Below are positions 1 through 64,000 of a stretch of 64,000 bases of DNA, piece by piece. Position 1 is the stretch's first letter; each line of letters opens with the position of its first letter. A model generated the notes under the pieces. That model was not told the DNA's origin. It did not search any database and worked only from the letters and a program-made list of their open reading frames with translations. This DNA comes from Ischnura elegans (lineage: Eukaryota; Arthropoda; Insecta; Odonata; Coenagrionidae). Both the position numbers and the translations under genes were made by a program. The DNA is taken from NCBI RefSeq assembly GCF_921293095.1, contig NC_060257.1:55898968-55962967 (forward strand), read 5' to 3'.

Positions 1-509
1 TCATATGGTAATTTTTGCATCATTTTTTTGATCTCAAGTATGAGAGGATTTTTTCTGTCATACCCTAGTGACCTCCCAGAAAAAAAATCCTGCATACGCC
101 CTTGCTTATATCTGAAACCTTCCAGTCATCGGTCATCTCTTTGAGAGCCTACTTTAATTTTCCTCTTTTTAAGGCCGTATTTTTTTAGGAGAGTATTGTA
201 AGTGATCATGATAAGGGCAATTTTGAACAGTAAGCAGAAGAGGTACGTTGTGGTTCTATACCCGAACAGGAAGAGGTTCGTTAACCAATTTTATGTTATT
301 TTCGATTGTGATACAACTAAGAAATAAAGAGACCAAAAATCTTCAGTTTTGAGATACGGCTACTACGTCTCAAATTATTGACGACGAATAATAGACGGCC
401 TTGACCCTTCCGCAGATAAGCTGATGTCATGAACTCATGTCGAGCGAGTCTCCGCTTCTATTTAACCTGACTGTACTATCGTTTTCAATGATAAGTAGAC
501 ATCCACGAG
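1..509. other. AT-rich intergenic DNA, nothing recognised
   Basis: I see no coding exon, RNA gene or structured repeat in this stretch. The only long open frame is antisense, of low complexity, and continues into the neighbouring transposon. Confidence 0.5.
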
Positions 510-1128
510 CAGTGGCGCAGCGAGGGGAGGGGAGGGAAAAGTATTATATATTACAAATGTATTTTTTATTTTAGGAAGGGTAAATACCAAAATCTGACTT
601 AAAAATACAATATAAAAGATATATTCAGGATGTGTATTTGAAATACCAAACATAAATTAAAAAATGTATTTCAAATACGTATTTTATAATACTTGTATTC
701 GAAATACTGCCCTGGTGAGGGGATGTAAAAACTATCAAAGAGGAAAGTATGCCAGGTGAACAGAAGAGGGGGAGGAAGAGGGTTTATTGAAAGATTGAAA
801 AGGAACAGCCCTTACCAGTGGCGCAGCGAGGGGGGGTTTTTGGGGTATAAACCCCCCCCCCCCCCCCCAGAGCTCAGAGAATTTTTAAAGTTTAATCTAT
901 TTTACTTAATTTGACAAATATTACTTTTATAATAATGTAAGGATTATAAAAATATCCCTCAGAAGGCCGTAAAACTTACCATTTTGAACCATTTATCTTA
1001 AAGTTTTCTGGGGGAGGCCCCCCGCACCTCCCGCTTCCCCTGGTGGGTATTCCATACCCCCTAACTCCCCAGTATTATGTAGTTGTGCCTAAAAACCCCC
1101 CTAACCTCAATTCCTAGCTGTGCCCCTG
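510..1128. mobile_element. Composite hAT-like MITE (family A, copy 1)
   Basis: The outer ends read CAGTGGCGCAGCGAGG and GCTGTGCCCCTG. They are flanked by an exact 8-bp duplication, TCCACGAG (502-509 and 1129-1136), the hAT signature. A second left terminus begins at 816, so the left half of one copy (510 to about 535) is separated from a full-length copy (816-1128) by about 280 bp. That 280 bp contains GTATTTCAAATAC-type inverted repeats (about 630-680) and a purine-rich stretch. A family A copy probably inserted into another copy, or the element carries extra DNA. The poly-C run at about 848-867 is a family hallmark. No transposase is encoded. Confidence 0.8.
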
Positions 1129-1136
1129 TCCACGAG

Positions 1137-1420
1137 TTCCCTTTGAGCATCGGTTCCCGAATGGGGCCGGTTAGGTGAAAGCTTGGAAGGTTGGCACATG
1201 AGGCAAGCTGCAATCATTAGCTCACGAATATTTCAAAAAGGGATCCTCAAGTCTGTCTCTAAATGTGTTGTCAAACGCCGCGCATTTAAATGGGTTCATA
1301 GCATTCGCCACTCGCGTCGCTGACGGACAAAGTGAACCGAGTTTCACAAGGAAATAACCGAAATTTACGTACAAGATGATGTGATCCATCAAAGTCGTAA
1401 CTTGCTCATCAATAATGCTA
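1137..1420. other. Short intergenic spacer, nothing recognised
   Basis: Unique sequence between two hAT-like MITEs. I found no exon, RNA gene or repeat in it. Confidence 0.4.
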
Positions 1421-1428
1421 TTCCTCGC

Positions 1429-1726
1429 CAGTGGCGCAGCGAGGGGGGTTATGGGGGATAAACCCCCCACCCAGAGCCCAAAGAAATTTTTAAGTTTAAT
1501 CCATTAACTTAATGGATTAGTATTACTTATAGAATAGTGTTAGGATTAATCAAATATCTCTCATAAATCGGTAAAACTAGTCATTTTGAACCATTAATCT
1601 TAAAATATTCTGGAGGAGGTCCCCCGCAACTCCTGCTTACCCTGGTGGGTATGCAATACCTCCGCCACCCAAAGTATTAGTTGCGCCTAAAAACCCCCCT
1701 AGCCTTAATTCTTGGCTGCGCCCCTG
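1429..1726. mobile_element. hAT-like MITE (family A, copy 2)
   Basis: A 298-bp element with termini CAGTGGCGCAGCGAGG and GGCTGCGCCCCTG. An exact 8-bp target duplication, TTCCTCGC, lies at 1421-1428 and 1727-1734. This is the cleanest copy for defining the family. The interior resembles the other copies: a G/C run just inside each end and an AT-rich centre. It is non-coding and non-autonomous. Confidence 0.9.
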
Positions 1727-1734
1727 TTCCTCGC

Positions 1735-2164
1735 AATTACCAACATTATAATGCAAAATATTGAGGAAAGGTGGATCGCATTGCACTCAGCACCGCGCCG
1801 CGGACATTTTTGAATAATATGCGACCTAAGTGGCAACAGAAATAAGCCTTCTTTGCGATGGAATTGGGCTTCCTCCTTGCAGTCCCCTTGCCTTAAGTTC
1901 TTCGCCACCAAGAGCCGACGAGGACAGAAGCCAATGCGACCGGGCTATCGGAACGGGAGTCCAATTCCAATAGCAAAAACCTAAGCCGATGGAATGCATT
2001 GAGGTAGCTCACGTCCACTCACACGTTGGGCCGTCGCGTCGTAGTGTTCCCTTTCGGGGTCCGTAGCGAGGTTTTTCCTCTCTTTGGATTCATATTTGGA
2101 CTCACCGTTACGTAATTATGAAGACGTGGCTCCATAGCTGAGTAGGTGTATTCCATGCGCGGCA
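1735..2164. other. GC-richer spacer, nothing recognised
   Basis: About 430 bp somewhat richer in GC than its surroundings (notably 1920-2080). The only long open frame is antisense and lacks any motif or repeat of codon pattern that I can recognise. It may be unique host DNA; I assign no function. Confidence 0.35.
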
Positions 2165-2172
2165 GTTGCAGT

Positions 2173-3135
2173 CAGGGGCGCAGCTAGGAATTTACACTTT
2201 GCGTGCCATGGACGTAATATTACGTCCTGCTAATCCTTCTGAGGATTGCCATGGACGTAATATTACGTCTTTCCATTTAATTGGCTTTGTATGCGTGAAG
2301 CCTTAATATTTCGCCCGTGGTACTTCTCCAGTTTACTGCTTAGTGGTTCTGTTTTTTCAAAAATCAACTGCTCGATGGAAAAAGAGTTCACTTTATGTCT
2401 TGGGGACGAAAAGTCCTCTGTAGCTACCGGCATCCTCATCTTAGGCCACTCAGTGTGAACATTCTTTGGGCCAATGGACCGTTCGTTGAGGGTGCATTGA
2501 CCCTTTTTGTCATCCAGGATTTATAATGCTTTGCTTGGAGCAATGCTTTTTTATGATTTCCATGCTTTAAATAGTTCAAATTGAGCGTATTAAAAAAATT
2601 ATTATGCGTGTTATGGCGGTACATCATATGTTGCAAATTTTTTATTTTTCAAAAACAGTAGGTTTTCATTGTTAAAATGTATATTTAAAAATTAGCAATA
2701 AATGTTATTCAACTCATTCATAAAGAAGAGCAAAGTCCATTTTTATTGAAATGCACATCGATATAAATATATTTTTGATGCTAATGTTTTAAAAAATGTA
2801 CGGATATAGTAAAAATGGCTGGATTTTTCAGCAGGGCTTTAAATTTAGCAGCCGGCACTCAAAGTGTTAAGGCTGTGGTAGGGTTTAGGCGCAACTAATA
2901 CCGGTGTGTGTGGGGGTATGGAATACCCACCAGGATAAGCGGTTGGTGGAAGATTAATAACTTGCGGAATTTTAAGATAAATGGTTCAAAATTGTGAGTT
3001 TTACGGCTTTCTGAGGGATATTTTATCAATCCTTACACTATTCTATTAGTAATATCAATCCAATTAATTAAAATGGATTAAACTTAAAAATTTCTCTTAG
3101 CCCTCAGAGAAATAACCCCCCTCGCTGCGCCACTG
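2173..3135. mobile_element. hAT-like MITE (family A, copy 3), split by a nested element
   Basis: The element is in reverse orientation relative to copies 1 and 2. It starts CAGGGGCGCAGCTAGGAA and ends CGCTGCGCCACTG. An exact 8-bp duplication, GTTGCAGT, lies at 2165-2172 and 3136-3143. It is interrupted 18 bp from its left end by a 672-bp piggyBac-like insertion (2195-2866). Removing that insertion restores the family sequence around GGAATTAAGGCT. Confidence 0.9.
2195..2866. mobile_element. piggyBac-like non-autonomous element nested in a hAT-like MITE
   Basis: The terminal inverted repeats are CACTTTGCGTGCC (left) and the complement of GGCACTCAAAGTG (right), 12 of 13 matching. The right flank is TTAA (2867-2870) and the left flank is TTTA (2191-2194), apparently a mutated TTAA. 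A TTAA target inside a family A element whose other copies read GGAATTAAGG supports piggyBac-type insertion. Two short palindromic ACGTAATATTACGT-like motifs lie near the left end. A 66-codon antisense frame (2436-2636) has no recognisable transposase motif. Confidence 0.75.
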
Positions 3136-3291
3136 GTTGCAGTAACGGTTTCGAATCCCAATTACTAATTCTTTTTTTTCATTCTATGGATTCTTATTGT
3201 TAGCATCAAGACAATCGATACAGATGACTCAAGAAAAAGTTAATGCTGAATTATTTTAAACGACTGAATTTATTACAATGGTGACTCTATC

Positions 3292-3654
3292 CAGGCCGGG
3301 AACTAGGGAAGGCTAGAGGGGTAATGTGCCCTGGACGGCAGAATTCTGGGGGGGGATTTGAAAAGTTTATTATAAAAAGATATTTAATTTTTCTAATTAA
3401 ATTATCTTCCGAGAACTATTCATCTCTAAATAATTAAACAATAAAATTTATAAAACCTCTTGATAGCAAATATACTGTGTGTAATTCCATCTACCGCATA
3501 TAAATATAGCATTTATTAAAAATATATTACGTAAAAATTAAAAATTTATGATATTTTAGTGGATGGGGACGGAGAGAGGTAGGGGGGATCAGGGGAAGGG
3601 GGGCGGAAAACCGATCTTTGTGCGCCCCTGATAAAACTTCTAGTTCCGGCCCTG
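3292..3654. mobile_element. hAT-like MITE with CAGGCCGGGAACTAG ends
   Basis: The left end CAGGCCGGGAACTAG and right end CTAGTTCCGGCCCTG are inverted repeats. The flanks ACTCTATC (3284-3291) and GCTCTATC (3655-3662) match at 7 of 8 positions. The interior is AT-rich with G-runs near both ends, as in family A, but the termini differ. No coding capacity is visible. Confidence 0.75.
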
Positions 3655-3737
3655 GCTCTATCTACGTTTACACATTTATATATAAGTAGATTACTGAGAG
3701 GAAATAAACAGGGGAAGTGGCAGCGACATGAATAGAG

Positions 3738-4070
3738 TGGTTTCCTATTATTTTTTTATTGCCTAAATCGAAAGATTATTACTCCTGGAGTACGTACTAC
3801 CATAGAGTAAGTATATACTTACTCTATGGTACTACACGCTGTTACATTTTTAAATGACGATATCTATTTTTCGCGATTAAATGAAAAGTGAAAATTTTCA
3901 AGCGCGCGAAAACGCGACGGCTAAGTAGGAATGATGGGAAAAGTCGGTGTGACGTATTTCTGGTTCCCCCTGCCGCCTTGTGAGGTGACCTTGGAGCGAG
4001 GTTTGAACGCTGATACGACGCAGGCTGCTAGCAGTTAGCTACAGGCAGCAAAACTGTTAATTCTCTGTTG
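3738..4070. mobile_element. Partial copy of fold-back element family D
   Basis: This stretch closely matches one inner arm of the 1.4-kb fold-back element at 38262-39688. Shared landmarks include GCGCGCGAAAACGCGACGG, the run after CCTAAATCGAAAGATTATTAC, and GACGCAGGCTGCTAGCA. Only the inner part of an arm is present. Compared with the 39-kb copy, this one carries a 34-bp perfect palindrome (3798-3831). Confidence 0.75.
3798..3831. repeat. 34-bp perfect palindrome
   Basis: The 17-base arm starting TACCATAGAGTAAG is followed at once by its exact reverse complement, with no spacer. The palindrome is absent from the homologous positions of the other family D copies, so it was added locally. Confidence 0.9.
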
Positions 4071-4913
4071 AGTAAAATTCCTACTCATAGTATAAACAAT
4101 GCTCGATAAATATGACCTCACCATTCAATGTAGGTATATTAATAAAAAATATAAATTCGGTCATATGGCACTCATCTACATATTATTGAAAACGATAGCA
4201 CTCCATATCCTTGAGCATGGCCCTCGTGTGGTTCGTTGTTGGTACTCTTATGAGCGATTCTTTTAACTCAATGAAAGGTTCTACCTGAAAGGGTTTATGA
4301 ACTAATACTCTAATGACGTCGCCAACTCATGATGAGTGGGCAGCAACTTCCGGGTTTTCTTATATTAAACCTATGAGAGATGTATAATATGATTTATAGT
4401 TCTTAGACTTGCCCATTAAGAACATAATGGGGTTATAGAATGCAATAGAGCTCATAATAGACAAATAACAAAAAATTATACGGGGTAAATGAATGGATGG
4501 GCGGATACATTATAGTAAAAATAACATGAGAATATAAAAGAGAAGAAGTAATACCAGAGATCATAAACTTTCAAGGGTTAGCGTATAGCGAAAAATCTTT
4601 GCTTAAAAACAGGCAAAGGGACAGAATCATCATCCTTAGGAAAACTGTCTCATAATCGCGATCTGACAGAAGAGAAAGATTTTTCATTAGTGGTCATTCT
4701 GTATCGGGGGATGATGAAAAAACTAGGAGCCATTTGGCCGTATTGAAAAGATTTTTAAAGTCGTAGCCAATCTTCCCCTTCTATCTACCGGATTCTTTTA
4801 ATGATTCGCGATCATGATCCTGACTGGAGGATCTCTCATTCGCTTTGGATTACCAGGTGAATAGGCTCTTTGACTCCCTAGATCAGCGGATCCCAACTGG
4901 TAGTACGCGTACA
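4071..4913. other. AT-rich intergenic DNA, nothing recognised
   Basis: No coding exon, RNA gene or repeat was recognised here. Confidence 0.4.
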
Positions 4914-5145
4914 CCGCCGCTTTACACGGGGCACGTACTTGCACAATCTGACGTGTGTATGAAGGCGCAGTCAAAATTGCGTCGTGCAATGCGGTGAATT
5001 GCTAGAACACATGACAGAATGCGTGGATGCGAGAGAGAAAAATAGCCCCTGTTCTAATTTCGTTCATGCATTCGCGCAATTCCACGCCATTTTAGAAATT
5101 AATGCAGCTCTAACCTGCGCATTCCGTGCCCCGTGTAAAACGGCC
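4914..5145. mobile_element. MITE with TTTACACGGGGCACG termini (family F)
   Basis: The left end contains GCTTTACACGGGGCACG and the right end its inverted counterpart CGTGCCCCGTGTAAAACGG, about 19 of 21 matching. A related partial copy lies at about 31150-31325. I could not define a confident target duplication, so the superfamily is uncertain; the AC/GT-rich ends resemble the other PIF-like MITEs here. The antisense open frame inside it is not a gene. Confidence 0.6.
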
Positions 5146-6724
5146 TTAATATCTTAACGGCCGATAATATGTTTCCATAACATTTTTTTCTTTTAATAGG
5201 AAACGTTGAGTCTTGCACCATAACAGCTTGCAACAACTTAAAGAAGGAAAATGAAAATCGTACAACTTGGACATTATGCCTGTCTGCAGTTAGCGATTCA
5301 TATGAAAACCTAGTCGAAGAACTTAGGGCAATTTTGGTTTAAATTTTATTCCACAGGAATTTAATTTAACTTTTTATCATTAAAAATGTAGGGCGTAAAG
5401 AATTATTTACAAATTCCACTCAGACATCTGAGAATTTATTCAGTATATTTAGATTTCGCTAGTTGTATTTTGAACAATCAATTCGCGAGCGAATTTTTAA
5501 GGCATTTAAGAGATTTACCAAACGTCTGGTAGCCCTAATTGTGAGTCTCATGGACAAAAGAATGCTAGAAATGCAGAAAATTATATGAGCTATATCTAAA
5601 TGAGGCAAGGATGTTATAGACAAGCTAGGATGCGGACTTTGGAGTCAAGGAGGAAAAATTCAAAATAAAACCAGTTTTCTAAAGATATCACAAGTAGATA
5701 AGATCTATTGACATTCTCAATCCTAAGAGGGATGGCTTATTCTGTTGATATTTTAGACATGCATTTATCTCTACGAAGCATGGAGTACCGCAGGTGACAT
5801 AATGTCAAATTGGCGTCTTGGATGATTGAAGAACAGTTTAAAAGTTCAAATCTTGGTAGATAAAATTGCACGAAGCTTTACTTTACCGAGGATCGAGTCA
5901 AATTCTCGGAAATAAGCATGTCTCCTAGTGCTAAAAGGAAGTTTCCGCTTAGTAACGTATAGCTATATACATACGCTTCTGATGCGTGATCTGGTATTTA
6001 AAGATATGATAATAGGAACCTCTGATATGACGCCTCAACATTTTATCTTATACGTGATTTCTCCATCGATTGCCAAAGATGAAAAAAATACAGATTCTAC
6101 ATATATTTACATGTAATTCGACGCTTTACAATTCGAATTTCGCCAAAAATTGGTATTGGTAGAAATATACGAAGGGAAGCAGAACAAGTAATTCATTTAT
6201 TACACTAAAAAATGTGTATTTCGCTACAATAATGCAGGGAGGAACGTGATGTTAGTAAAATAGAGACTCTTCTTGATCACTCTTTTCCAGAATCATAATG
6301 AACTCTATTATTCATACTGTGTAAAAAATAAAACCATGGGCTATAGCGCAATTATCGAAAATACTATGTATATTGAAACATAATCTGCTCTAAATTCAAA
6401 TCAAACTAGAACGCGGATTAATTTTTCCAAAAAAAAATATGCTTTGGGATGCCTGTGCGGTATGCGTGTTAATTTTTTTTTGTTATTTTGTTGTCAATTC
6501 GCGCCCTTTGGGAAACCAAAAATTTCATTAAAATTTGCCGTACGTTTTGCTTGAATTACGTCTTAAGCTAAATTCATCGTTGGCTACAGGCTGACATTAT
6601 GAAATGTATCTATTTGTCCAAAAATGGAGGATCAGATGATGGTTGCCCCTGGGCTAGTGGTCATCTCAGCAGATGTGTAGCTAAAATTCACTAACTATTG
6701 ATCAACTTTGTGGTATTCCATTGT
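5146..6724. other. AT-rich intergenic DNA, nothing recognised
   Basis: The only notable + frame is 62 codons starting at 5928. It has no recognisable motif and no supporting splice signals. Nothing else stands out. Confidence 0.4.
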
Positions 6725-6879
6725 AAGTTTTCCTGGTTTTCACACAATTACTGAAAATTACAATTGCTGAAATTTCATCATAATTTGCGCCTGAAGATGA
6801 TGATAATTCATTGAAACCCGGGTCGCGCTCTGTTAAAAAAGAAGTGGTATAAGTAATTGTGTGAAATCCAGGAAAACTT
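6725..6879 (+). mobile_element. 155-bp terminal-inverted-repeat element with hammerhead-like core
   Basis: A 28-bp terminal inverted repeat matches at 27 of 28 positions: the left end begins AAGTTTTCCTGG and the right end is the inverse ending CCAGGAAAACTT. Between the arms lies a hammerhead-like motif at 6787-6828. I infer a small non-autonomous relative of a Penelope-like element, because that class is known to carry hammerhead motifs in its terminal repeats. It encodes no protein. Confidence 0.6.
6787..6828 (+). ncRNA. Hammerhead-ribozyme-like motif (Penelope type)
   Basis: Read on +: stem I strand GCGC (6787-6790); conserved box CTGAAGA (6791-6797, fitting CUGANGA); one extra T; stem II GATGA/TCATT with a TAAT loop (6799-6812, one G-T wobble); GAAA (6813-6816); palindromic stem III ACCCGGGT (6816-6823); cleavage-site C at 6824; and stem I return strand GCGC (6825-6828). 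All core elements are present in order. The very short palindromic stem III is what Penelope-linked hammerheads are known for. Stem II is weak, so activity is uncertain. Confidence 0.55.
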
Positions 6880-7020
6880 AGATTTGTAGCTGTTAGAGGA
6901 AAAATTGCTCTAGCGGCTCCTCTCCTCTCTTGAGGTAAATGGGCTGCGTCCCATCGAAAACTAGAGCTTAATCTATCCCGTTAACTCCATATTTTCATTT
7001 TTTGTTTAGTTTTTTACTAT

Positions 7021-7486
7021 CTAATCAAGTGTTTATGTGTGCCCACCCTATGTCAAGAAGAATTTAGTCATAGAGGGGCAACGTGTAAAGTACTCTCTAG
7101 TCAAGTGTTTTTGTATGCCCACCAGGGGTGCAGCTGGGAATGAAGGCTAGGGGGGGTTTTAGGCACAACTAATACTTACGGGTGTGGGGGGGTATTGCAT
7201 ACCCACCAGGATAAGCAGGAGTTCCAGGGGCCCTCCTCCAGGAAAATTTGAAGAATAATGGTTCATAATGGCGAGTTTTACTGCTTTCTGAGGGATATTT
7301 GATAAATCTCATCACTATTTTATAAGAAATACTGATCCAAAAAAGTAAAATGGATAAAACTTAAAAATTTCTCTGAGCTCTGGGGGGGGGGGGGGGAGGG
7401 TTATATCCCAAAACCCCCCCTCGCTGCGCCACTGGTGCCCACCCTAGGTCAAGAAGAAGTTAGTCATAGAGGGGCAACGTGTAAAG
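7021..7486. repeat. Two-copy 76-bp tandem duplication, second unit split by a MITE
   Basis: Unit 1 (7021-7096) and unit 2 (7097-7122 plus 7443-7486) share CAAGTGTTT, GTCAAGAAGAA and TAGAGGGGCAACGTGTAAAG with a few mismatches. Unit 2 was later split by the hAT-like MITE at 7123-7434. The order of events is therefore tandem duplication, then insertion. Confidence 0.85.
7123..7434. mobile_element. hAT-like MITE (family A, copy 4)
   Basis: Begins CAGGGGTGCAGCTGGGAA and ends CTCGCTGCGCCACTG. The flanks ATGCCCAC (7115-7122) and GTGCCCAC (7435-7442) match at 7 of 8 positions. The typical G-run (about 7382-7400) and AT-rich interior are present. Confidence 0.85.
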
Positions 7487-7489
7487 TTT

Positions 7490-8390
7490 CATGAGTAATC
7501 GCGTGCGCGTGCAGTTAAATTCCTGTCTTTCCTTTATTTTAAGTGGAAACAACAGGTGGTGTTCTACCTGACTTACTTCAAGTCTCATGGGAAACTATGC
7601 TTCAGCTGATGGCGATATATGACGATCGTTCTTTCATTGCATATATATGGTAAGGTGACATGGTCTTATGAGTCTCCGTCTCATCTTATACTTCCAGTTA
7701 TGAGTCGACTCTATCGTATGCCGCGGTGAGGGCTGGTATTTTACCCCTCGCATCATATTGTATTTGGTAATGCACTCAAAGGAAAGAATTACCCTGGATT
7801 CCGTACGGAGCCATCATGAATAATCGCTATTATTTACTCGTGCGGTTAACTCGACCCATCACTCCTGCTCAACGGGCAGTATTTGCTTTCTTGCTTAGGG
7901 ACTAAAAAGGTTTTGAAATGCCGTATAGTACTATCTGTAGAAAGAGGTCGTGTCTTTAGTTAAAAAATCTCTAATGGCTGGACTAAAAAATAACAATATT
8001 CATTTCCAAGAAAATAGTATTTCTCATACCCTCTTTTCATTACCTTTTTTATCTTATTGTTGAGTAAATTCGATGTTTTTCCTACACTAGGGGGAGTAAG
8101 GCAGCCTTCAATCAGGGACCTTGAAGGAGCAGCTTTATTTAAGAATGAAGAATACGTTGACTGTCTTTCATTGGCTCAGTGAAGTGACACAGGAACTCAG
8201 ACTGAAGACTGGAACTAATTACATTAAGTGAGATCTGATGATCTGAATACCCAAGAGTTGAAGATAGAAGAGGAACATTCAGTGTTTGAAGTCTCAAGTA
8301 TTGAAGATAGGCCGTGTGCAGACGTTGACTTTATATTGTTGGATATTTTCTATGTATTTCAATTGTATGTGCCTTTTTGTATTTTTTGAT
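7490..8390. other. Intergenic DNA, nothing recognised
   Basis: No exon, RNA gene or transposon terminus was recognised between the duplication and the minisatellite. Confidence 0.4.
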
Positions 8391-8394
8391 AACC

Positions 8395-10560
8395 GTGATT
8401 TGCTCTGAATGAGAGAATGTGGTGTGTGAATGTGAGAATGTGATATAGTGTGATTGAGAGTTTTTTAAGGTTGATTTTTTTGAGTGAATGAGCTATGTCA
8501 ATTAGTGTGAATGAGATTATTTCATCAGCTGTGAATTACAATGTTATTTTGGGAGAATGAGGACATGTTATTTTGTTTGAAAGACGGCATGCTATTTGGT
8601 GTGAATGTTGGTATTAATTTAAGTGAGTGAAATTACGTATGCAATTTAGTGTGAATGAAATTACGTATGATTTATTGTCTGAATGAGGGCATTCATTTAG
8701 TGTGAATGAAATTACGTATGTTATATAGTGTGAATGAGGGTATTAATTCAGTGTGAATGAAATTACCTATGTTATATAGTGTCAACGAGGGTATTAATTC
8801 AGTGTGAATGAAATGACGTATGCTATATAGTGTGAATGAGGGTATTATTTAGTGTGAATGAAATTACGTATGTTATATAGTGTGAATGATGGTATTAATT
8901 TAGTGTGAGTGAAATTACGTATGTTGTATAGTGTGAATGAGGATATTAATTAAGTGTAAATGAAATTACGTATGTTATATGGTGTGTGACGTATGCTTTA
9001 TTGTCTGAATGAGGATATTAATTCAGTGTGAATGAAATGACGTATGCTATATTGTCAGAATGAGGGCATTCATTTAGTGTGAGTGAAATTACGTATGCTA
9101 CATAGTGTTAATGATGGTATTAATTTAGTGTGAATGAAATTACGTATATTATATAGTGTGAATGAGGATATTAATTCAGTATGAATGAAATTACCTATGT
9201 TATATAGTGTCAACGAGGGTATTAATTCAGTGTGAATGAAATGACGTATGCTATATAGTGTGAATGAGGGTTTTATTTAGTGTGAATGAAATTACGTATG
9301 TTATATAGTGTGAATGATGGTATTAATTTAGTGTGAGTGAAATTACGTATGTTGTATAGTGTGAATGAGGATATTAATTAAGTGTAAATGAAATTACGTA
9401 TGTTATATGGTGTGTGACGTGTGCTTTATTGTCTGAATGAGGATATTAATTCAGTGTGAATGAAATGACGTATGCTATATTGTCAGAATGAGGGCATTCA
9501 TTTAGTGTGAGTGAAATTACGTATGCTACATAGTGTTAATGATGGTATTAATTTAGTGTGAATGAAATTACGTATATTATATAGTGTGAATGAGGATATT
9601 AATTCAGTATGAATGAAATAACCTATGTTATATAGTGTCAACGAGGGTATTAATTCAGTGTGAATGAAATGACGTATGCTATATAGTGTGAATGAGGGTT
9701 TTATTTAGTGTGAATGAAATTACGTATGTTATATAGTGTTAATGATGGTATTAATTTAGTGTGAGTGAAATTACGTATGTTGTATAGTGTGAATGAGGAT
9801 ATCAATTAAGTGTAAATGAAATTACGTATGTTATATGGTGTGAATGAGGTTATTAGTTCACTGTGAATGACATTACGTATGCTTTATTATCTGAATGAGG
9901 GCATTCATTTAGTGTTAATGAAATTACGTATGCTATATAGTGTGGATGAGGGTATTAATTTAGTGTGATTGAAATTACGTATGTTATATGGTGTGAATGA
10001 GGGTATTAATTCAGTGTGAATGAAATTACGTGGAGTGAATGACAGCGTTGTTTTGTGTGAATGAGGAGATGTTATTTAATGTGGGAGATGGTGCGTTATT
10101 AGATGTCAATGAGGATATAAATTTAGTGTGGTTGAGTGAATGATATTTAATGTTAATGAGGGTATGAACTTAGTGCAAATGAGAGTGTTATTTAGCGCGA
10201 ATGAGGGTATTCATTTAGTGTGAATTTTGGTGTGGAGTTTGGTGGTGTATGTGTGGTATTTAGTGTTAATGGGGACACAAATGTGGTGTTAATGAATATG
10301 TATTATTTAGTGCGAACGCTGGTTCATTTAGTGTGAATTTTGGTGTATGTTTAGTGTGAATTAGTGAATGTTATTACTGTGAACATTGGTATAGAATTTT
10401 GTGTGAATGATAGTTTACTATGTAGTGTATATGATGTTATAAATTTAGTGTGAATATGGACATAGGATTTAGTGTGAATGAGACTTAGTTTTGAGTGTGA
10501 ATGCGGGTATGAATTTTGTATTAATGGCAGTGTGATTTAGGGTATTTTATGTTTTGAATA
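8395..10560. repeat. AT-rich minisatellite with 428-bp higher-order period
   Basis: About 2.1 kb of units of roughly 50-55 bp built on TTTAGTGTGAATGA, ATTACGTATG and TTATATAGTG. The diagnostic variant GTCAACGAGG recurs at 8781, 9209 and 9637, exactly 428 bp apart each time, and the flanking variant units repeat in the same order. A block of about eight units was therefore amplified as a higher-order repeat. The edges (before about 8630 and after about 10020) are more degenerate. The array is non-coding. Confidence 0.92.
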
Positions 10561-11814
10561 TGTAGTACTGGTGTTTTTATTGCATTTTATTTTTTCATTT
10601 CTGAACGGTAGATGCAGTGCTCTTCATTTTATCGTAGACCTTTGGTAGTGTAGAGTAGTGCATGTCCCCCTCAAATCCAACTGCGTCCTCAACGTGGAGA
10701 GGGGGTGTAACAGCGGACAGTCATGTTTAAATGAGGTTGCGAATAAAATGCATAAAAAATCCTCCATTTCATTCAGCGGTTTTCTGCCTAATATCTTTCA
10801 CAGTATTAGTGGAGTACTTGGAGCGAATGCAAAAACGTAAATGTTTTCAAAATATAAAACTGGTTAATTAATTTCCACGCATGACTTTCCGCTGGCTAAT
10901 GCAGTTGGTGATGTAAGTGCATTTATCGTAATGTATATGAATTTATTTTCATATGTCATTGTTCTCATTGACTCTGTTTTCATCTCAAGTGGTGTCTGTT
11001 TTTTTTAATCATAACTTTTTAATTCTTGTTGCGAAATCTGCCTGTACTAATTCATTTGTCAATTTCATCTGCAATAAATTCTATTTTTATTACAATGAGC
11101 GCCTTGATATTTCCGATAAAGTTGCATGATGCACCTTTTTTAACTTTAAGCATCATCTCAGGCCATGTGCTATTGCGAGAAATTCAAATTCAAAACACTC
11201 ATGTATAATATTTATGACATAAATAAAAATTTCATTTTTATTATATGTTAAAATGTGCATATAGCTATTTTCGGTAAAATTTAATCATGCAACCACAAAT
11301 AAATGGCAAACTTAATTAATGTACTCATATGATAAAAAAATAATTTGAAATGCATATTTCTTTTCTCTGTCCCTGCCAAATCCAATTTATTTGGTATATA
11401 TCACTTTAAGTGTTTTCCTAATCATTATTAATAAAATTCAAATAACCAATTTTTACTATCTTCACACGGTACTTCCATTTTTCTATTTCTTATTAATATT
11501 CAACTTTTTTCATAATTTGACCTTCAAAAAATGTTGTTCTTTATATTTTGAAATGTTATAATTGTTTCACTGAATATATTTAACCCTTAATTTTTATTCG
11601 ATTATATTATACTTTACTCTTCGAAGTAAAAACTTGAAATTACATTTTATTTTATGGGCCTCCTAAAACCAATGTAGTTTTTAATGCAATTGACGACATT
11701 TCCTTACTTTTTTAATAAAGAAACATTTCACAACCTAGCCTATCTCTAAATATCTCCCTGGTTAATCTACTACTGTAGAAAAATGGTTAATAGCTTATTT
11801 TATTAGTTATTTGA
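10561..11814. other. AT-rich spacer inside the minisatellite zone
   Basis: It separates the main array from its degenerate outlier. Short + frames at 10658 and 11026 show no motif or splice support, so I do not call genes. Confidence 0.4.
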
Positions 11815-12380
11815 GGGTATACATATGTATATTTTGAGTGGTGGTATGTAATTTAATGTGAATGATGTGATCGAGATTTACAATGTAAATGAGGGTATCT
11901 AATCTAGTTTGAATAATGGTATGTATTTACTGTGAATGAGAGTGGGCATTAAATTGTTGTGAAATATGGTGTAAATTAGTGTAAGTTAGATTATGTTGTT
12001 AAATGTGATTTAAGGAATTTTATTTAGTGTGATGTTTTGTATGTTTTTATTTTAAATGAGAGCAAATATTCGTTAGTTTGTAGAGAGCATGTTGTTTAGT
12101 TTTAATATAAGTATGTAATTTAAGGTGAATGAAAGATTGGTTTGCTGCGATTGGGTGTACGTAATTTACTGTGACTTTTTATTTGAGTATGACATTTTTT
12201 GTCTTAAGAATGTTGTTTTATGACAATATGTCATTTAGTGGTTTCTATTTTTTTAACAATAGCTTAGTAATTCTTGTCGTGAAATCAATTATTTGGGTAT
12301 GTTATTGATGGGCATTTGTAAATGTTTTTTAGGGCTAATAATGTATGTAATTTAATGTGCATGTGGGAATTTTCAAATTT
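11815..12380. repeat. Degenerate outlier of the TTTAGTGTGAATG minisatellite
   Basis: Scattered matches to the same core (TTTAATGTGAATGA, TTTACTGTGAATGAG, TTTAGTGTGATG) without a clear period. This suggests an old, decayed part of the array, split off by the AT-rich spacer. Confidence 0.55.
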
Positions 12381-12549
12381 ATTTATTAGTATTGCATCCA
12401 TTTTAGTGCAATGAATCAATGGGGAAAAGAAAAAAATTAGCCCCATAAATATTTTTGAACATAGGTGTGTGTATATGATTTTGCATTTTTTCCAGAGGTG
12501 CTAAAGAGTCTCTCTCTCAGGAAAGCAGACAGAAATATGCTTCTGAGGG

Positions 12550-12855
12550 ATCGTGTTGTTGTGGTTGCTACAGTGTTGGCTTCCCACCCCTTGGGCTCGG
12601 GTTCAAATCCCGGCTGTGGCAGAGAATTTACAGAGACTACCCGATCCCTGCTTGAATGCTGTGTGGAGGACATTTCAAGCGCAACACTCCGTCCGTCGGA
12701 TGGGACGTTAAGCCGTGGTCCCCTTGGCGCCTTTCGTTTAGAGCAGGCTAACGCCGACGCCGGGTTTCTCTCCACCCTTCCTTCCACACCCTTCCCTCAT
12801 GGCGCAAATGACCTTTGACGTCGGTCGCCTCCTCCAAATAACATACCGTACCAAC
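12550..12855 (+). mobile_element. tRNA-derived SINE (copy 1)
   Basis: A polymerase III box B-like motif, GGTTCAAATCC (12600-12610), lies about 50 bp from the 5' end, downstream of a box A-like TGGTTGCTACAGTG. The body and 3' tail (ACATACCGTACCA) match the copy at 13525-13799 in inverse orientation. The flanks ATGCTTCTGAGGG (12537-12549) and ATGCCTCGGAGGG (12856-12868) match at 11 of 13, an aged target duplication. The two long open frames across it (both strands) have no coding meaning. Confidence 0.8.
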
Positions 12856-12963
12856 ATGCCTCGGAGGGCTAAAGAGGTGCTTGGATGGTATGCGGATTGC
12901 CTGTACAGATATTTTTTTTGTCAATTCGCGCCATTTTGGAAGCCAAACATTATATCGGCTATA

Positions 12964-13191
12964 TAGGCCTGGTTACACGATACATAAACACGTACGGGTT
13001 AATGTATAAATGTATGAACGCGAGAATGAACGCTAAAATGCACCGCGTAAACCACCCAACTTGTGCGAATGCATGCGCAGAAAGTTGAACCTGATCGAAT
13101 TTGGTTCATGCATTCGTGTATGTTCCGTTCCGGTCCACCAAAATCATTCACATTAACTTGTACGTGTTAATGTACCGTGTAACCAAGCCTT
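12964..13191. mobile_element. 228-bp MITE with GGTTACACG termini
   Basis: About 40-bp terminal inverted repeats: the left contains GGCCTGGTTACACGATACAT and the right is the inverse of GGCTTGGTTACACGGTACAT, with a few mismatches. The interior has CATGCATTCG-type motifs also seen in family F. The layout resembles the PIF/Harbinger-like family C here (GCCTGAATCACACGATCAT), but the sequence differs and the target duplication is unclear. Confidence 0.65.
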
Positions 13192-13524
13192 TTATTTCGC
13201 TTAAATAATGCTGAATATTTAAATTAATCGTTGATCATTTACATACATGATAATTGCATCGAAACATGCGCCACGAGTGTGCCCTGAGTTTTTTTGCAGA
13301 TGTATGTTGCCTTTCGTGAACTTATTGAGGAGGAAATGTTTTTTTTAATTGTATCAGTGTTCTTTTCTGCTGTTTATTTGAGTATCAATGTTCGTCAAAG
13401 TAAGCTAAGTCAGTGTGAGGCAAGAATGTCACTACGTTTAAACGTTAAAAAAATGCACCCGGTGACGATAAAATTTCTTCATGATTCCACCAATATTTAC
13501 TACCGTTACCCTTTCACGAAAAGG

Positions 13525-13799
13525 TATGGTATAGTATTTGGAGGAGGCAACCGACAGCTGAGGTCAAGGGTGGAGAGAAACCTGGCGTCGGCGTTAGCCT
13601 GCTCTTAACGAAAGGCACCAAGGGGACCACGGCTTAACGTCCCATCCGACGGACGGAGTTTTGCGCTTGAAATGTCCTCCACACAACATTAAAGCAGGGA
13701 TCGGGCAGTCTCTGAAAATTCTCTGCCACTGCCGAGATTTGAACCCGAGCCCGCCGGATGGGAAGGCAACACTCTAGCCACCACACCAACCTGATTCAC
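13525..13799 (-). mobile_element. tRNA-derived SINE (copy 2)
   Basis: Antisense copy of the SINE at 12550. Box B reads as the complement of GATTTGAACCC (about 13736-13746). The flanks TTCACGAAAAGG (13513-13524) and TTTACGAAAAGG (13800-13811) match at 11 of 12, a convincing target duplication. The 3' tail (at the left) is ATACTATACCATACC-like. Confidence 0.82.
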
Positions 13800-13811
13800 T
13801 TTACGAAAAGG

Positions 13812-16800
13812 ACTTGGATAACTTTAACGTCAATAAATCAGTGATTCAACCTGCGAGATGGATTTAGATGGGTGAAGGTAAAGCTCATGCCAGACTCAAC
13901 AGTAGGCTCGTAAAATTCACGCATTCATAATCATGTTTATTACTCCTTATTAATTACAAACAATTTCACCTGCAAAATGTACAGAGCTTTAGGTAGCCAA
14001 GAAGGAAAGACCTGTGTTTAGATTACCATCATTAAATAATAATATTTCATACATTGGTTTATAAATATTGGAAAAACAACGTAACCAATATTAACAAAAA
14101 TAATATCTTTCACTTAATATTTTACTATAATTATCATTTCAAAAATACGTTTACCTATTATTATAATTTAGGTTAGGGAGTAATTATATGAGCCATCAGA
14201 GGTAGAAAAATTTATTCCCGTAAAAATTTTCTGCCATATTACTTCAAAAAAAATACTTTCCAACTTAAAACGACCTCATAAGACATTTCAAATGCAATCG
14301 GACAGGTTTGTTCGCAGTTAGGTCACGCTGGTGCGAATAAAAAAATGTCCAAGTCGGGATAAATCCCACTTTTGCTGAGGTAGATAACCTGGAAGGACGT
14401 TTTGCAACTTAGCATAATTAAAACATTTACCGCATCGGAGGTTATGAAAGAATAAAAGCTAAATACCCGACGGTGTGGTTTAAATGAAAGCCTTTATTGA
14501 TACAGAGTTCTTTAAAGGGCTCTTCCGCGGCCATATTTATAGACACTACGTGACGATATACGCACGACCTCCTCACAGCGTAATCTTCATGCTCTAATCT
14601 TCAAGCTTACACGAAAAAAAACTGCTGATAGTCTGCTTGGTCCGCATATTTCGATCGTGCTAATGTGAACGCACTAATTTGTCTCCGAGGCGAGTTCCCG
14701 TTGGTTACGTGGATGACTCAGCGTAATGATAGTGCCTGAGGTTTATTTTAGAAGTGTGTAGTAAGAACAACGTGACTATGGGTCCAAATAGTTCCGGATA
14801 TTCCCTATTATTTAAACGTTTATTCGGCGATCATTGGTGGTATTGAAATTAAATGCCGTATGTCTTCCTTGTTAGGAAATCATCGCAACTTTATGCATGA
14901 ATTATACTTTTAAAACCTTTAACTTTACTCAAATTCTACGATTATTTTATGCATTAGGGTTGATAAACATGTAAAAGACAAATTTGCGCGTATTTTGGGA
15001 CCCTGACCTTTTTATTTCAGGTTGTCTCACCGATATGCCTTCCAGAAAAGTCGTTTTACTCGAATGAGGCTATTCAAGCTACTGTTTTATGCACACTCGT
15101 AGGCACAGTGGAGATTGCCTCCTGACAAGTGATAATTTCAACGAAAATTGCAAATATATATGCATGAAAATGAGCAGGAAAAAAGCCTCTATCCTAACTG
15201 TCTTCAGTGATAAATGTATCAGGTAAGATAGGTGGGACGCATATGTCGATGAGTTTTTATTATAATATTGGTTTGATCGGAGAAATATGGCCCACATGAA
15301 AATATTTTTTTTTAATTAAAGGTATAGTGTTGAAATTAATTATAGGATAACCAAAAATCAGGAAATTACGGATGTTTAGTCATGTATGACATTTAAACTC
15401 TGCTTTTGATATATTATTCGCGAACTCTTCACATTAACTGATTGCAACCCCATTTCTGTCCAAAAGAAATAATCACTGAAATTAGTACCTAATTAATAAA
15501 CGGCAACTAGAAAGGAAGCTAAATAGGTATAAAAGTTCCTTAACCATAGAAAAATACAGATTGTAAAACTAAGTGTCCATCACGAGGTTAGATTATATTT
15601 AATTTCTCTTGAATACAATGATAAGAAAAACCTTAATGTAGAAACATGTTCAACTAAAATTCCATTGCATATGTTGACAATTCTTCCACGACGGCAAAAA
15701 ATCTAACTACTACACTTTAAAATACAATTACCTTACGGATTTAGACACCACTTACGGCCCCTTGAGATAAATCATTTGTAATTAAAATCGTTGAAGACGG
15801 TATGGAAGCGTAAATCTAGAGCGCAATGAACTGGATTGTTTTTTATTTGCGTATCCAAGGACAACAGCGGCAACTGCAGCCACTGCAGCAATCCGTCAAG
15901 TATGTTTTAAGTGTCAACCGTGCTGGTGGTCGTGTGAGCAAGAGAAAGATAATAACTTGGAATTTTTCGGCCATTTATAGTCATCTTTTTATCGGTGAGT
16001 TGCTTTATGTATTATCTTAAAACAAGAAACATCCTCAATCTACCGCATTCGATTGTAATTCATAAACATTTCAGATAATTATTCCTGTGTGACAAAAAAA
16101 CATCAAATTTGAAAAAAAAACTACTGTCTCGCTCAGTAATGCTCTCTATAATTCAATTTGGCAAGCTTCTACTATAGATCAATGGCTATATCGACGCCAG
16201 AAATATTTTAAATATCGAAAATGAACAAGCAAGATATTTTTTCAGTGCTACAGTATCTTCCTAATAAAAGTGAATCTAGCAATACTAATGAATCTGCCAT
16301 AGGAAAATGTGTTTATCGATGATTAGGAAATATATGAGGAGCAATAAAAACGGGTTCAATTTCATAATGTGTGAAAATAATCGCCCCAGACAAACTTCTC
16401 CTCTCAGTAAATTAGTTAGAAGCTTAGGTACTAAGATAGCTCAAGTGTTCCCTTGAAACTGTTTAAGGAAATACAAGCAGTCCTTGAAATTCAATCATTT
16501 TAGTCAATGGAGGGCGTATTTATAATAAATGGGCCAACGATCTCCAAAGTTGGATTCTGGTTCCGATTTGGTCACGAAGTCTAAACATTAGGTGAGCCTG
16601 GCTCAGCATCTAAGTGCTTAGCGACAAATTTTACTCACCAGTGCTGTTCACTTGTACGCTGGTGACAGAAAGTAAGTGACAATCAATCATGCATTATGAA
16701 ATAATTGAAGTCGAACCATTGACAAACAGTTAACGGCACGTCTCATTTGATACTTAAGAGAACCGTGTGTTATTTATGACCAATTCGTTTCAAAGATGAA

Positions 16801-18990
16801 CTCATCAAGTCGACATGTTTGGTTATCACATCGGGAAAAGGCCACCGGGAAATGTGCAAACGACAGAAATATATTCTTGCTTATAAACAGTGACCGGAAC
16901 CCACGCGGATTATTGGATTACTCTCCATAGAGGTAACTTATATGAAATAAAGGCTAAATGTATTACTGAGAATTTTATCATGTCATAATTATAATTTTTA
17001 GTATAGCAGGCGTAAGAGCAGTTAGAACGATGGAACACAAATATTCTTCTCAAATTTCGAAGAATTAAAAAAAAATATTGCAAAATAGAATCACCGGCTA
17101 AAATAGTTTGGTAACAAAAACATTGCCTGTAGTATCATAATTCCTGAAACAAGACGTAGGATAGTGCATTCCTCCCAGTAAACATTCCAAACTAAGCCCT
17201 TTTTCAATAATTAGTGCTTCACTTGTAACTTCATTGATTGTATTTTCATTTTTTTCATTGATAATTTTTCCACCGCTACGAATGAGAAGCAATAGAAATT
17301 GGGCATAACAGTGACATTCAATTACCTTACTCAATAAACATGAATTTGCCAGTCAGCTCCCATTGAGGTAGTTCGAATCGTTGGTCGATCAAAATATTGC
17401 ATTCTCAGGGTGGGGCAGAAATGATTTATTTGACGTGATCCGTGTCTTGGGTTGACAAATTGGGGTAGAGCATTGATATGAAAACTTATCGGCGAAAATT
17501 TGCCCTCCTTCTGAACCGCGTCAAAAAAATTATATCGCGCAAAAAACGTTTCGCGATAATGGTCTAGCATCGTTCGATTTCTTTGCGACGGAAATTCCCA
17601 ATCTGTTTTCAAAATTTTAAGGCGTGACACTGAGCTAATATCTACTTGGTAAAAAAATGAAAGATTTCAACCTAATTTTACTGAAATACTTCACCTGAGT
17701 TAACTTGATTTAGCTGTGGTTTCACTACAGAGATGGACGAAGGCAATAATTTTGCAACTTACCAATTCCATCACTGGGCCAAAATTGAAAACACAGCACT
17801 GAAATAGTTTCTCGATATGTTAAGGTGAGGATAGTATCATTGAAATTAAATCATCTCGTCTTTTAAACGCAAGAGCTTGTACATATTAAAAATGAATTCA
17901 AAACAATGCAATTCCACGAACTCCGTAATGAACATTGGCGCCCGAAGAATTTTTTTCGATGTGTCATGCATGCACGCCGTTCATGAATTCCCTAATTGAT
18001 ATTTCTAATTTTTTTCGAGCCAGTATTGATGGCATTTTACCCTGAGTGCAGATTTTGAAAATGGCACCAATTATTTGAGAGAAAATTTTTTCAACGATAT
18101 TTGGGATTACTAACGGTGCCGAAATTATTTGCGCCAAATTTTAGAAACTCATTAATGAATAGCAAAAAGGGATACAAAAAATAATTTAATGGTAATTCTT
18201 GTTAAATTTTACGTTTCCTTAACTCCATTTTAACTTTATAAACCCCTTTAAATAGTTTTATGCCGGATGTGCTGGAAAAAGTGACATTCTTCGCTGAGAA
18301 TAGATACTTTAGCGAAGCACTTAGCAAAGGAACTTAGTAAAGTAGAGGGTACCTTAGTAAAGCACTTGGTGGCTCATAACTCGGAAATAAATCTTTATAT
18401 TGTAATCAAACTCAAGAAATAGTTTGATAAATTCTATTGCTATAAAATTGTGTAAGTTTGATGATACACTGAAAGAGAATCAATACTTTTAAATGTGGAA
18501 AAATAAATGAGGAATCGTGGTGGTTCCTCAAGGGCATCTGCGGCGACGCGTCTCGGCGTGATGAAGAGGCTCCTAGAGGCAAATTCCCTTTTTATAACAG
18601 TGAAATAAAAAAATCATATACGAGAGCGTCTTTTTATCATTAAATCTAAACAGTTCAATTTAAAATTTATAGGAAGATTGTCTTTATTTCTCCTAATGAG
18701 TGAGTAAATATGCCCACAATTGTAGTTGTCTCCATTAAAAGTTAATAGTATAAGAACACGTAAAAAAAATCAAAATTTATTCGAGACAAAGAGATAAGCA
18801 ACGAGAAAATTAGTATTTTGAACTTTAAGAATAATCTCTCCCAAGACAATCAGTTGCACGGGACAGTCGGTACAAAATAATTAAGGAAATACAGGTCCCG
18901 GGCGCTCGCAGAGCCGGTTGATGCGCGCTTTTCCCTAAAAAAAACTGCCAATATTTTTTACACGATCCGTAATGGGACAAGCGGTCCAGG
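13812..18990. other. Long AT-rich intergenic stretch without a recognised gene
   Basis: About 5 kb in which I recognise no exon family, tRNA or transposon terminus. Two abutting antisense frames (17331-17630 and 17098-17334) are the only sizeable open regions and match nothing I know. Regulatory DNA for the downstream gene could lie here, but the sequence does not show it. Confidence 0.4.
17098..17630 (-). other. Two abutting antisense open frames, unknown
   Basis: Frames of 99 codons (17331-17630) and 78 codons (17098-17334) meet with a 4-base overlap of stop and start. Composition is mixed, not simple repeat. I see no signal peptide, membrane segment or known motif, and no obvious splice sites defining exons. 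It could be a decayed gene or chance; I give it low weight. Confidence 0.15.
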
Positions 18991-19095
18991 AATCCCCGTC
19001 AGAAATACATGAGTTTCCGTGAAGTAAAATCTGATGCTTTCCCGGCGAATATGTTCAAAAAAGGCTATTCGGGCTTCCAGCCGGGTGGTCTCCCT

Positions 19096-19149
19096 CCATT
19101 CTGCCGACGTTTCGAAACACGAGTCGGGTTCCATCCTCAGGGCTAATGG
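19096..19149 (-). ncRNA. Hammerhead ribozyme motif, sense copy at the element's 3' end
   Basis: Same architecture as the copy at 19637-19690 but on the minus strand, the coding strand of the element. Stem I, the CTGAGGA box, stem II GGAAC/GTTTC (one G-T wobble), GAAA and the cleavage triplet GTC are all present. One base in stem II differs from the other copy. Confidence 0.65.
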
Positions 19150-19182
19150 TGAGTGGATGAAGTTTGCCAGCTTGTTTACTTT

Positions 19183-19571
19183 TCAGTTGGTTGTGAGGTC
19201 TAACGTGATTGGCTCGGAGGCAGCCAATCTTATTTTCTTAAGTGCCGGTTTCCATGCATTACTCAGTGAATACCCTGTGTCACGATTGAGGGTGTTAGTT
19301 GCCAGCCGGATCTCGATGGATTCCTTAACCAGTCTTTTCCAGAAATCCGTCTCGCGGCATAGAATTTTCACGTCATCCCACTTTACCCTATGATCGGATT
19401 CAATGGCGTGTTCTACAACCGCGGATTTTTCCGGTTGGCAGAGCCTAAGGTGTCTCTTATGTTCTTTTATCCTTGTATTGATAGTTCTCCCCGTTTCCCC
19501 CACGTAAACCTGCCCACACTCACAAGGAATTTGGTAGACCCCTGGAGTTTCAAAACCACAAGGATCCTCCG
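19183..19571 (-). pseudogene. GIY-YIG endonuclease domain of a Penelope-like element
   Basis: The minus-strand frame encodes GVYQIPCECGQVYVGETG, the GIY...YIG core as GVY...YVG, followed by RTINTRIKEH (the conserved Arg and the ExH-type helix region) and a later SAVVEHAIESDH. In this retroelement class the domain nicks target DNA and follows the reverse transcriptase, which is absent here. The open frame extends to an ATG at 19701, but that N-terminal part is the antisense of the inverted terminal repeat. I therefore place the genuine endonuclease coding region from about 19571 down. The stop at 19183 lies in the other terminal repeat. Confidence 0.82.
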
Positions 19572-19636
19572 AGCCAATCACGTTAGACCTCACAACCAAC
19601 TGAAAAGTAAACAAGCTGGCAAACTTCATCCACTCA

Positions 19637-19690
19637 CCATTAGCCCTGAGGATGGAACCCGACTCGTGTTCCGAAACGTCGGCAGAATGG
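19637..19690 (+). ncRNA. Hammerhead ribozyme motif, inverted 5' copy
   Basis: On the + strand: stem I 5' strand CCATTAGCC (19637-19645); CTGAGGA box (19646-19652); one extra T; stem II GGAAC/GTTCC (19654-19658 and 19668-19672); GAAA (19673-19676); GTC ending at 19680 (predicted cleavage); and stem I 3' strand GGCAGAATGG. GCC pairs with GGC and CCATT with AATGG. An extra base after the CUGANGA box is documented in some natural hammerheads. It could self-cleave any transcript reading rightward toward the gene at 20020. Confidence 0.68.
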
Positions 19691-19960
19691 AGGGAGACCA
19701 CCCGGCTGGAAGCCCGAATAGCCTTTTTTGAACATGAGTTTCCGTGTTTACCGTCAGTTATTACGCCATAGTAGCGGTGTCTGTTGGAAGATTCTTTTTA
19801 ACTCACATGCCGGCTATTGTTAAAGCGGAGGATTAAGGAGATAATCCCGTCTAGTCATCTCAGCTGATTGGAGATGACCCGGCCGATTCTCCCATCAATC
19901 ACCAGTTCATTATCGCCACAAAAGATTCTATCTCGACCATGCACACAGCCGCCGAGGGGG

Positions 19961-19970
19961 TATTTAATAA
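19961..19970 (+). promoter_or_regulatory. Possible TATA-like box of the MAM-mucin gene
   Basis: TATTTAATAA lies 59 bp upstream of the start codon. The sequence after it, through TTCATTTCGCAG (ending 20003), could hold a start site about 30 bp downstream. The same CAG could instead be the 3' splice site of an upstream untranslated exon. The sequence does not decide between the two. Confidence 0.35.
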
Positions 19971-20019
19971 ATCCACCCTCTAACCCAACACCTTCATTTC
20001 GCAGGCGAAAACCGACGCG

Positions 20020-20289
20020 ATGGCCGGTTTTCTTGGACGTTTTGCAAGCCTGCTGGCTCTAGCACTGATCCTTGGCGAGACAGCCTCACGGCCGACGGAG
20101 CTGAAGAATGCTGTTATGCACTATGACTTCGAGAGTGGTGGGTTTTCCACGTTGATTCCAGAGGCACATCCGGGTCCTGTATCCTGGAAAGTGATGTCTT
20201 ACAAAGACTTGGACCCGGATTATGAAGGAAAAGCACCCAGGCCCAGTGACGGAGGGGAATATTTCGTACGGTTGGACATGAGTAGCGGG
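20020..20289 (+). CDS. MAM-mucin gene, exon 1: signal peptide and start of MAM-like domain
   Basis: First coding exon of a complete three-exon gene (967 residues). The ATG at 20020 begins residues 1-90. Residues 1 to about 23 are a clear signal peptide: a short positive start, then a Leu/Ala-rich core (LLALALIL) and a small-residue cleavage site near TAS. From about residue 31 the pattern HYDFESGGF...VSWKV...GGEYFVRLD resembles the start of MAM domains (adhesion modules of extracellular proteins). The usual cysteines are missing. The donor GGG|GTAAGT at 20290 leaves phase 0. The upstream frame is closed and no other ATG gives a signal peptide, so this start is well supported. The product is probably secreted; its function is not known to me. 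Confidence 0.82.
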
Positions 20290-20361
20290 GTAAGTGACAC
20301 GACAACAGAAATGGAGGCGGTCAGCCTTAATTTAATGAAGTTTACCCTTCTTAAAAGGGGG

Positions 20362-20499
20362 AGGAATAGAAGGATCAACAAATTTGCTGTTTCCACATAG
20401 CAATTTATTAACACCGACCATGGTTTCGTTAAGAAACCATGATCGGTGTTAATAAATTACTATGTGGAAACAGCAAAGTTGTTGATCCTTCTATTCCTG
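20362..20499. repeat. Long hairpin in intron 1 of the MAM-mucin gene
   Basis: Two arms of about 66 bp (about 20362-20427 and 20434-20499) are inverse copies with three or so mismatches around a tiny loop (GGTTTC-gttaa-GAAACC). The left arm starts AGGAATAGAAGGATC. The hairpin begins only about 70 bp after the exon 1 donor, so it would fold in the pre-mRNA. No transposon termini or target duplication were found. Confidence 0.85.
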
Positions 20500-21655
20500 C
20501 GATCACGGATTGCCACCAAGTTACGTCCGCTACGATTAATTATATTAAAAGGGGGAATCCATTAATTTTCGTGAATCGTTTATGGGAGTTAGGGGGTCAA
20601 GCCGATTCTCACCCAATCTCACTTGGGGGAGAGTCGTGGCAGTATCACGTAATTTTTTTCCGCAAGAATCAGCGTAAAATCTTAAATCAGCGATCTTAGC
20701 AATCTTATATACTACTCTTAACTAATCTTACATAAAAATTAATTAAACTCTTTTATAAATCCAGCGCAACGAAGCATAGATTAACGTATTTACACTGAAA
20801 ATACGCATTTTAAACAACATCACGTGAGATTGGAGGGAGGGTTTAGAATCTCACGATTTCTCACTACGGGGAAAGAGAGGGTCCAAAAATCGTCAAAATC
20901 ACCTGACGTAATAAATTGACTGACCTAATTAACTGCATAGGCCTAATTAACAGAAGTTTAAGTTTGCTCCTCTTTGCAATTTTTATCCACTTATAAACCA
21001 AGATACACTTAATTTCAGAAGTTTTAGGACGAAATTAGTAGTTTTGAATACTTTTTCCTAAACCTCTAGCTTTAAGGATTGTTTTTTTTTTTAGTTTTTC
21101 TTCTAAGGAAACTGTCGCCACACAATCTCCATCCATATTAGAGGACATAAAAGGGACATCCGCAGGATGAATCAAGTAATCTCGTGAGAGATAAACTTCC
21201 ATGAAACGTATATAAGTTCGAGATTCGCTGTGAGGATTAATTTAGAAATATAGTGATGGTATGCATAGGGGTATAGAAACAAGCGTCATCATTAAGTGAT
21301 ATTATTGACGAATTGTACTATTAACTGACCAAAACGTAAAATTGCGTGGCCATATAAAGTAAATTCCAAAATATTTCAATGTTGTAGTGATATAATATAT
21401 CTAAAACTTATTTTTTCAATCCCTATTAATAGATATTCCAAAATTATTGTTCTTATCGATTGCTCAAACGAAAATAGTCGGCGGATAAAAGCTAAATTCG
21501 CTACTTGCTGCTCCCTCATAGTTCTATTTTAGTGATTTCTGGAAACGAAAACTGTCTGTAATTTGCAGTAATTACAAAAAAGCTATTCCCAGTCACTTCA
21601 TTATTAAATTTTACAGTTAATTGTCATCACTTTCAGTTGGAAATAATAATTGTAT
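20500..21655. other. Intron 1 of the MAM-mucin gene, proximal part
   Basis: AT-rich intronic sequence. A + frame at 20439-20699 overlaps the hairpin and has no motif. No further exon with a matching phase was found. Confidence 0.5.
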
Positions 21656-21659
21656 TGAA

Positions 21660-21840
21660 ATGAAATGTAGTTGCACTTTTCCAAAATAATTTAAGAAGTA
21701 CGACGCGATTCGAGTCATAGGACATTTTGTATCAGACGATTTCGGCTCAAAGAGCCATTATCTGGTACAAAATGACATTATGATTCAAAATGCGTCCTAG
21801 GCATTAAATTATTGTGGAAAAGTGCATATACCTTTCATTT
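21660..21840 (-). mobile_element. Inverted-repeat cassette with degenerate hammerhead motif
   Basis: Imperfect outer arms (TTGCACTTTTCCAAAATAAT and the inverse of ATTATTGTGGAAAAGTGCA) enclose an inner pair (ACATTTTGTATCAGA and its near inverse). At the centre, on the minus strand, are stem II GGCTC-TTT-GAGCC and GAAATCGTC, as in Penelope-type hammerheads. The box reads CAGATAA instead of CUGANGA, two core changes, so it should be inactive. It lies in intron 1 of the MAM-mucin gene. Confidence 0.6.
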
Positions 21841-22622
21841 CACTATGCCGAACTTCCACTATATTACGCCTGAATCGGTTGAACTTATGATTATTGTTAC
21901 GGTCGAAAATTTTCGAAATATTTCATAATATTCATTCACTTATACTTTACGAGTATATTAATCAGATGTTTAGTAGGACTAAATAGTCAATGAAATGAGA
22001 AGACTAGGTTAAAAAACTACACACATTACTACAAGATTTACTATAATATATAATCCGTTATTTATTTCTTTTCTGTGATTATTACTCTTTTTTGCCGTGG
22101 ATCATATGCATGCACAATGTTGCACATGTATATGAATTACATTTAGATTATATTTTAAATAAAATTAACCACATGTAGCTCAAATTATTCGAATCCTTTA
22201 CCAATCTTGTGCCTTTAATGATGAAGATCGTATGATTTATCCAAAAAAATTCCAAATGCAATTTTTTATGTTAATATTTTTTTCTTATTTTCCATATGCT
22301 CCTTTTCGAAAATTCTGTTTAACACTTGAAAATTATAGTCATGAATGTTCCAACCTATTGACCTAAGTCCATAAAATAATAGGTTATATATTCGATGAAC
22401 ATTTTTTACAAAATTAAAAGCAGCAGTAATCGTATTTGTAATCCTACTGATTGCTTTTTAAATAGTAATTTCTGATTGCAATCAATTACAAATTTGTCAA
22501 TTTAATTACAGCTGAGCCCGATTACATTTCTTCCATACTTTTCCCATCACTGATTACAATCAGCAGTGACAAAATATTGGTGAACGATTGTCCTTAGCCA
22601 CTTAGACTCCTTTAGATAAAAT

Positions 22623-22757
22623 TTTCTCGGGTTTGGCACCGGATGAGACTGTTTAAGGCCCAAAGGCAGTCAGCCTCAACCCTGTTGGCGATGAGAGAGT
22701 TACTCATCGAAACGTTGGCCTTAAACAGCCTTACCTGATACTGAATCCGAGAATATT
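22623..22757. repeat. Inverted repeat enclosing a broken hammerhead-like motif
   Basis: The arms TTCTCGGGTTTGGCACCGG... and ...CTGATACTGAATCCGAGAA are inverse copies, with a perfect inner 12-bp pair CTGTTTAAGGCC/GGCCTTAAACAG. Inside is GATGAG-loop-CTCATC followed by GAAACGTT, as in a hammerhead stem II plus GAAA. The CUGANGA box is not where it should be: about 29 bases separate stem I from stem II. It is a relic or variant. Confidence 0.55.
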
Positions 22758-23001
22758 GTACCTATACTATTCTCCAGGAAAGCCTAATATCTTATATTGC
22801 TTTAGCTTTGCCCAATGCGATGATTCTTACGATGTAGATTAAATGAAAACCCGAAGGTTGCCATCCACACTTCATGAGTTGGGGATATCATTACAATTTT
22901 TTCCCATTTACTCGATCAGGAATAACGTTTCGCTGCGTGAATTAACCGGTAGCATGAGTTTGAACAACAAAAAACACACGAGGCCCACTAGGCCGAGGAG
23001 T

Positions 23002-23250
23002 CAAAGGCGTACCCAGGATCAAAACTAGGGGGAGGGGGCAAGCCATGGTTGTTCAAGTTATAGGTAAGATTTAAGCATGGAAAAGGCGAATGAAACCAAC
23101 ATTTTAAGGAAACTGTATAACAGATCTTTATTAGTGTTTCAAATTATTTGCTTGGAAAAATATTATTTTCCTTAAAGACATTTGCGATTTTTGCTTCTAG
23201 GGGGGAGGGTGGCAGCTGCCCCCTCCTGCCCCTCGCTGGGTACGCCCATG
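23002..23250. mobile_element. hAT-like MITE with GGCGTACCCAGG ends
   Basis: A 249-bp element starting CAAAGGCGTACCCAGG and ending CTGGGTACGCCCATG, with an exact 8-bp duplication CGAGGAGT at 22994-23001 and 23251-23258. A one-ended relative (GGGCGTACCCAGGACCAAAAC) lies at about 30951. It is in intron 1 of the MAM-mucin gene and non-coding. Confidence 0.85.
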
Positions 23251-23399
23251 CGAGGAGTGGTAGAGATGCAGTGGCACGACAGGCATGAGTTGGTGACGTC
23301 ATCGACTTGGCTGCGAAAGGGTCAATGGCGTCGATTTTTCGTAAAGAGATAGAGACATAGGCGTTGAATCGAAAATCTGAAAAATATTAGGGATGAGGG

Positions 23400-23540
23400 A
23401 ATTTCTTATGTGAACGCTGGCCTTAAACAGCTTTACCCGGTGCCAAACAAGAGAATATTTTATCCGTGGTATTCGCTGGGAAAGGCTAGAATATTAGATT
23501 CCTTTATCATCGCCACCTGCGTTGATTCTTACGATATTTT
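23400..23540. repeat. Diverged copy of the 22725-22840 segment
   Basis: This stretch and 22725-22840 share GGCCTTAAACAG, CGAGAATATT/AGAGAATATT, a CTCCAGGAAAGCC/CGCTGGGAAAGGC block and the final GATTCTTACGAT in the same order. It is a direct repeat about 680 bp apart. The second copy abuts the 3' splice site of exon 2. Confidence 0.6.
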
Positions 23541-23549
23541 CATCCCCAG

Positions 23550-23771
23550 GTAGCGAGTGGATCTTTCTTCAAGTCGCCCGAGTTCTCGGCCCCCAAAGGA
23601 GCCCGCATATCCTTCGAGTACCTCATACGCTCTGGACTGCCAGGAGCCAGCGGGATACAAGTGTTCTACGAAGGTCCGGGTCAAACGCACGTCCTATCAC
23701 TCTACGGTGCCACTGACGTCTTCAAGACTGCAACCGCCGTGATACCTCCCACATACTCGGGACACGTGCAG
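23550..23771 (+). CDS. MAM-mucin gene, exon 2: core of the MAM-like domain
   Basis: A 222-bp, phase 0-0 exon (residues 91-164). It is bounded by an acceptor with a pyrimidine-rich tract (TTTTCATCCCCAG) and the donor CAG|GTAATG. The frame is open throughout and GC-richer than the flanking intron. It encodes SGSFFKSPEFSAPKGARISF followed by EYLIRSGLPGASGIQVFYEG, the beta-sandwich pattern of MAM domains (FXY, then G-x-L-x-V-like strands). No cysteine is present. It was chosen because phase, splice sites and domain pattern all agree with exons 1 and 3. Confidence 0.82.
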
Positions 23772-23795
23772 GTAATGATGATCAGAAATGGGTAT

Positions 23796-24720
23796 TATTA
23801 TTATATTATTCTACCGATTAAGGTAGGTTTCCATTAAGTACTAAAGAAGTGATCTGGGAGCCTCCGTTTCCGTCCAGCACTGCCTTCCTCAGTTCACTGT
23901 AAGGCCTACTCCCTTTCAAGCCGCCCTCAATAGAGGTTCCCTCTTCAATTCAAAATAAGTCATACTCCCTTTCACTCTATCTATAAAAAAAACTATTTCC
24001 TTCCTTCCTCTCCATCGTTTACCCAAAATTCTACCCTCCGCAGGGGCGCATCTAGGAAGCAAGGCTAGGGGGGGGTTTTAGGTACAACTAATACTTGGGT
24101 GTCTGGGGGTGTGGAATGCCCGTCTGGGTAAGCGGGAGGTGCGGGGGCACTCCTTCAGAAAAATTTAAAGATAAATGGTTCAAAATGGCGAGTTTTACGG
24201 CTTTCGGAGGGATATTTTATTAATATTTACACTATTCTCTAAGTAATATTAATCCAATTAAGTAAAATGGATTAAACTTTTTAAAATTCTGAGCTCTGGG
24301 GGGGGGGGGGGGGTTTATCCCCCAAACCCCCCCCTCGCTTGCGCCACTGACCCTCCGACACCGTTTTCAACATCCCCTCCCCGCTAAGTGCTCCTCCCAT
24401 CCATACCTTCCGTCTCCTCCGTTTCTCATCTAAAAGCTGCCTCTCCTCGCCAACAATATCTAGGACCTCGTCGTTCCTTTTCCTCTTCGTCCATTTCACA
24501 TTCTCCATTTTTCTCCATACCCACATCTCGAATACCTCCAATCTTCTCTCGTCTTCTTTCCTCAGTGTCCACATTTTCGCACCGTAGAGAGTTACACTCC
24601 AGAACAAACTCTTCACCAAGCTTTTCTTTAAACTCTTACATAACGTTCCTCTCAGAAGCTCCTTCCTGTTCATGAACTCCTCCTTTGCTAGTGCAATTCG
24701 CTTCCTGATGTATCAATAAA
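23796..24720 (-). mobile_element. CR1/L2-like LINE 3' fragment, split by a MITE
   Basis: On the minus strand the region 24350-24673 encodes the C-terminal part of a LINE reverse transcriptase ORF, with the recognisable pattern LYGAKMWTLRKEDERRLEVF and WMGGALSGEGMLKTV. It is interrupted by family A copy 5 (24041-24349) with an exact 8-bp duplication, then continues to a 3' tail at about 23796-23850 ending CTTAATCGGTAGAATAAT plus TAATAA repeats. The 5' part is missing. It lies in intron 2 of the MAM-mucin gene, its 3' end only about 25 bp past the exon 2 donor. Confidence 0.78.
24041..24349. mobile_element. hAT-like MITE (family A, copy 5)
   Basis: Begins CAGGGGCGCATCTAGG and ends CTTGCGCCACTG. 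The exact 8-bp duplication ACCCTCCG lies at 24033-24040 and 24350-24357. It is inserted in the LINE fragment. The G-run at about 24299-24313 and the C-run near the right end are typical of the family. Confidence 0.9.
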
Positions 24721-25070
24721 ATGTTTCTGAGCTTAAGCCTGAATCACACGATCATTTGTCTCGTCCCTCTTAGTGATCACTTCCGCGACCAGAAAAGTGA
24801 TCCCTCGAATGATCATTTTTCTGAATCACACCGTCCCTCACGCCGTCGCCTCTCGCATCATTTCCGATATCACAGCTAAATGCCCTCCCCACGATTGTCA
24901 AACGTTGCGTTGCAATCTCTCCATACGGGCATGCGTTCTGATTGGCCGGGATTTCAGTGAAGGTTTCAGCGACGAGACAAGTGATGAAAGAAGTTGTGGG
25001 AATCCTCATCATTGGAGTGATCACGAAAAACAATCCCGCCCGACGATCATTTCCGAGTGATCGCTGGAGT

Positions 25071-25649
25071 CAGTGGCGTAACTAGGAATATGCTTTTGGG
25101 GGGGATGGATGGGTCTGGGGAGGCAGCGAGGGGGGTTTTGAGGGATAAACCCCCCCCCTCCAAGCTCAGATAAATTTTTAAGTTTAATCCATTTTACTTA
25201 ATTGGATTGATATTACTAATATAATAGTGTAAGGATTAATAAAATATCCCTCAGAAAGCCGTAAAACTCACCATTTTGAACCATTTATCTTAAAATTCCG
25301 CAATTTACTAATCTCGCACCAATTGCTTATTCTGGTTGGTATTCCATACCCCACACACACCGGTATTAGTTGCATTTTTACCCCCCCCCCCCCAAGCTCT
25401 AATTCCTAGATGCGCCCCTATGGGGAGGGATCCTACTCCTATACTCTATACTCTCCCCAGGCAACGAGAAAATTTTTGAAAACTACATCCATGGAAATAC
25501 ATTTTACATCATTTTGGCACTTAAAATTTGATTTTCACTCGTAATTCTGCGGGAAATCATCACAGCAGGAAAAACATTACCATACTGTAAAATTTTCTGA
25601 GGCTTTGGGGGGGTATCTATCCCCCTCATCCCCCATAGTTACGCCACAG
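25071..25649. mobile_element. hAT-like MITE (family B) nested in the PIF-like MITE
   Basis: Begins CAGTGGCGTAACTAGGAAT and ends ATAGTTACGCCACAG. The exact 8-bp duplication GCTGGAGT lies at 25063-25070 and 25650-25657. It contains family A copy 6. Confidence 0.88.
25124..25420. mobile_element. hAT-like MITE (family A, copy 6), innermost of a three-level nest
   Basis: The left end is shortened to CAGCGAGGGGG, apparently missing the first TGGCGCAG bases. The right end is GATGCGCCCCTA. The 8-bp duplication TGGGGAGG lies at 25116-25123 and 25421-25428. The interior matches family A closely. Confidence 0.8.
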
Positions 25650-25705
25650 GCTGGAGTGATCACTCGAAAATTACAAAAAAAAATGATCGTGTGATTCAGG
25701 CTTTA

Positions 25706-27017
25706 GTTAGACCTGTCAACAATCAGTTTTGAAAACGAACCATAATGGATTTTTCCAAACCTCCCCATGTTCAATTTTACCCATTACCTCCCTGAAAACC
25801 TTCTGCTTGAGATTGTGAAGATGTTTAGGTACGTTGCTCCTATGATCGTCTTTATAATCTAATGATTTATTTTGGTGATACTTTGGGTCCTTCACGCTCT
25901 TTGTCCCTTTCGAATCCTTTCTTCAATGATGCCTTTTGTTTACATGTGACGTGGGCGTCTCTATTTCTTACCTGGAAACCTTGCCCCCTACCCATAACTG
26001 AATAAAACCTTCTGCCTGTTATCGGACAACTCTCGGCGGCCGGACTGTAATTAGTTTAATGATTTCAAAATCCTGTGAAAGAATATTTTTGTATAAACTT
26101 GACCTATATTCATGTCTATTTTTGTTTTTCCGTTCGATTTCGTTCTTGGAACTCGTATTAAATATTTGAGAGATGTATTAATGATAACAACAGTTTTTCT
26201 ACTGAGGGAAAAATGGTATTTTTTCATTAGTTTCAAAACTGGGATTGATCAAAAGAAATTTTTTTTGATAACGAGCATTGCACTAAATGGAGACAAGGGA
26301 ACGGTACGCTTAGCCGCAATCGGCTGCCCCATTTATCCTGAAGCTTTTCGTAAATATGCATGAATGGACGCTGAAATGAAATGAAGACGTTATCATGGAT
26401 TAAAAATTTTTGTTTGAACGAATAATGCCAGGATTCTTACATTTTCGTTCTTTTATCTGTTATAAAGGCTACAATTATGAAAGTACTTAATTTATGTTCA
26501 TTAATCTGATATTCTGAGAGCTGATTAAAATCAATGCATATTTATTTGTTAGCCCCACGCAATCATATTACTTCAACTGCTCCGAGAGATACAATAAAAG
26601 ATAATTGGTGGTCAGGATTAGTTCAATTGATGTAAATAATCTTTTTTCTAGCGTATTAAAATTGCACATGTTTACGTAATTATTAGGCAAATACCACCAA
26701 AATTTGGATCGTTAAAACGACTTTTTGTTCATATTTACCGGAGAAATTTCAAGGTAATTACTTGATTAGGTTCTGTTCTTGTTAATTTGGCATGATTAAG
26801 CGACTGCTCCTTATATTATGTGGCACGCAACCGAACTCAACAGTGACAAATGATACCATAAAATAATTTAAGGCAGACTATTTCATAATATGGCCATTCC
26901 ACGAAAAACGAGTCAAGCAACAAAATATGTGCGTTTGATAAATGAGATTTTGTCGTTTACATTCACAAAAGTATTGAACTTTCAATGACTGCATTATCAT
27001 TTTTTCTGTATTTAAAG
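25706..27017. other. Distal part of intron 2 of the MAM-mucin gene
   Basis: AT-rich intron with no recognised element. It ends at the acceptor TTTTTTCTGTATTTAAAG (27017). Confidence 0.55.
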
Positions 27018-29429
27018 ATCTGGGTGTATGGACATGGGAGCGTGGAAAATGGAAAAGCCGTGATCGCCATCGACAACCTTCAGATAGACCCCATCGAAGA
27101 AACAACAACCCAGAAAACTACAAAAATCACTGACGCAGGAACTGATGTCACTAGCACGAGTGAACCCAGCATGTCAACAAAGATAGAATCTCCTGAAACA
27201 ACGCCCGACGCCACTTCAACAGAAACAACGGTGACCGAAGACGTTAGCACTCAGTCACCTTCAAGTCCGGCACAGGAAACTAGCGAACCTAGTACAAATG
27301 CAGAGCAATCAACAGAAGCGGAATCTACGACGCAAACTAATCCCGACACAGAACCACAACCGGATACCACTGAATCCGAGGCAGCAGAATCAACTACAGA
27401 AAGAGAGACGACGGCAACAGATCTGCAAACCCAAACCCCAACGGATATGCCTACAGAGGATACGACAGCGCGGATGAGTACAAACGGTGCCGTCACTACT
27501 GAATCAGAAGTTCCGAGAACTTCAGAACAGACAAGCGGAACCTCAGAAATTACTAGATTGACGCGAAGCTCAGATCAAACGGAGAACACCCCCACTGACT
27601 CGCCAATCAGCACCAGAGGTCCATTCACAACTGAAGGACAAAATTCAGGTACTAGTTCAGCAGATGTGGGTTCGACCGCTCAACAAACTGGAAATCCGAC
27701 AGGTGGTACTACAGAAAGAAACCCGAACACTGGAACCCCGGATGCAACTTCCAACGACACCCCAGCTAGCCCGAGTGGTACCGATCCCCCACAAACAACT
27801 GAGGGCCAAGATCAAGGGTCAAGTTCTGTAGCAACTGAAGAGCAAACTACAGAAGGTAACCCTAGTACTGGAACCCCAGATGCTACTTCCAACGACACCC
27901 CAGCTAGCCCGAGTGGTACCGATCCCCCACAAACAACTGAGGGGCAAGATCAAGAGTCAAGTTCTGTAGCAACTGAAGAGCAAACTACAGAAGGTAACCC
28001 TAGTACTGGAACCCCAGATGCTACTTCCAACGACACCCCAGCTAGCCCGAGTGGTACCGATCCCCCACAAACAACTGAGGGGCAAGATCAAGGGTCAAGT
28101 TCTGCAGCAACTGAAGAGCAAACTACAGAAGGTAACCCTAATACTGGAACCCCAGATGCTACTTCCAACGACACCCCAGCTAGCCCGAGTGGTACCGATC
28201 CACCACAAACAACTGAGGGCCAAGATCAAGGGTCAAGTTCTGCAGCAACTGAAGAGCAAACTACAGAAGGTAACCCTAGTACTGGAACCCCAGATGCTAC
28301 TTCCAACGACACCCCAGCTAGCCCCAGTGGTACCGATCCCCCACAAACAACTGAGGGCCAAGATCAAGGGTCAAGTTCTGTAGCAACTGAAGAGCAAACT
28401 ACAGAAGGTAACCCTAGTACTGGAACCCCAGATGCTACTTCCAACGACACCCCAGCTAGCCCGAGTGGTACCGATCCCCCACAAACAACTGAGGGGCAAG
28501 ATCAGGGGTCAAGTTCTGTAGCAACTGAAGAGCAAACTACAGAAGGTAACCCTAATACTGGAACCCCGGATGCAACTTCCAATGATACCCCAGCTAGCCC
28601 GAGTGGTACCGATCCCCCACAAACAACTGAGGGCCAAGATCAAGGGTCAAGTTCTGCAGCAACTGAAGAGCAAACTACAGAAGGTAACCCTAGTACTGGA
28701 ACCCCAGATGCTACTTCCAACGACACCCCAGCTAGCCCGAGTGGTACCGATCCCCCACAAACAACTGAGGGCCAAGATCAAGGGTCAAGTTCTGCAGCAA
28801 CTGAAGAGCAAACTACAGAAGGTAACCCTAATACTGGAACCCCAGATGCTACTTCCAATGATACCCCAGCTAGCCCTAGTGGTACCAATGCTCCAACAAC
28901 TGATGGTCCAAGCACAACCGGAGAAGATAGTGGGACCACAATTGATAACCGCTCTACGTCGGAGGCAGATGTAACATCCAGTAGGTTAGAACCCTCCACA
29001 GAAGATACCTCGCCATCTGCAGTACCGAGCTCTACTACAGATGAAACTACAGATGAGAATACAGACTCCACTCCCAACGAGGCCAGCACAGCTGTTACTA
29101 CTGCGACAGCTGGAGGAAGCGAGACGACAGCTGTTACAACCGAAAAAGTTATTGAAACCACATTAGTTTCAACGGATGCCACAACAGAAAATTCGTGTGG
29201 TGGAGCAACAAGTCCACCAAATAATGGGGACATCCAAATAAGTTTCTACACCGTAGTGCGCATAAGATTCCCGAATGGAGAAGAGGAGTTGATGGTGTTC
29301 CGAAATCAAAACTCGAACGAAACGCTTCCTGTAAACAATTACGTTTCTAAGCAACTGAACGAAGTGCTGGACAAGGCCGAAAAGGCACCCGTGAAATTAC
29401 CTGAGGGAATTAAGAAATTTGAATATTGA
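27018..29429 (+). CDS. MAM-mucin gene, exon 3: end of MAM-like domain, mucin repeats, C-terminal module
   Basis: Terminal exon, residues 165-967. It opens with IWVYGHG...KAVIAIDNLQID (end of the MAM-like domain, matching the family's final D-I-A-L-D-D-I pattern). A roughly 690-residue Thr/Ser/Pro/Glu-rich, acidic mucin-like region follows, a likely target of dense O-glycosylation. From residue 403 (base 27732) there are eight full 46-residue repeats (138 bp each: TPDATSNDTPASPSGTDPPQ...) and a partial ninth ending near 28890. The last about 75 residues form a different, charged module (SFYTVVRIRFPNGEEELMVF...) ending IKKFEY. Cys891 is the only cysteine in the protein. There is no membrane segment or GPI signal, so I predict secretion to matrix, mucus, cuticle or egg coat. 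The ATG at 26985 lies in the intron and is not the start. Confidence 0.88.
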   Translation: MWVYGHGSVENGKAVIAIDNLQIDPIEETTTQKTTKITDAGTDVTSTSEPSMSTKIESPETTPDATSTETTVTEDVSTQSPSSPAQETSEPSTNAEQSTEAESTTQTNPDTEPQPDTTESEAAESTTERETTATDLQTQTPTDMPTEDTTARMSTNGAVTTESEVPRTSEQTSGTSEITRLTRSSDQTENTPTDSPISTRGPFTTEGQNSGTSSADVGSTAQQTGNPTGGTTERNPNTGTPDATSNDTPASPSGTDPPQTTEGQDQGSSSVATEEQTTEGNPSTGTPDATSNDTPASPSGTDPPQTTEGQDQESSSVATEEQTTEGNPSTGTPDATSNDTPASPSGTDPPQTTEGQDQGSSSAATEEQTTEGNPNTGTPDATSNDTPASPSGTDPPQTTEGQDQGSSSAATEEQTTEGNPSTGTPDATSNDTPASPSGTDPPQTTEGQDQGSSSVATEEQTTEGNPSTGTPDATSNDTPASPSGTDPPQTTEGQDQGSSSVATEEQTTEGNPNTGTPDATSNDTPASPSGTDPPQTTEGQDQGSSSAATEEQTTEGNPSTGTPDATSNDTPASPSGTDPPQTTEGQDQGSSSAATEEQTTEGNPNTGTPDATSNDTPASPSGTNAPTTDGPSTTGEDSGTTIDNRSTSEADVTSSRLEPSTEDTSPSAVPSSTTDETTDENTDSTPNEASTAVTTATAGGSETTAVTTEKVIETTLVSTDATTENSCGGATSPPNNGDIQISFYTVVRIRFPNGEEELMVFRNQNSNETLPVNNYVSKQLNEVLDKAEKAPVKLPEGIKKFEY
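27732..28890 (+). repeat. Coding 138-bp tandem repeat (8 full copies plus a partial one)
   Basis: The unit start GGAACCCC recurs at 27732, 27870, 28008, 28146, 28284, 28422, 28560, 28698 and 28836, always 138 bp apart. Copies differ at only a few bases (for example GTAGCA/GCAGCA, AGTACT/AATACT). This points to recent expansion or ongoing unequal exchange. The multiple of three keeps the frame. Confidence 0.97.
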
Positions 29430-29700
29430 AATGAAGGCGGAAATAATGATCGAAATTTGGTGTCTCCCAAATCAGTACTAAATTTGTAAATGAAATCACT
29501 TCTCATTTTACTATTCATAAAAGTGTATTCCTCATTGTTTTATAAATGTTCTGAATGTTGTGTATGCGTTCAATCATATCTATCTCGTCTATTTTTAAAG
29601 GCATCGAGTGTAAATCGTTAATGTATTTTTTTATCGTCTATATTTAGTAAACCATTGTCTGTCGAAAGATCACGTGTAACTCGAATGTGTTAAATTATGT

Positions 29701-29706
29701 AATAAA
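29701..29706 (+). terminator. Poly(A) signal of the MAM-mucin gene
   Basis: AATAAA 272 bp after the stop codon, the first canonical hexamer in the 3' flank. Confidence 0.65.
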
Positions 29707-29785
29707 CCATTTATTTATACTCCCTGAAGCAGGATGAGTTATTGAATGTAAGCAGGTAAACCTTGCTATTATAAGTTCTGACCCG

Positions 29786-29859
29786 TTACTTAGGAACGTG
29801 CTTCAATCGAAACTTTGCATCGTTTCGATTGAAGTTCAACGCGTTGTCTCCTAAATAAC
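29786..29859. repeat. Hairpin just past the poly(A) signal
   Basis: The perfect 13-bp stem CTTCAATCGAAAC / GTTTCGATTGAAG (29801-29813 and 29822-29834) has an 8-base loop. It is extended outward by GTTACTTAGGA / TCCTAAATAAC (10 of 11). The overall size of about 75 nt would suit a small-RNA precursor or a tiny inverted-repeat element. Confidence 0.65.
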
Positions 29860-31780
29860 TAGCTAAAGAAGACATTTTGCAAGAATGAAGTCCTGACAGC
29901 GATAACACATTTTGTCTTTCGTAAATTTAATTCACTGTTATTCTGCCATGGGTGTATATCTTGCCAAATTATCTGTATTCGAATTAAGTGATATAAATCG
30001 TCTAATAAAATACAGAGGCGATAAGGAGACAGATATACGATGCCGTTTTCGAGATGAGATACAGAATTGCTATCATACATTTTATTTTTTTTATGCCAAT
30101 TCCAAGCTAAAATATTCGGATCTGAAAAAATCTTCATTAAATGATGAGCGCAGAACAGGAACCAATTTTTCTTCATCGAACTTTATTAACAATTTATGAA
30201 TGTCATATCATATATCTTTACTCAATAAAATCTATACACAATTCAGTGGCATACACTTAAATTTATTTATCATCAGCGGCTCCAGGAATTTGGCAGAACT
30301 TTTCGCAAAAGATTAATTCTAATGGTGCAAATACAATATTTCACCTTGCATTTACCAAAGAGAATAAAGAGAAATTCGTGCGAAGTAATCCAAGGTGAAT
30401 TCAAGTTGAAAAAATGGTAAGTTATTTTAATCCTTTCTAACCCAGATATGCTTCTGGGAGAAATTAAATTTCCAGACTTCTCATATTAGAAACGTGAACA
30501 CTTTCTACTCAATCATAATTATTTTGGCAGCTACATATTTCACCACTAACTTTACAGTACAAAGGAACACGAAATTAAAATCTTTCCTGAATAAAGCTGA
30601 AAATGTGTACATATTTTACGTTTCTTAGAAGCAGCATTGGGTTGTAATGGGTTATTAGAATTTTTCCTTGAGTTTGAGCTATTAATAACTTATTGCTAAT
30701 TACTATTATTATCGAGACTATCTTATCTCTTCAATACATATACACTCAAATAGTGATCGGCCAATTCCAACATTTTATTGTGGAATACTTACTTTTCCCG
30801 CAGAACTTGGATACTTTTTTCGCTAAATCCTGATACGAAGTATTTACCCATCAGCTTTTTAGACATCAATCGCCATTTCAACATTTGATTATTTATTTTA
30901 AAAGTTATTTTTTCTCATTAATCCTTCTTTAAATTAATTAATGGTCCATGGGCGTACCCAGGACCAAAACTATAGTAGGGTGAAAACCGTGGTCGTTCAA
31001 GTTGTAACAGAAAAGGTTAAGGAAACCAAATTTTCAAGAAAATTATAACACCGCTTTTTTTATTATTTTATAAATTTAAAAATCTTTGATTGGTAATAAA
31101 ATATTTTCAGCTCAGCTGTCGGTCGCCTCCTCCAAGTACTATTGTACCATACGAATACTTGAATTAAATTAGAACAGGGGCTATTTTACCATCTTGCACC
31201 CATGCATTCTCGCATGCGTTCTAGCAATTCGACGCTTTACACAACGCAATTTTGACAGACTTCTTACACACGTCAGATTGTGCAATTACGTGCACCGTGT
31301 AAAACGATCTTAACGCATCCGCCAGCGCCTGTAACCCATTTGCTAAACAGCCAATAAATACCTTGTCATCCGCAAACCTCACAGATTTAAACATTATATG
31401 ATATTGGCCAAACGCAAAGGATATTCAATTGTTTTCACGTTCAAATCCTATTTTAGTACATTCTTCCTCTCCGCTGAAAAACTCAGAAGCACGAATCCTC
31501 TTTCATGACTTCTCCTCCCGATATTTTAGTAATAAACACACGTTGCCATGCGTCGAGTCCGAGAATAAATGTTAAATCCTAAAATACAATAATAATTTCG
31601 AATTAAAAAAAATATTCGAAAATTTCCATGATTATAGTTTAAATAATTGATTATACATCGCACTAATATATTTTATATCTCAAAAAGCTTTCTTTTTCAA
31701 CGCTCAATGTTCTTCAACGTTCATGCTCGCACATTTACGGCATGCCCCGGATAAATGGCGAAGTCGCTTCATCAAAAACA
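29860..31780. other. Intergenic DNA with transposon scraps
   Basis: Mostly featureless AT-rich DNA. About 30951-31090 resembles the left end of the GGCGTACCCAGG MITE. About 31118-31150 is a SINE 3' tail scrap (GTCGGTCGCCTCCTCCAA). About 31150-31325 is a partial family F MITE ending CACCGTGTAAAACGATC. Open frames at 29859-30199 show no motif. Confidence 0.5.
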
Positions 31781-31783
31781 GTT

Positions 31784-31920
31784 AACAATTCTAAGATTGG
31801 TTTGACGCAGCTCCTCACTCAAATCTCCTATCGGGTAACTTTTTAACGCCTTCACAATTCTTCTGCTTTACATTCTTAACCACCTGCTCTATGTATTTGG
31901 GGCAATCGCTTAATGGCGTT
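31784..31920 (-). mobile_element. Old RTE-like LINE 3' relic
   Basis: It contains AATTCTAAGATTGGTTTGAC and GCAGCTCCTCACTCAAATCTC, diverged matches to the 3' region of the RTE-like copies at 46160 and 56386. It is short and decayed. Confidence 0.6.
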
Positions 31921-31937
31921 AATGTTAACTAAACCCT

Positions 31938-32142
31938 CATCATCATCAACCAATAATCCTAAGATTGGTTTGACGCAGCTCTCCATTCCTCTCCCCTATC
32001 CGCTACCCTTTTCATAGTGACGTATTTCTTCTCTTTTACATCTTTTATAACCTGTCCTATATAACTCATTCAGGGCCTTCTCTTTTCTCCCACTCTTCTC
32101 AGCAATTCCTCGTTACTTACGCGGTCGATCCATTTTATCTTC
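31938..32142 (-). mobile_element. RTE-like LINE 3' fragment, internally deleted
   Basis: It begins with the CATCATCATC tail and has AATCCTAAGATTGGTTTGAC and CTCGTTACTTACGCGGTCGA. The exact 11-bp duplication AACTAAACCCT lies at 31927-31937 and 32143-32153. It is shorter than the 46-kb copy because the middle is deleted. Confidence 0.82.
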
Positions 32143-32153
32143 AACTAAACCCT

Positions 32154-33040
32154 ATCAATCATAATTAATCAGAATGAACCTACTATTATTAGGATTAAAA
32201 GCAATATTAAGATAAGAAGAGTTAAATAAAGTATTGATATTCTTTTTATGCAAAATATCGAGTGGAAAAGGATTTATTCTCGTGAGATTCTTCCCAATCT
32301 TCACCTATCTTTTGTCCACCACTCTATTCCTAGTTTTTATAGTTTCTATCATAACAGCGAGAACATGGAGCTGCTCTTTCAGCTACGGAATCAGCTGATA
32401 ATTGTAATACTATGGTAAAAAATATGCGTCATGACCTGGATGGTTAGCACTATTCTCTCAGGAAACAAAAACTTCAGAAATATTTCTTCAGTCTGTAATA
32501 TTAGTTCATTGCCACGGATCTAATGTGTCTCTATTATTACCGGCTGAGAAATGATACATAAGTTGAGAAAAAAAACATAAGGTTAAAAATGCTATGAAAA
32601 TGTCATTAAACTAATGACGCAGTCCCCCCTACTTTATAACAGGTTATAATGAATACAGGTTACTCGACACGGCTACATTGAAATCATCACATGTGATTCC
32701 ACTAGTTTTTATTCAAGAAGAAGGTTCAAGCGCATGGAAAACTATCTAGCTTTCGCAACAGCCTTGAAAGCGCTGGCTTGTTATATATTCTGGAATATAT
32801 CAAAGGAAGTTGAATATGCTGCTTAAATTCTAAATCCTCCACGATAGAGATTATTTCAAATCTTCATATGAGCCGAAAGAAAATAAAATATTGCCTTGAG
32901 TAGGTACAAAAAACTAGTTTTCAATGCCGATACAGAAAAGTGAACATTTTTAAAGCTATCCCCTGGGTGACAATGACAATATTTTATGGAAAACAAAATA
33001 ATAAACTTTTAAATAATATATTTAACTATTTATATATAAA
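32154..33040. other. AT-rich intergenic DNA, nothing recognised
   Basis: No exon, RNA gene or transposon end was seen. Confidence 0.4.
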
Positions 33041-33044
33041 CTAA

Positions 33045-33115
33045 AAGCGCGACTCGGATTTCATAGCATAGTTACATCTTCAGGTGATCCCAACTGCGTT
33101 ATGAAACACGGGTCG
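33045..33115 (-). repeat. Inverted-repeat cassette with hammerhead-like motif
   Basis: The arms AAAGCGCGACTCGGATTTCA and the inverse of TGAAACACGGGTCGTGATTT face each other across about 30 bp. On the minus strand the order is CTGAAGA box (about 33076-33082), extra T, weak stem II ending CTAT, GAAA, TCCGAGTC and GCGC. Stem I pairing is poor and stem II has a mismatch, so it is a decayed Penelope-type hammerhead. Confidence 0.5.
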
Positions 33116-33284
33116 TGATTTTTTTTAATATTTTAGTGAGCCTTACAAATTTTATTCTTATATTTTCCATTATGGAAAGGTTTCACACAGATAAGCCATA
33201 AGTCATCGGCTAAACAATATTTTATAATTTAAAATACTGAACTACACAGGGGAAAGCGAGTACCATAAGATAGGAATGATGTAA

Positions 33285-33475
33285 TTACAGCCAAGAACAC
33301 TAGCAAAGAAGTAAGGGAAAAAATCGTATCAGATGATATAATGGAGTATGTTTCTTTATGGTAGTGAAGCATGGATCTTTACTGCAGCAGAAAAATCAAG
33401 ACTGCATTCGATTCGTGTTGCTATAGACGAATGGTGACAAATAAATAGATCGACTGGGTGAGAATATAGCGTTGG
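33285..33475 (+). mobile_element. Decayed RTE-like reverse transcriptase relic
   Basis: Translation on + gives FLYGSEAWIFTAAEKS followed by CYRRM and IDWV with stops and shifts. This matches LLYGSEAWTMTAAEKARI and KIKWIDRV of the intact frame at 46190-46741 (minus strand). It is an old copy in the opposite orientation to the 46-kb one. Confidence 0.65.
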
Positions 33476-34043
33476 CTGAAATGTAAGTACCCTGTAGAGA
33501 TACCATACACTATATATAGTCTTGTCAAGTAAAAGGTATCGCAACAACATTATTTTATTGTAGTTAACGAAGAATTGGTATATTCACTCGAAGTTTTAAG
33601 ATTTAAAAAAGCATAATTAAAGATGAAATTTTAAAATTAACCATAATTAACGCGTCGGAAAATATTAGTAAACCAAGAGAAAATCTACGAAAATTAAATT
33701 ACATATTTACGAACTTAAAAGGTAAAAATAAAAATCAGAAGATCTGAAATTAGGTTCGAAATTTAAAAGGAATGGATACTCTAACGAAACTTTCGGACCA
33801 TGTAGCTGCAATCAGATGTTCATGGTGAAATAACAAATTTAAATGAATATTAAATCTATATTGACAAAAATGGAAACATTGAAAACTTTAAAATTCGTTA
33901 AAAAAATGGATAATAATGTTATTTAATAAGCAAACTACGTGGCGGAAATAAGTTTTACCAGTTTTTTATACCGTAGTTCTATTTTCGCTAATTTTAACCA
34001 GGGGTATTTAAGCAAAGTTTTGCCAGTTAAGTGAGTCATTAAT

Positions 34044-34274
34044 TTGAAGTGGTTATCAAAATTAAAAATAGTACTATACGATTCGAATCCACCTCGTTAT
34101 GATCAATGGGAAAAAGAATTTAAAAAAACTGATATGAGAGTACTTAACCTCATTGTCGACAAAGATCTACTTTGTATAAACTTAAATTTTCAAGATGACA
34201 GCGTAAAAATAAAATCAAGTGCCTTCTCGGTGCAAGTTGTCGATGAATTCTTCCAGTTAATTCCACCTAACTAA
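34044..34274 (+). other. 76-codon open frame, unknown
   Basis: A frame with protein-like composition (YDSNPPRYDQWEKEF..., alternating hydrophobic and charged residues) in an AT-rich setting. There is no signal peptide, membrane segment or known motif, and no clear splice sites around it. It could be a small gene, an exon, a transposon relic or chance. Confidence 0.2.
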
Positions 34275-34554
34275 CTCTGCCATGTGAATTTTAAAAATCA
34301 AGGTAGGGGGCCAGTTCAATTCTCTGGACCTATTTTGATCTTCGAATATATTAGATGGCGAATAAACTTCTAAGATAAGAAGGGTGGTTTAGATAGGTAA
34401 GGGTAGAGGATAGAGGGTAAATTAAATAAATTTCATACCTACCTAGCCTTAAAAACTCACTAAAATACACAAAATATTCAAAAATTTTGACCCCCCGGTT
34501 AAGTGCCCCCCCGTTAAGTGTAAGTTAAGTTAAGCCCCCCCCCCCGAGCATTTG

Positions 34555-34650
34555 ACTCACGAGCCGCCACCGCCCAGGTATTTGAACCCAGGACCCCGAG
34601 ATCAGCAGCCACAGCCAAGCGCTCTAACCACTAGGTTACCCCTCGAGTAC
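34555..34650 (-). mobile_element. tRNA-derived SINE head or tRNA relic
   Basis: The minus strand has box A-like TAGTGGTTAGAGCGC and box B-like GGGTTCAAATACC at a tRNA-like distance. The acceptor stem does not pair, so it is not a functional tRNA gene. Confidence 0.5.
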
Positions 34651-34654
34651 CAAA

Positions 34655-35570
34655 TACGTCAAGAATAATGGTAGAAATACGACCGGTCGAAAAGGGGCGA
34701 TAAGTAATCGATATTTAATCAAAAATCGAAATTGATTAGAATAAACCGCCAAACGCAGATCAATTTCCATAGGAAGCAAAAGGATCCTATAATAGCCACA
34801 AACAAAACATTTCTCGATTCGTTAGGCTTTCTTCAAAAAATATATATTTGAAAACATAATATCAATAGCTTTCCAACTTAGCTTGAAAATCTCTGGGTAT
34901 CGAGTTTTCATAAACGGGTGAAAACTGAGCGTAAGTTATCCAAGAACATTTTCCATTTCTGCTGAATCAATTACCTTGACAGTATTTTACATAGCACTGT
35001 AATTAGCCCTGTTCGTGAATTCACACTATCCCACAATTTTTACATCCCACAATTTTTACAACAACTATTTATCTTACTTTCTCTCACAACAATTATACGA
35101 CCGGTGGAAATGGGGAAATGAGTAATCGATATTTAATCGAAAATTGTAATCGAATCGAAAAAACCGCCTGACGTAGGTCGATTTCTATATAAAGCGGACC
35201 GTAAACTTTCCTCGGTGAAGGATGTGGCCTGATTATTATCAGAAAACACGTCCTCTAAGCGCGCAAGATCTATTACCGACGGATACGTGAACCCGTTCCA
35301 TGAACAAATAGCAGGCGTCCTTCGGGTCTTAATAGCTTCACAGTAGACCAGGAAAAAAAATATTTAATGCGTGGGTACAGCAAGCTGAGCCGGGCGTTCG
35401 ATTCAATGGAGAAAGAGAGGATAGAACAAGGGGAAATGTCATCAAAAATCGACCGGAAATATTCGTTATAGCGAGGGCAGGATACAAAAGATAATTAGCA
35501 CGTTAAGCTTAGGGGTTGAGCTTCAGCCGGTTAGTCTGGACAATACAAGACATGAATAAGCGCGAATAAT
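34655..35570. other. Intergenic DNA with a diverged direct repeat
   Basis: About 34670-34790 and 35095-35195 share ACGACCGG, GTAATCGATATTTAATC and AAAACCGCC/TAAACCGCC in the same order, an old duplication about 420 bp apart. Nothing else was recognised. Confidence 0.5.
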
Positions 35571-35576
35571 CCCCAT

Positions 35577-35874
35577 CAGGGGCGCAGCTAGGAATTAAGG
35601 CTGGGGGGGTTTAGGTGCAACTAATACCGGGGTGTGTGGGGATATGGAATACCCACTAGGATAAGCGGTAGGTGCGAGATTAATAAATTGAGGAATGTTA
35701 AGATAAGCGGTTCGAAGTGGTGAGTTTTACGGGTTTTTTAGGGATACTTTATTAACCCTTACACTATTCCATTAGTAATATCAATGCAATTAAGTAAAAT
35801 GGATTAAATTTAAAAATTTCTCTGAGCTCTGGGGGGGGGGTTTACCACCTAAAACCCCCCTCGGTGCGCCACTG
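35577..35874. mobile_element. hAT-like MITE (family A, copy 7)
   Basis: Begins CAGGGGCGCAGCTAGGAATT and ends CTCGGTGCGCCACTG. The exact 8-bp duplication ATCCCCAT lies at 35569-35576 and 35875-35882. Confidence 0.92.
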
Positions 35875-35882
35875 ATCCCCAT

Positions 35883-36720
35883 GTATGGTTTAAGGGAATG
35901 AATAACTAAAATTGTACTGTGTTTGTCTATAATCTAACGATTTGATCGTTGGATTATTCTTCCTCATAGAATAATCCTCCAAGGTCGTTAGAATATCAAT
36001 TGCGTATGCATGGTTTCGCTGATGGTAGGACCTGCCCGCCTTGTGACGGTGCAGGATTCCTCGTCCCTTCCTTCCTTCCCCGTCCTTTCCTTGGAGGCGT
36101 CGTCGGGCTCCTATCGCGGCGGCGCCTCCTTTCCTTGTTCCTTCCCGTCCTTCCCCTTCTGGGGGCAGAGGAGAAAAGCTAATCGCTTATAGTCCTCGCC
36201 CCAGGAGTGTATCCCGCGAACCCGACCCAAGGGTTTCGTTTCCATTGTGTTTGTCTATATCGTCGTAGAATGATGGCAATATTTGGTGGTTACACACGAA
36301 AGTGGATTATGTATGGATCAGAGTTTGTCGAAGTTCCGTTTCTCCGTCACACCGTTGCTCTCAATAATAACAGTGTGAGGAAAGAATGACGTTTAAAATC
36401 TCTTTCTTTTGCTGTCCATTTCATTAATTTTCTTCTCGTGATCACGTCTTCCATGACGCGGCGGTAAATAAAGGATATTTTTCACGTCGTCTGAGAAAAA
36501 AGTCTTCTTTGAATTTAGTTAGAAAATGTAGTTTTTTACTTTTATCTACGCTCCTGTAAATATTCCCATCCCATTCTTAATTATTTCTTTATGTGAATAA
36601 TTTTCCTTTGCCTATCAGAAGTGTCCCTCTCTCCTACTAAAGGGTTGTCTTAGATGTTTTTCGTGATTTTTTTCATTATTAATTCTAGGGTTAATTATTA
36701 GGGTAATTATTAATACTATA
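35883..36720. other. Intergenic DNA with a GC-rich patch
   Basis: 36010-36240 is clearly GC-richer (runs such as CGTCGTCGGGCTCC and pyrimidine tracts). Short open frames there overlap in several phases and look compositional. I cannot assign a promoter, exon or repeat. Confidence 0.35.
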
Positions 36721-36766
36721 GGGCTACGTCATATACACCAACGAAGATGTTCGCCAAGAAAAAATA

Positions 36767-36865
36767 TTTGGCTTAACCAGGATTCGATCCCGGATCTCCC
36801 GATTGCCGGTCAGGTACTTAAGTACTCCATATAAACCTACCTTAATCGGTAGAATACTTGTAATG
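36767..36865 (+). mobile_element. SINE-like tail sharing its 3' end with a LINE
   Basis: It has box B-like GGATTCGATCCC (36779-36790). About 36827-36862 reads AAGTACTCCATATAAACC then TACCTTAATCGGTAGAATA, nearly identical to the 3' end of the CR1/L2-like fragment at 23796-23850 (minus strand). SINEs commonly borrow the tail of the LINE that mobilises them. Confidence 0.55.
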
Positions 36866-36879
36866 TAAGGGATTGAAAA

Positions 36880-37605
36880 CATATTCTTTTAAAAGGCTAC
36901 GAAACTTTAATAGCTATTAAACTTTGATAATGCAACTATAAACAATAATGTAACCATGTCCTTCTAAAATTCAAGCCCCAACGCCATCTATTTTGACCTA
37001 TCATTATTATTTTATTGGATCGATGAATTACTTAGAAACTAATGCAAGAAAAATAAATTGGCACTTAAGAAATTATCGGTATACATCAGCACTTTAAATT
37101 CCAGCAAAGGAATATTTAAAACAATAACTATGGAAACGCATTCACACATTTCCTTTTACCGCTGATTCCACTTTACACAGTCCCCCCCCCTTTCAGTATA
37201 TTGCTGGGGTCAGGGGAAAGGTTTGGCAATACTAATACCGTGGAGGAGGGAAGGGCACTTGTCATAGAAGCTCTGAGGTATTGGCCTTCTAGCAATGTCA
37301 TGAGGCGGCCACACGAGAAGGATATATATGCAGTAGATGGAAGCGTGTGGGTACAGGTCACGTGAAACCCGTCCGACAAGTGGTCTGCCGTGCGATTGCC
37401 ATACAAGAGCGCTAGAGAGAGTGAGATGAGATATGCCGTGCGTAAGCTGGTGGGAGGTAATGAGAAAGTGGGGGCAGTACTGCTGACGGGAGGCCAACCA
37501 CTTCTGCCTCCCCACACGTGTGAATGATGACTTGGAGTGGAATTGAGAAGTTCTCAATAGACTTATTATTATTAAACCACTATTCACGGACGGGTTTATA
37601 AGTTG
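36880..37605. other. Intergenic DNA, nothing recognised
   Basis: Overlapping antisense frames at 37173-37695 arise from compositionally biased sequence and the edge of the next MITE. I call no gene. Confidence 0.4.
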
Positions 37606-37613
37606 TTTCTCCT

Positions 37614-37891
37614 CAGTTGCGTAGCCAGGGGGGTGGTCCGAGGGGTCCGGACCCCCCCACCCCCGAAATATAAAAACACAATTATTTTCTTCCATAAAAT
37701 AAAATAAAATGTTAAAATATCATGAATTTTTTAAAAATTTCTTTTACAAATGAAGTTTTTTCGATTATGAAAAGTGTTGAAATTAGTTTAAAACCCATTA
37801 CTTAGTACTCTGTTTTTCAAAAAATTTTCCCCCTGGTTTTGCCCCCCCCCCCCCCCCCCTTCCCCTAACGACAGTCCCGGCTACGCTACTG
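37614..37891. mobile_element. hAT-like MITE with TGCGTAGCCAGG ends
   Basis: Begins CAGTTGCGTAGCCAGG and ends CCCGGCTACGCTACTG. The exact 8-bp duplication TTTCTCCT lies at 37606-37613 and 37892-37899. A long C-run lies near the right end. Confidence 0.88.
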
Positions 37892-38261
37892 TTTCTCCTT
37901 GTTCCTTCTCTTTCTCCACTCAACCGAACTCACGAATTTACGTGCTGTACCCACTCCTTCCAAACTTTTTCGTGCTCTAAGGTGACGCTGTTTAGATCCG
38001 AAAGGCACGTAATGTATCTATCACAGAGCGTTAACATTGCGGCTTAAAAACGGCCAAATTTAAATGCAAAAAATTGTAAGTAACTGTTAGTGCATTTGAT
38101 ACTAAGTAATGCCTTTTAAAAATAAATAACTAGATCCAGAAATATGATATAAAAGAAGACTTTGCGAGAGACTCGATCCGAGACTTCAGCTCAGCAGTCT
38201 CAGTTTATAACAACTAGTCTAGATTCAAATCATTTTATTACCGAGTATTACCGAGTAATAA

Positions 38262-39688
38262 GGTAGTTTCCTTCATCAAAGAAAACGAAAAGCATTCATT
38301 GCGATTCGTTACCCACCATAACTGTATTCATAATATACAAATTATTTCGTTTTAGAAATACTGGTTTGGACGAATGGCAATGGTCCATTTTTATCCTCAT
38401 TTGAAAAGGGCCAGATTGGCGCCCATGCGATGACACTCCACGTGACGTCACAGGGACCTAGTTTCTATAGGAGAAGATAGGAGTTATGCATCGTCTGAGG
38501 TTACCAATGCATGCATGAGGCGCAGAGCTCAGGGAAACATGTCTTAATAACCACTTATTAAAACTGGCTAAGGTCGGAAAGTTTTCTTCATTTGATAAGG
38601 TATTAATAATCCTTATTTAAGCCAAGCGCTACCAGCCAGCAGAGTACTCAGCTACCCGCTAGCAGCCTGCGTCATATCAGCGCTATGCCTCGCCTCAAGG
38701 TCACCTCACAGGGCGGCAGCGGGAACCAGAAATACGTCACACGGAGAGATTATCCGGCATTCATACTTACTCGTCGCATTTTCGCGCGCTTGAAATTTTT
38801 CACTTTGCGTTTATTCGTGAAATATGGATATCGTCATTCGAAAATCTAGGAGCGTGAAATGCGCACTCCAGGAGTAATAATCTTTCGATTTAGGCAATAA
38901 AAAATAATAGAAAAGCACCCTATTTTCCAGTAATTCCCCCCTTTTTGGCAGTGAAATGAAATGAGTTAATTCTAATAAATAATATTCTGGGGATGTTGTT
39001 GTAGTGACGTTCCAAAGTCAGTTAAATAGGTTGGTTTCCTATTATTTTTCATTGCCTAAATCGAAAGATCATTACTCCTGGAGTGCGCATTTCACGCTCT
39101 TAGATTTTCGAATGACGATACCTATTTTTCGCGATTAAACGAAAAGTGAAAATTTTCAAGCGCGCGAAAACGCGACGGATAAGTAGGAATGATGGGAAAA
39201 GTCCGTGTGACGTATTTCTGGTTCCAGCTGTCGGCGTGTGAGGTGACCTTGGGGCGAGGCTTGAGCGCTGATACGACGCAGGCTGCTAGCAAGTAGCTGA
39301 GTACCCTGCTAGCAGGTAGCGCTTGGCTTAAATAAAGATTATTAATCTCCTATCAAACGAAGGAAACTTTCCGAACTTAGGTAATTTTAATGTGTGATTA
39401 TTAAGAGATGTGTTCCCTGAGCTCTGTGCCTCATGCATGCATTAGTAATCTCAGACAATGTAAAACTCCTCTCTACTCGTATAAAAACTAGGTCCCTGTG
39501 ACGTCACGTGAAGTGGCATCGCATGGGCGCCAATCTGGCCCTTTTCAAATGAGGTTAAAATTGACCGTTGCCATTCGTCTAAACTGGGATTTCTTAAACC
39601 AAATTATTTGTATATTATGAATACACTAATGGTGGGTAAGGAATCGGAATCAATGCATTTGGTTTTCTTTGATAAAGGAAACTACCCC
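38262..39688. mobile_element. 1.4-kb fold-back element (family D)
   Basis: Two arms of about 660 bp (38262-38925 and 39033-39688) are inverse copies around a loop of about 110 bp. The outer ends are GGTAGTTTCCTTCATCAAAG and its inverse; an inner landmark is GCGCGCGAAAACGCGACGG. No coding frame is present. Partial relatives lie at 3738-4070 (inner part) and 60276-60635 (outer part), so the two halves may also exist as separate elements. The target duplication is unclear. Confidence 0.85.
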
Positions 39689-39698
39689 ATTCAACTAT

Positions 39699-39818
39699 AA
39701 TGCACAAAGGGTAAGGAAAAAAGACATCGCTGCTCCACAAAATAAAATATATATTTGCGACCGGTTTCGATACGGCGTATCATCATCAGGTCATCTGACC
39801 TTACCCTTTTTGCATCAT
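39699..39818 (-). mobile_element. 120-bp inverted-repeat cassette with near-consensus hammerhead core
   Basis: Terminal repeats ATGCACAAAGGGTAAGG and the inverse of CCTTACCCTTTTTGCAT (15 of 17) enclose a minus-strand hammerhead-like motif. It follows the fold-back element by only 10 bp. It has no coding capacity. Confidence 0.6.
39755..39795 (-). ncRNA. Hammerhead-like motif with consensus core
   Basis: Minus strand: CTGATGA box (complement of 39782-39788), extra T, stem II GATAC-GCC-GTATC, GAAA, palindromic stem III ACCGGT, cleavage-site C, then GCAAAT. Core, stem II and stem III are perfect. Stem I pairs poorly, so cleavage in isolation is uncertain. Confidence 0.6.
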
Positions 39819-39819
39819 G

Positions 39820-40600
39820 AAGGAGTTCCACTATGATACGCCACCCACTATCGCATTTATCCACTATGATGATTACAGCACCTGCGTTTTGCTTGGTATT
39901 CACCTCTAAAGTATTTGATGAAGATACGATGGGAATAACTAATTTGAATGCTTTTAGATGGCCTTTCTCGCAATAATATTCACCTTCATATTATATTTAT
40001 GCTAATTAATATACATAAATATCCGAGAATTGGCTACAATATCGCATTTATGAGCCAGTAGATATAGAAGACTAAAGTATAAGGATAATCACATTCAAGA
40101 ATGAACAGAATAAATGTGTTATACCATAAATGAAAACGTGAACGAGTCAAACGCATGCAAACTACCTACTTTTTATAAATTAAGTCCCTTAGAACATAGG
40201 TCATAGTTGTCCACTATTTCCAGTCATAAAAATGCAAGGTTCCTCTAAAAGTAACCATTAATCTCAATTGATTCCTCCGTTTTCCGTCATACGATTTCAT
40301 TAACATCATTTTGAATTCGTGGTCAATTTTCTCAGACATTTTTTCTATTGCGTTGCCAATGATCACTAGAGTTTGACAACAAGTCGGATCGTAATCATTT
40401 CAATACATATAATGTATGCATAAAACCGATTACAGAACGCCACGCCTATTTTATGCGTGATTGAATGGGTATTGATGCAGTTCAATACGATTTTTTTATT
40501 TGAACGACCGAATGTCGTCTAGTTAAATTCAATAAAAACTCTTGAGCAAATTTGGTGTTGATTATAGGCTTACACGACCATTAAGACAACAGTTTGACTT
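39820..40600. other. AT-rich intergenic DNA, nothing recognised
   Basis: No exon, RNA gene or element end was seen. Confidence 0.4.
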
Positions 40601-40609
40601 AAAAAAAAA

Positions 40610-40960
40610 ATGAAACAACCGTTCATTGCCCATCGATCCGAAAGGCTTACGTGTTTTGTCGATGCGAATTTGCGCCCCGTTCACCGTGAAGCCCACGGCA
40701 ACGTAACTATCTTCTTCCGGACAGACCGCGCCCTAAGGTTATTTACCTCGAGTGACGGGGAAGTTGCGGCATATGGAACGGGGGGGCAAGGTCTCCCAAT
40801 CACTCGGTCGACTCTGCTGAATCCCACATTTACCGGGATTGCAACGAGTGAAACGGCGCTGTAGAAATGCATTCGACGCGACGTTCAATTGTTGCCCTCG
40901 AAAAAAGCAATCGGCGGCCGCCTGTCGTGTTGACTCGGACAGATTTTGAACCTACCAAAC
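40610..40960 (+). other. GC-rich island with 84-codon open frame, unknown
   Basis: About 40610-40960 is markedly GC- and CpG-richer than its flanks. A frame from 40610 to 40864 is open, and antisense frames are open as well, which suggests composition rather than coding. It could be an unmethylated regulatory island, an exon or old transposon coding sequence. I recognise no motif. Confidence 0.2.
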
Positions 40961-41136
40961 CTGTGGTCAGGGCCGGATTAAGGGCCGGGAAACCCGGGTG
41001 ACTTAGATTGGGAGAAGACCAAACGCCCAAACAGCAAAAAAATCTTCATTAAACTCCAACAAATACTTTCTGATGACTCTTTTTTACGAAAAACGTACAC
41101 CGCAACATGTGCACAAAAAAAGTTGATGGTATACAT

Positions 41137-41427
41137 CAAGGATCTTCCACCCGCGGCCCCCGGGCCGCATGCGAACAGCCGGATTATTTTTTGCGGCCCC
41201 TGAAGGCTAAAGAAAATATTATATCGCGCCACACAATATAAATCATCAGAAATAAACAATGTCAAAAATCGCATTGATGGATTGAACTTTTTAACCAATA
41301 AAGATTGTTGCATTTTTTAATTATGTATTTTTTTTAATTGATGCAAAGTGATGAAGAGCATTGTGGCCCTGCGAACGATGCGAAATCGATTTTTGGCCCT
41401 TGCATTAAAAAAGGTTGAAGATCCCTG
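41137..41427. mobile_element. Nested hAT-like MITE with AGGATCTTC ends
   Basis: The left end CAAGGATCTTCCACC and right end GGTTGAAGATCCCTG are inverse repeats, with the 'GCGGCCC' motif just inside. The flanks GTATACAT and GTTACATA suggest a degraded 8-bp duplication. Confidence 0.65.
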
Positions 41428-41477
41428 GTTACATACTTACCTGCTACCCATACTACTGGCAAAAACTAAAAACTCAC

Positions 41478-41556
41478 TATTTTTAAGTTAAAAAAATATT
41501 TGGGAGGTTCCACAGACTATTTTTAAGTTAAAAAAATATTTGGGAGGTTCCACAGA
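41478..41556. repeat. Perfect two-copy tandem duplication
   Basis: A unit of about 41 bp containing TATTTTTAAGTTAAAAAAAT and TTTGGGAGGTTCCACAGAC is repeated head to tail without change, inside the 704-bp hAT-like element. Confidence 0.9.
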
Positions 41557-41679
41557 CTTCCAGTTCCACAGACACACAGTTTAATTGGAGGTATTCCTTA
41601 CCAAAACCCCGGTAAGGGGACGACTCAGCAGTATTTTTCCAGGGTAATTATTTTGTATTGAGTCGGCCCTGCCTGTGGT

Positions 41680-43585
41680 TACGCGAAATGGGTGAGATTC
41701 CGCAATCCTACTGTCGATACTCTCTCAAATCTCTAGTTTCGATGCTGTGATTGGCGCCTTTATTGAATGAAACCCGAGCATTGCCGTGAATTCATTCATC
41801 TTTAGTTCCTCGCCTCTGTATCAGCTTCCATTGCTGTAGCTAATTGCCTCAGTAACCGGGGAAAATTACAAATCATTCCCAATCCAAGGAATGCTGCATA
41901 ACTGTCGTGACCCCAATTAAGTTTCCTTGGCATCCGTATAAATAATGAAAGAGAAATGACTTTTACTGCAATATATTAAATAAATTTTCCTAAAAATTAT
42001 CAATGAAAATTTTTATGTCATCTCTGAAAATAAGGCTTTTACCGTAAAAAAACGCCTTAAAGGTTGAAATGTCTACGATTATTCGGAGTCCATTGTAAAA
42101 ATAAGCTATCATTCTCTTTGTGGATAACATAAAAAGAACGAAACATATCTTAAGCACAATTAGCACAAGTTTCAGATCACTTTAATCACTGTGCACATTA
42201 CGTTCCTCCGCGTTTTCATGGTTACTTCAAAGTGCATCCAAGAAAATGTTTGCGTTTCCATAGCTCAGTAGCTAAGGAGTTGTGACCCCATGTTTATACG
42301 ATAAAAATGATTAAAGTTGTCCCCATTACTACCTTCTGAAGCATTGCAGATTCCTCCTGAAACAATCTGTATATTTTTTCCATTCTACTCTTACCTATTT
42401 GTTATATAAGTGGAAATATAACAGGTTTTATCAATGTTTCCCTCCATGGATTGAGGTTACGGAATATAGTACCTGATTCTAAGCCTAATAACGAAGCACG
42501 TAGTAGGCCTTATGAATACTGCAGCTAAATATAACGCCTCTGTAAATTTCAAACTCAAAGCGTATCATATTATTTGCTCGAGATACACAAAATGGTCCTA
42601 ATCGGAAAAAAATTATCTCCACTCACTAAATAACACTGTCTTACATTTAATATTTGTGGGTAAATCCTTCATGCCTCGACAGTAAAAATAATGTATATGT
42701 ATTAACAAATTTTCTTCTTTCCAAAACAGAAGGGATGTATATTCTGAGGATACAGATCAACTGCCCATTTTTCAATACATAAGACATTTTGGCAAACTGC
42801 TTGTTTTTGGCAAGAGTTGGAGATGGTGTTTAGATCAGTTCGAAACCCCAATGCAGGATTTTTTCTCGGGGGTGCTTTTATAGGCTTTTTGGCTAACGTT
42901 TTATAACAATAGGCCATTTGTATAACTACTATTCAATACGAATAATAATACATAACGACCATATAATAATCCAAAACGGTCATTTCATAGTATCCCTACA
43001 CGAGGAAAAAATCAATGTGAAGATTCTTGGGTTTTATATCAAATCAAATGGGTCCTTTTTGTGGAAGGAAGTTATTCAACGGGGAGTGAAAACAAAAAAC
43101 ATATTAATTAAATAATAAAATTCTCCATTACATCAAACTGTTCAGGTGCACCACCTGAAAAATGCCCAACATCAAGCTAACTCTTCAGCATGGAGATATC
43201 TCAACACATCCCTGATATTTCTTATCGGTTATAACAATAAAACTTGAAGAGATAATTTTCTCAAGATGTCTCATCTTAACGGACGCTGACATGAAGTACT
43301 TGATATTATCGCTCAGAGGCATCTGGTACTTTTTAAAAATTCCGACTGATATCTGGTACCGTCTGGTTTAATTCTATTATAGGCATCATCCAATGTCTAT
43401 CCTGATATCTAAATAGAACCAACAGGAATTAAAATAGATTATCATGGTGTTGTCATGGGATAAGGGTGGCAATGGTACTTATTTATCATTGCAATGGCCG
43501 AAATAAAGACGGATATTTTATGATAAATTAGCAAGGCGAAGAGAGATGACTAGAAGTTTTGTCTATCTTGCTGAGTTGAAGTCTT
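41680..43585. other. AT-rich intergenic DNA
   Basis: 42246-42375 resembles one arm of the fold-back at 58193-58748 (CTCAGTAGCTAAGGAGTTG and CAGATTCCTCCTGAAAC), so it is a fragment of that family. The rest holds nothing I recognise. Confidence 0.5.
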
Positions 43586-43589
43586 TTTT

Positions 43590-44080
43590 TTCGTCATTTT
43601 CGATCATTTTTTCATCATTTTGAGTGATCACTCCAGCGATCACTCGAATGATCACTCGCAAATTATCGTCACCGGCAATTGTTTTTCGCGATCACGACCG
43701 CGATGAGGATTCCCATCACTTTTTTCATCACTCATCTGGTCGCGTTTTCCGTCACTGAAACCGTCACTGAAAAACATATCTTATTGTTAGCATACACTTA
43801 CAATTAGCCCATCAGAACGTATGGCCGTAAGGAGCGATTGCAGCGCAACGTTTGACAATCGTGGGAACGACATAGGTAAACATAATCAGGCTACATATTT
43901 TCGTGAGGCGGATCCTATAACTACGAGCTGTGATATCGGAAATGACGCGAAAAGCGGCGTCGGGAGGAACCGTGTGATTCAGAAAAATGATAACTCGAGC
44001 GATCACTGTTCCGGTCCCGACAAGCGATCGCTTGAGTCATCACTTTTCGCGACGAAAATAATGATCGTGTGGTTCAGGCT
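43590..44080. mobile_element. PIF/Harbinger-like MITE (family C, copy 3), left end degraded
   Basis: The right end ATGATCGTGTGGTTCAGGCT and the interior match family C, including GTGATCACT palindromes, the GTTTGACAATCGTGGG block and the ATATCGGAAATGACG block. The left terminus is eroded. Confidence 0.75.
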
Positions 44081-44089
44081 TTGGCAACG

Positions 44090-44500
44090 CATCTACTGGT
44101 TACATGATCGATGCATGGACCTAAATACAATAGCGGATGATTTCTCGGTCTAAATCACGTTCTACGGCTGGTGTCCACCGCTACTGCAATGCTATAATAA
44201 AATTAAAGATATGAATAGGCATGTGGTCGACCGTGCAGGCTTCACACACATCGACATATCAGAAGAAACCAGAGATACTAGATTCGCTTCGAGTCCTTGA
44301 TTCTTCTTCCGCTGAGGAGAAGTGAAAGGTGAGAATCGCCTTGCCCCTGGTGATGAGGGGGGAAAGAGAGCAAGTAGGCTATAAGTAGAGGAGGAAGTAT
44401 TTAGACTCCCCAGTGTCTCCCAGCACCTCAAAACATCCTCACAAACGCATCTGGGATACACTCATATTCACGAAGACATACGGGGATTTACTACGAGTAT
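44090..44500. other. Intergenic DNA, nothing recognised
   Basis: An antisense 89-codon frame (44192-44461) has no motif or splice support. Confidence 0.35.
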
Positions 44501-44519
44501 CAACATAATCTGAAGGTAA

Positions 44520-45125
44520 GAATATTCAATAACTTCTCTCGCTGTTCAACAGTTTTAGGAATATTAAGAATAGAAATACTGGACCATCTACCAAAAATGT
44601 GTTAAATTCACACGCTTACTCTGGGGTGAGCTCTACCCACACCTTTCCCAACAAACCTTCGGGTTAAATCGCTGAATGAATTCGGGTATTCAACCGTTTT
44701 AGGGATATTAGAAATAGGATTATCTTACCGCCTACTATTAATATGAGAAATTCACAACTGTGGTTTAGTTTGAGGTGAGCTCAAGCCTCACCTATTAGGA
44801 TAAACCTTTGGGTTGAATAGCTGTACGAATTCGGGCATTCAGCAGTATGAGTGATATCAGGAATAGGAATGCAGGACCACCAACCATTAATGTGTGAAAT
44901 TTACACGCCTGTGGCTTAATTTAAGGTGAGCTCTATCCTCACCTAGCCTGAAAACCTTCGGATTGAATCGCTGAATGAATTCGGGCATTCCACAGTTTTA
45001 GGAATATTAGGAATTAAAATACTGGATCTTCAACCCTGAATGTTTGACATCAACACGGCTGTGGCTTAGTTTGAGGTAAGCTCTATCCTCGCCTATCCTA
45101 ATAAACATTTGGATTGTATCACTGA
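44520..45125. repeat. About 150-bp satellite, four diverged copies
   Basis: The landmark GTGAGCTC/GTAAGCTC recurs at 44626, 44775, 44926 and 45076 (spacing 149, 151, 150). Each unit holds TTCGGGCATTC, a TTTTAGGAATATTAGGAAT block and a CTGTGGCTTAGTTTGAGGT block. Copies are diverged by perhaps 15-25 percent, so the array is old. Confidence 0.9.
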
Positions 45126-45129
45126 TGAA

Positions 45130-46140
45130 TGAAAGAAACTTAATTTAGATTCTTAATAATATAATATATCGAATGCATATCATTTCTATCTTATATCTTG
45201 CAAGAGCAAACATTCTATTGCAAATACTGAGTATAGATGGTTTCCTCTACACCCATTTTATTATATGTATTATTGCATTATATATTTTATGATATATTTC
45301 AACCAGGACCTGGTGGTTTTTCAATATTTATTTATATAATGAGGAGAACAATACAGATTTCCAAAAAAGCAGTTTTTTATAGACTCACTATTCATGGATT
45401 AGCCACAATATGAATTAAACAAATTAATTGTTATGGGAGAACCTATTTATTTTATAATATCGCGAGGAAATCCCGGCCAAATGACCTACAGATTGTCCCT
45501 GTCCTACGACTGCCTCAGTGTATTTTCATTTCAAATAATACCAACTCTTATATATATTAATGGGTGCTTGATTATACGAGACTATTAGAATTACCCCTTC
45601 CCTGATCATCACATGTCATAATATAGCAACCAATGTATTTTTTCAAGAGAAATGTTTTCATATATTATCTACTTCGTTGCATATTTCCATTATGGTTTTA
45701 GAAAGCCTTCTTCCCGTAGTGGTCCATGCTAAGCATTTAATTCGGTGCAGTGGTTTAAATTTTTGTTTTTAAAAGCATTTTCACTAAATTCATACGGCTT
45801 GTACTTAATCGAATTACAGAATAGGTAAATAAAGTTTGTAATTATTTCAATTCATTTTTTTGCCATGCCTTTGCATTAAAACTGGTTTTCAGCTGATTTT
45901 TTTCTAAAATCAAAAATAACGAGTTATATTGGTAACTGGTGATAGTGAAAATGAATAGCGAGAGTGACTTAAGTAATTGCTGAGTGAGTTAAAAATTTGA
46001 TACCATCTTCATTCGTATTCATGAGAGCTAGAAATTTAAATGAAAAGCACTTCAATTAGTGTTTTCATATATCTATTTATGTACTTAGGTATGCTTATCT
46101 ATTTTAATGTGCTTCAGCTGGGTTTTCCTAGTATTAAAAA
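45130..46140. other. AT-rich intergenic DNA, nothing recognised
   Basis: No feature was recognised. Confidence 0.4.
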
Positions 46141-46159
46141 ATAGATAGGTACTACTATT

Positions 46160-46751
46160 CATCATCATCATCATCATTGGTCAACAATCCTAGGATTGGT
46201 TTGACGCAGCTCTCCACTCAGTTCTCCTATCAGCTAATCTTTTCACTCCTACGTATTTCTTCTCTTTCACATCTCTCTTTAATTGTTCCATATATTTTGT
46301 TCGGGGTCTTCCTTTTCCATTCTTGCCTTCCACCTGCCCTTCGACGATTGTCTTCATCAGGCCATCATGTCTCAAGATGTGGCCTATAAGGTTGTTCCGT
46401 CTTCTTATTAAGGTTTTCATGAGGCTTCTCTTCTCTCCTAACCTTCTTAGCACTTCCTCGTTACTAACTCGGTCTATCCATTTGATTTTCATCATTCTTC
46501 TGTAGCACCACATTTCAAAGGCCTCTATCCTTGCTTTCTCCGCTGCGGTCATTGTCCATGCCTCACTTCCGTATAGGAGCATACTCCAGATGTAGGTTCT
46601 TATAAAGAGTTTCTTTACATCCATATTTAAGTTTCCCGCTGTTAGCAGGTCTCTCTTTTGGTGGAATGCTCTCTTCGCCTGGGCTATTCTGCTGATAATT
46701 TCTTTCTTGCTTCTCCCGTCACTAGTTATCTTGCTTCCCAAATAACAGAAT
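46160..46751 (-). mobile_element. 5'-truncated RTE-like LINE (source copy)
   Basis: A 592-bp insertion with an exact 14-bp duplication TAGGTACTACTATT (46146-46159 and 46752-46765). Its 3' tail is the trinucleotide run at 46160-46177 (ATG repeats on the minus strand), typical of RTE-type LINEs. It encodes a 183-residue intact C-terminal reverse-transcriptase fragment (46190-46741, minus): LGSKITSDGRSKKEI..., LLYGSEAWTMTAAEKARIEA, RRNNLIGHILRHDGLMKTI. The catalytic part of the enzyme is missing, so it cannot move itself. Confidence 0.9.
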
Positions 46752-46942
46752 TAGGTACTACTATTACAATTATTAAAATTCATATTATGGCTATTCCGTG
46801 AAAAAAGAGTCGATAAATAAGGGAGTTTTTCGTAAATAAGTAATTTTCTTCACATTATATCCAACAAATATTGAAAATCCACATTCGAAAGATGATATAA
46901 TTTGTTATTGATTTGATATGAAAATTGAATACTTCTGTGTTA

Positions 46943-47401
46943 AGCCTGAATCACACGATCATTTTTTTTTCGTCGCGAAAGTGATCACTATCGAGATCAC
47001 TTTTCCCGTCGCGAAAAGCAATCGCTCCAGTGATCATTTTTCTGAATCACACGGTCCCTCCCGCCGTCGCTTTTCGCATCATTTCCAATATCACAGCTCG
47101 TTGTCATAGGACCCACATCACGAAATTATATAGCGTGTTTGTTTATTTATGTCGTTCCCACAATTGTCAAACGATGCGCTGCAATCGCTCCATAGGGGAA
47201 TGCGTTCCGATTGGCTGATATGGGGTTTTAGTGACGGTTTTAGCGACGGAAAAAGCGTCCGGACGAGTGATGAAAAATAGCGATGGGAGTCCTCGTCGCC
47301 ATCGCGATCGCGAAAAACAATTGCCGGCGACGATAATTTTGCGCAGTGATCGCGATAGTGATCACTTTCGCGACAAAAAAAATGATCGTGTGATTCAGGC
47401 T
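46943..47401. mobile_element. PIF/Harbinger-like MITE (family C, copy 2)
   Basis: A 459-bp copy with termini AGCCTGAATCACACGATCAT and its inverse and a TTA duplication (46940-46942 and 47402-47404). It has subterminal GTGATCACT-type motifs and a CCAAT box on the minus strand (47210-47214). It lies about 190 bp upstream of the truncated LINE in that LINE's direction of transcription. Confidence 0.9.
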
Positions 47402-47404
47402 TTA

Positions 47405-49560
47405 CACCACTTGTGAGATGAAGTGAATAAGTGAAAAGCCGGTCAAATTATATGAATTTTTTCGGCGAATTAATCGCATTGGTTTTCATAATTTTTACTT
47501 CCGTTTTTAAGTTCTACTTTTCTCACTACGGAAAATCTGAATCAATATGGGCATATTGCTACAATTTTATGAGCCTTTTATCGCTTTAAATCGTCAATAG
47601 TCCTCAGATGGACGATTCATTTAACGGAGCTGTCTACTGCATTGTTTTAGCTTATCTTTTCATGCTAGCGTTCTTTTTCTCTTTATTTTGTTAATAACGG
47701 TATTTCAATATTTCATCGGGAGACAGCAGCTGCCTTTCATAATTATTTATAAACGAGGCTATAAGTAAAGGTAAGATAACTAACTTTTTGATCGAAGTGG
47801 AGGCTAGAAACCTTCAGAGAAATATGAATTGCATCGCGGAAACAGAAGGGGCAAACTGGTGCTTTCTTTAAATTTCTCAATACATCTTCCACGATTTCCA
47901 CTGAGTCATTCGTGTCACTGTTTCTAGGGGAATATTTGGATGGGCTGAAGAAATCATATCAGATAAGAATAAGTCGGATTGGAAGAATGTTGGATGAAAA
48001 AAATATTGGATTCCAACTCTTGAATATCTGATATTTCTTGGAAACGATTGTCGATTAAAGGTAACAGATAATACATGGATTTAGCCTAAATCCCTCAGAT
48101 ATTTTCTCCGAAATGAAGTGATTGGTCATTCGAGATGACTAGATTATTGATTGAGGACGTGCAAGGCAAAGGTGATGATCATTTCTGTCATCAAAATCCA
48201 TGTGTTATCTTATTGAGCATTCATCCCAATAATTACAGTTAAGCTTACATATTGCACCATTACGAGGTGTATTGTGAGGCATTCTTTACTGTTAATTTGC
48301 TTAGCTATTTTACAGTCAATTCGTTCAGTTTGAAGTAAAGCATGTGTGCCCATCCATCACCTATTAATCTAATCACTGCATCGGATCTCATTAGTTACAT
48401 GGTGTTACGTGTAGTACGAAATCTATCATCTCGATCGCACTGAACACCACTTGAACCGTCACACACGACAATACAAGATTGGTAATCAAATTATCATACG
48501 GATATGTAAACAAATTCTTTCTATTCACGTGCCATTCACGAACAGTGCATGAGACGGGACGAGACAATGCTCAGACGCCAACCTATTTTTTCCCTTATCC
48601 TAATCAATTTCCGCTATATTCTATCTTCTTCCTATTAAGTGATGATAAGGTAGGTGTTTCAACACGCTTTGTGGGCGATTCGCAAAGTAAAAATATCGAT
48701 ACTTTAATAATTCCTTCATAGTTATTGTTGGATGATCTCGATAAAATGAAGGACATGTTGTACTGTAATCAGGGAATTGGACTATATTTTAATCAACTGG
48801 GACAATGTTTTGATCAATTTTTGCACGCATTTTTCACTGTCCACAACCATACGTGATATACATTTGACATAAACATACATACTTCCCTTTAATTTTAAAC
48901 AAAATATCAATGAAATATTCGTTAGCAACTGATCTTTTACAAAATAGCAACCCTACATATAAAATTATTCCATATTTCACTCGTAGACTCGTAGTTTCTG
49001 CAATTTTATTTTATTTTTCTGTTTAATATCTTTGTTAAATTTATGTTAATCAAATAAATAAGTTAGATTCTTAGACAATTTTAGGGCAAATCCAGGTTTT
49101 TTTCCGGCTGTTACATTACCCTCGTTGCCATGCACCAGAAGTTTGCTTCGGCTGCATGACAACAGCGGTTGCTATGGTGTAATGCGAGTTGCTCATACCG
49201 ATATTTTGTTTTCAATTCCCACGCATCGGAAAATCATACATTTCATGTAATCGGCTTCATTTTTCGTAAGAATAATGCTGAAAGTTAAAGTTATCACATA
49301 CCCAATGAAATGTAACAATATCAAAACATGGAATGTCATAAGATAGGTGCCCATGGGCTACTGGTCTCCTCAGCTGTATCGCGGATAATCGCCACAAGGA
49401 AAATTTTCGAGGGAGGGGGGTGAAGCCCCCTGAGTCCCCCCTTAATTCATTTCTACGACAGTGAATAATTTCGGAATAAATTACTGTTCTAAATGCATTC
49501 ACTGATGGTTAATTAATGGAGGAGATGTTGCAGTTGGGATAAAAAGGAACACATCGGTAC
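47405..49560. other. AT-rich intergenic DNA, nothing recognised
   Basis: An imperfect hairpin at about 49125-49162 (GTTGCCATGCACCAGAAG against CTTCGGCTGCATGACAAC) is the only structure noted. About 49330-49450 looks like a worn MITE end. The + frame at 48479-48721 has no motif. Confidence 0.4.
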
Positions 49561-49572
49561 ACGTTGACCCAA

Positions 49573-51020
49573 GGCCGTAACAAGCGGGTGTCCATACCCC
49601 CCCGAAATTTTTAGGTGATACAGCCTTCATTGTGCCGCCTTCAAATCAACCCCATAGAAATTTTTCCCCCTGTCAGAAACTACCCCCCCGAAATTTTTCA
49701 GACAAAGGCCTTCCTTTAGTAAGATGTAGGCGTACAAAATTGGACAAGCTGAACATTTTAGGAGCAAACGACTCGTAGAATTATTTAACGACGGAAAGAA
49801 TTCAATGTATGAACATTAGATAATAATTTACATTATTCAAATTAGACGCCTTTGCTTGAATTCATGAAAAATTATATAACTAGAGTAGTCATATTGAAAT
49901 TAGTTGAACTGTCGCTATTAATTTTAAAGTTTATTTAAGGAAATAAATGAATTCGTTCATGATGAGTTTCTACGAAATAAGTGCGAAAAAAATAACAACC
50001 AGATTAATCTTTAAAACCAGATGCATTTTGTGACCAAGATTCCATTATCTTCGACTAATTTATGTTGGAAAAATAGTCGATAAATCATCTGTACCCCGTA
50101 GAATGTTCACCACATAGCTATGGGAACATATAGAGTCAATACTTCTGAAATAAAAAATTGATATCATTACGCCAGAGATCTTTGGAAAGCGAGATAGCTG
50201 AGCGGATTTATTTATATGCTAGACGAACAATAAACACTGTAAATAAATAAATAAATAAACATCATTATAAATAATCAGTAATAAACATCAGGTCGCGCAT
50301 GGGAGGATCCAGGACCCCCTATTGAAATAAGGAAAAATTTTGTCTTCTGTCGACCTGTCGCCGCTCAGAGCTACCATATTTCTTCTAATACATCGACTAG
50401 TATTACTATACTTCTTTATTTTATTGATTTAAACATTTATTATTAATACAATATTCTTGCTGCCGATCCCTTAATTAATAAACCAATCGCTTTACCAGTG
50501 GCCTTGGTCTTCATTTTAGTTTTTTAGGCCATAGAAGAATGTACCTTTTACGAGTAATGTTAAAATTATTAAAGTTAAGTTAAAGGTGAAATTACATTAT
50601 TTTTGGTTTTATTCTGCCGTTTGTTTTTTCTTAATATAGAAAACTTAGTTCAGAGGGAGGTCTCTTTTTTTATAAAATTGATGCTCTAAAACATTTCTAA
50701 ATAGAGGAGACCCTCGTGTGTCCCCTGGACGCTTCGTTTATAGTGATAGTTGGAACGCATTTCAACCCTTTCAAACCCAGAGCTGCTTCTGGAAGATATC
50801 AAATTTCAAGATTTTTAATTTTGAAAAATTGAAACTTTAGCTTTAAATCATAATTATTGTGGCAGCTAAATGTTTCTTCATTACAATTTACACCACAAAA
50901 TAATGGGTGGATTAGATATTTCCTAAATAGAATAGAAAATTTTACACTTTTTTGATGATGCTTTGAAGCAACATTGGGTCATAATGGGTTGAACTGTTTC
51001 CGAAAAAAAGCTCGTATCTC
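49573..51020. other. Intergenic DNA with MITE and LINE scraps
   Basis: 49573-49700 resembles the CCCCCCGAAATTTTT-containing interior of a hAT-like MITE without clear ends. An AAATAAATAAATAAATAAA run at about 50240-50260 may be a LINE tail. Nothing coding was recognised. Confidence 0.4.
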
Positions 51021-51025
51021 GGAAG

Positions 51026-51415
51026 AGACGGAAAAGGTGATCGTGTGATTCAGGCTTGGGAAAGAATTTCGGGGGGGGGGGGGGTTGAACCCTCTATAGG
51101 CTTCCCCCCTTCCCGACTACGTGCCTGGCAAGGGGAATAGGAATCCAGTGCCGACGCGACGTCTGTGTTTGCATGGGAAATCAGGCTTGGGCCTCGTCTG
51201 TCTGCCCTAGAGTCGAGGGGAAGTCGAACCGCAATGATCCGCGTTGGATCCGCGCGAGAGGTCCCCATTCGGAAGTCGCACGCGAAGGAAACGTTCACCG
51301 CTCTTGAAGTGCTTCTCTCTTTACATATCTGTCGTGTGGGGCTGGCTGACGATCGAAACTTTTCTGCTCTCGACACGAACGCAACCGTGCGGTAAAATTA
51401 TCCACACAGCTAGGG
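51026..51415. other. Family C MITE end followed by a GC-rich patch
   Basis: 51033-51056 is a solitary family C terminus (GATCGTGTGATTCAGGCT). 51110-51395 is GC- and CpG-rich, with frames open on both strands and no recognisable protein. It may be a regulatory island or an old insertion. Confidence 0.35.
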
Positions 51416-51421
51416 AGTAAA

Positions 51422-51683
51422 CAGTGGCGTATCCAGGAATTTCGTTCGGGGGAGGGGTCCGAAACCAGGGGGGAAATGTTTTTGAAAAATAGGATACTAA
51501 TTAAAGGGTTTTTAACTAATTTTAACACTTTTCATAATCCAAAAACTTCATTTGTCAAAGAAATCTTTTGTAAATTCATGATTTTTCTATAATTTGTTTC
51601 CTTTTGTGACGCAAAGTAAGTGTGCCTTCATATTTCGGGGGGGTTCTGCGCCCACCGGACCCCCCCCCCACGCTATGCCACTG
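51422..51683. mobile_element. hAT-like MITE with CAGTGGCGTATCCAGG end
   Basis: Begins CAGTGGCGTATCCAGGAAT and ends CACGCTATGCCACTG, inverse of each other. The interior resembles the 37614 element (ATTTCGGGGGG near the right end). The target duplication is weak. Confidence 0.7.
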
Positions 51684-51689
51684 GAAATA

Positions 51690-52130
51690 ACTGATTATGA
51701 GTAGCCGAGTTTCTGGTAACGGTTACGCTTCATTTAATTTTCTTGTAGTCTCTACAAAAAATGAGTTTTTTTTTCTTATTTTCTTTTCTTGACCTCTTAT
51801 CAAATGGTAAACTCGCTTTCGCTCGCCAGAAATTCGCTTTGTGGCCTGCGGCAGTTTTTGGTCACACCCTATGACGCAAAACCGTATTTGCCTCCGTTGT
51901 AGACATAATAATTCACGAAATAGTGAAAATGCTCTACAATTTCGTCCCAACTGTAATCATTCATTTAAATACCCTATACCTACAAATGACATCCACGAGA
52001 TTGCACTGCACTTTACCAGTACCGGATACAGAAAAAACTCAAATTTACTTTTATTGTAATGAAAAGTTATCAATATAAAACACGGTCTCCAGCGTTACTT
52101 TGTGGAACTGCTTCATCATAAATAAAATAA
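51690..52130. other. Intergenic DNA, nothing recognised
   Basis: Short frames on both strands lack motifs. Confidence 0.35.
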
Positions 52131-52136
52131 AAATAT

Positions 52137-52268
52137 ACTTTGTTCTATCCCACACTTTATTTTAAATAGTACGACCTGGGTTTCTGCATACCATGCTATC
52201 ATCAGGTAGCATGATATGCTGAAACCCGGGTCATACTATTTAAAATAAAGTGTGGAATAGAACAAAGT
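52137..52268 (-). mobile_element. Near-perfect 130-bp palindrome with hammerhead-like core
   Basis: Arms of about 62 bp (52137-52198 and 52206-52267, about five mismatches) meet at the loop TCATCAG. On the minus strand the loop supplies the CTGATGA box, followed by stem II with GCAT/ATGC, GAAA, stem III ACC-CA-GGT and cleavage-site C (about 52165-52205). The opposite strand lacks the box. Stem I is only about 3 bp. Confidence 0.65.
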
Positions 52269-52274
52269 TTACTT

Positions 52275-53090
52275 ATATTTATACTTAAATTTTTATTTTA
52301 TTTTATGAAAAATTATCAAGTCACATGCAAAGTTTTATTCAAGCTGATTTTACACATATACAAGACAATGCTACCTTATTATATAAAATAGTTACAATTG
52401 CTGTTCCGAAATGTTAGACTATACGGGCGGCCCTGCAAGGGGGGCCGCAAATACCCCCCCCCCCCTTGTAACCGCCACTGAACTTAACATACCACGCATG
52501 AGGAGTGGTATAGTCGCGCCAAAGAATTAATATCGGGGCAAAGAAGGTAGAAAGCTGAACTTTAAGCATTTTTACGAAATTCTGCCGAAGCTCCATAGGG
52601 TCTCCATTGCTTGTAAAATATCATTTTACCCATTTCTTATTTGACTACAACAATGAATCATTAAACAATGTTTAAACGAAAACGTTTACCATCTACGGTC
52701 GAAAGAGTGAAGAAGAACACGCGAAAATCTATGAAAACGACGAAACGGTCGTCCTGTTCATCTCGTCACGGACACAATATTTGATTGGTACATTTCATTG
52801 TGTTTTTATATAGAGAGAACGACATCGTCGCATTAAAAATAGCGTTTTAAAATTAAATTTGACCCATTATTTGAATTTTTGCAATGTCCGAAATTTGGAA
52901 TTCAATTTCCGAGGCGTAGAAAAGTACATGAATATCGAAGTTACGTATATTAAATGGAAAACAAATATCCAAACTTTAAACTTGAATAAATTTTGATATT
53001 GTTCCTCTTACATAAAATGAACCACAAAAACTAAAATCACCCCGCGGCAATGCACGCAACCAAAATGGCGATTTCGAATCATCGTCGTTA
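52275..53090. other. Intergenic DNA, nothing recognised
   Basis: 52430-52490 (GGGCGGCCCTG... CCGCCACTG) is a worn MITE end. Nothing else was recognised. Confidence 0.4.
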
Positions 53091-53093
53091 AGT

Positions 53094-54135
53094 CAACAAT
53101 CCTAAGATTATTTTGACGCAGCTCTCCATTTCTCTCTCCTATCCGCTAGCCTTTTCATAGCGACGTATTTCTTCTCTTTTACATCCTGCAGCAGCAGCGG
53201 AGTTTTCTTTTATAGCAGCAGTACTAGCTCCCAGCCAATCAGCTGTCTTCCAGTTGATTCAGGAACGGGATGGTTACTTTATAGTATAGTTGGCTTCTTT
53301 TCTTGAGGTTTCAGTCTAAGCATTGCATTGGGTTAGGTGGGGAAAGGAATATGGGAAGGTTTTAGGGCAAATTTGGGAGTTTTATGTCCGGGTTTATTTG
53401 GAATAATGTAATCCCAAAGATTCATTAACAGTTCGTTATTGGTTTTGCCAAAAGAATGCTGAAATTTGTCTACTGCAGTTTTAAGAAATGACAAAATTTG
53501 TGTTATTTTGAGATCGTTTCGGATTTGGCGGTTGCTAATGAACCATGGTACTCCAATTATTTTCCTAATAATTTTATTTTCACAAGTCTGTATGCGCTTC
53601 AGATGGATTGCTGCGGCGTGTAGCCAAACTGGAGAGGCGTACGTTAATAGCGGTTTGATCGAAGAGTTGTAGAGTAAAAGCTTAGTTTTTAAAGCCAGAG
53701 GAGAATTCGACTTTATCAGTGGAAATAAAGCGGCGTAGATTCCGTGCGATTTCTTAATTGATGACAGGATGTGACAGGACCAGGCGAGGGGTTTATCTAG
53801 CGTAACTCCGAGGTATTTTACAGTAGAGCATTTCGGAATACGCTTATTTCCGTAGTTTTTACATCCTTTATAACCTGTCCTATGTAAGTCATTCGGGGCC
53901 GTCCCTTACCCTTCTTACTTTACACCTGTCCTTCTACGATAGTGTTCATCAGGCCATCGGGCATCATAACGTGACCAACTAAGTTTTCCCGTCTTCTTCT
54001 TTAGGTTTTTTTTTTAAGGAAAACTCATCGCTGGATTCTAAGGGATGGAAAAAATGATCGCGTGATACAGGCTTAAATAATGAGGAAGTCTTTAGAAGAG
54101 TGGGAGAAAAGAGAAGTCATATCAAAACCCTTTAT
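53094..54135 (-). mobile_element. RTE-like LINE fragment, interrupted and partly inverted
   Basis: Minus-strand matches to the 46-kb RTE-like copy run 53094-53186 and 53857-54005 (AATCCTAAGATT, TTTGACGCAGCTCTCCATTT). They are split by a Jockey-like insertion. From 54077 the homology turns to + (NEEVFRRVGEKRSHIKTL when translated), an inversion of the kind produced by twin priming. A family C MITE terminus (GATCGCGTGATACAGGCTTA) lies between, at about 54055-54075. Confidence 0.75.
53187..53856 (-). mobile_element. 5'-truncated Jockey-like LINE nested in the RTE fragment
   Basis: A 670-bp insertion with a 10-bp duplication TTTTACATCC (53177-53186 and 53857-53866). On the minus strand an uninterrupted frame of about 174 codons runs from about 53855 to a TAA at 53333. 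It encodes the C-terminal part of a reverse transcriptase ORF: VKYLGVTLDKPLAWS, LLYNSSIKPLLTYASPVWL and IGVPWFISNRQIRNDL, the pattern of Jockey-type elements. The 3' tail is GCTGCTGCTGC-like. The catalytic core is missing. The open frame suggests a young insertion. Confidence 0.85.
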
Positions 54136-54139
54136 GACG

Positions 54140-54745
54140 GAACAACATTGGCCTCCTGGCTAGTCAATGGCTAATTTCAAAAATAATTATATTAGCCAAC
54201 AGAATTTTCTTTCGTTGGAAAAGTAAGAAGGCAAAATTTCCATCATAAAATAACCATCCCATTTCTCATCACGATGGCGACTACGCGCAAGCAATGTGCA
54301 TAACGATGTCCTTGACCTACACGATTATCCGTACCGTGGAGAAGTGCCTACGATATGTAAAACTATGCATTTGACCATCACTCTCCCCTCGTCAAAAGCT
54401 GCCCCGACATTAAGAAAAGTGCATATCAATTATTATAGTTTCGTAAGAGCTGGAACGAAACTAGATGAGAGGCGAAGGAGTTCTCCTTGGTTGGGGGGCT
54501 TTCTTTTTTTTGATGAAACAGGTCTAGGAGCAGCTTCCGCGATGTGAAACGTGTGGCAGTTTCATTGCCTTGTCTTTCGAAGGACGTTAACTTCTTGATA
54601 ACCTATGGATTTTTCAGATCGCCATCGCTGTCCTTCTCTAGTGCACGACCGGAAAAGAATAATCCCAAGCTGCTACACGGCTAACGACTAGTTGAAGATG
54701 TGATATACATATTTCCTGATTTTCCGCGTGATGTGTTCTCATACT
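54140..54745. other. Intergenic DNA with a short open frame
   Basis: The 83-codon + frame at 54296-54547 has no known motif and no splice support. Nothing else was seen. Confidence 0.3.
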
Positions 54746-54751
54746 ACTATG

Positions 54752-55030
54752 CAGGCGCGCAGCTAGGAATTAAGGCTAGGGGGAGAGGGGGTTTAGGAGC
54801 AACTTATACTGGGGGGTATGGAATACGGAAGTTACGGGTGCCCTCCCCCAGAAAATTTTTAAGATGAATGATTCAAAATGGTGAGTTTTACGGCTTTCTG
54901 AGGGATATTTTATTAATCCTTACACTATTCTATAGGTAATATTTATCCAATTAAGTAAAATGGATTAAATTTTAAAATTTCTCTGAGTTCTGGGGTTTTT
55001 TTCCCCGAAAACCCCCTCGCTGCGCCACTG
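54752..55030. mobile_element. hAT-like MITE (family A, copy 8)
   Basis: Begins CAGGCGCGCAGCTAGGAATT and ends CCTCGCTGCGCCACTG. The flanks CTACTATG and GTACTATG match at 7 of 8. Confidence 0.85.
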
Positions 55031-55039
55031 GTACTATGC

Positions 55040-56205
55040 ACATGTTATATTATTAGCATACATGCATCCTCAGGGCTAAGGTTGATTGAAACAAAGTACG
55101 GTGTTTACGTTCAAATGTATGCTTGCACCCGTGAAAATTCGCAATCTTTTATGTATTTCTAAAATAAGATGAAATGAAATAAGATGTAAGAAAATCGCTT
55201 TTTCCAAAAACAGTATAAAATGCACTAAAAGTTATAAACGGTGGGTGCTGATTGGTTTTAATACAAATGAATGTGGTAGTGCCTGATAGGTGAGTAAGGA
55301 TTGGCACGCAATATAGATATCGGAAACCTAATCAGCAGCCACAATTTATTCTCCGAGTGATGAAAAGCTCTTTTTTTTTAATTCATTTTATGCTGTTTTT
55401 GGAAAAATCGCGTTTTTTTTCATTTTCTTTTGTTTTATTTTCATTTGCTACTATTTATTGGTGAATCATGTAATCGATTGACCCATAGCCGTTAAAGAAA
55501 TTCACACCAAAATAATTATAACTTACGCCATCAATTTGAGAAAAATTAAAGATATTTTTCCACAAGGAAATTTGGTTAATTTGTGCACAATGGAACATTA
55601 TTTCAAATGGATGATTTTGAAATTTGTATTGTCACCAGAATCAAGAAATTGTGCATAACTCCAACCCAATCCGACAATGGGAAGTGGGTTAAAATTCGAT
55701 TACAATATTTCGTCGATGAAACTGACGAAACAAGTTACGAAAAAGCGTTTAATTAGATTATATTTTGTGGATTGAATTTTTAAAACAATTCCACTTCTAA
55801 CTTTCCAAGCTATGTTTAATGAGGTTTTGGTCATTAAAAACTAATCAGAGATAGCTGTTCCGGAAAGCAATGGGAAAAAAATAATTTTCGAATGTCTAAA
55901 ATTTGAACAATTATAAGAAAACAGAGTAAGAGTACAGAAAATTTATTCATTTTGAAGCGAATCCTTATCACAGATTTAGTTAAAAATATTACTATTGGCT
56001 TAAATCCCATTAAAGCAGACTAGTAATTTTAAATGTAATTTAATTTTGCACTAATAAAAAGGTAGATTAAAATGGTAACTGCAAACATTTTTAATATCGT
56101 ATCTATCTCATAGACCAACAATATTTATTTCAATAAATTATTTATCTGTTTCAACAACTACTTCTACTACCATATTTATCTCTGTCGTCTTTATCTCTCG
56201 ATTTG
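55040..56205. other. AT-rich DNA upstream of the CRAL-TRIO gene exon
   Basis: No promoter could be placed. Because the exon at 56212 is preceded by a good 3' splice site, this stretch is probably intron, with an untranslated first exon further upstream or out of view. Confidence 0.4.
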
Positions 56206-56211
56206 TGTCAG

Positions 56212-56328
56212 GAATGCCACCCGTTGAGAACCATTCCGCCAATGGCGACTCCAAGGCGGAGATGGAGGAGGACGAAAGCATGCTGAGGGAATGGCTGCAG
56301 AGACAATCACATCTACCCACCGAAGTTG
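56212..56328 (+). CDS. CRAL-TRIO lipid-binding protein gene, first coding exon
   Basis: The acceptor (pyrimidine-rich tract ending TTTGTGTCAG, 56211) opens an exon with ATG at 56214. It encodes MPPVENHSANGDSKAEMEED followed by ESMLREWLQRQSHLPTEV. The second part is the N-terminal helix of CRAL-TRIO proteins (family pattern L-x-E-W-x-x-x-Q-x-H-L-P). These proteins carry lipophilic ligands such as tocopherol, retinal or phosphoinositides in the cytosol. The donor at 56329 (GTACGA) leaves phase 1, and joining to the next exon makes GAC (Asp). An ATG at 56205 lies in the intron. If an upstream coding exon exists the true start could be earlier. The paralogue cannot be named. Confidence 0.75.
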
Positions 56329-56385
56329 GTACGACTGCTAATGGATTTCTGTGGCATAAAAACAGAATGCCATTTTATCCTTCAT

Positions 56386-57393
56386 CATCATCATCATCAT
56401 CATCACTGGTCAACAATCCTAGGATTGGTTTCACGCAGCTCTCCACTCAGTTCTCCTATCAGCTAATCTTTTCACTCCTACGTATTTCTTCTCTTTCACA
56501 TCTCTCTTTACTTGTTCCATATATTTTGTTCGAGGTCTTCCTTTTCCATTCTTGCCTTCCACTTGTCCTTCGACGATTGTCTTCATCAGGCCATCATGTC
56601 TCAAGATGTGGCCTATAAGGTTGTTCCGTCTTCTTATTAAGGTTTTCATGAGGCTTCTCTTCTCTCCTACCCTTCTTAGGACTTCCTCGTTACTAACTCA
56701 GTCGATCCATTTGATTTTCATCATTCTTCTGTAGCACCACATTTCAAAGGCCTCTATCCTTGCTTTCTCCGCTGCGGTCATTGTCCATGCCTCACTTCCG
56801 TATAGGAGCATACTCCAGATGTAGGTTCTTATAAATTGTTTCTTTACATCCATATTTAAGTTTCCCGCTGTTAGCAGGTCTCTCTTTTGGTGGAAAGCTC
56901 TCTTCGCCTGGGCTATTCTGCTGATAATTTCTTTCTTGCTTCTCCCGTCACTAGTTATCTTGCTTCCCAAATAACAGAATTAGGTACTACTATTACAATT
57001 ATTAAAATTCATATTATGGCTATTCCGTGAAAAAAGAGTCGATAAATAAGGGAGTTTTTCGTAAATAAGTAATTTTCTTCACATTATATCCAACAAATAT
57101 TGAAAATCCACATTCGAAAGATGATATAATTTGTTATTGATTTGATATGAAAATTGAATACTTCTGTGTTAAGCCTGAATCACACGATCATTTTTTTTTC
57201 GTCGCGAAAGTGATCACTATCGAGATCACTTTTCCCGTCGCGAAAAGCAATCGCTCCAGTGATCATGTTTCTGAATCACACGGTCCCTCCCGCCGTCGCT
57301 TTTCGCATCATTTCCAATATCACAGCTCGTTGTCATAGGACCCACATCACGAAATTATATAGCGTGTTTGTTTATAGCTTCCCAAATAACAGA
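56386..57393 (-). mobile_element. Retrocopy of the 46-kb LINE plus its upstream flank (5' transduction)
   Basis: A 1008-bp insertion with an exact 14-bp duplication ATTTTATCCTTCAT (56372-56385 and 57394-57407). It lies 43 bp inside the intron after the first CRAL-TRIO coding exon. It matches 46160-47146 at roughly 98-99 percent by eye: the RTE-like tail, then the source locus's own target duplication TAGGTACTACTATT (56981-56994), then its genomic flank and the first about 200 bp of the family C MITE. The last 18 bp (57376-57393) repeat the LINE's truncated 5' edge. The reverse transcriptase frame is broken by a premature stop at about 56698-56700. Confidence 0.92.
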
Positions 57394-57409
57394 ATTTTAT
57401 CCTTCATAG

Positions 57410-58190
57410 AAATGTGAATTTTAGTTTTCAATTTCCCGCGGGAGAAAGAGACTTTTACACTTAATATTACTCTGGTGAATTATTCCCTTCATACCTCCTC
57501 GATGAAGTTATAAAAAGATTCCCCTGAGTTATTAAGTCTAGGTGATAAAGTGTATAATTTCTTTAGAAGTCATTCAAATAGTTTAGAGAGGAAAGGACAG
57601 TACGCTGAAGTAGTAAAAACTTAATTTTTATTTAAAAATTTGTTTCATTTAATCGTGACTATAAGGTTTATGAAGAAACTTGAACATTTCTAAATGCCAT
57701 TGACGTACTAAAAGGGAATTTAAAATCAAATTATATGCCCAAATTTTTAAATTTTTTTATTGGGGTATTTTAGACCCGATGCGGCACGTGTTAACAACAA
57801 CGTAATACAAATTAATTGATGTTTATATTCTCGATATTCTATATTCGATATTTTGGACTCAATATCGACATCGAACAATATTTCTGCTGTTTTCACGTAT
57901 GATAGAATAAAAATGGAATACAGCTCGTCTAATAATAGTGTTTCACGAAATATCCAGCTATATATAAATGTAACTGATATTTAGCTCCAATATCAGGAAC
58001 GATATTTGAAATCCGCGCCTCGATATTGATATCAGACAGATAAAACTTTCAGGTCCGATATTTAATATCGATGTTTTTAGTCTTTTCGATACTCGATACA
58101 TCATCAGCACTGCGCTCTTCCGTAGCCTAATAGGCAACACACATACATGTGCACCTACTATGACTATATACTCTGTGTTTCATAAAGTGG
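57410..58190. other. CRAL-TRIO gene intron, AT-rich
   Basis: Sequence rich in GATATT/AATATC-type motifs at about 57820-58090 (repeated CGATATT), otherwise unremarkable. Confidence 0.4.
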
Positions 58191-58192
58191 GA

Positions 58193-58748
58193 AGGGAGAC
58201 AATTTTAAGCACTTAAAAAAAATGGGTTCGCAGCTCCTTTATAGTTACTGAGCTATGGCAACGCAAACATTTTTTGGGTGCATTTGGCGGTTACCATGAA
58301 ACTTTTTCTTGAAGTTACCATGAAGTTTTTCTTGGTTATCCAGCCTTATCGACATTTTATTTAACGCTCTGGATTTTTAAGGGCATTAAAAAAATTAAGG
58401 CTGGACGAAAATATGCGAATATAATTGTCTGAATCAATTACTCTCAAAATGGGTGAAATTGCGTAATTGCTCGCTCAAAGCTGTCGTTTAATTAAGCTCA
58501 ATTATTAATTGTTTCAAACATAATTATAATCGCACATTTTAGTCCAACTTTTATTATTTATTGTCCTTAAAAATCCAGAGTATTATATAGATGGTTGAAA
58601 TGGCCGGACACCCAAATCAAACCGTTTCCATGGCAACCGCAAAGCAGAAATGTTTGCGTTTGCCAAAAAATGTTTGCGTTGTCATACCTCAGTAACTAAG
58701 GAGTTGCGACCCCATGCTTAAGGACAAGTGCTGAAAACTATCTCCCCC
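58193..58748. mobile_element. Fold-back element in the CRAL-TRIO gene intron
   Basis: Long inverse arms: outer pairs such as AGTTACTGAGCTATGGCAAC against GTTGTCATACCTCAGTAACT, and inner pairs CTCTGGATTTTTAAGGGCA against the inverse of TGTCCTTAAAAATCCAGAG. The arms total about 250 bp each with gaps. A one-arm relative lies at about 42246-42375. There is no coding frame. Confidence 0.8.
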
Positions 58749-58987
58749 AACAACTCGTGCAGCTTCACAGATTCCTCCTGAAACGTCCAATATTATCGAA
58801 CGTGACGTAAGAAAAACGATCGTGATGCCCAGAATCCGTTTAATCCCCTACATAATTTGTAATTGATGTGCTTATAAAAGATTACACTTCGATAATTACG
58901 ATATCGGGTCTGATTGAACCATCCCATTAAACCGTCAAACAACAATGAATCCATTACCATTGCATGTATATTTTTCTTTAATTTCAG

Positions 58988-59147
58988 ACAGCGCCCTCCT
59001 TCGGCAAATGCTATGCAGATGCGGGGGCAGTGTGGAGAGGGCCAAGTCACGCCTCGAATCCTTCTTTTGTCTCAGAACGGCCATCAGCGAGGTCTTTTCC
59101 AAAAGGGACCCAACGGTGCCCGAAGTACAACAAGCGCGAAAAACAAT
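58988..59147 (+). CDS. CRAL-TRIO gene, second coding exon
   Basis: A 160-bp exon between the acceptor TTTCTTTAATTTCAG and the donor AT|GTAAGT. It encodes (D)SALLRQMLCRCGGSVERAK followed by SRLESFFCLRTAISEVFSKR and DPTVPEVQQARKT. This is the CRAL-TRIO N-terminal helical bundle: the family pattern LLRFLRGCKFSxExxKxxL then xxxxLRxxxPExFxNRDP is recognisable. The usual F-L-R triad is replaced by Q-M-L-C-R, a divergence worth noting. It enters in phase 1 and leaves in phase 2 (AT|G). Both junctions fit the flanking exons. Confidence 0.85.
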
Positions 59148-59149
59148 GT

Positions 59150-60030
59150 AAGTATTTTATTCAAATCGTAGACGCCATCTTGCATAAAATATTGAACACA
59201 ATACTCTCAAACACAAGAGTTTGAAGTTAATTAACAAAGTAACTATCGGCTGTTCAAACCAAAACTGTTACTATATTAATTATTACCAAGTTTCTTAACA
59301 TATTCTGCGTCGTACAAGGTAGTATACCTTATAAGTTAACTGGAATATTCAGCGTTACTTTTCACAGCGTTCACGGTTTCATTTATAAGAACTTCGGACA
59401 ATGATGTAGTTGCAAAGGCTGAGATGAGCATTGCAAAGATGAATTAATAATTTCCAAATTATTGCGTGATTCCAAAATGAGCAAGCAATTTTGTCTATTA
59501 TATTTTTTCATTGTATTTATAAGACTGATAATATTTTCTGCGCTTACTTGGCTAATCTCTGGGGTAAAAAATCTACCCTAAATCAAAAAATCTAAACAAA
59601 ACACTGCACGGTCAAAAAAGTCACATCAGGAACGAAAATTTGCCAATTTTACGGCTGAACGACACGACTTCCTATGGAAAGTAGTTTTATCTCTATTAGC
59701 ACGAACATTCAATCAAAGCATGAAGAAGGACAATGGAAGTCAAGCTATTGTAATCGACTTTATTGACGATGATGATGAATTGTCGGGAGATAATAGAAGT
59801 ACCCACCTCATAAAACAAATCAACATTTTTTGTTTACATTTCAGTTGCTCCAGAATCTGTTTATTGACCACTTCCAACCTTCCGATGTTTAAATCGCCAT
59901 TTCTACCTTGATCCTGGGAACCTAAAATCCAGAATCATAAATTTAAAATCCCCAGATCGAAAAAATACAGACAACATTGATAGGGAGAGATACAGACTTC
60001 CCGCTGTTTTATTACTTAGATAAAAACTTT
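59150..60030. other. CRAL-TRIO gene intron, nothing recognised
   Basis: AT-rich intron. A + frame at 59720-59911 has no motif. Confidence 0.4.
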
Positions 60031-60033
60031 TTT

Positions 60034-60190
60034 CGTCGCATTACGAGTTTCATAATCAGTTTTGATGCATTTATTGTACATAATAAAATCGAATCCAATG
60101 TCAAAAACTTTCGTCGTATTATGAGTTTCATCATCAGTTCTGATACATTTATTGTTCCTGATAAAATTGCATCCATTGTACATGATAAAA
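60034..60190. repeat. Two-copy 78-bp tandem duplication
   Basis: The landmarks TTACGAGTTTCATAATCAG (60041) and TTATGAGTTTCATCATCAG (60119) are 78 bp apart. The rest of the unit (CATTTATTGTACATAATAAAA) also repeats with moderate divergence. It keeps frames open on both strands, which explains the spurious ORFs there. Confidence 0.8.
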
Positions 60191-60275
60191 GGTTTTCGAC
60201 CATGTGCATTTCCACAATCTCCTACCGTTCAATACTGGTTGTGATGATGGAAACATACAATAATGGCTAAGTATT

Positions 60276-60635
60276 ATTAATACCCTATCAAACGAAGGAA
60301 ACTCTCTTACCAAAGACAATTTTAATAGGTGATTGTTAAGGGATGTTTCCCGGAGCTCTGTTCCTCATGTATACACTGGTAATCTCAGATGATATAAAAC
60401 TCCTATATACTCGTATAGCATCTAGGTCCCTGTGACGTCACGTGGAGTGGCATCGCATCGGTGCCAATCTGGCCTTATTCAAATGAGGTTAAAATTGACC
60501 ATTGACATTCGTCTAAACAGGTATTTCTAAAAATCAAATAAATTGTAAACATATTATGAATGCACCAAAGGTGATTAACGAATCGCAATCAATACCTTTC
60601 GTTTTCTTTGATGAAGGAAATTACCCTATTTGGCT
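60276..60635. mobile_element. Family D-related MITE (outer half of the fold-back)
   Basis: It matches 39340-39688: CCTATCAAACGAAGGAAACT, GTCCCTGTGACGTCACGTG, GGTTAAAATTGACCATTG and TTTCTTTGATGAAGGAAA. It carries only the outer arm part, so this segment can exist apart from the 1.4-kb fold-back. Confidence 0.78.
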
Positions 60636-60639
60636 AGTT

Positions 60640-61190
60640 TAACATGTGTTAAATGCAAAATTTTGATATTAGGCAAGGATATACTCACATGTTCTACAAA
60701 GGACTTTTTTGAATTTACTTGCCACAATTGAAATATCTCAGGTTTTAGTTTGTGGCATAATTTTTGACCAATTCTTACAACTCTATCAGATGGCCTCTAC
60801 TCATGACCAGTTGCAGTGAACAACCATCTATGACTTTCTTCCTGTTTAAGACCTTTCCGCAAGTCAAATATCTTAAATCCGTTTTTTTTTATTAGCAGCT
60901 GACTTTATTAAAATATGTATGATTTATTTCTCCATATGATATCTTTTTACACTATTATTCTTTTATATGATTCATCTTAAGAAAAGCATGTGCAGTGTCA
61001 TGTGAGAAATCATCTGAAGTCCCTGCATACCTTAGTATATTCCATACAGGTATATATTGATATCTGTACTTTTTGCCAGCGATAGGGTTGTTCTTAATCT
61101 GGAAGAATCACGCTCCAATTCTCGGAAAAGTCAAAATGAAACATCAATGCCACACCAATTAGTGTAACCAACTTCTCTTTTTGAATAGCT
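60640..61190. other. CRAL-TRIO gene intron, nothing recognised
   Basis: No feature was recognised. Confidence 0.35.
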
Positions 61191-61197
61191 TCCCTTT

Positions 61198-62323
61198 CTA
61201 TTTTACGGATATAGTGGTGATACTCACATTTCTTGGTTCAATCCTAAACTTTAGCAATGAATTTGTCTGAATGAATTTTTTGTCTGAATGATTCTCAATG
61301 GCAGTGAACACATCTTGCTGATTAAGAGTTACACAAGAACAATCTTTATCATCATCCAAGTAAATGAGAGCACAATATTGATTGAGCACTATGAGGAAGA
61401 GGATCCCAACAGTATACATCAGCATTGGCCCATATTCCTAGTTGATTTTTAGCTTAGCATGATATGTCAATTGTATGTTTGGTTGAAACTGGAAAAGTAG
61501 CCATATTATGTTGTTTAGATTAACTTGTGGAAAAGAATGATAAAATTTGGACATGGTCACTCATAGACATTTCACTCTCTCTTCTTCAAAAGCTGCTGAG
61601 ACATTATTTTACCATGAGGTACATATTTGACATTTATCACTTTCATTAAGTATGTTAATTCTTGCCTAATATTAAACTTGCATTTTACACATGTTAACAA
61701 GCTCAATTTAGACAAAATAATAATTAGGTGAAAGGAGCACCTGTACATGGCATCAACATTTTCATGTCTTGGTAGTTAATAGACACGGGAAAACTATAGC
61801 TCTCTCTGTAATCCACACAATCAAAGAGGCTGTGACATGACTTCATCGTGTGCTTCCGAAAAACCTGGTGAATTTCTAAAATCACTGCAGTGTGTTTAGA
61901 AGAGAATGGCATTAGTGTCTTGCTTATACATTCACAAGGTCCATCGAATTGTTCCACATGGCCCAAAGTAGAAGACTTATGTAAAGTGCCATTGAAAAAT
62001 ACTCTGTGCAAATTGCGACTCATTCACCGTTTCCAGCCAGTAGCAGTGGGTGTTTGCACACATTGGATGCCATGGAAGTAAACAAGATTGAACTTGCTTT
62101 CACTCAATAGATGTAACCAATCATTCAGATATGAACTTTTCACTGTTATGAATGCTAAGTAGAATGAAACGTCATTTTTTATCCCCTTGAAGGTATGCAA
62201 TCTTGGTGTAAAAGAGTCGAAAACATGCCTAACTTTGATATGCCTTAAAACAAAAAGTATAAAAATACTACCTTTTTTTATTTTTTTAATTGAAAGCAGA
62301 ACATTTAAACTACCCCCTGACAA
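61198..62323 (-). pseudogene. Unknown antisense open region, possibly a decayed gene or transposon
   Basis: Three minus-strand frames lie in the CRAL-TRIO intron. The frames at 62024-62323 and 61724-62023 are the same reading frame, separated by one TGA (62024-62026). Together they give about 200 residues of protein-like composition, with several Cys and His in the second half. A third frame (61198-61425) starts with a hydrophobic stretch (MLMYTVGILFLIVLNQYCAL) and continues acidic and Cys-containing. I recognise no family. The GC content is a little higher than the flanks. It could be a disrupted host-like gene, a transposase relic or chance. Confidence 0.3.
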
Positions 62324-62329
62324 ATTTTA

Positions 62330-63310
62330 AAGAAAATAAAAGGTGGCCTTTTTTAGTAATAAATTGTTAAATAATGACTAATTTTTATTGTTTAAACAAG
62401 TCCTTTTTGTTTATTATTGCTTCAAATGACTTTCAAGTTATGCCATAATGTGCATAAATGATTTCTCTTCAAAATGAAACAATAACCACTGCATTACAGG
62501 CCATGGTTCCTTAGTAATCAGCATTTATGTGATTTTTCATTTTTAACTCTGAGGCCTGACACTGCAATGTTCAAAGGACGGTAACTTTATGACGGTTCAG
62601 TTCTGAGCTGAGATAAAGGCATCATTATTCATCATAAGGATACAGCTTTCACATATATAAATTTCAGAGAAATCGGTGATGGTCACCTGACACCCCTCTG
62701 CCTGATTTGAGATGAAATCCCCCATCTGTTCATTTGCACTAACTGTTCTTACTAACAAATTTTTAGCTGGGTAATACCATAAGGACAGGGGTGAGACACC
62801 TATAGGTACCTAAAAGGACCATTATGTCATTTTGACAGGATTCACGTATTGTAATTATGGACCACTTTCTGAAAACACTGAGAAATAAATTCGAGAAGTA
62901 TTACATTTAGCTCCATTTAAATTTTTTTGGGATCAACTTGCAACGATTTATTTCATGTCAATGGCGCTTGGTAAACATAATATGGAAGTATTTCATACAA
63001 ATCCTTCAGTTTCGTACTTCCAATTACGGAGAAATAAGTCGTCAAAACTTTTATAGTGCCAAGGGTGAAGAAAACGAGTGGATTTTCTTCATGCTAGCAG
63101 GATAAATGATAGATAAAAATGCTGAAGCGTAACTGAAAGATATTAAGCGTAGATATATAAAGCAAAAAATATAAAAATTATATCGTGGAGGGAAGAAAAC
63201 TGATTTCTACAAATAAATATGGCAAGGAGGCAATATGACATGTGCTACTGGCCGTTCGGGCAGGTTTCATCGCAGAGAAATAAAATGTAAATGAGTCAAT
63301 TTTCCCCGAA
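62330..63310. other. CRAL-TRIO gene intron, nothing recognised
   Basis: No feature was recognised. Confidence 0.35.
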
Positions 63311-63316
63311 TGGTTC

Positions 63317-63376
63317 AATCTCACGATCGGTTTCATTAACATTATTAAAAATCTATTGAAACCGGTCGTGAGACGT
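63317..63376. repeat. Inverted GAAACCGGTCGTGAGA pair, hammerhead remnant
   Basis: TCTCACGATCGGTTTCATTAA and TTGAAACCGGTCGTGAGAC face each other across about 16 bp. Each resembles the GAAA-stem III-C-stem I part of the Penelope-type hammerheads, but no CUGANGA box or stem II remains. Confidence 0.5.
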
Positions 63377-63720
63377 GAGACGTTGCCATTTGCGGAAAAT
63401 GGCAAACAATCTATTTTATTCGTGTATAAAATGTATCTACGTTTTGCTCCTCAGATGTTGAGAAAGAAGTTACTGCTTCTAAAGCACCGAGTATTATTAT
63501 TTTTCTCGTGTGAGTGTTTCTTTTTGTGTGTTTGTGTTTTAGTGACAGTGCCTCTCTTTAGAACTATTGGCATTATTCATGTATGATATCTTCAAGTTTA
63601 TAATACTTTTTGTAAATCTTAATGGAATTTAACGATTTTTAACCTGAAAACACTCTCTATTGGTACTAGAGCGCATTGTAAACAACCTCATCAATTCATT
63701 TCGTCCATTCTGCGTTTCAG

Positions 63721-63866
63721 GATGTGGACTCCACTTCCGAAAGAGACCCCACAGGGTAACACCGTCTACGTGTTTCGCCTGAGCGACCAGGATTCCGCGA
63801 ACTTCTCACTGCAAGGGATCCTCCGAGCGGCGCACATGGAGATGGACGAACTGATGAGGAAGAGAG
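63721..63866 (+). CDS. CRAL-TRIO gene, third coding exon (gene continues beyond the window)
   Basis: The acceptor TTCTGCGTTTCAG (63720) and donor AGAG|GTAATG enclose 146 bp. The first base completes ATG, so translation continues as MWTPLPKETPQGNTVYVFRL followed by SDQDSANFSLQGILRAAHME and MDELMRKR. This corresponds to the start of the CRAL-TRIO ligand-binding domain (family pattern LP...G..V.V.R.G..D......D......M.MD.L...). It ends in phase 1. The rest of the lipid-binding pocket lies to the right of the window. Confidence 0.85.
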
Positions 63867-64000
63867 GTAATGTGCAGATATCTGCCGCGCTATGACCAAG
63901 GCTTTGATTCTTTCCGGGCGTATCTACGTCTACATAATACCCTGCAAGCCTCCTCCTAAAAAGGGGTTGTTAGGACACCAGCCGTTTACAGCTATAAATA
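63867..64000. other. Next intron of the CRAL-TRIO gene, cut by the window edge
   Basis: Begins with the donor GTAATG. No acceptor is seen before the end. Confidence 0.7.

What the first reader, a model, noticed from the sequence alone, without database searches (positions are those of the whole stretch)
6725..63376. Recurrent inverted-repeat cassettes built around Penelope-type hammerhead motifs
At least seven places (6725-6879, 19022-19731, 21660-21840, 33045-33115, 39699-39818, 52137-52268, and weaker 22623-22757 and 63317-63376) combine an inverted repeat with a stem II hairpin, GAAA and a short palindromic stem III. Five of the first six have a CUGANGA box at the right place. At least five share the same extra T between that box and stem II. 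Penelope-like elements are known to carry hammerheads in terminal repeats. What looks unusual is the short (about 70-180 bp) protein-free form, each with its own flanking inverted repeat and with different arm sequences. They may be a class of tiny non-autonomous ribozyme elements.
Basis: partly seen in the sequence, partly recalled or inferred. Interest (0 to 1): 0.8.

Follow-up and report, generated by a model that had tools for sequence, protein, structure and literature searches.

The report
Two-armed Penelope retroelement insertions with hammerheads
The repeated small palindromes are insertions of Penelope-like retroelements, each made of two short copies back to back; the ribozyme motif is a known passenger, but the way the two ends differ says something about how these elements insert.

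Summary
Five of the six main places carry a hammerhead core with the extra T; a covariance model built from other copies finds three at E 4e-13 to 6e-7, two at 0.01 and 0.13, the 19-kb one only at 0.77. Two core patterns have 2050 and 3908 exact matches in the genome, against 1 and 0 for the reversed patterns.

They are not a class of tiny ribozyme elements. They are insertions of several Penelope-like (PLE) families; one has a reverse-transcriptase match. Each is two copies, head to head, usually 5'-truncated. One outer end has the known PLE 'tail' of about 40 bp, the other lacks it: so in 58 of 62 fetched insertions with both outer ends found. The other four show no clear tail at either end; none shows two tails. 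In family A, 28 of 32 flanks share a word of at least 8 bp. Inner ends vary; a 120-bp copy lacks the hammerhead.

PLEs, their hammerheads, inverted pLTRs and a one-sided tail are published. The near-strict one-of-each rule I did not find in print.

The parts
6671..6682 (.). left target-site repeat, 12 bp
   Evidence: AGATGTGTAGCT versus right copy AGATTTGTAGCT, 11 of 12 identical (locus L031)
6683..6880 (+). family E PLE insertion: tail-bearing arm from the left end to 6752, no-tail arm 6777-6880
   Evidence: BLAST to a single-copy family reference: 6685-6752 reversed with the tail, 6777-6880 forward ending at the pLTR end
6784..6832 (+). minimal type I hammerhead
   Evidence: CM 56.6 bits, E 3.7e-13
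6881..6892 (.). right target-site repeat
19008..19021 (.). left target-site repeat, 14 bp exact
   Evidence: CATGAGTTTCCGTG on both sides, read by eye
19022..19732 (-). PLE insertion with long arms; the minus-strand arm holds the endonuclease end and, at the left, a tail of about 30 bp (by eye)
   Evidence: arms 170 nt, 99%; GIY-YIG PF01541 E 6.4e-5, over its cut-off, in the minus-strand frame 19183-19797, which runs past the insertion's right end
19098..19147 (-). hammerhead of the left arm
   Evidence: core at 19140-; CM only E 2.8
19639..19688 (+). hammerhead of the right arm
   Evidence: core at 19646+; CM only E 0.77
19733..19746 (.). right target-site repeat
   Evidence: by eye
21653..21888 (-). 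decayed PLE insertion, limits approximate; tail at the right starts at 21845 (MPNFHYITPESVEL), no-tail end at the left
   Evidence: IR 67 nt 79%; tail reading frame; CM E 0.01 for the decayed hammerhead at 21771-21730
32986..33212 (-). decayed PLE insertion, limits approximate; tail at the right from 33172 (MERFHTDKP, read by eye), no-tail end at the left
   Evidence: core at 33083-; CM E 0.13 at 33090-33043
39697..39860 (-). family D PLE insertion: no-tail end left, tail end right, short right arm
   Evidence: BLAST to a family D copy: 39697-39770 and 39800-39858, E 9e-19 and 6e-15; flank repeat CAACTATAATG/CCACTATGATG, 9 of 11, by eye, which overlaps the left limit
39751..39796 (-). minimal hammerhead
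   Evidence: CM E 5.8e-7
52059..52073 (.). left target-site repeat, 15 bp
   Evidence: ATGAAAAGTTATCAA versus ATGAAAAATTATCAA at 52305-52319, 14 of 15, by eye
52074..52304 (-). family F PLE insertion: tail end left (MMKQFHKVTLETV, minus strand), no-tail end right, arms nearly symmetrical
   Evidence: tail frame; BLAST to a family F copy E 6e-21 for the tail arm and 0.001 for 23 nt of the other; IR 74 nt 89%
52165..52212 (-). minimal hammerhead
   Evidence: CM E 9e-8
22604..22773 (+). inverted repeat with a GAAACGTT core, possibly a decayed PLE of the 19-kb type; unproven
   Evidence: IR 57 nt 72%, with a further inverted copy at 23419-23464; no CM match
63317..63376 (+). short inverted repeat that resembles the hammerhead 3' half; unproven
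   Evidence: GAAACCGATC in one arm, GAAACCGGTC in the other; CM E 2.2

Best explanation
Each cassette is one insertion event of a Penelope-like retroelement. The element's RNA has two reverse-transcription start sites about 40 nt apart near the start of its ORF. The target is cut with a stagger of about 12 bp. One cut strand primes a cDNA at the downstream start (T, which leaves the tail), the other primes a cDNA at the upstream start (P, no tail). Both cDNAs run towards the RNA 5' end, usually stop early, and are joined in the middle. The product is two copies, head to head, with the hammerhead near the junction because it lies only about 45 to 120 nt upstream of the start sites. Shown here: end structure, the near-strict one-of-each rule, flank repeats, variable inner ends, a relative with reverse transcriptase. 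Inferred: two cDNAs from two strands, use of one RNA source, and that the many tiny copies come from starts near the 5' end of the RNA.
For: Outer-end pattern of family A: 406+403 places, control 0+0. In three listings of the first 100 places each, neighbours within 4 kb are '-' then '+' in 30 of 30, 19 of 19 and 14 of 16 (the other two '++'); never '+' then '-'. Family A: 32 two-ended insertions, each with one tail end (reference 923-929) and one no-tail end (885-899); 31 by BLAST, L062 by its flank repeat; L090/L091 adds one. Family E: 13 of 17 by BLAST. Families B, C, D, F: 12 of 12 with both ends found, of 13 loci. No insertion with two tails was seen. Flanks: 28 of 32 share an exact word of at least 8 bp, against 2% of 9283 mismatched pairs. 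In 23 of 32 (19 by more than 10 nt, 9 by more than 50) the no-tail arm reaches further inward than the tail arm, so that arm is not a copy of the tail arm; and the tail arm holds about 40 nt that the other lacks. L051 carries RVT_1 (PF00078), over its cut-off. Inner ends: 13 of 33 fall in a 56-nt zone at or just upstream of the hammerhead in 19 insertions chosen by outer end only (zone chosen after seeing the data). The two arms' inner ends lie closer than permuted (median 22 versus 57 nt, 0 of 20000; without three doubtful rows 22 versus 50, 15 of 20000). Arms of one insertion differ less than arms of different ones (0.84% in 23 pairs versus 1.73% in 1153, no significance test). An Anolis PLE protein cuts and extends both strands from internal RNA starts in vitro (PMC11167929, abstract and main text read).
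Against: By BLAST alone, four old family-E insertions (L036a, L041, L049b, L050) have no tail at either end; by eye L036a and L041 show a decayed tail on one side, the other two stay open. In L005, L063 and L070 the no-tail end stops about 10 to 30 nt short of P. In L015 and L069 the second outer end was not found. Ten family-A loci (five of them copies of one duplicated stretch) and four family-E loci showed one arm only in the stretch fetched. Many of the 32 were picked as close pairs, so their lengths are biased. PMC11167929 reports no difference in start site between top and bottom strands in vitro. The RNA 5' end was never observed. The GIY-YIG match in L051 is below Pfam's cut-off (17.3 of 22.6 bits), and its first ORF piece has no Pfam match.
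Confidence: 0.82

Rival explanations
1. Self-priming: a single cDNA folds back and copies itself, giving the palindrome (proposed for rotifer PLEs, on an antisense template).
For: Inner ends of the two arms are correlated and several junctions are near-palindromic; PMC3846280 argues for it (Discussion read).
Against: The tail arm holds about 40 nt that the other lacks, and in 23 of 32 (19 by more than 10 nt) the no-tail arm holds inward sequence that the tail arm lacks. For the other 9, copying of the no-tail arm from the tail arm stays possible in principle.
Confidence: 0.12
2. A distinct class of tiny non-autonomous ribozyme elements that multiply as units, perhaps retrozyme-like.
For: Discrete copies with flank repeats; thousands of cores; retrozymes of about 170-400 nt with hammerheads are known in animals (PMC7229834, parts 2 and 3 of 6 read).
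Against: Inner junctions differ between copies; one copy of 120 bp lacks the hammerhead; neighbours are head to head, with '++' in 2 of 65; family A includes a copy of 3.2 kb with reverse transcriptase. Cores without stem III are thought to act as tandem dimers (as cited in PMC7761336), which one core per strand would not give within one transcript (inference).
Confidence: 0.05
3. MITE-like DNA transposons with terminal inverted repeats.
For: Short, inverted repeats, flank repeats mostly of one size.
Against: The two ends differ: one has the tail, the other not (58 of 62 with both ends found); a copy with the same arms codes for reverse transcriptase.
Confidence: 0.01

Closest known systems
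Penelope-like elements with inverted pLTR and tail (Adineta vaga Pen families, PMC3846280; Anolis PAc, PMC11167929)
   Same: RT and GIY-YIG, pLTR, tail of 30-40 bp optionally on one inverted pLTR, target repeats (8, 9 and 10 bp in the passages read), head-to-head copies, hammerhead close to the ORF start
   Different: Here a great many copies in several families, many very short (19 of 30 close family-A pairs have under 250 nt between pattern starts), target repeat mostly 12 bp; one tail end and one no-tail end in 58 of 62. In Anolis the hammerhead overlaps the ORF start; in family A it ends about 45 nt before P
Minimal type I hammerheads of PLEs (Cervera and de la Pena 2014; Lunse et al. 2017; both seen only as cited in PMC7761336)
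   Same: No stem III beyond a palindrome ACCGGT or ACCCGGGT, short stems I and II, PLE location
   Different: An unpaired T before stem II in 2050 ACCGGT cores against 54 with another base; I could not check whether the published variants have it
L1 twin priming (PMC2837659, start of abstract seen; details recalled)
   Same: Two cDNAs primed from both cut strands, opposite orientation, target repeats
   Different: Here it is the usual structure, and both cDNAs start within about 40 nt of each other, so the arms overlap
Animal retrozymes (PMC7229834)
   Same: Short, protein-free, type I hammerhead
   Different: Tandem repeats with canonical hammerheads there; head-to-head copies with minimal hammerheads here

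Membership tests
Penelope-like elements | RT domain of the element | tested here: met
   PF00078 E 2.5e-7, over its cut-off, in L051 of family A; not looked for in families B to F
Penelope-like elements | GIY-YIG endonuclease | tested here: met
   PF01541 over its cut-off at 19183-19797- in the window (6.4e-5); below cut-off in L051 (0.0059)
Penelope-like elements | pLTR with optional tail at the ORF start, head-to-head partner, target repeat | tested here: met
Penelope-like elements | place in an RT phylogeny | not tested
   no tree was built
Minimal type I hammerhead | CUGANGA ... GAAA ... UH core with paired stems I and II | tested here: met
   14 rows: 79% of cells paired against 18-52% when slid; cells paired and covariation score reached by 0 of 500 shuffles; but pairs with both-side changes (6 of 9; 155 of 500) and further pair types (457 of 500) do not stand out
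Minimal type I hammerhead | Rfam hammerhead score | tested here: not met
   no match in the window; RF00008 not found in the genome, but that search rang in none of its controls. Rfam models expect a stem III (recalled)
Minimal type I hammerhead | self-cleavage | not testable with these tools
   needs a bench test
Animal retrozyme | tandem (same-orientation) units with canonical hammerhead | tested here: not met
   '++' neighbours in 0 of 30, 0 of 19 and 2 of 16
Animal retrozyme | circular RNA | not testable with these tools
   no RNA data
MITE | identical terminal inverted repeats | tested here: not met
   tail on one end only in 58 of 62

The most novel reading that the evidence does not exclude
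PLE insertion is normally two-sided and asymmetric: an insertion uses both start sites of the RNA, one per target strand, so the RNP works as an asymmetric pair; and the many tiny ribozyme-bearing palindromes are run-off copies of the RNA leader, made when the pair starts at the 5'-proximal copy of the start sites.
Probability: 0.47. Interest if true: 0.62.

Novelty: new member of a known kind. Interest (0 to 1): 0.42.

Why it matters
How PLEs insert is an open question. One genome with hundreds of similar, cleanly bounded copies (809 outer ends of one family) lets rival schemes be told apart by counting ends. The pairing of one tail end with one no-tail end argues against fold-back copying as the general rule and points to an asymmetric pair of reverse transcriptases, which can be tested with the purified Anolis protein. 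It may also explain why animal genomes hold many scattered minimal hammerheads: they would be parts of short PLE insertions.

Tried and rejected
Rfam at gathering and at E up to 10: no hammerhead. RF00008 in the whole genome: nothing, and no control rang, so uninformative. Random fragments: rejected by recurrent outer ends and flank repeats. Hammerhead cleavage as the maker of the inner ends: only 2 of 64 inner ends lie within 3 nt of the cut site. Retrozyme, MITE and self-priming: see rivals. L049a was dropped as a mis-pairing (two arms of the same strand). L015 was left out of the 32 because its right arm stops inside the reference. The comparison of arms used 26 of the 32 insertions, the six more divergent ones left out; 23 had enough overlap. 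Papers by Cervera 2014, Craig 2021 and Lunse 2017 are not held. Passages of PMC12910113 on Penelope in Drosophila virilis gave nothing on this structure.
Full report
What is there. A pattern scan of the window finds six hammerhead-like cores with the same extra T: 6791+, 19646+, 19140-, 33083-, 39789- and 52205- (it also lists six looser chance-like matches without a palindromic stem III). They lie inside or beside inverted repeats (for 6.7, 19 and 52 kb; by eye for 33 and 39.7 kb). At 21.66 kb the inverted repeat is clear but the box is decayed. Rfam gives nothing. A covariance model built from 14 copies elsewhere in the genome scores 6784 at E 3.7e-13, 52212- at 9e-8, 39796- at 5.8e-7, 21771- at 0.01, 33090- at 0.13 and 19639+ at 0.77 (E-values rough). 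In those 14 rows 79% of pair cells are standard pairs, against 18 to 52% when the 3' partner is slid; cells paired and covariation score are reached by 0 of 500 shuffles, while the number of pairs with changes on both sides (6 of 9) and of further pair types are not unusual.

Genome scale. The window lies in contig C12 of a 1.72-Gb genome. The ACCGGT core pattern has 2050 matches against 1 for the reversed pattern; the ACCCGGGT pattern has 3908 against 0. Only 54 ACCGGT cores have another base in place of the extra T. In 26 distinct cores of the fetched loci, stem II closes with at least 3 bp in 20 when the T is left unpaired and in none when it is paired. So the extra T is a real, unpaired feature of these cores. 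Whether published PLE hammerheads share it I could not check.

Arrangement. In the first 100 places listed by each of three searches, neighbours within 4 kb are '-' then '+' in 30 of 30 (outer-end pattern), 19 of 19 (ACCGGT cores) and 14 of 16 (ACCCGGGT cores; two '++'); '+' then '-' does not occur. Where cores have a close neighbour, it is thus nearly always head to head. One family-A pair, L051, is a Penelope-like element: 891-nt arms at 99.2% identity, a reverse-transcriptase match over Pfam's cut-off, and a GIY-YIG match below it. The 19-kb place in the window has a GIY-YIG match over the cut-off.

Ends. Against a 929-nt piece of a single copy (hammerhead core from 810, no-tail end P at 887, tail end T at 929), 32 two-ended family-A insertions were measured. 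Each has one T end and one P end: 31 by BLAST, L062 by the place of its flank repeat. L090/L091 is a further one. In L015 the second outer end was not found. In family E, 13 of 17 are T/P by BLAST. The other four (L036a, L041, L049b, L050) have no tail at either end by BLAST; L036a and L041 show a decayed tail on one side by eye, L049b and L050 stay open. In families B, C, D and F (names mine), 12 of 13 loci have both ends and all 12 are T/P; L069 has one. In L005, L063 and L070 the no-tail end stops about 10 to 30 nt short of P. That makes 58 of 62 with both ends found; none has two tails. One-armed in the stretch fetched: ten family-A loci (L007-L011, which are copies of one duplicated stretch, L023, L026, L028, L094, L097) and four family-E loci (L037, L045, L047, L048). 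In the window the same structure is seen at 6.7 kb (it is L031 of family E), 19, 21.7, 33, 39.7 and 52 kb. The tails at 21.7, 33, 39.7 and 52 kb read as the start of a PLE ORF (MPNFHYITPESVEL and MMKQFHKVTLETV by script, MERFHTDKP and MKEFHYDTPPTIAF by eye).

Target repeats. In 28 of 32 family-A insertions the two flanks share an exact word of at least 8 bp, most often 12; mismatched flanks do so in 2% of 9283 trials. In the window: 6671-6682/6881-6892 (11 of 12), 19008-19021/19733-19746 (14 of 14), 52059-52073/52305-52319 (14 of 15), and a weaker one at 39.7 kb (9 of 11); the last three were read by eye. At 21.7 and 33 kb no clear repeat was established.

Inner ends. They range from beyond the reference to within 6 nt of P. 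The shortest insertion, L095, is 120 bp and has no hammerhead. In 19 insertions picked by outer end only, 13 of 33 inner ends fall in 756-811, at or just upstream of the hammerhead (p 7e-9 against a uniform spread of the 29 inside the reference; the zone was chosen after seeing the data). L004, L016, L063 and L066 of families B, C and D join within a few nt of the 5' edge of the core (by eye). The hammerhead cut site is not a preferred inner end (2 of 64 within 3 nt). My reading is that cDNAs often run off the RNA 5' end, which would lie near the hammerhead; this is inference.

One arm is not a copy of the other. The tail arm has about 40 nt that the other lacks. In 23 of 32 the no-tail arm reaches further inward (19 by more than 10 nt, 9 by more than 50), in 6 the tail arm does, in 3 they are equal (L052 and L056 are in several pieces, so their values are doubtful). 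Fold-back copying, suggested for rotifer PLEs (PMC3846280, passages and Discussion read), therefore cannot be the general rule. Yet the inner ends of one insertion are closer to each other than permuted (median 22 versus 57 nt, 0 of 20000; 22 versus 50, 15 of 20000, without L051, L052 and L056), and arms of one insertion are more alike than arms of different ones (0.84% versus 1.73%), with some variants shared by the two arms. This fits two cDNAs made from one RNA, or from sister RNAs of one source.

Mechanism. Frangieh et al. (PMC11167929, abstract and main text read) show that an Anolis PLE protein cuts and extends both target strands, starting at two adjacent internal RNA sites that match the genomic ends with and without tail. 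They saw no strand difference in start site. The genomic record here shows one of each in 58 of 62. The simplest account is a pair of reverse transcriptases acting on the two cut strands, one at each site. Joining of the two cDNAs then gives the head-to-head product.

Relation to the literature. The hammerhead type, the inverted pLTR, the tail on one of the inverted pLTRs, target repeats and solo pLTRs are all described (PMC3846280; PMC7761336 passages; PMC6155905 passages). Retrozymes (PMC7229834, two of six parts read) are the nearest short ribozyme elements but are tandem and canonical. I found no paper stating the one-of-each rule in seven searches of an open-access library; of those lists I opened only the papers named in this report, and three central papers are not held. 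The finding is therefore a known kind, with a countable regularity that may be new.

Noticed in passing
window 38386-39563: Nested inverted repeats (I3, I4, I5, I8) form a foldback of about 1.2 kb, ending about 130 bp before the 39.7-kb PLE insertion.
   Followed up: no
window 12550-13795: Inverted repeat with 230-nt arms at 91%, 786 nt apart; perhaps a DNA transposon or its remnant.
   Followed up: no
window 20362-20498: Near-perfect hairpin, 66-nt arms at 95%; the MIR6274 score there is below that family's cut-off and probably reflects only the hairpin.
   Followed up: no
window 8643-10031: Tandem array (51-nt unit, higher-order period 428) in a stretch with strong strand asymmetry: GC skew +0.38 over 8001-12000.
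   Followed up: partly
window 26946-29429 (+): 827-aa reading frame with repeats of a Thr/Pro/Ser-rich unit, mucin-like.
   Followed up: no
L007-L011 (C1:11.53-11.86 Mb): Five family-A copies with near-identical printed flanks, 54 to 122 kb apart, so probably a segmental duplication that carries one PLE insertion.
   Followed up: no
L067 and L065: Copies with repeats of the CTGATGATG segment at the junction, as if the joining step had stuttered.
   Followed up: no
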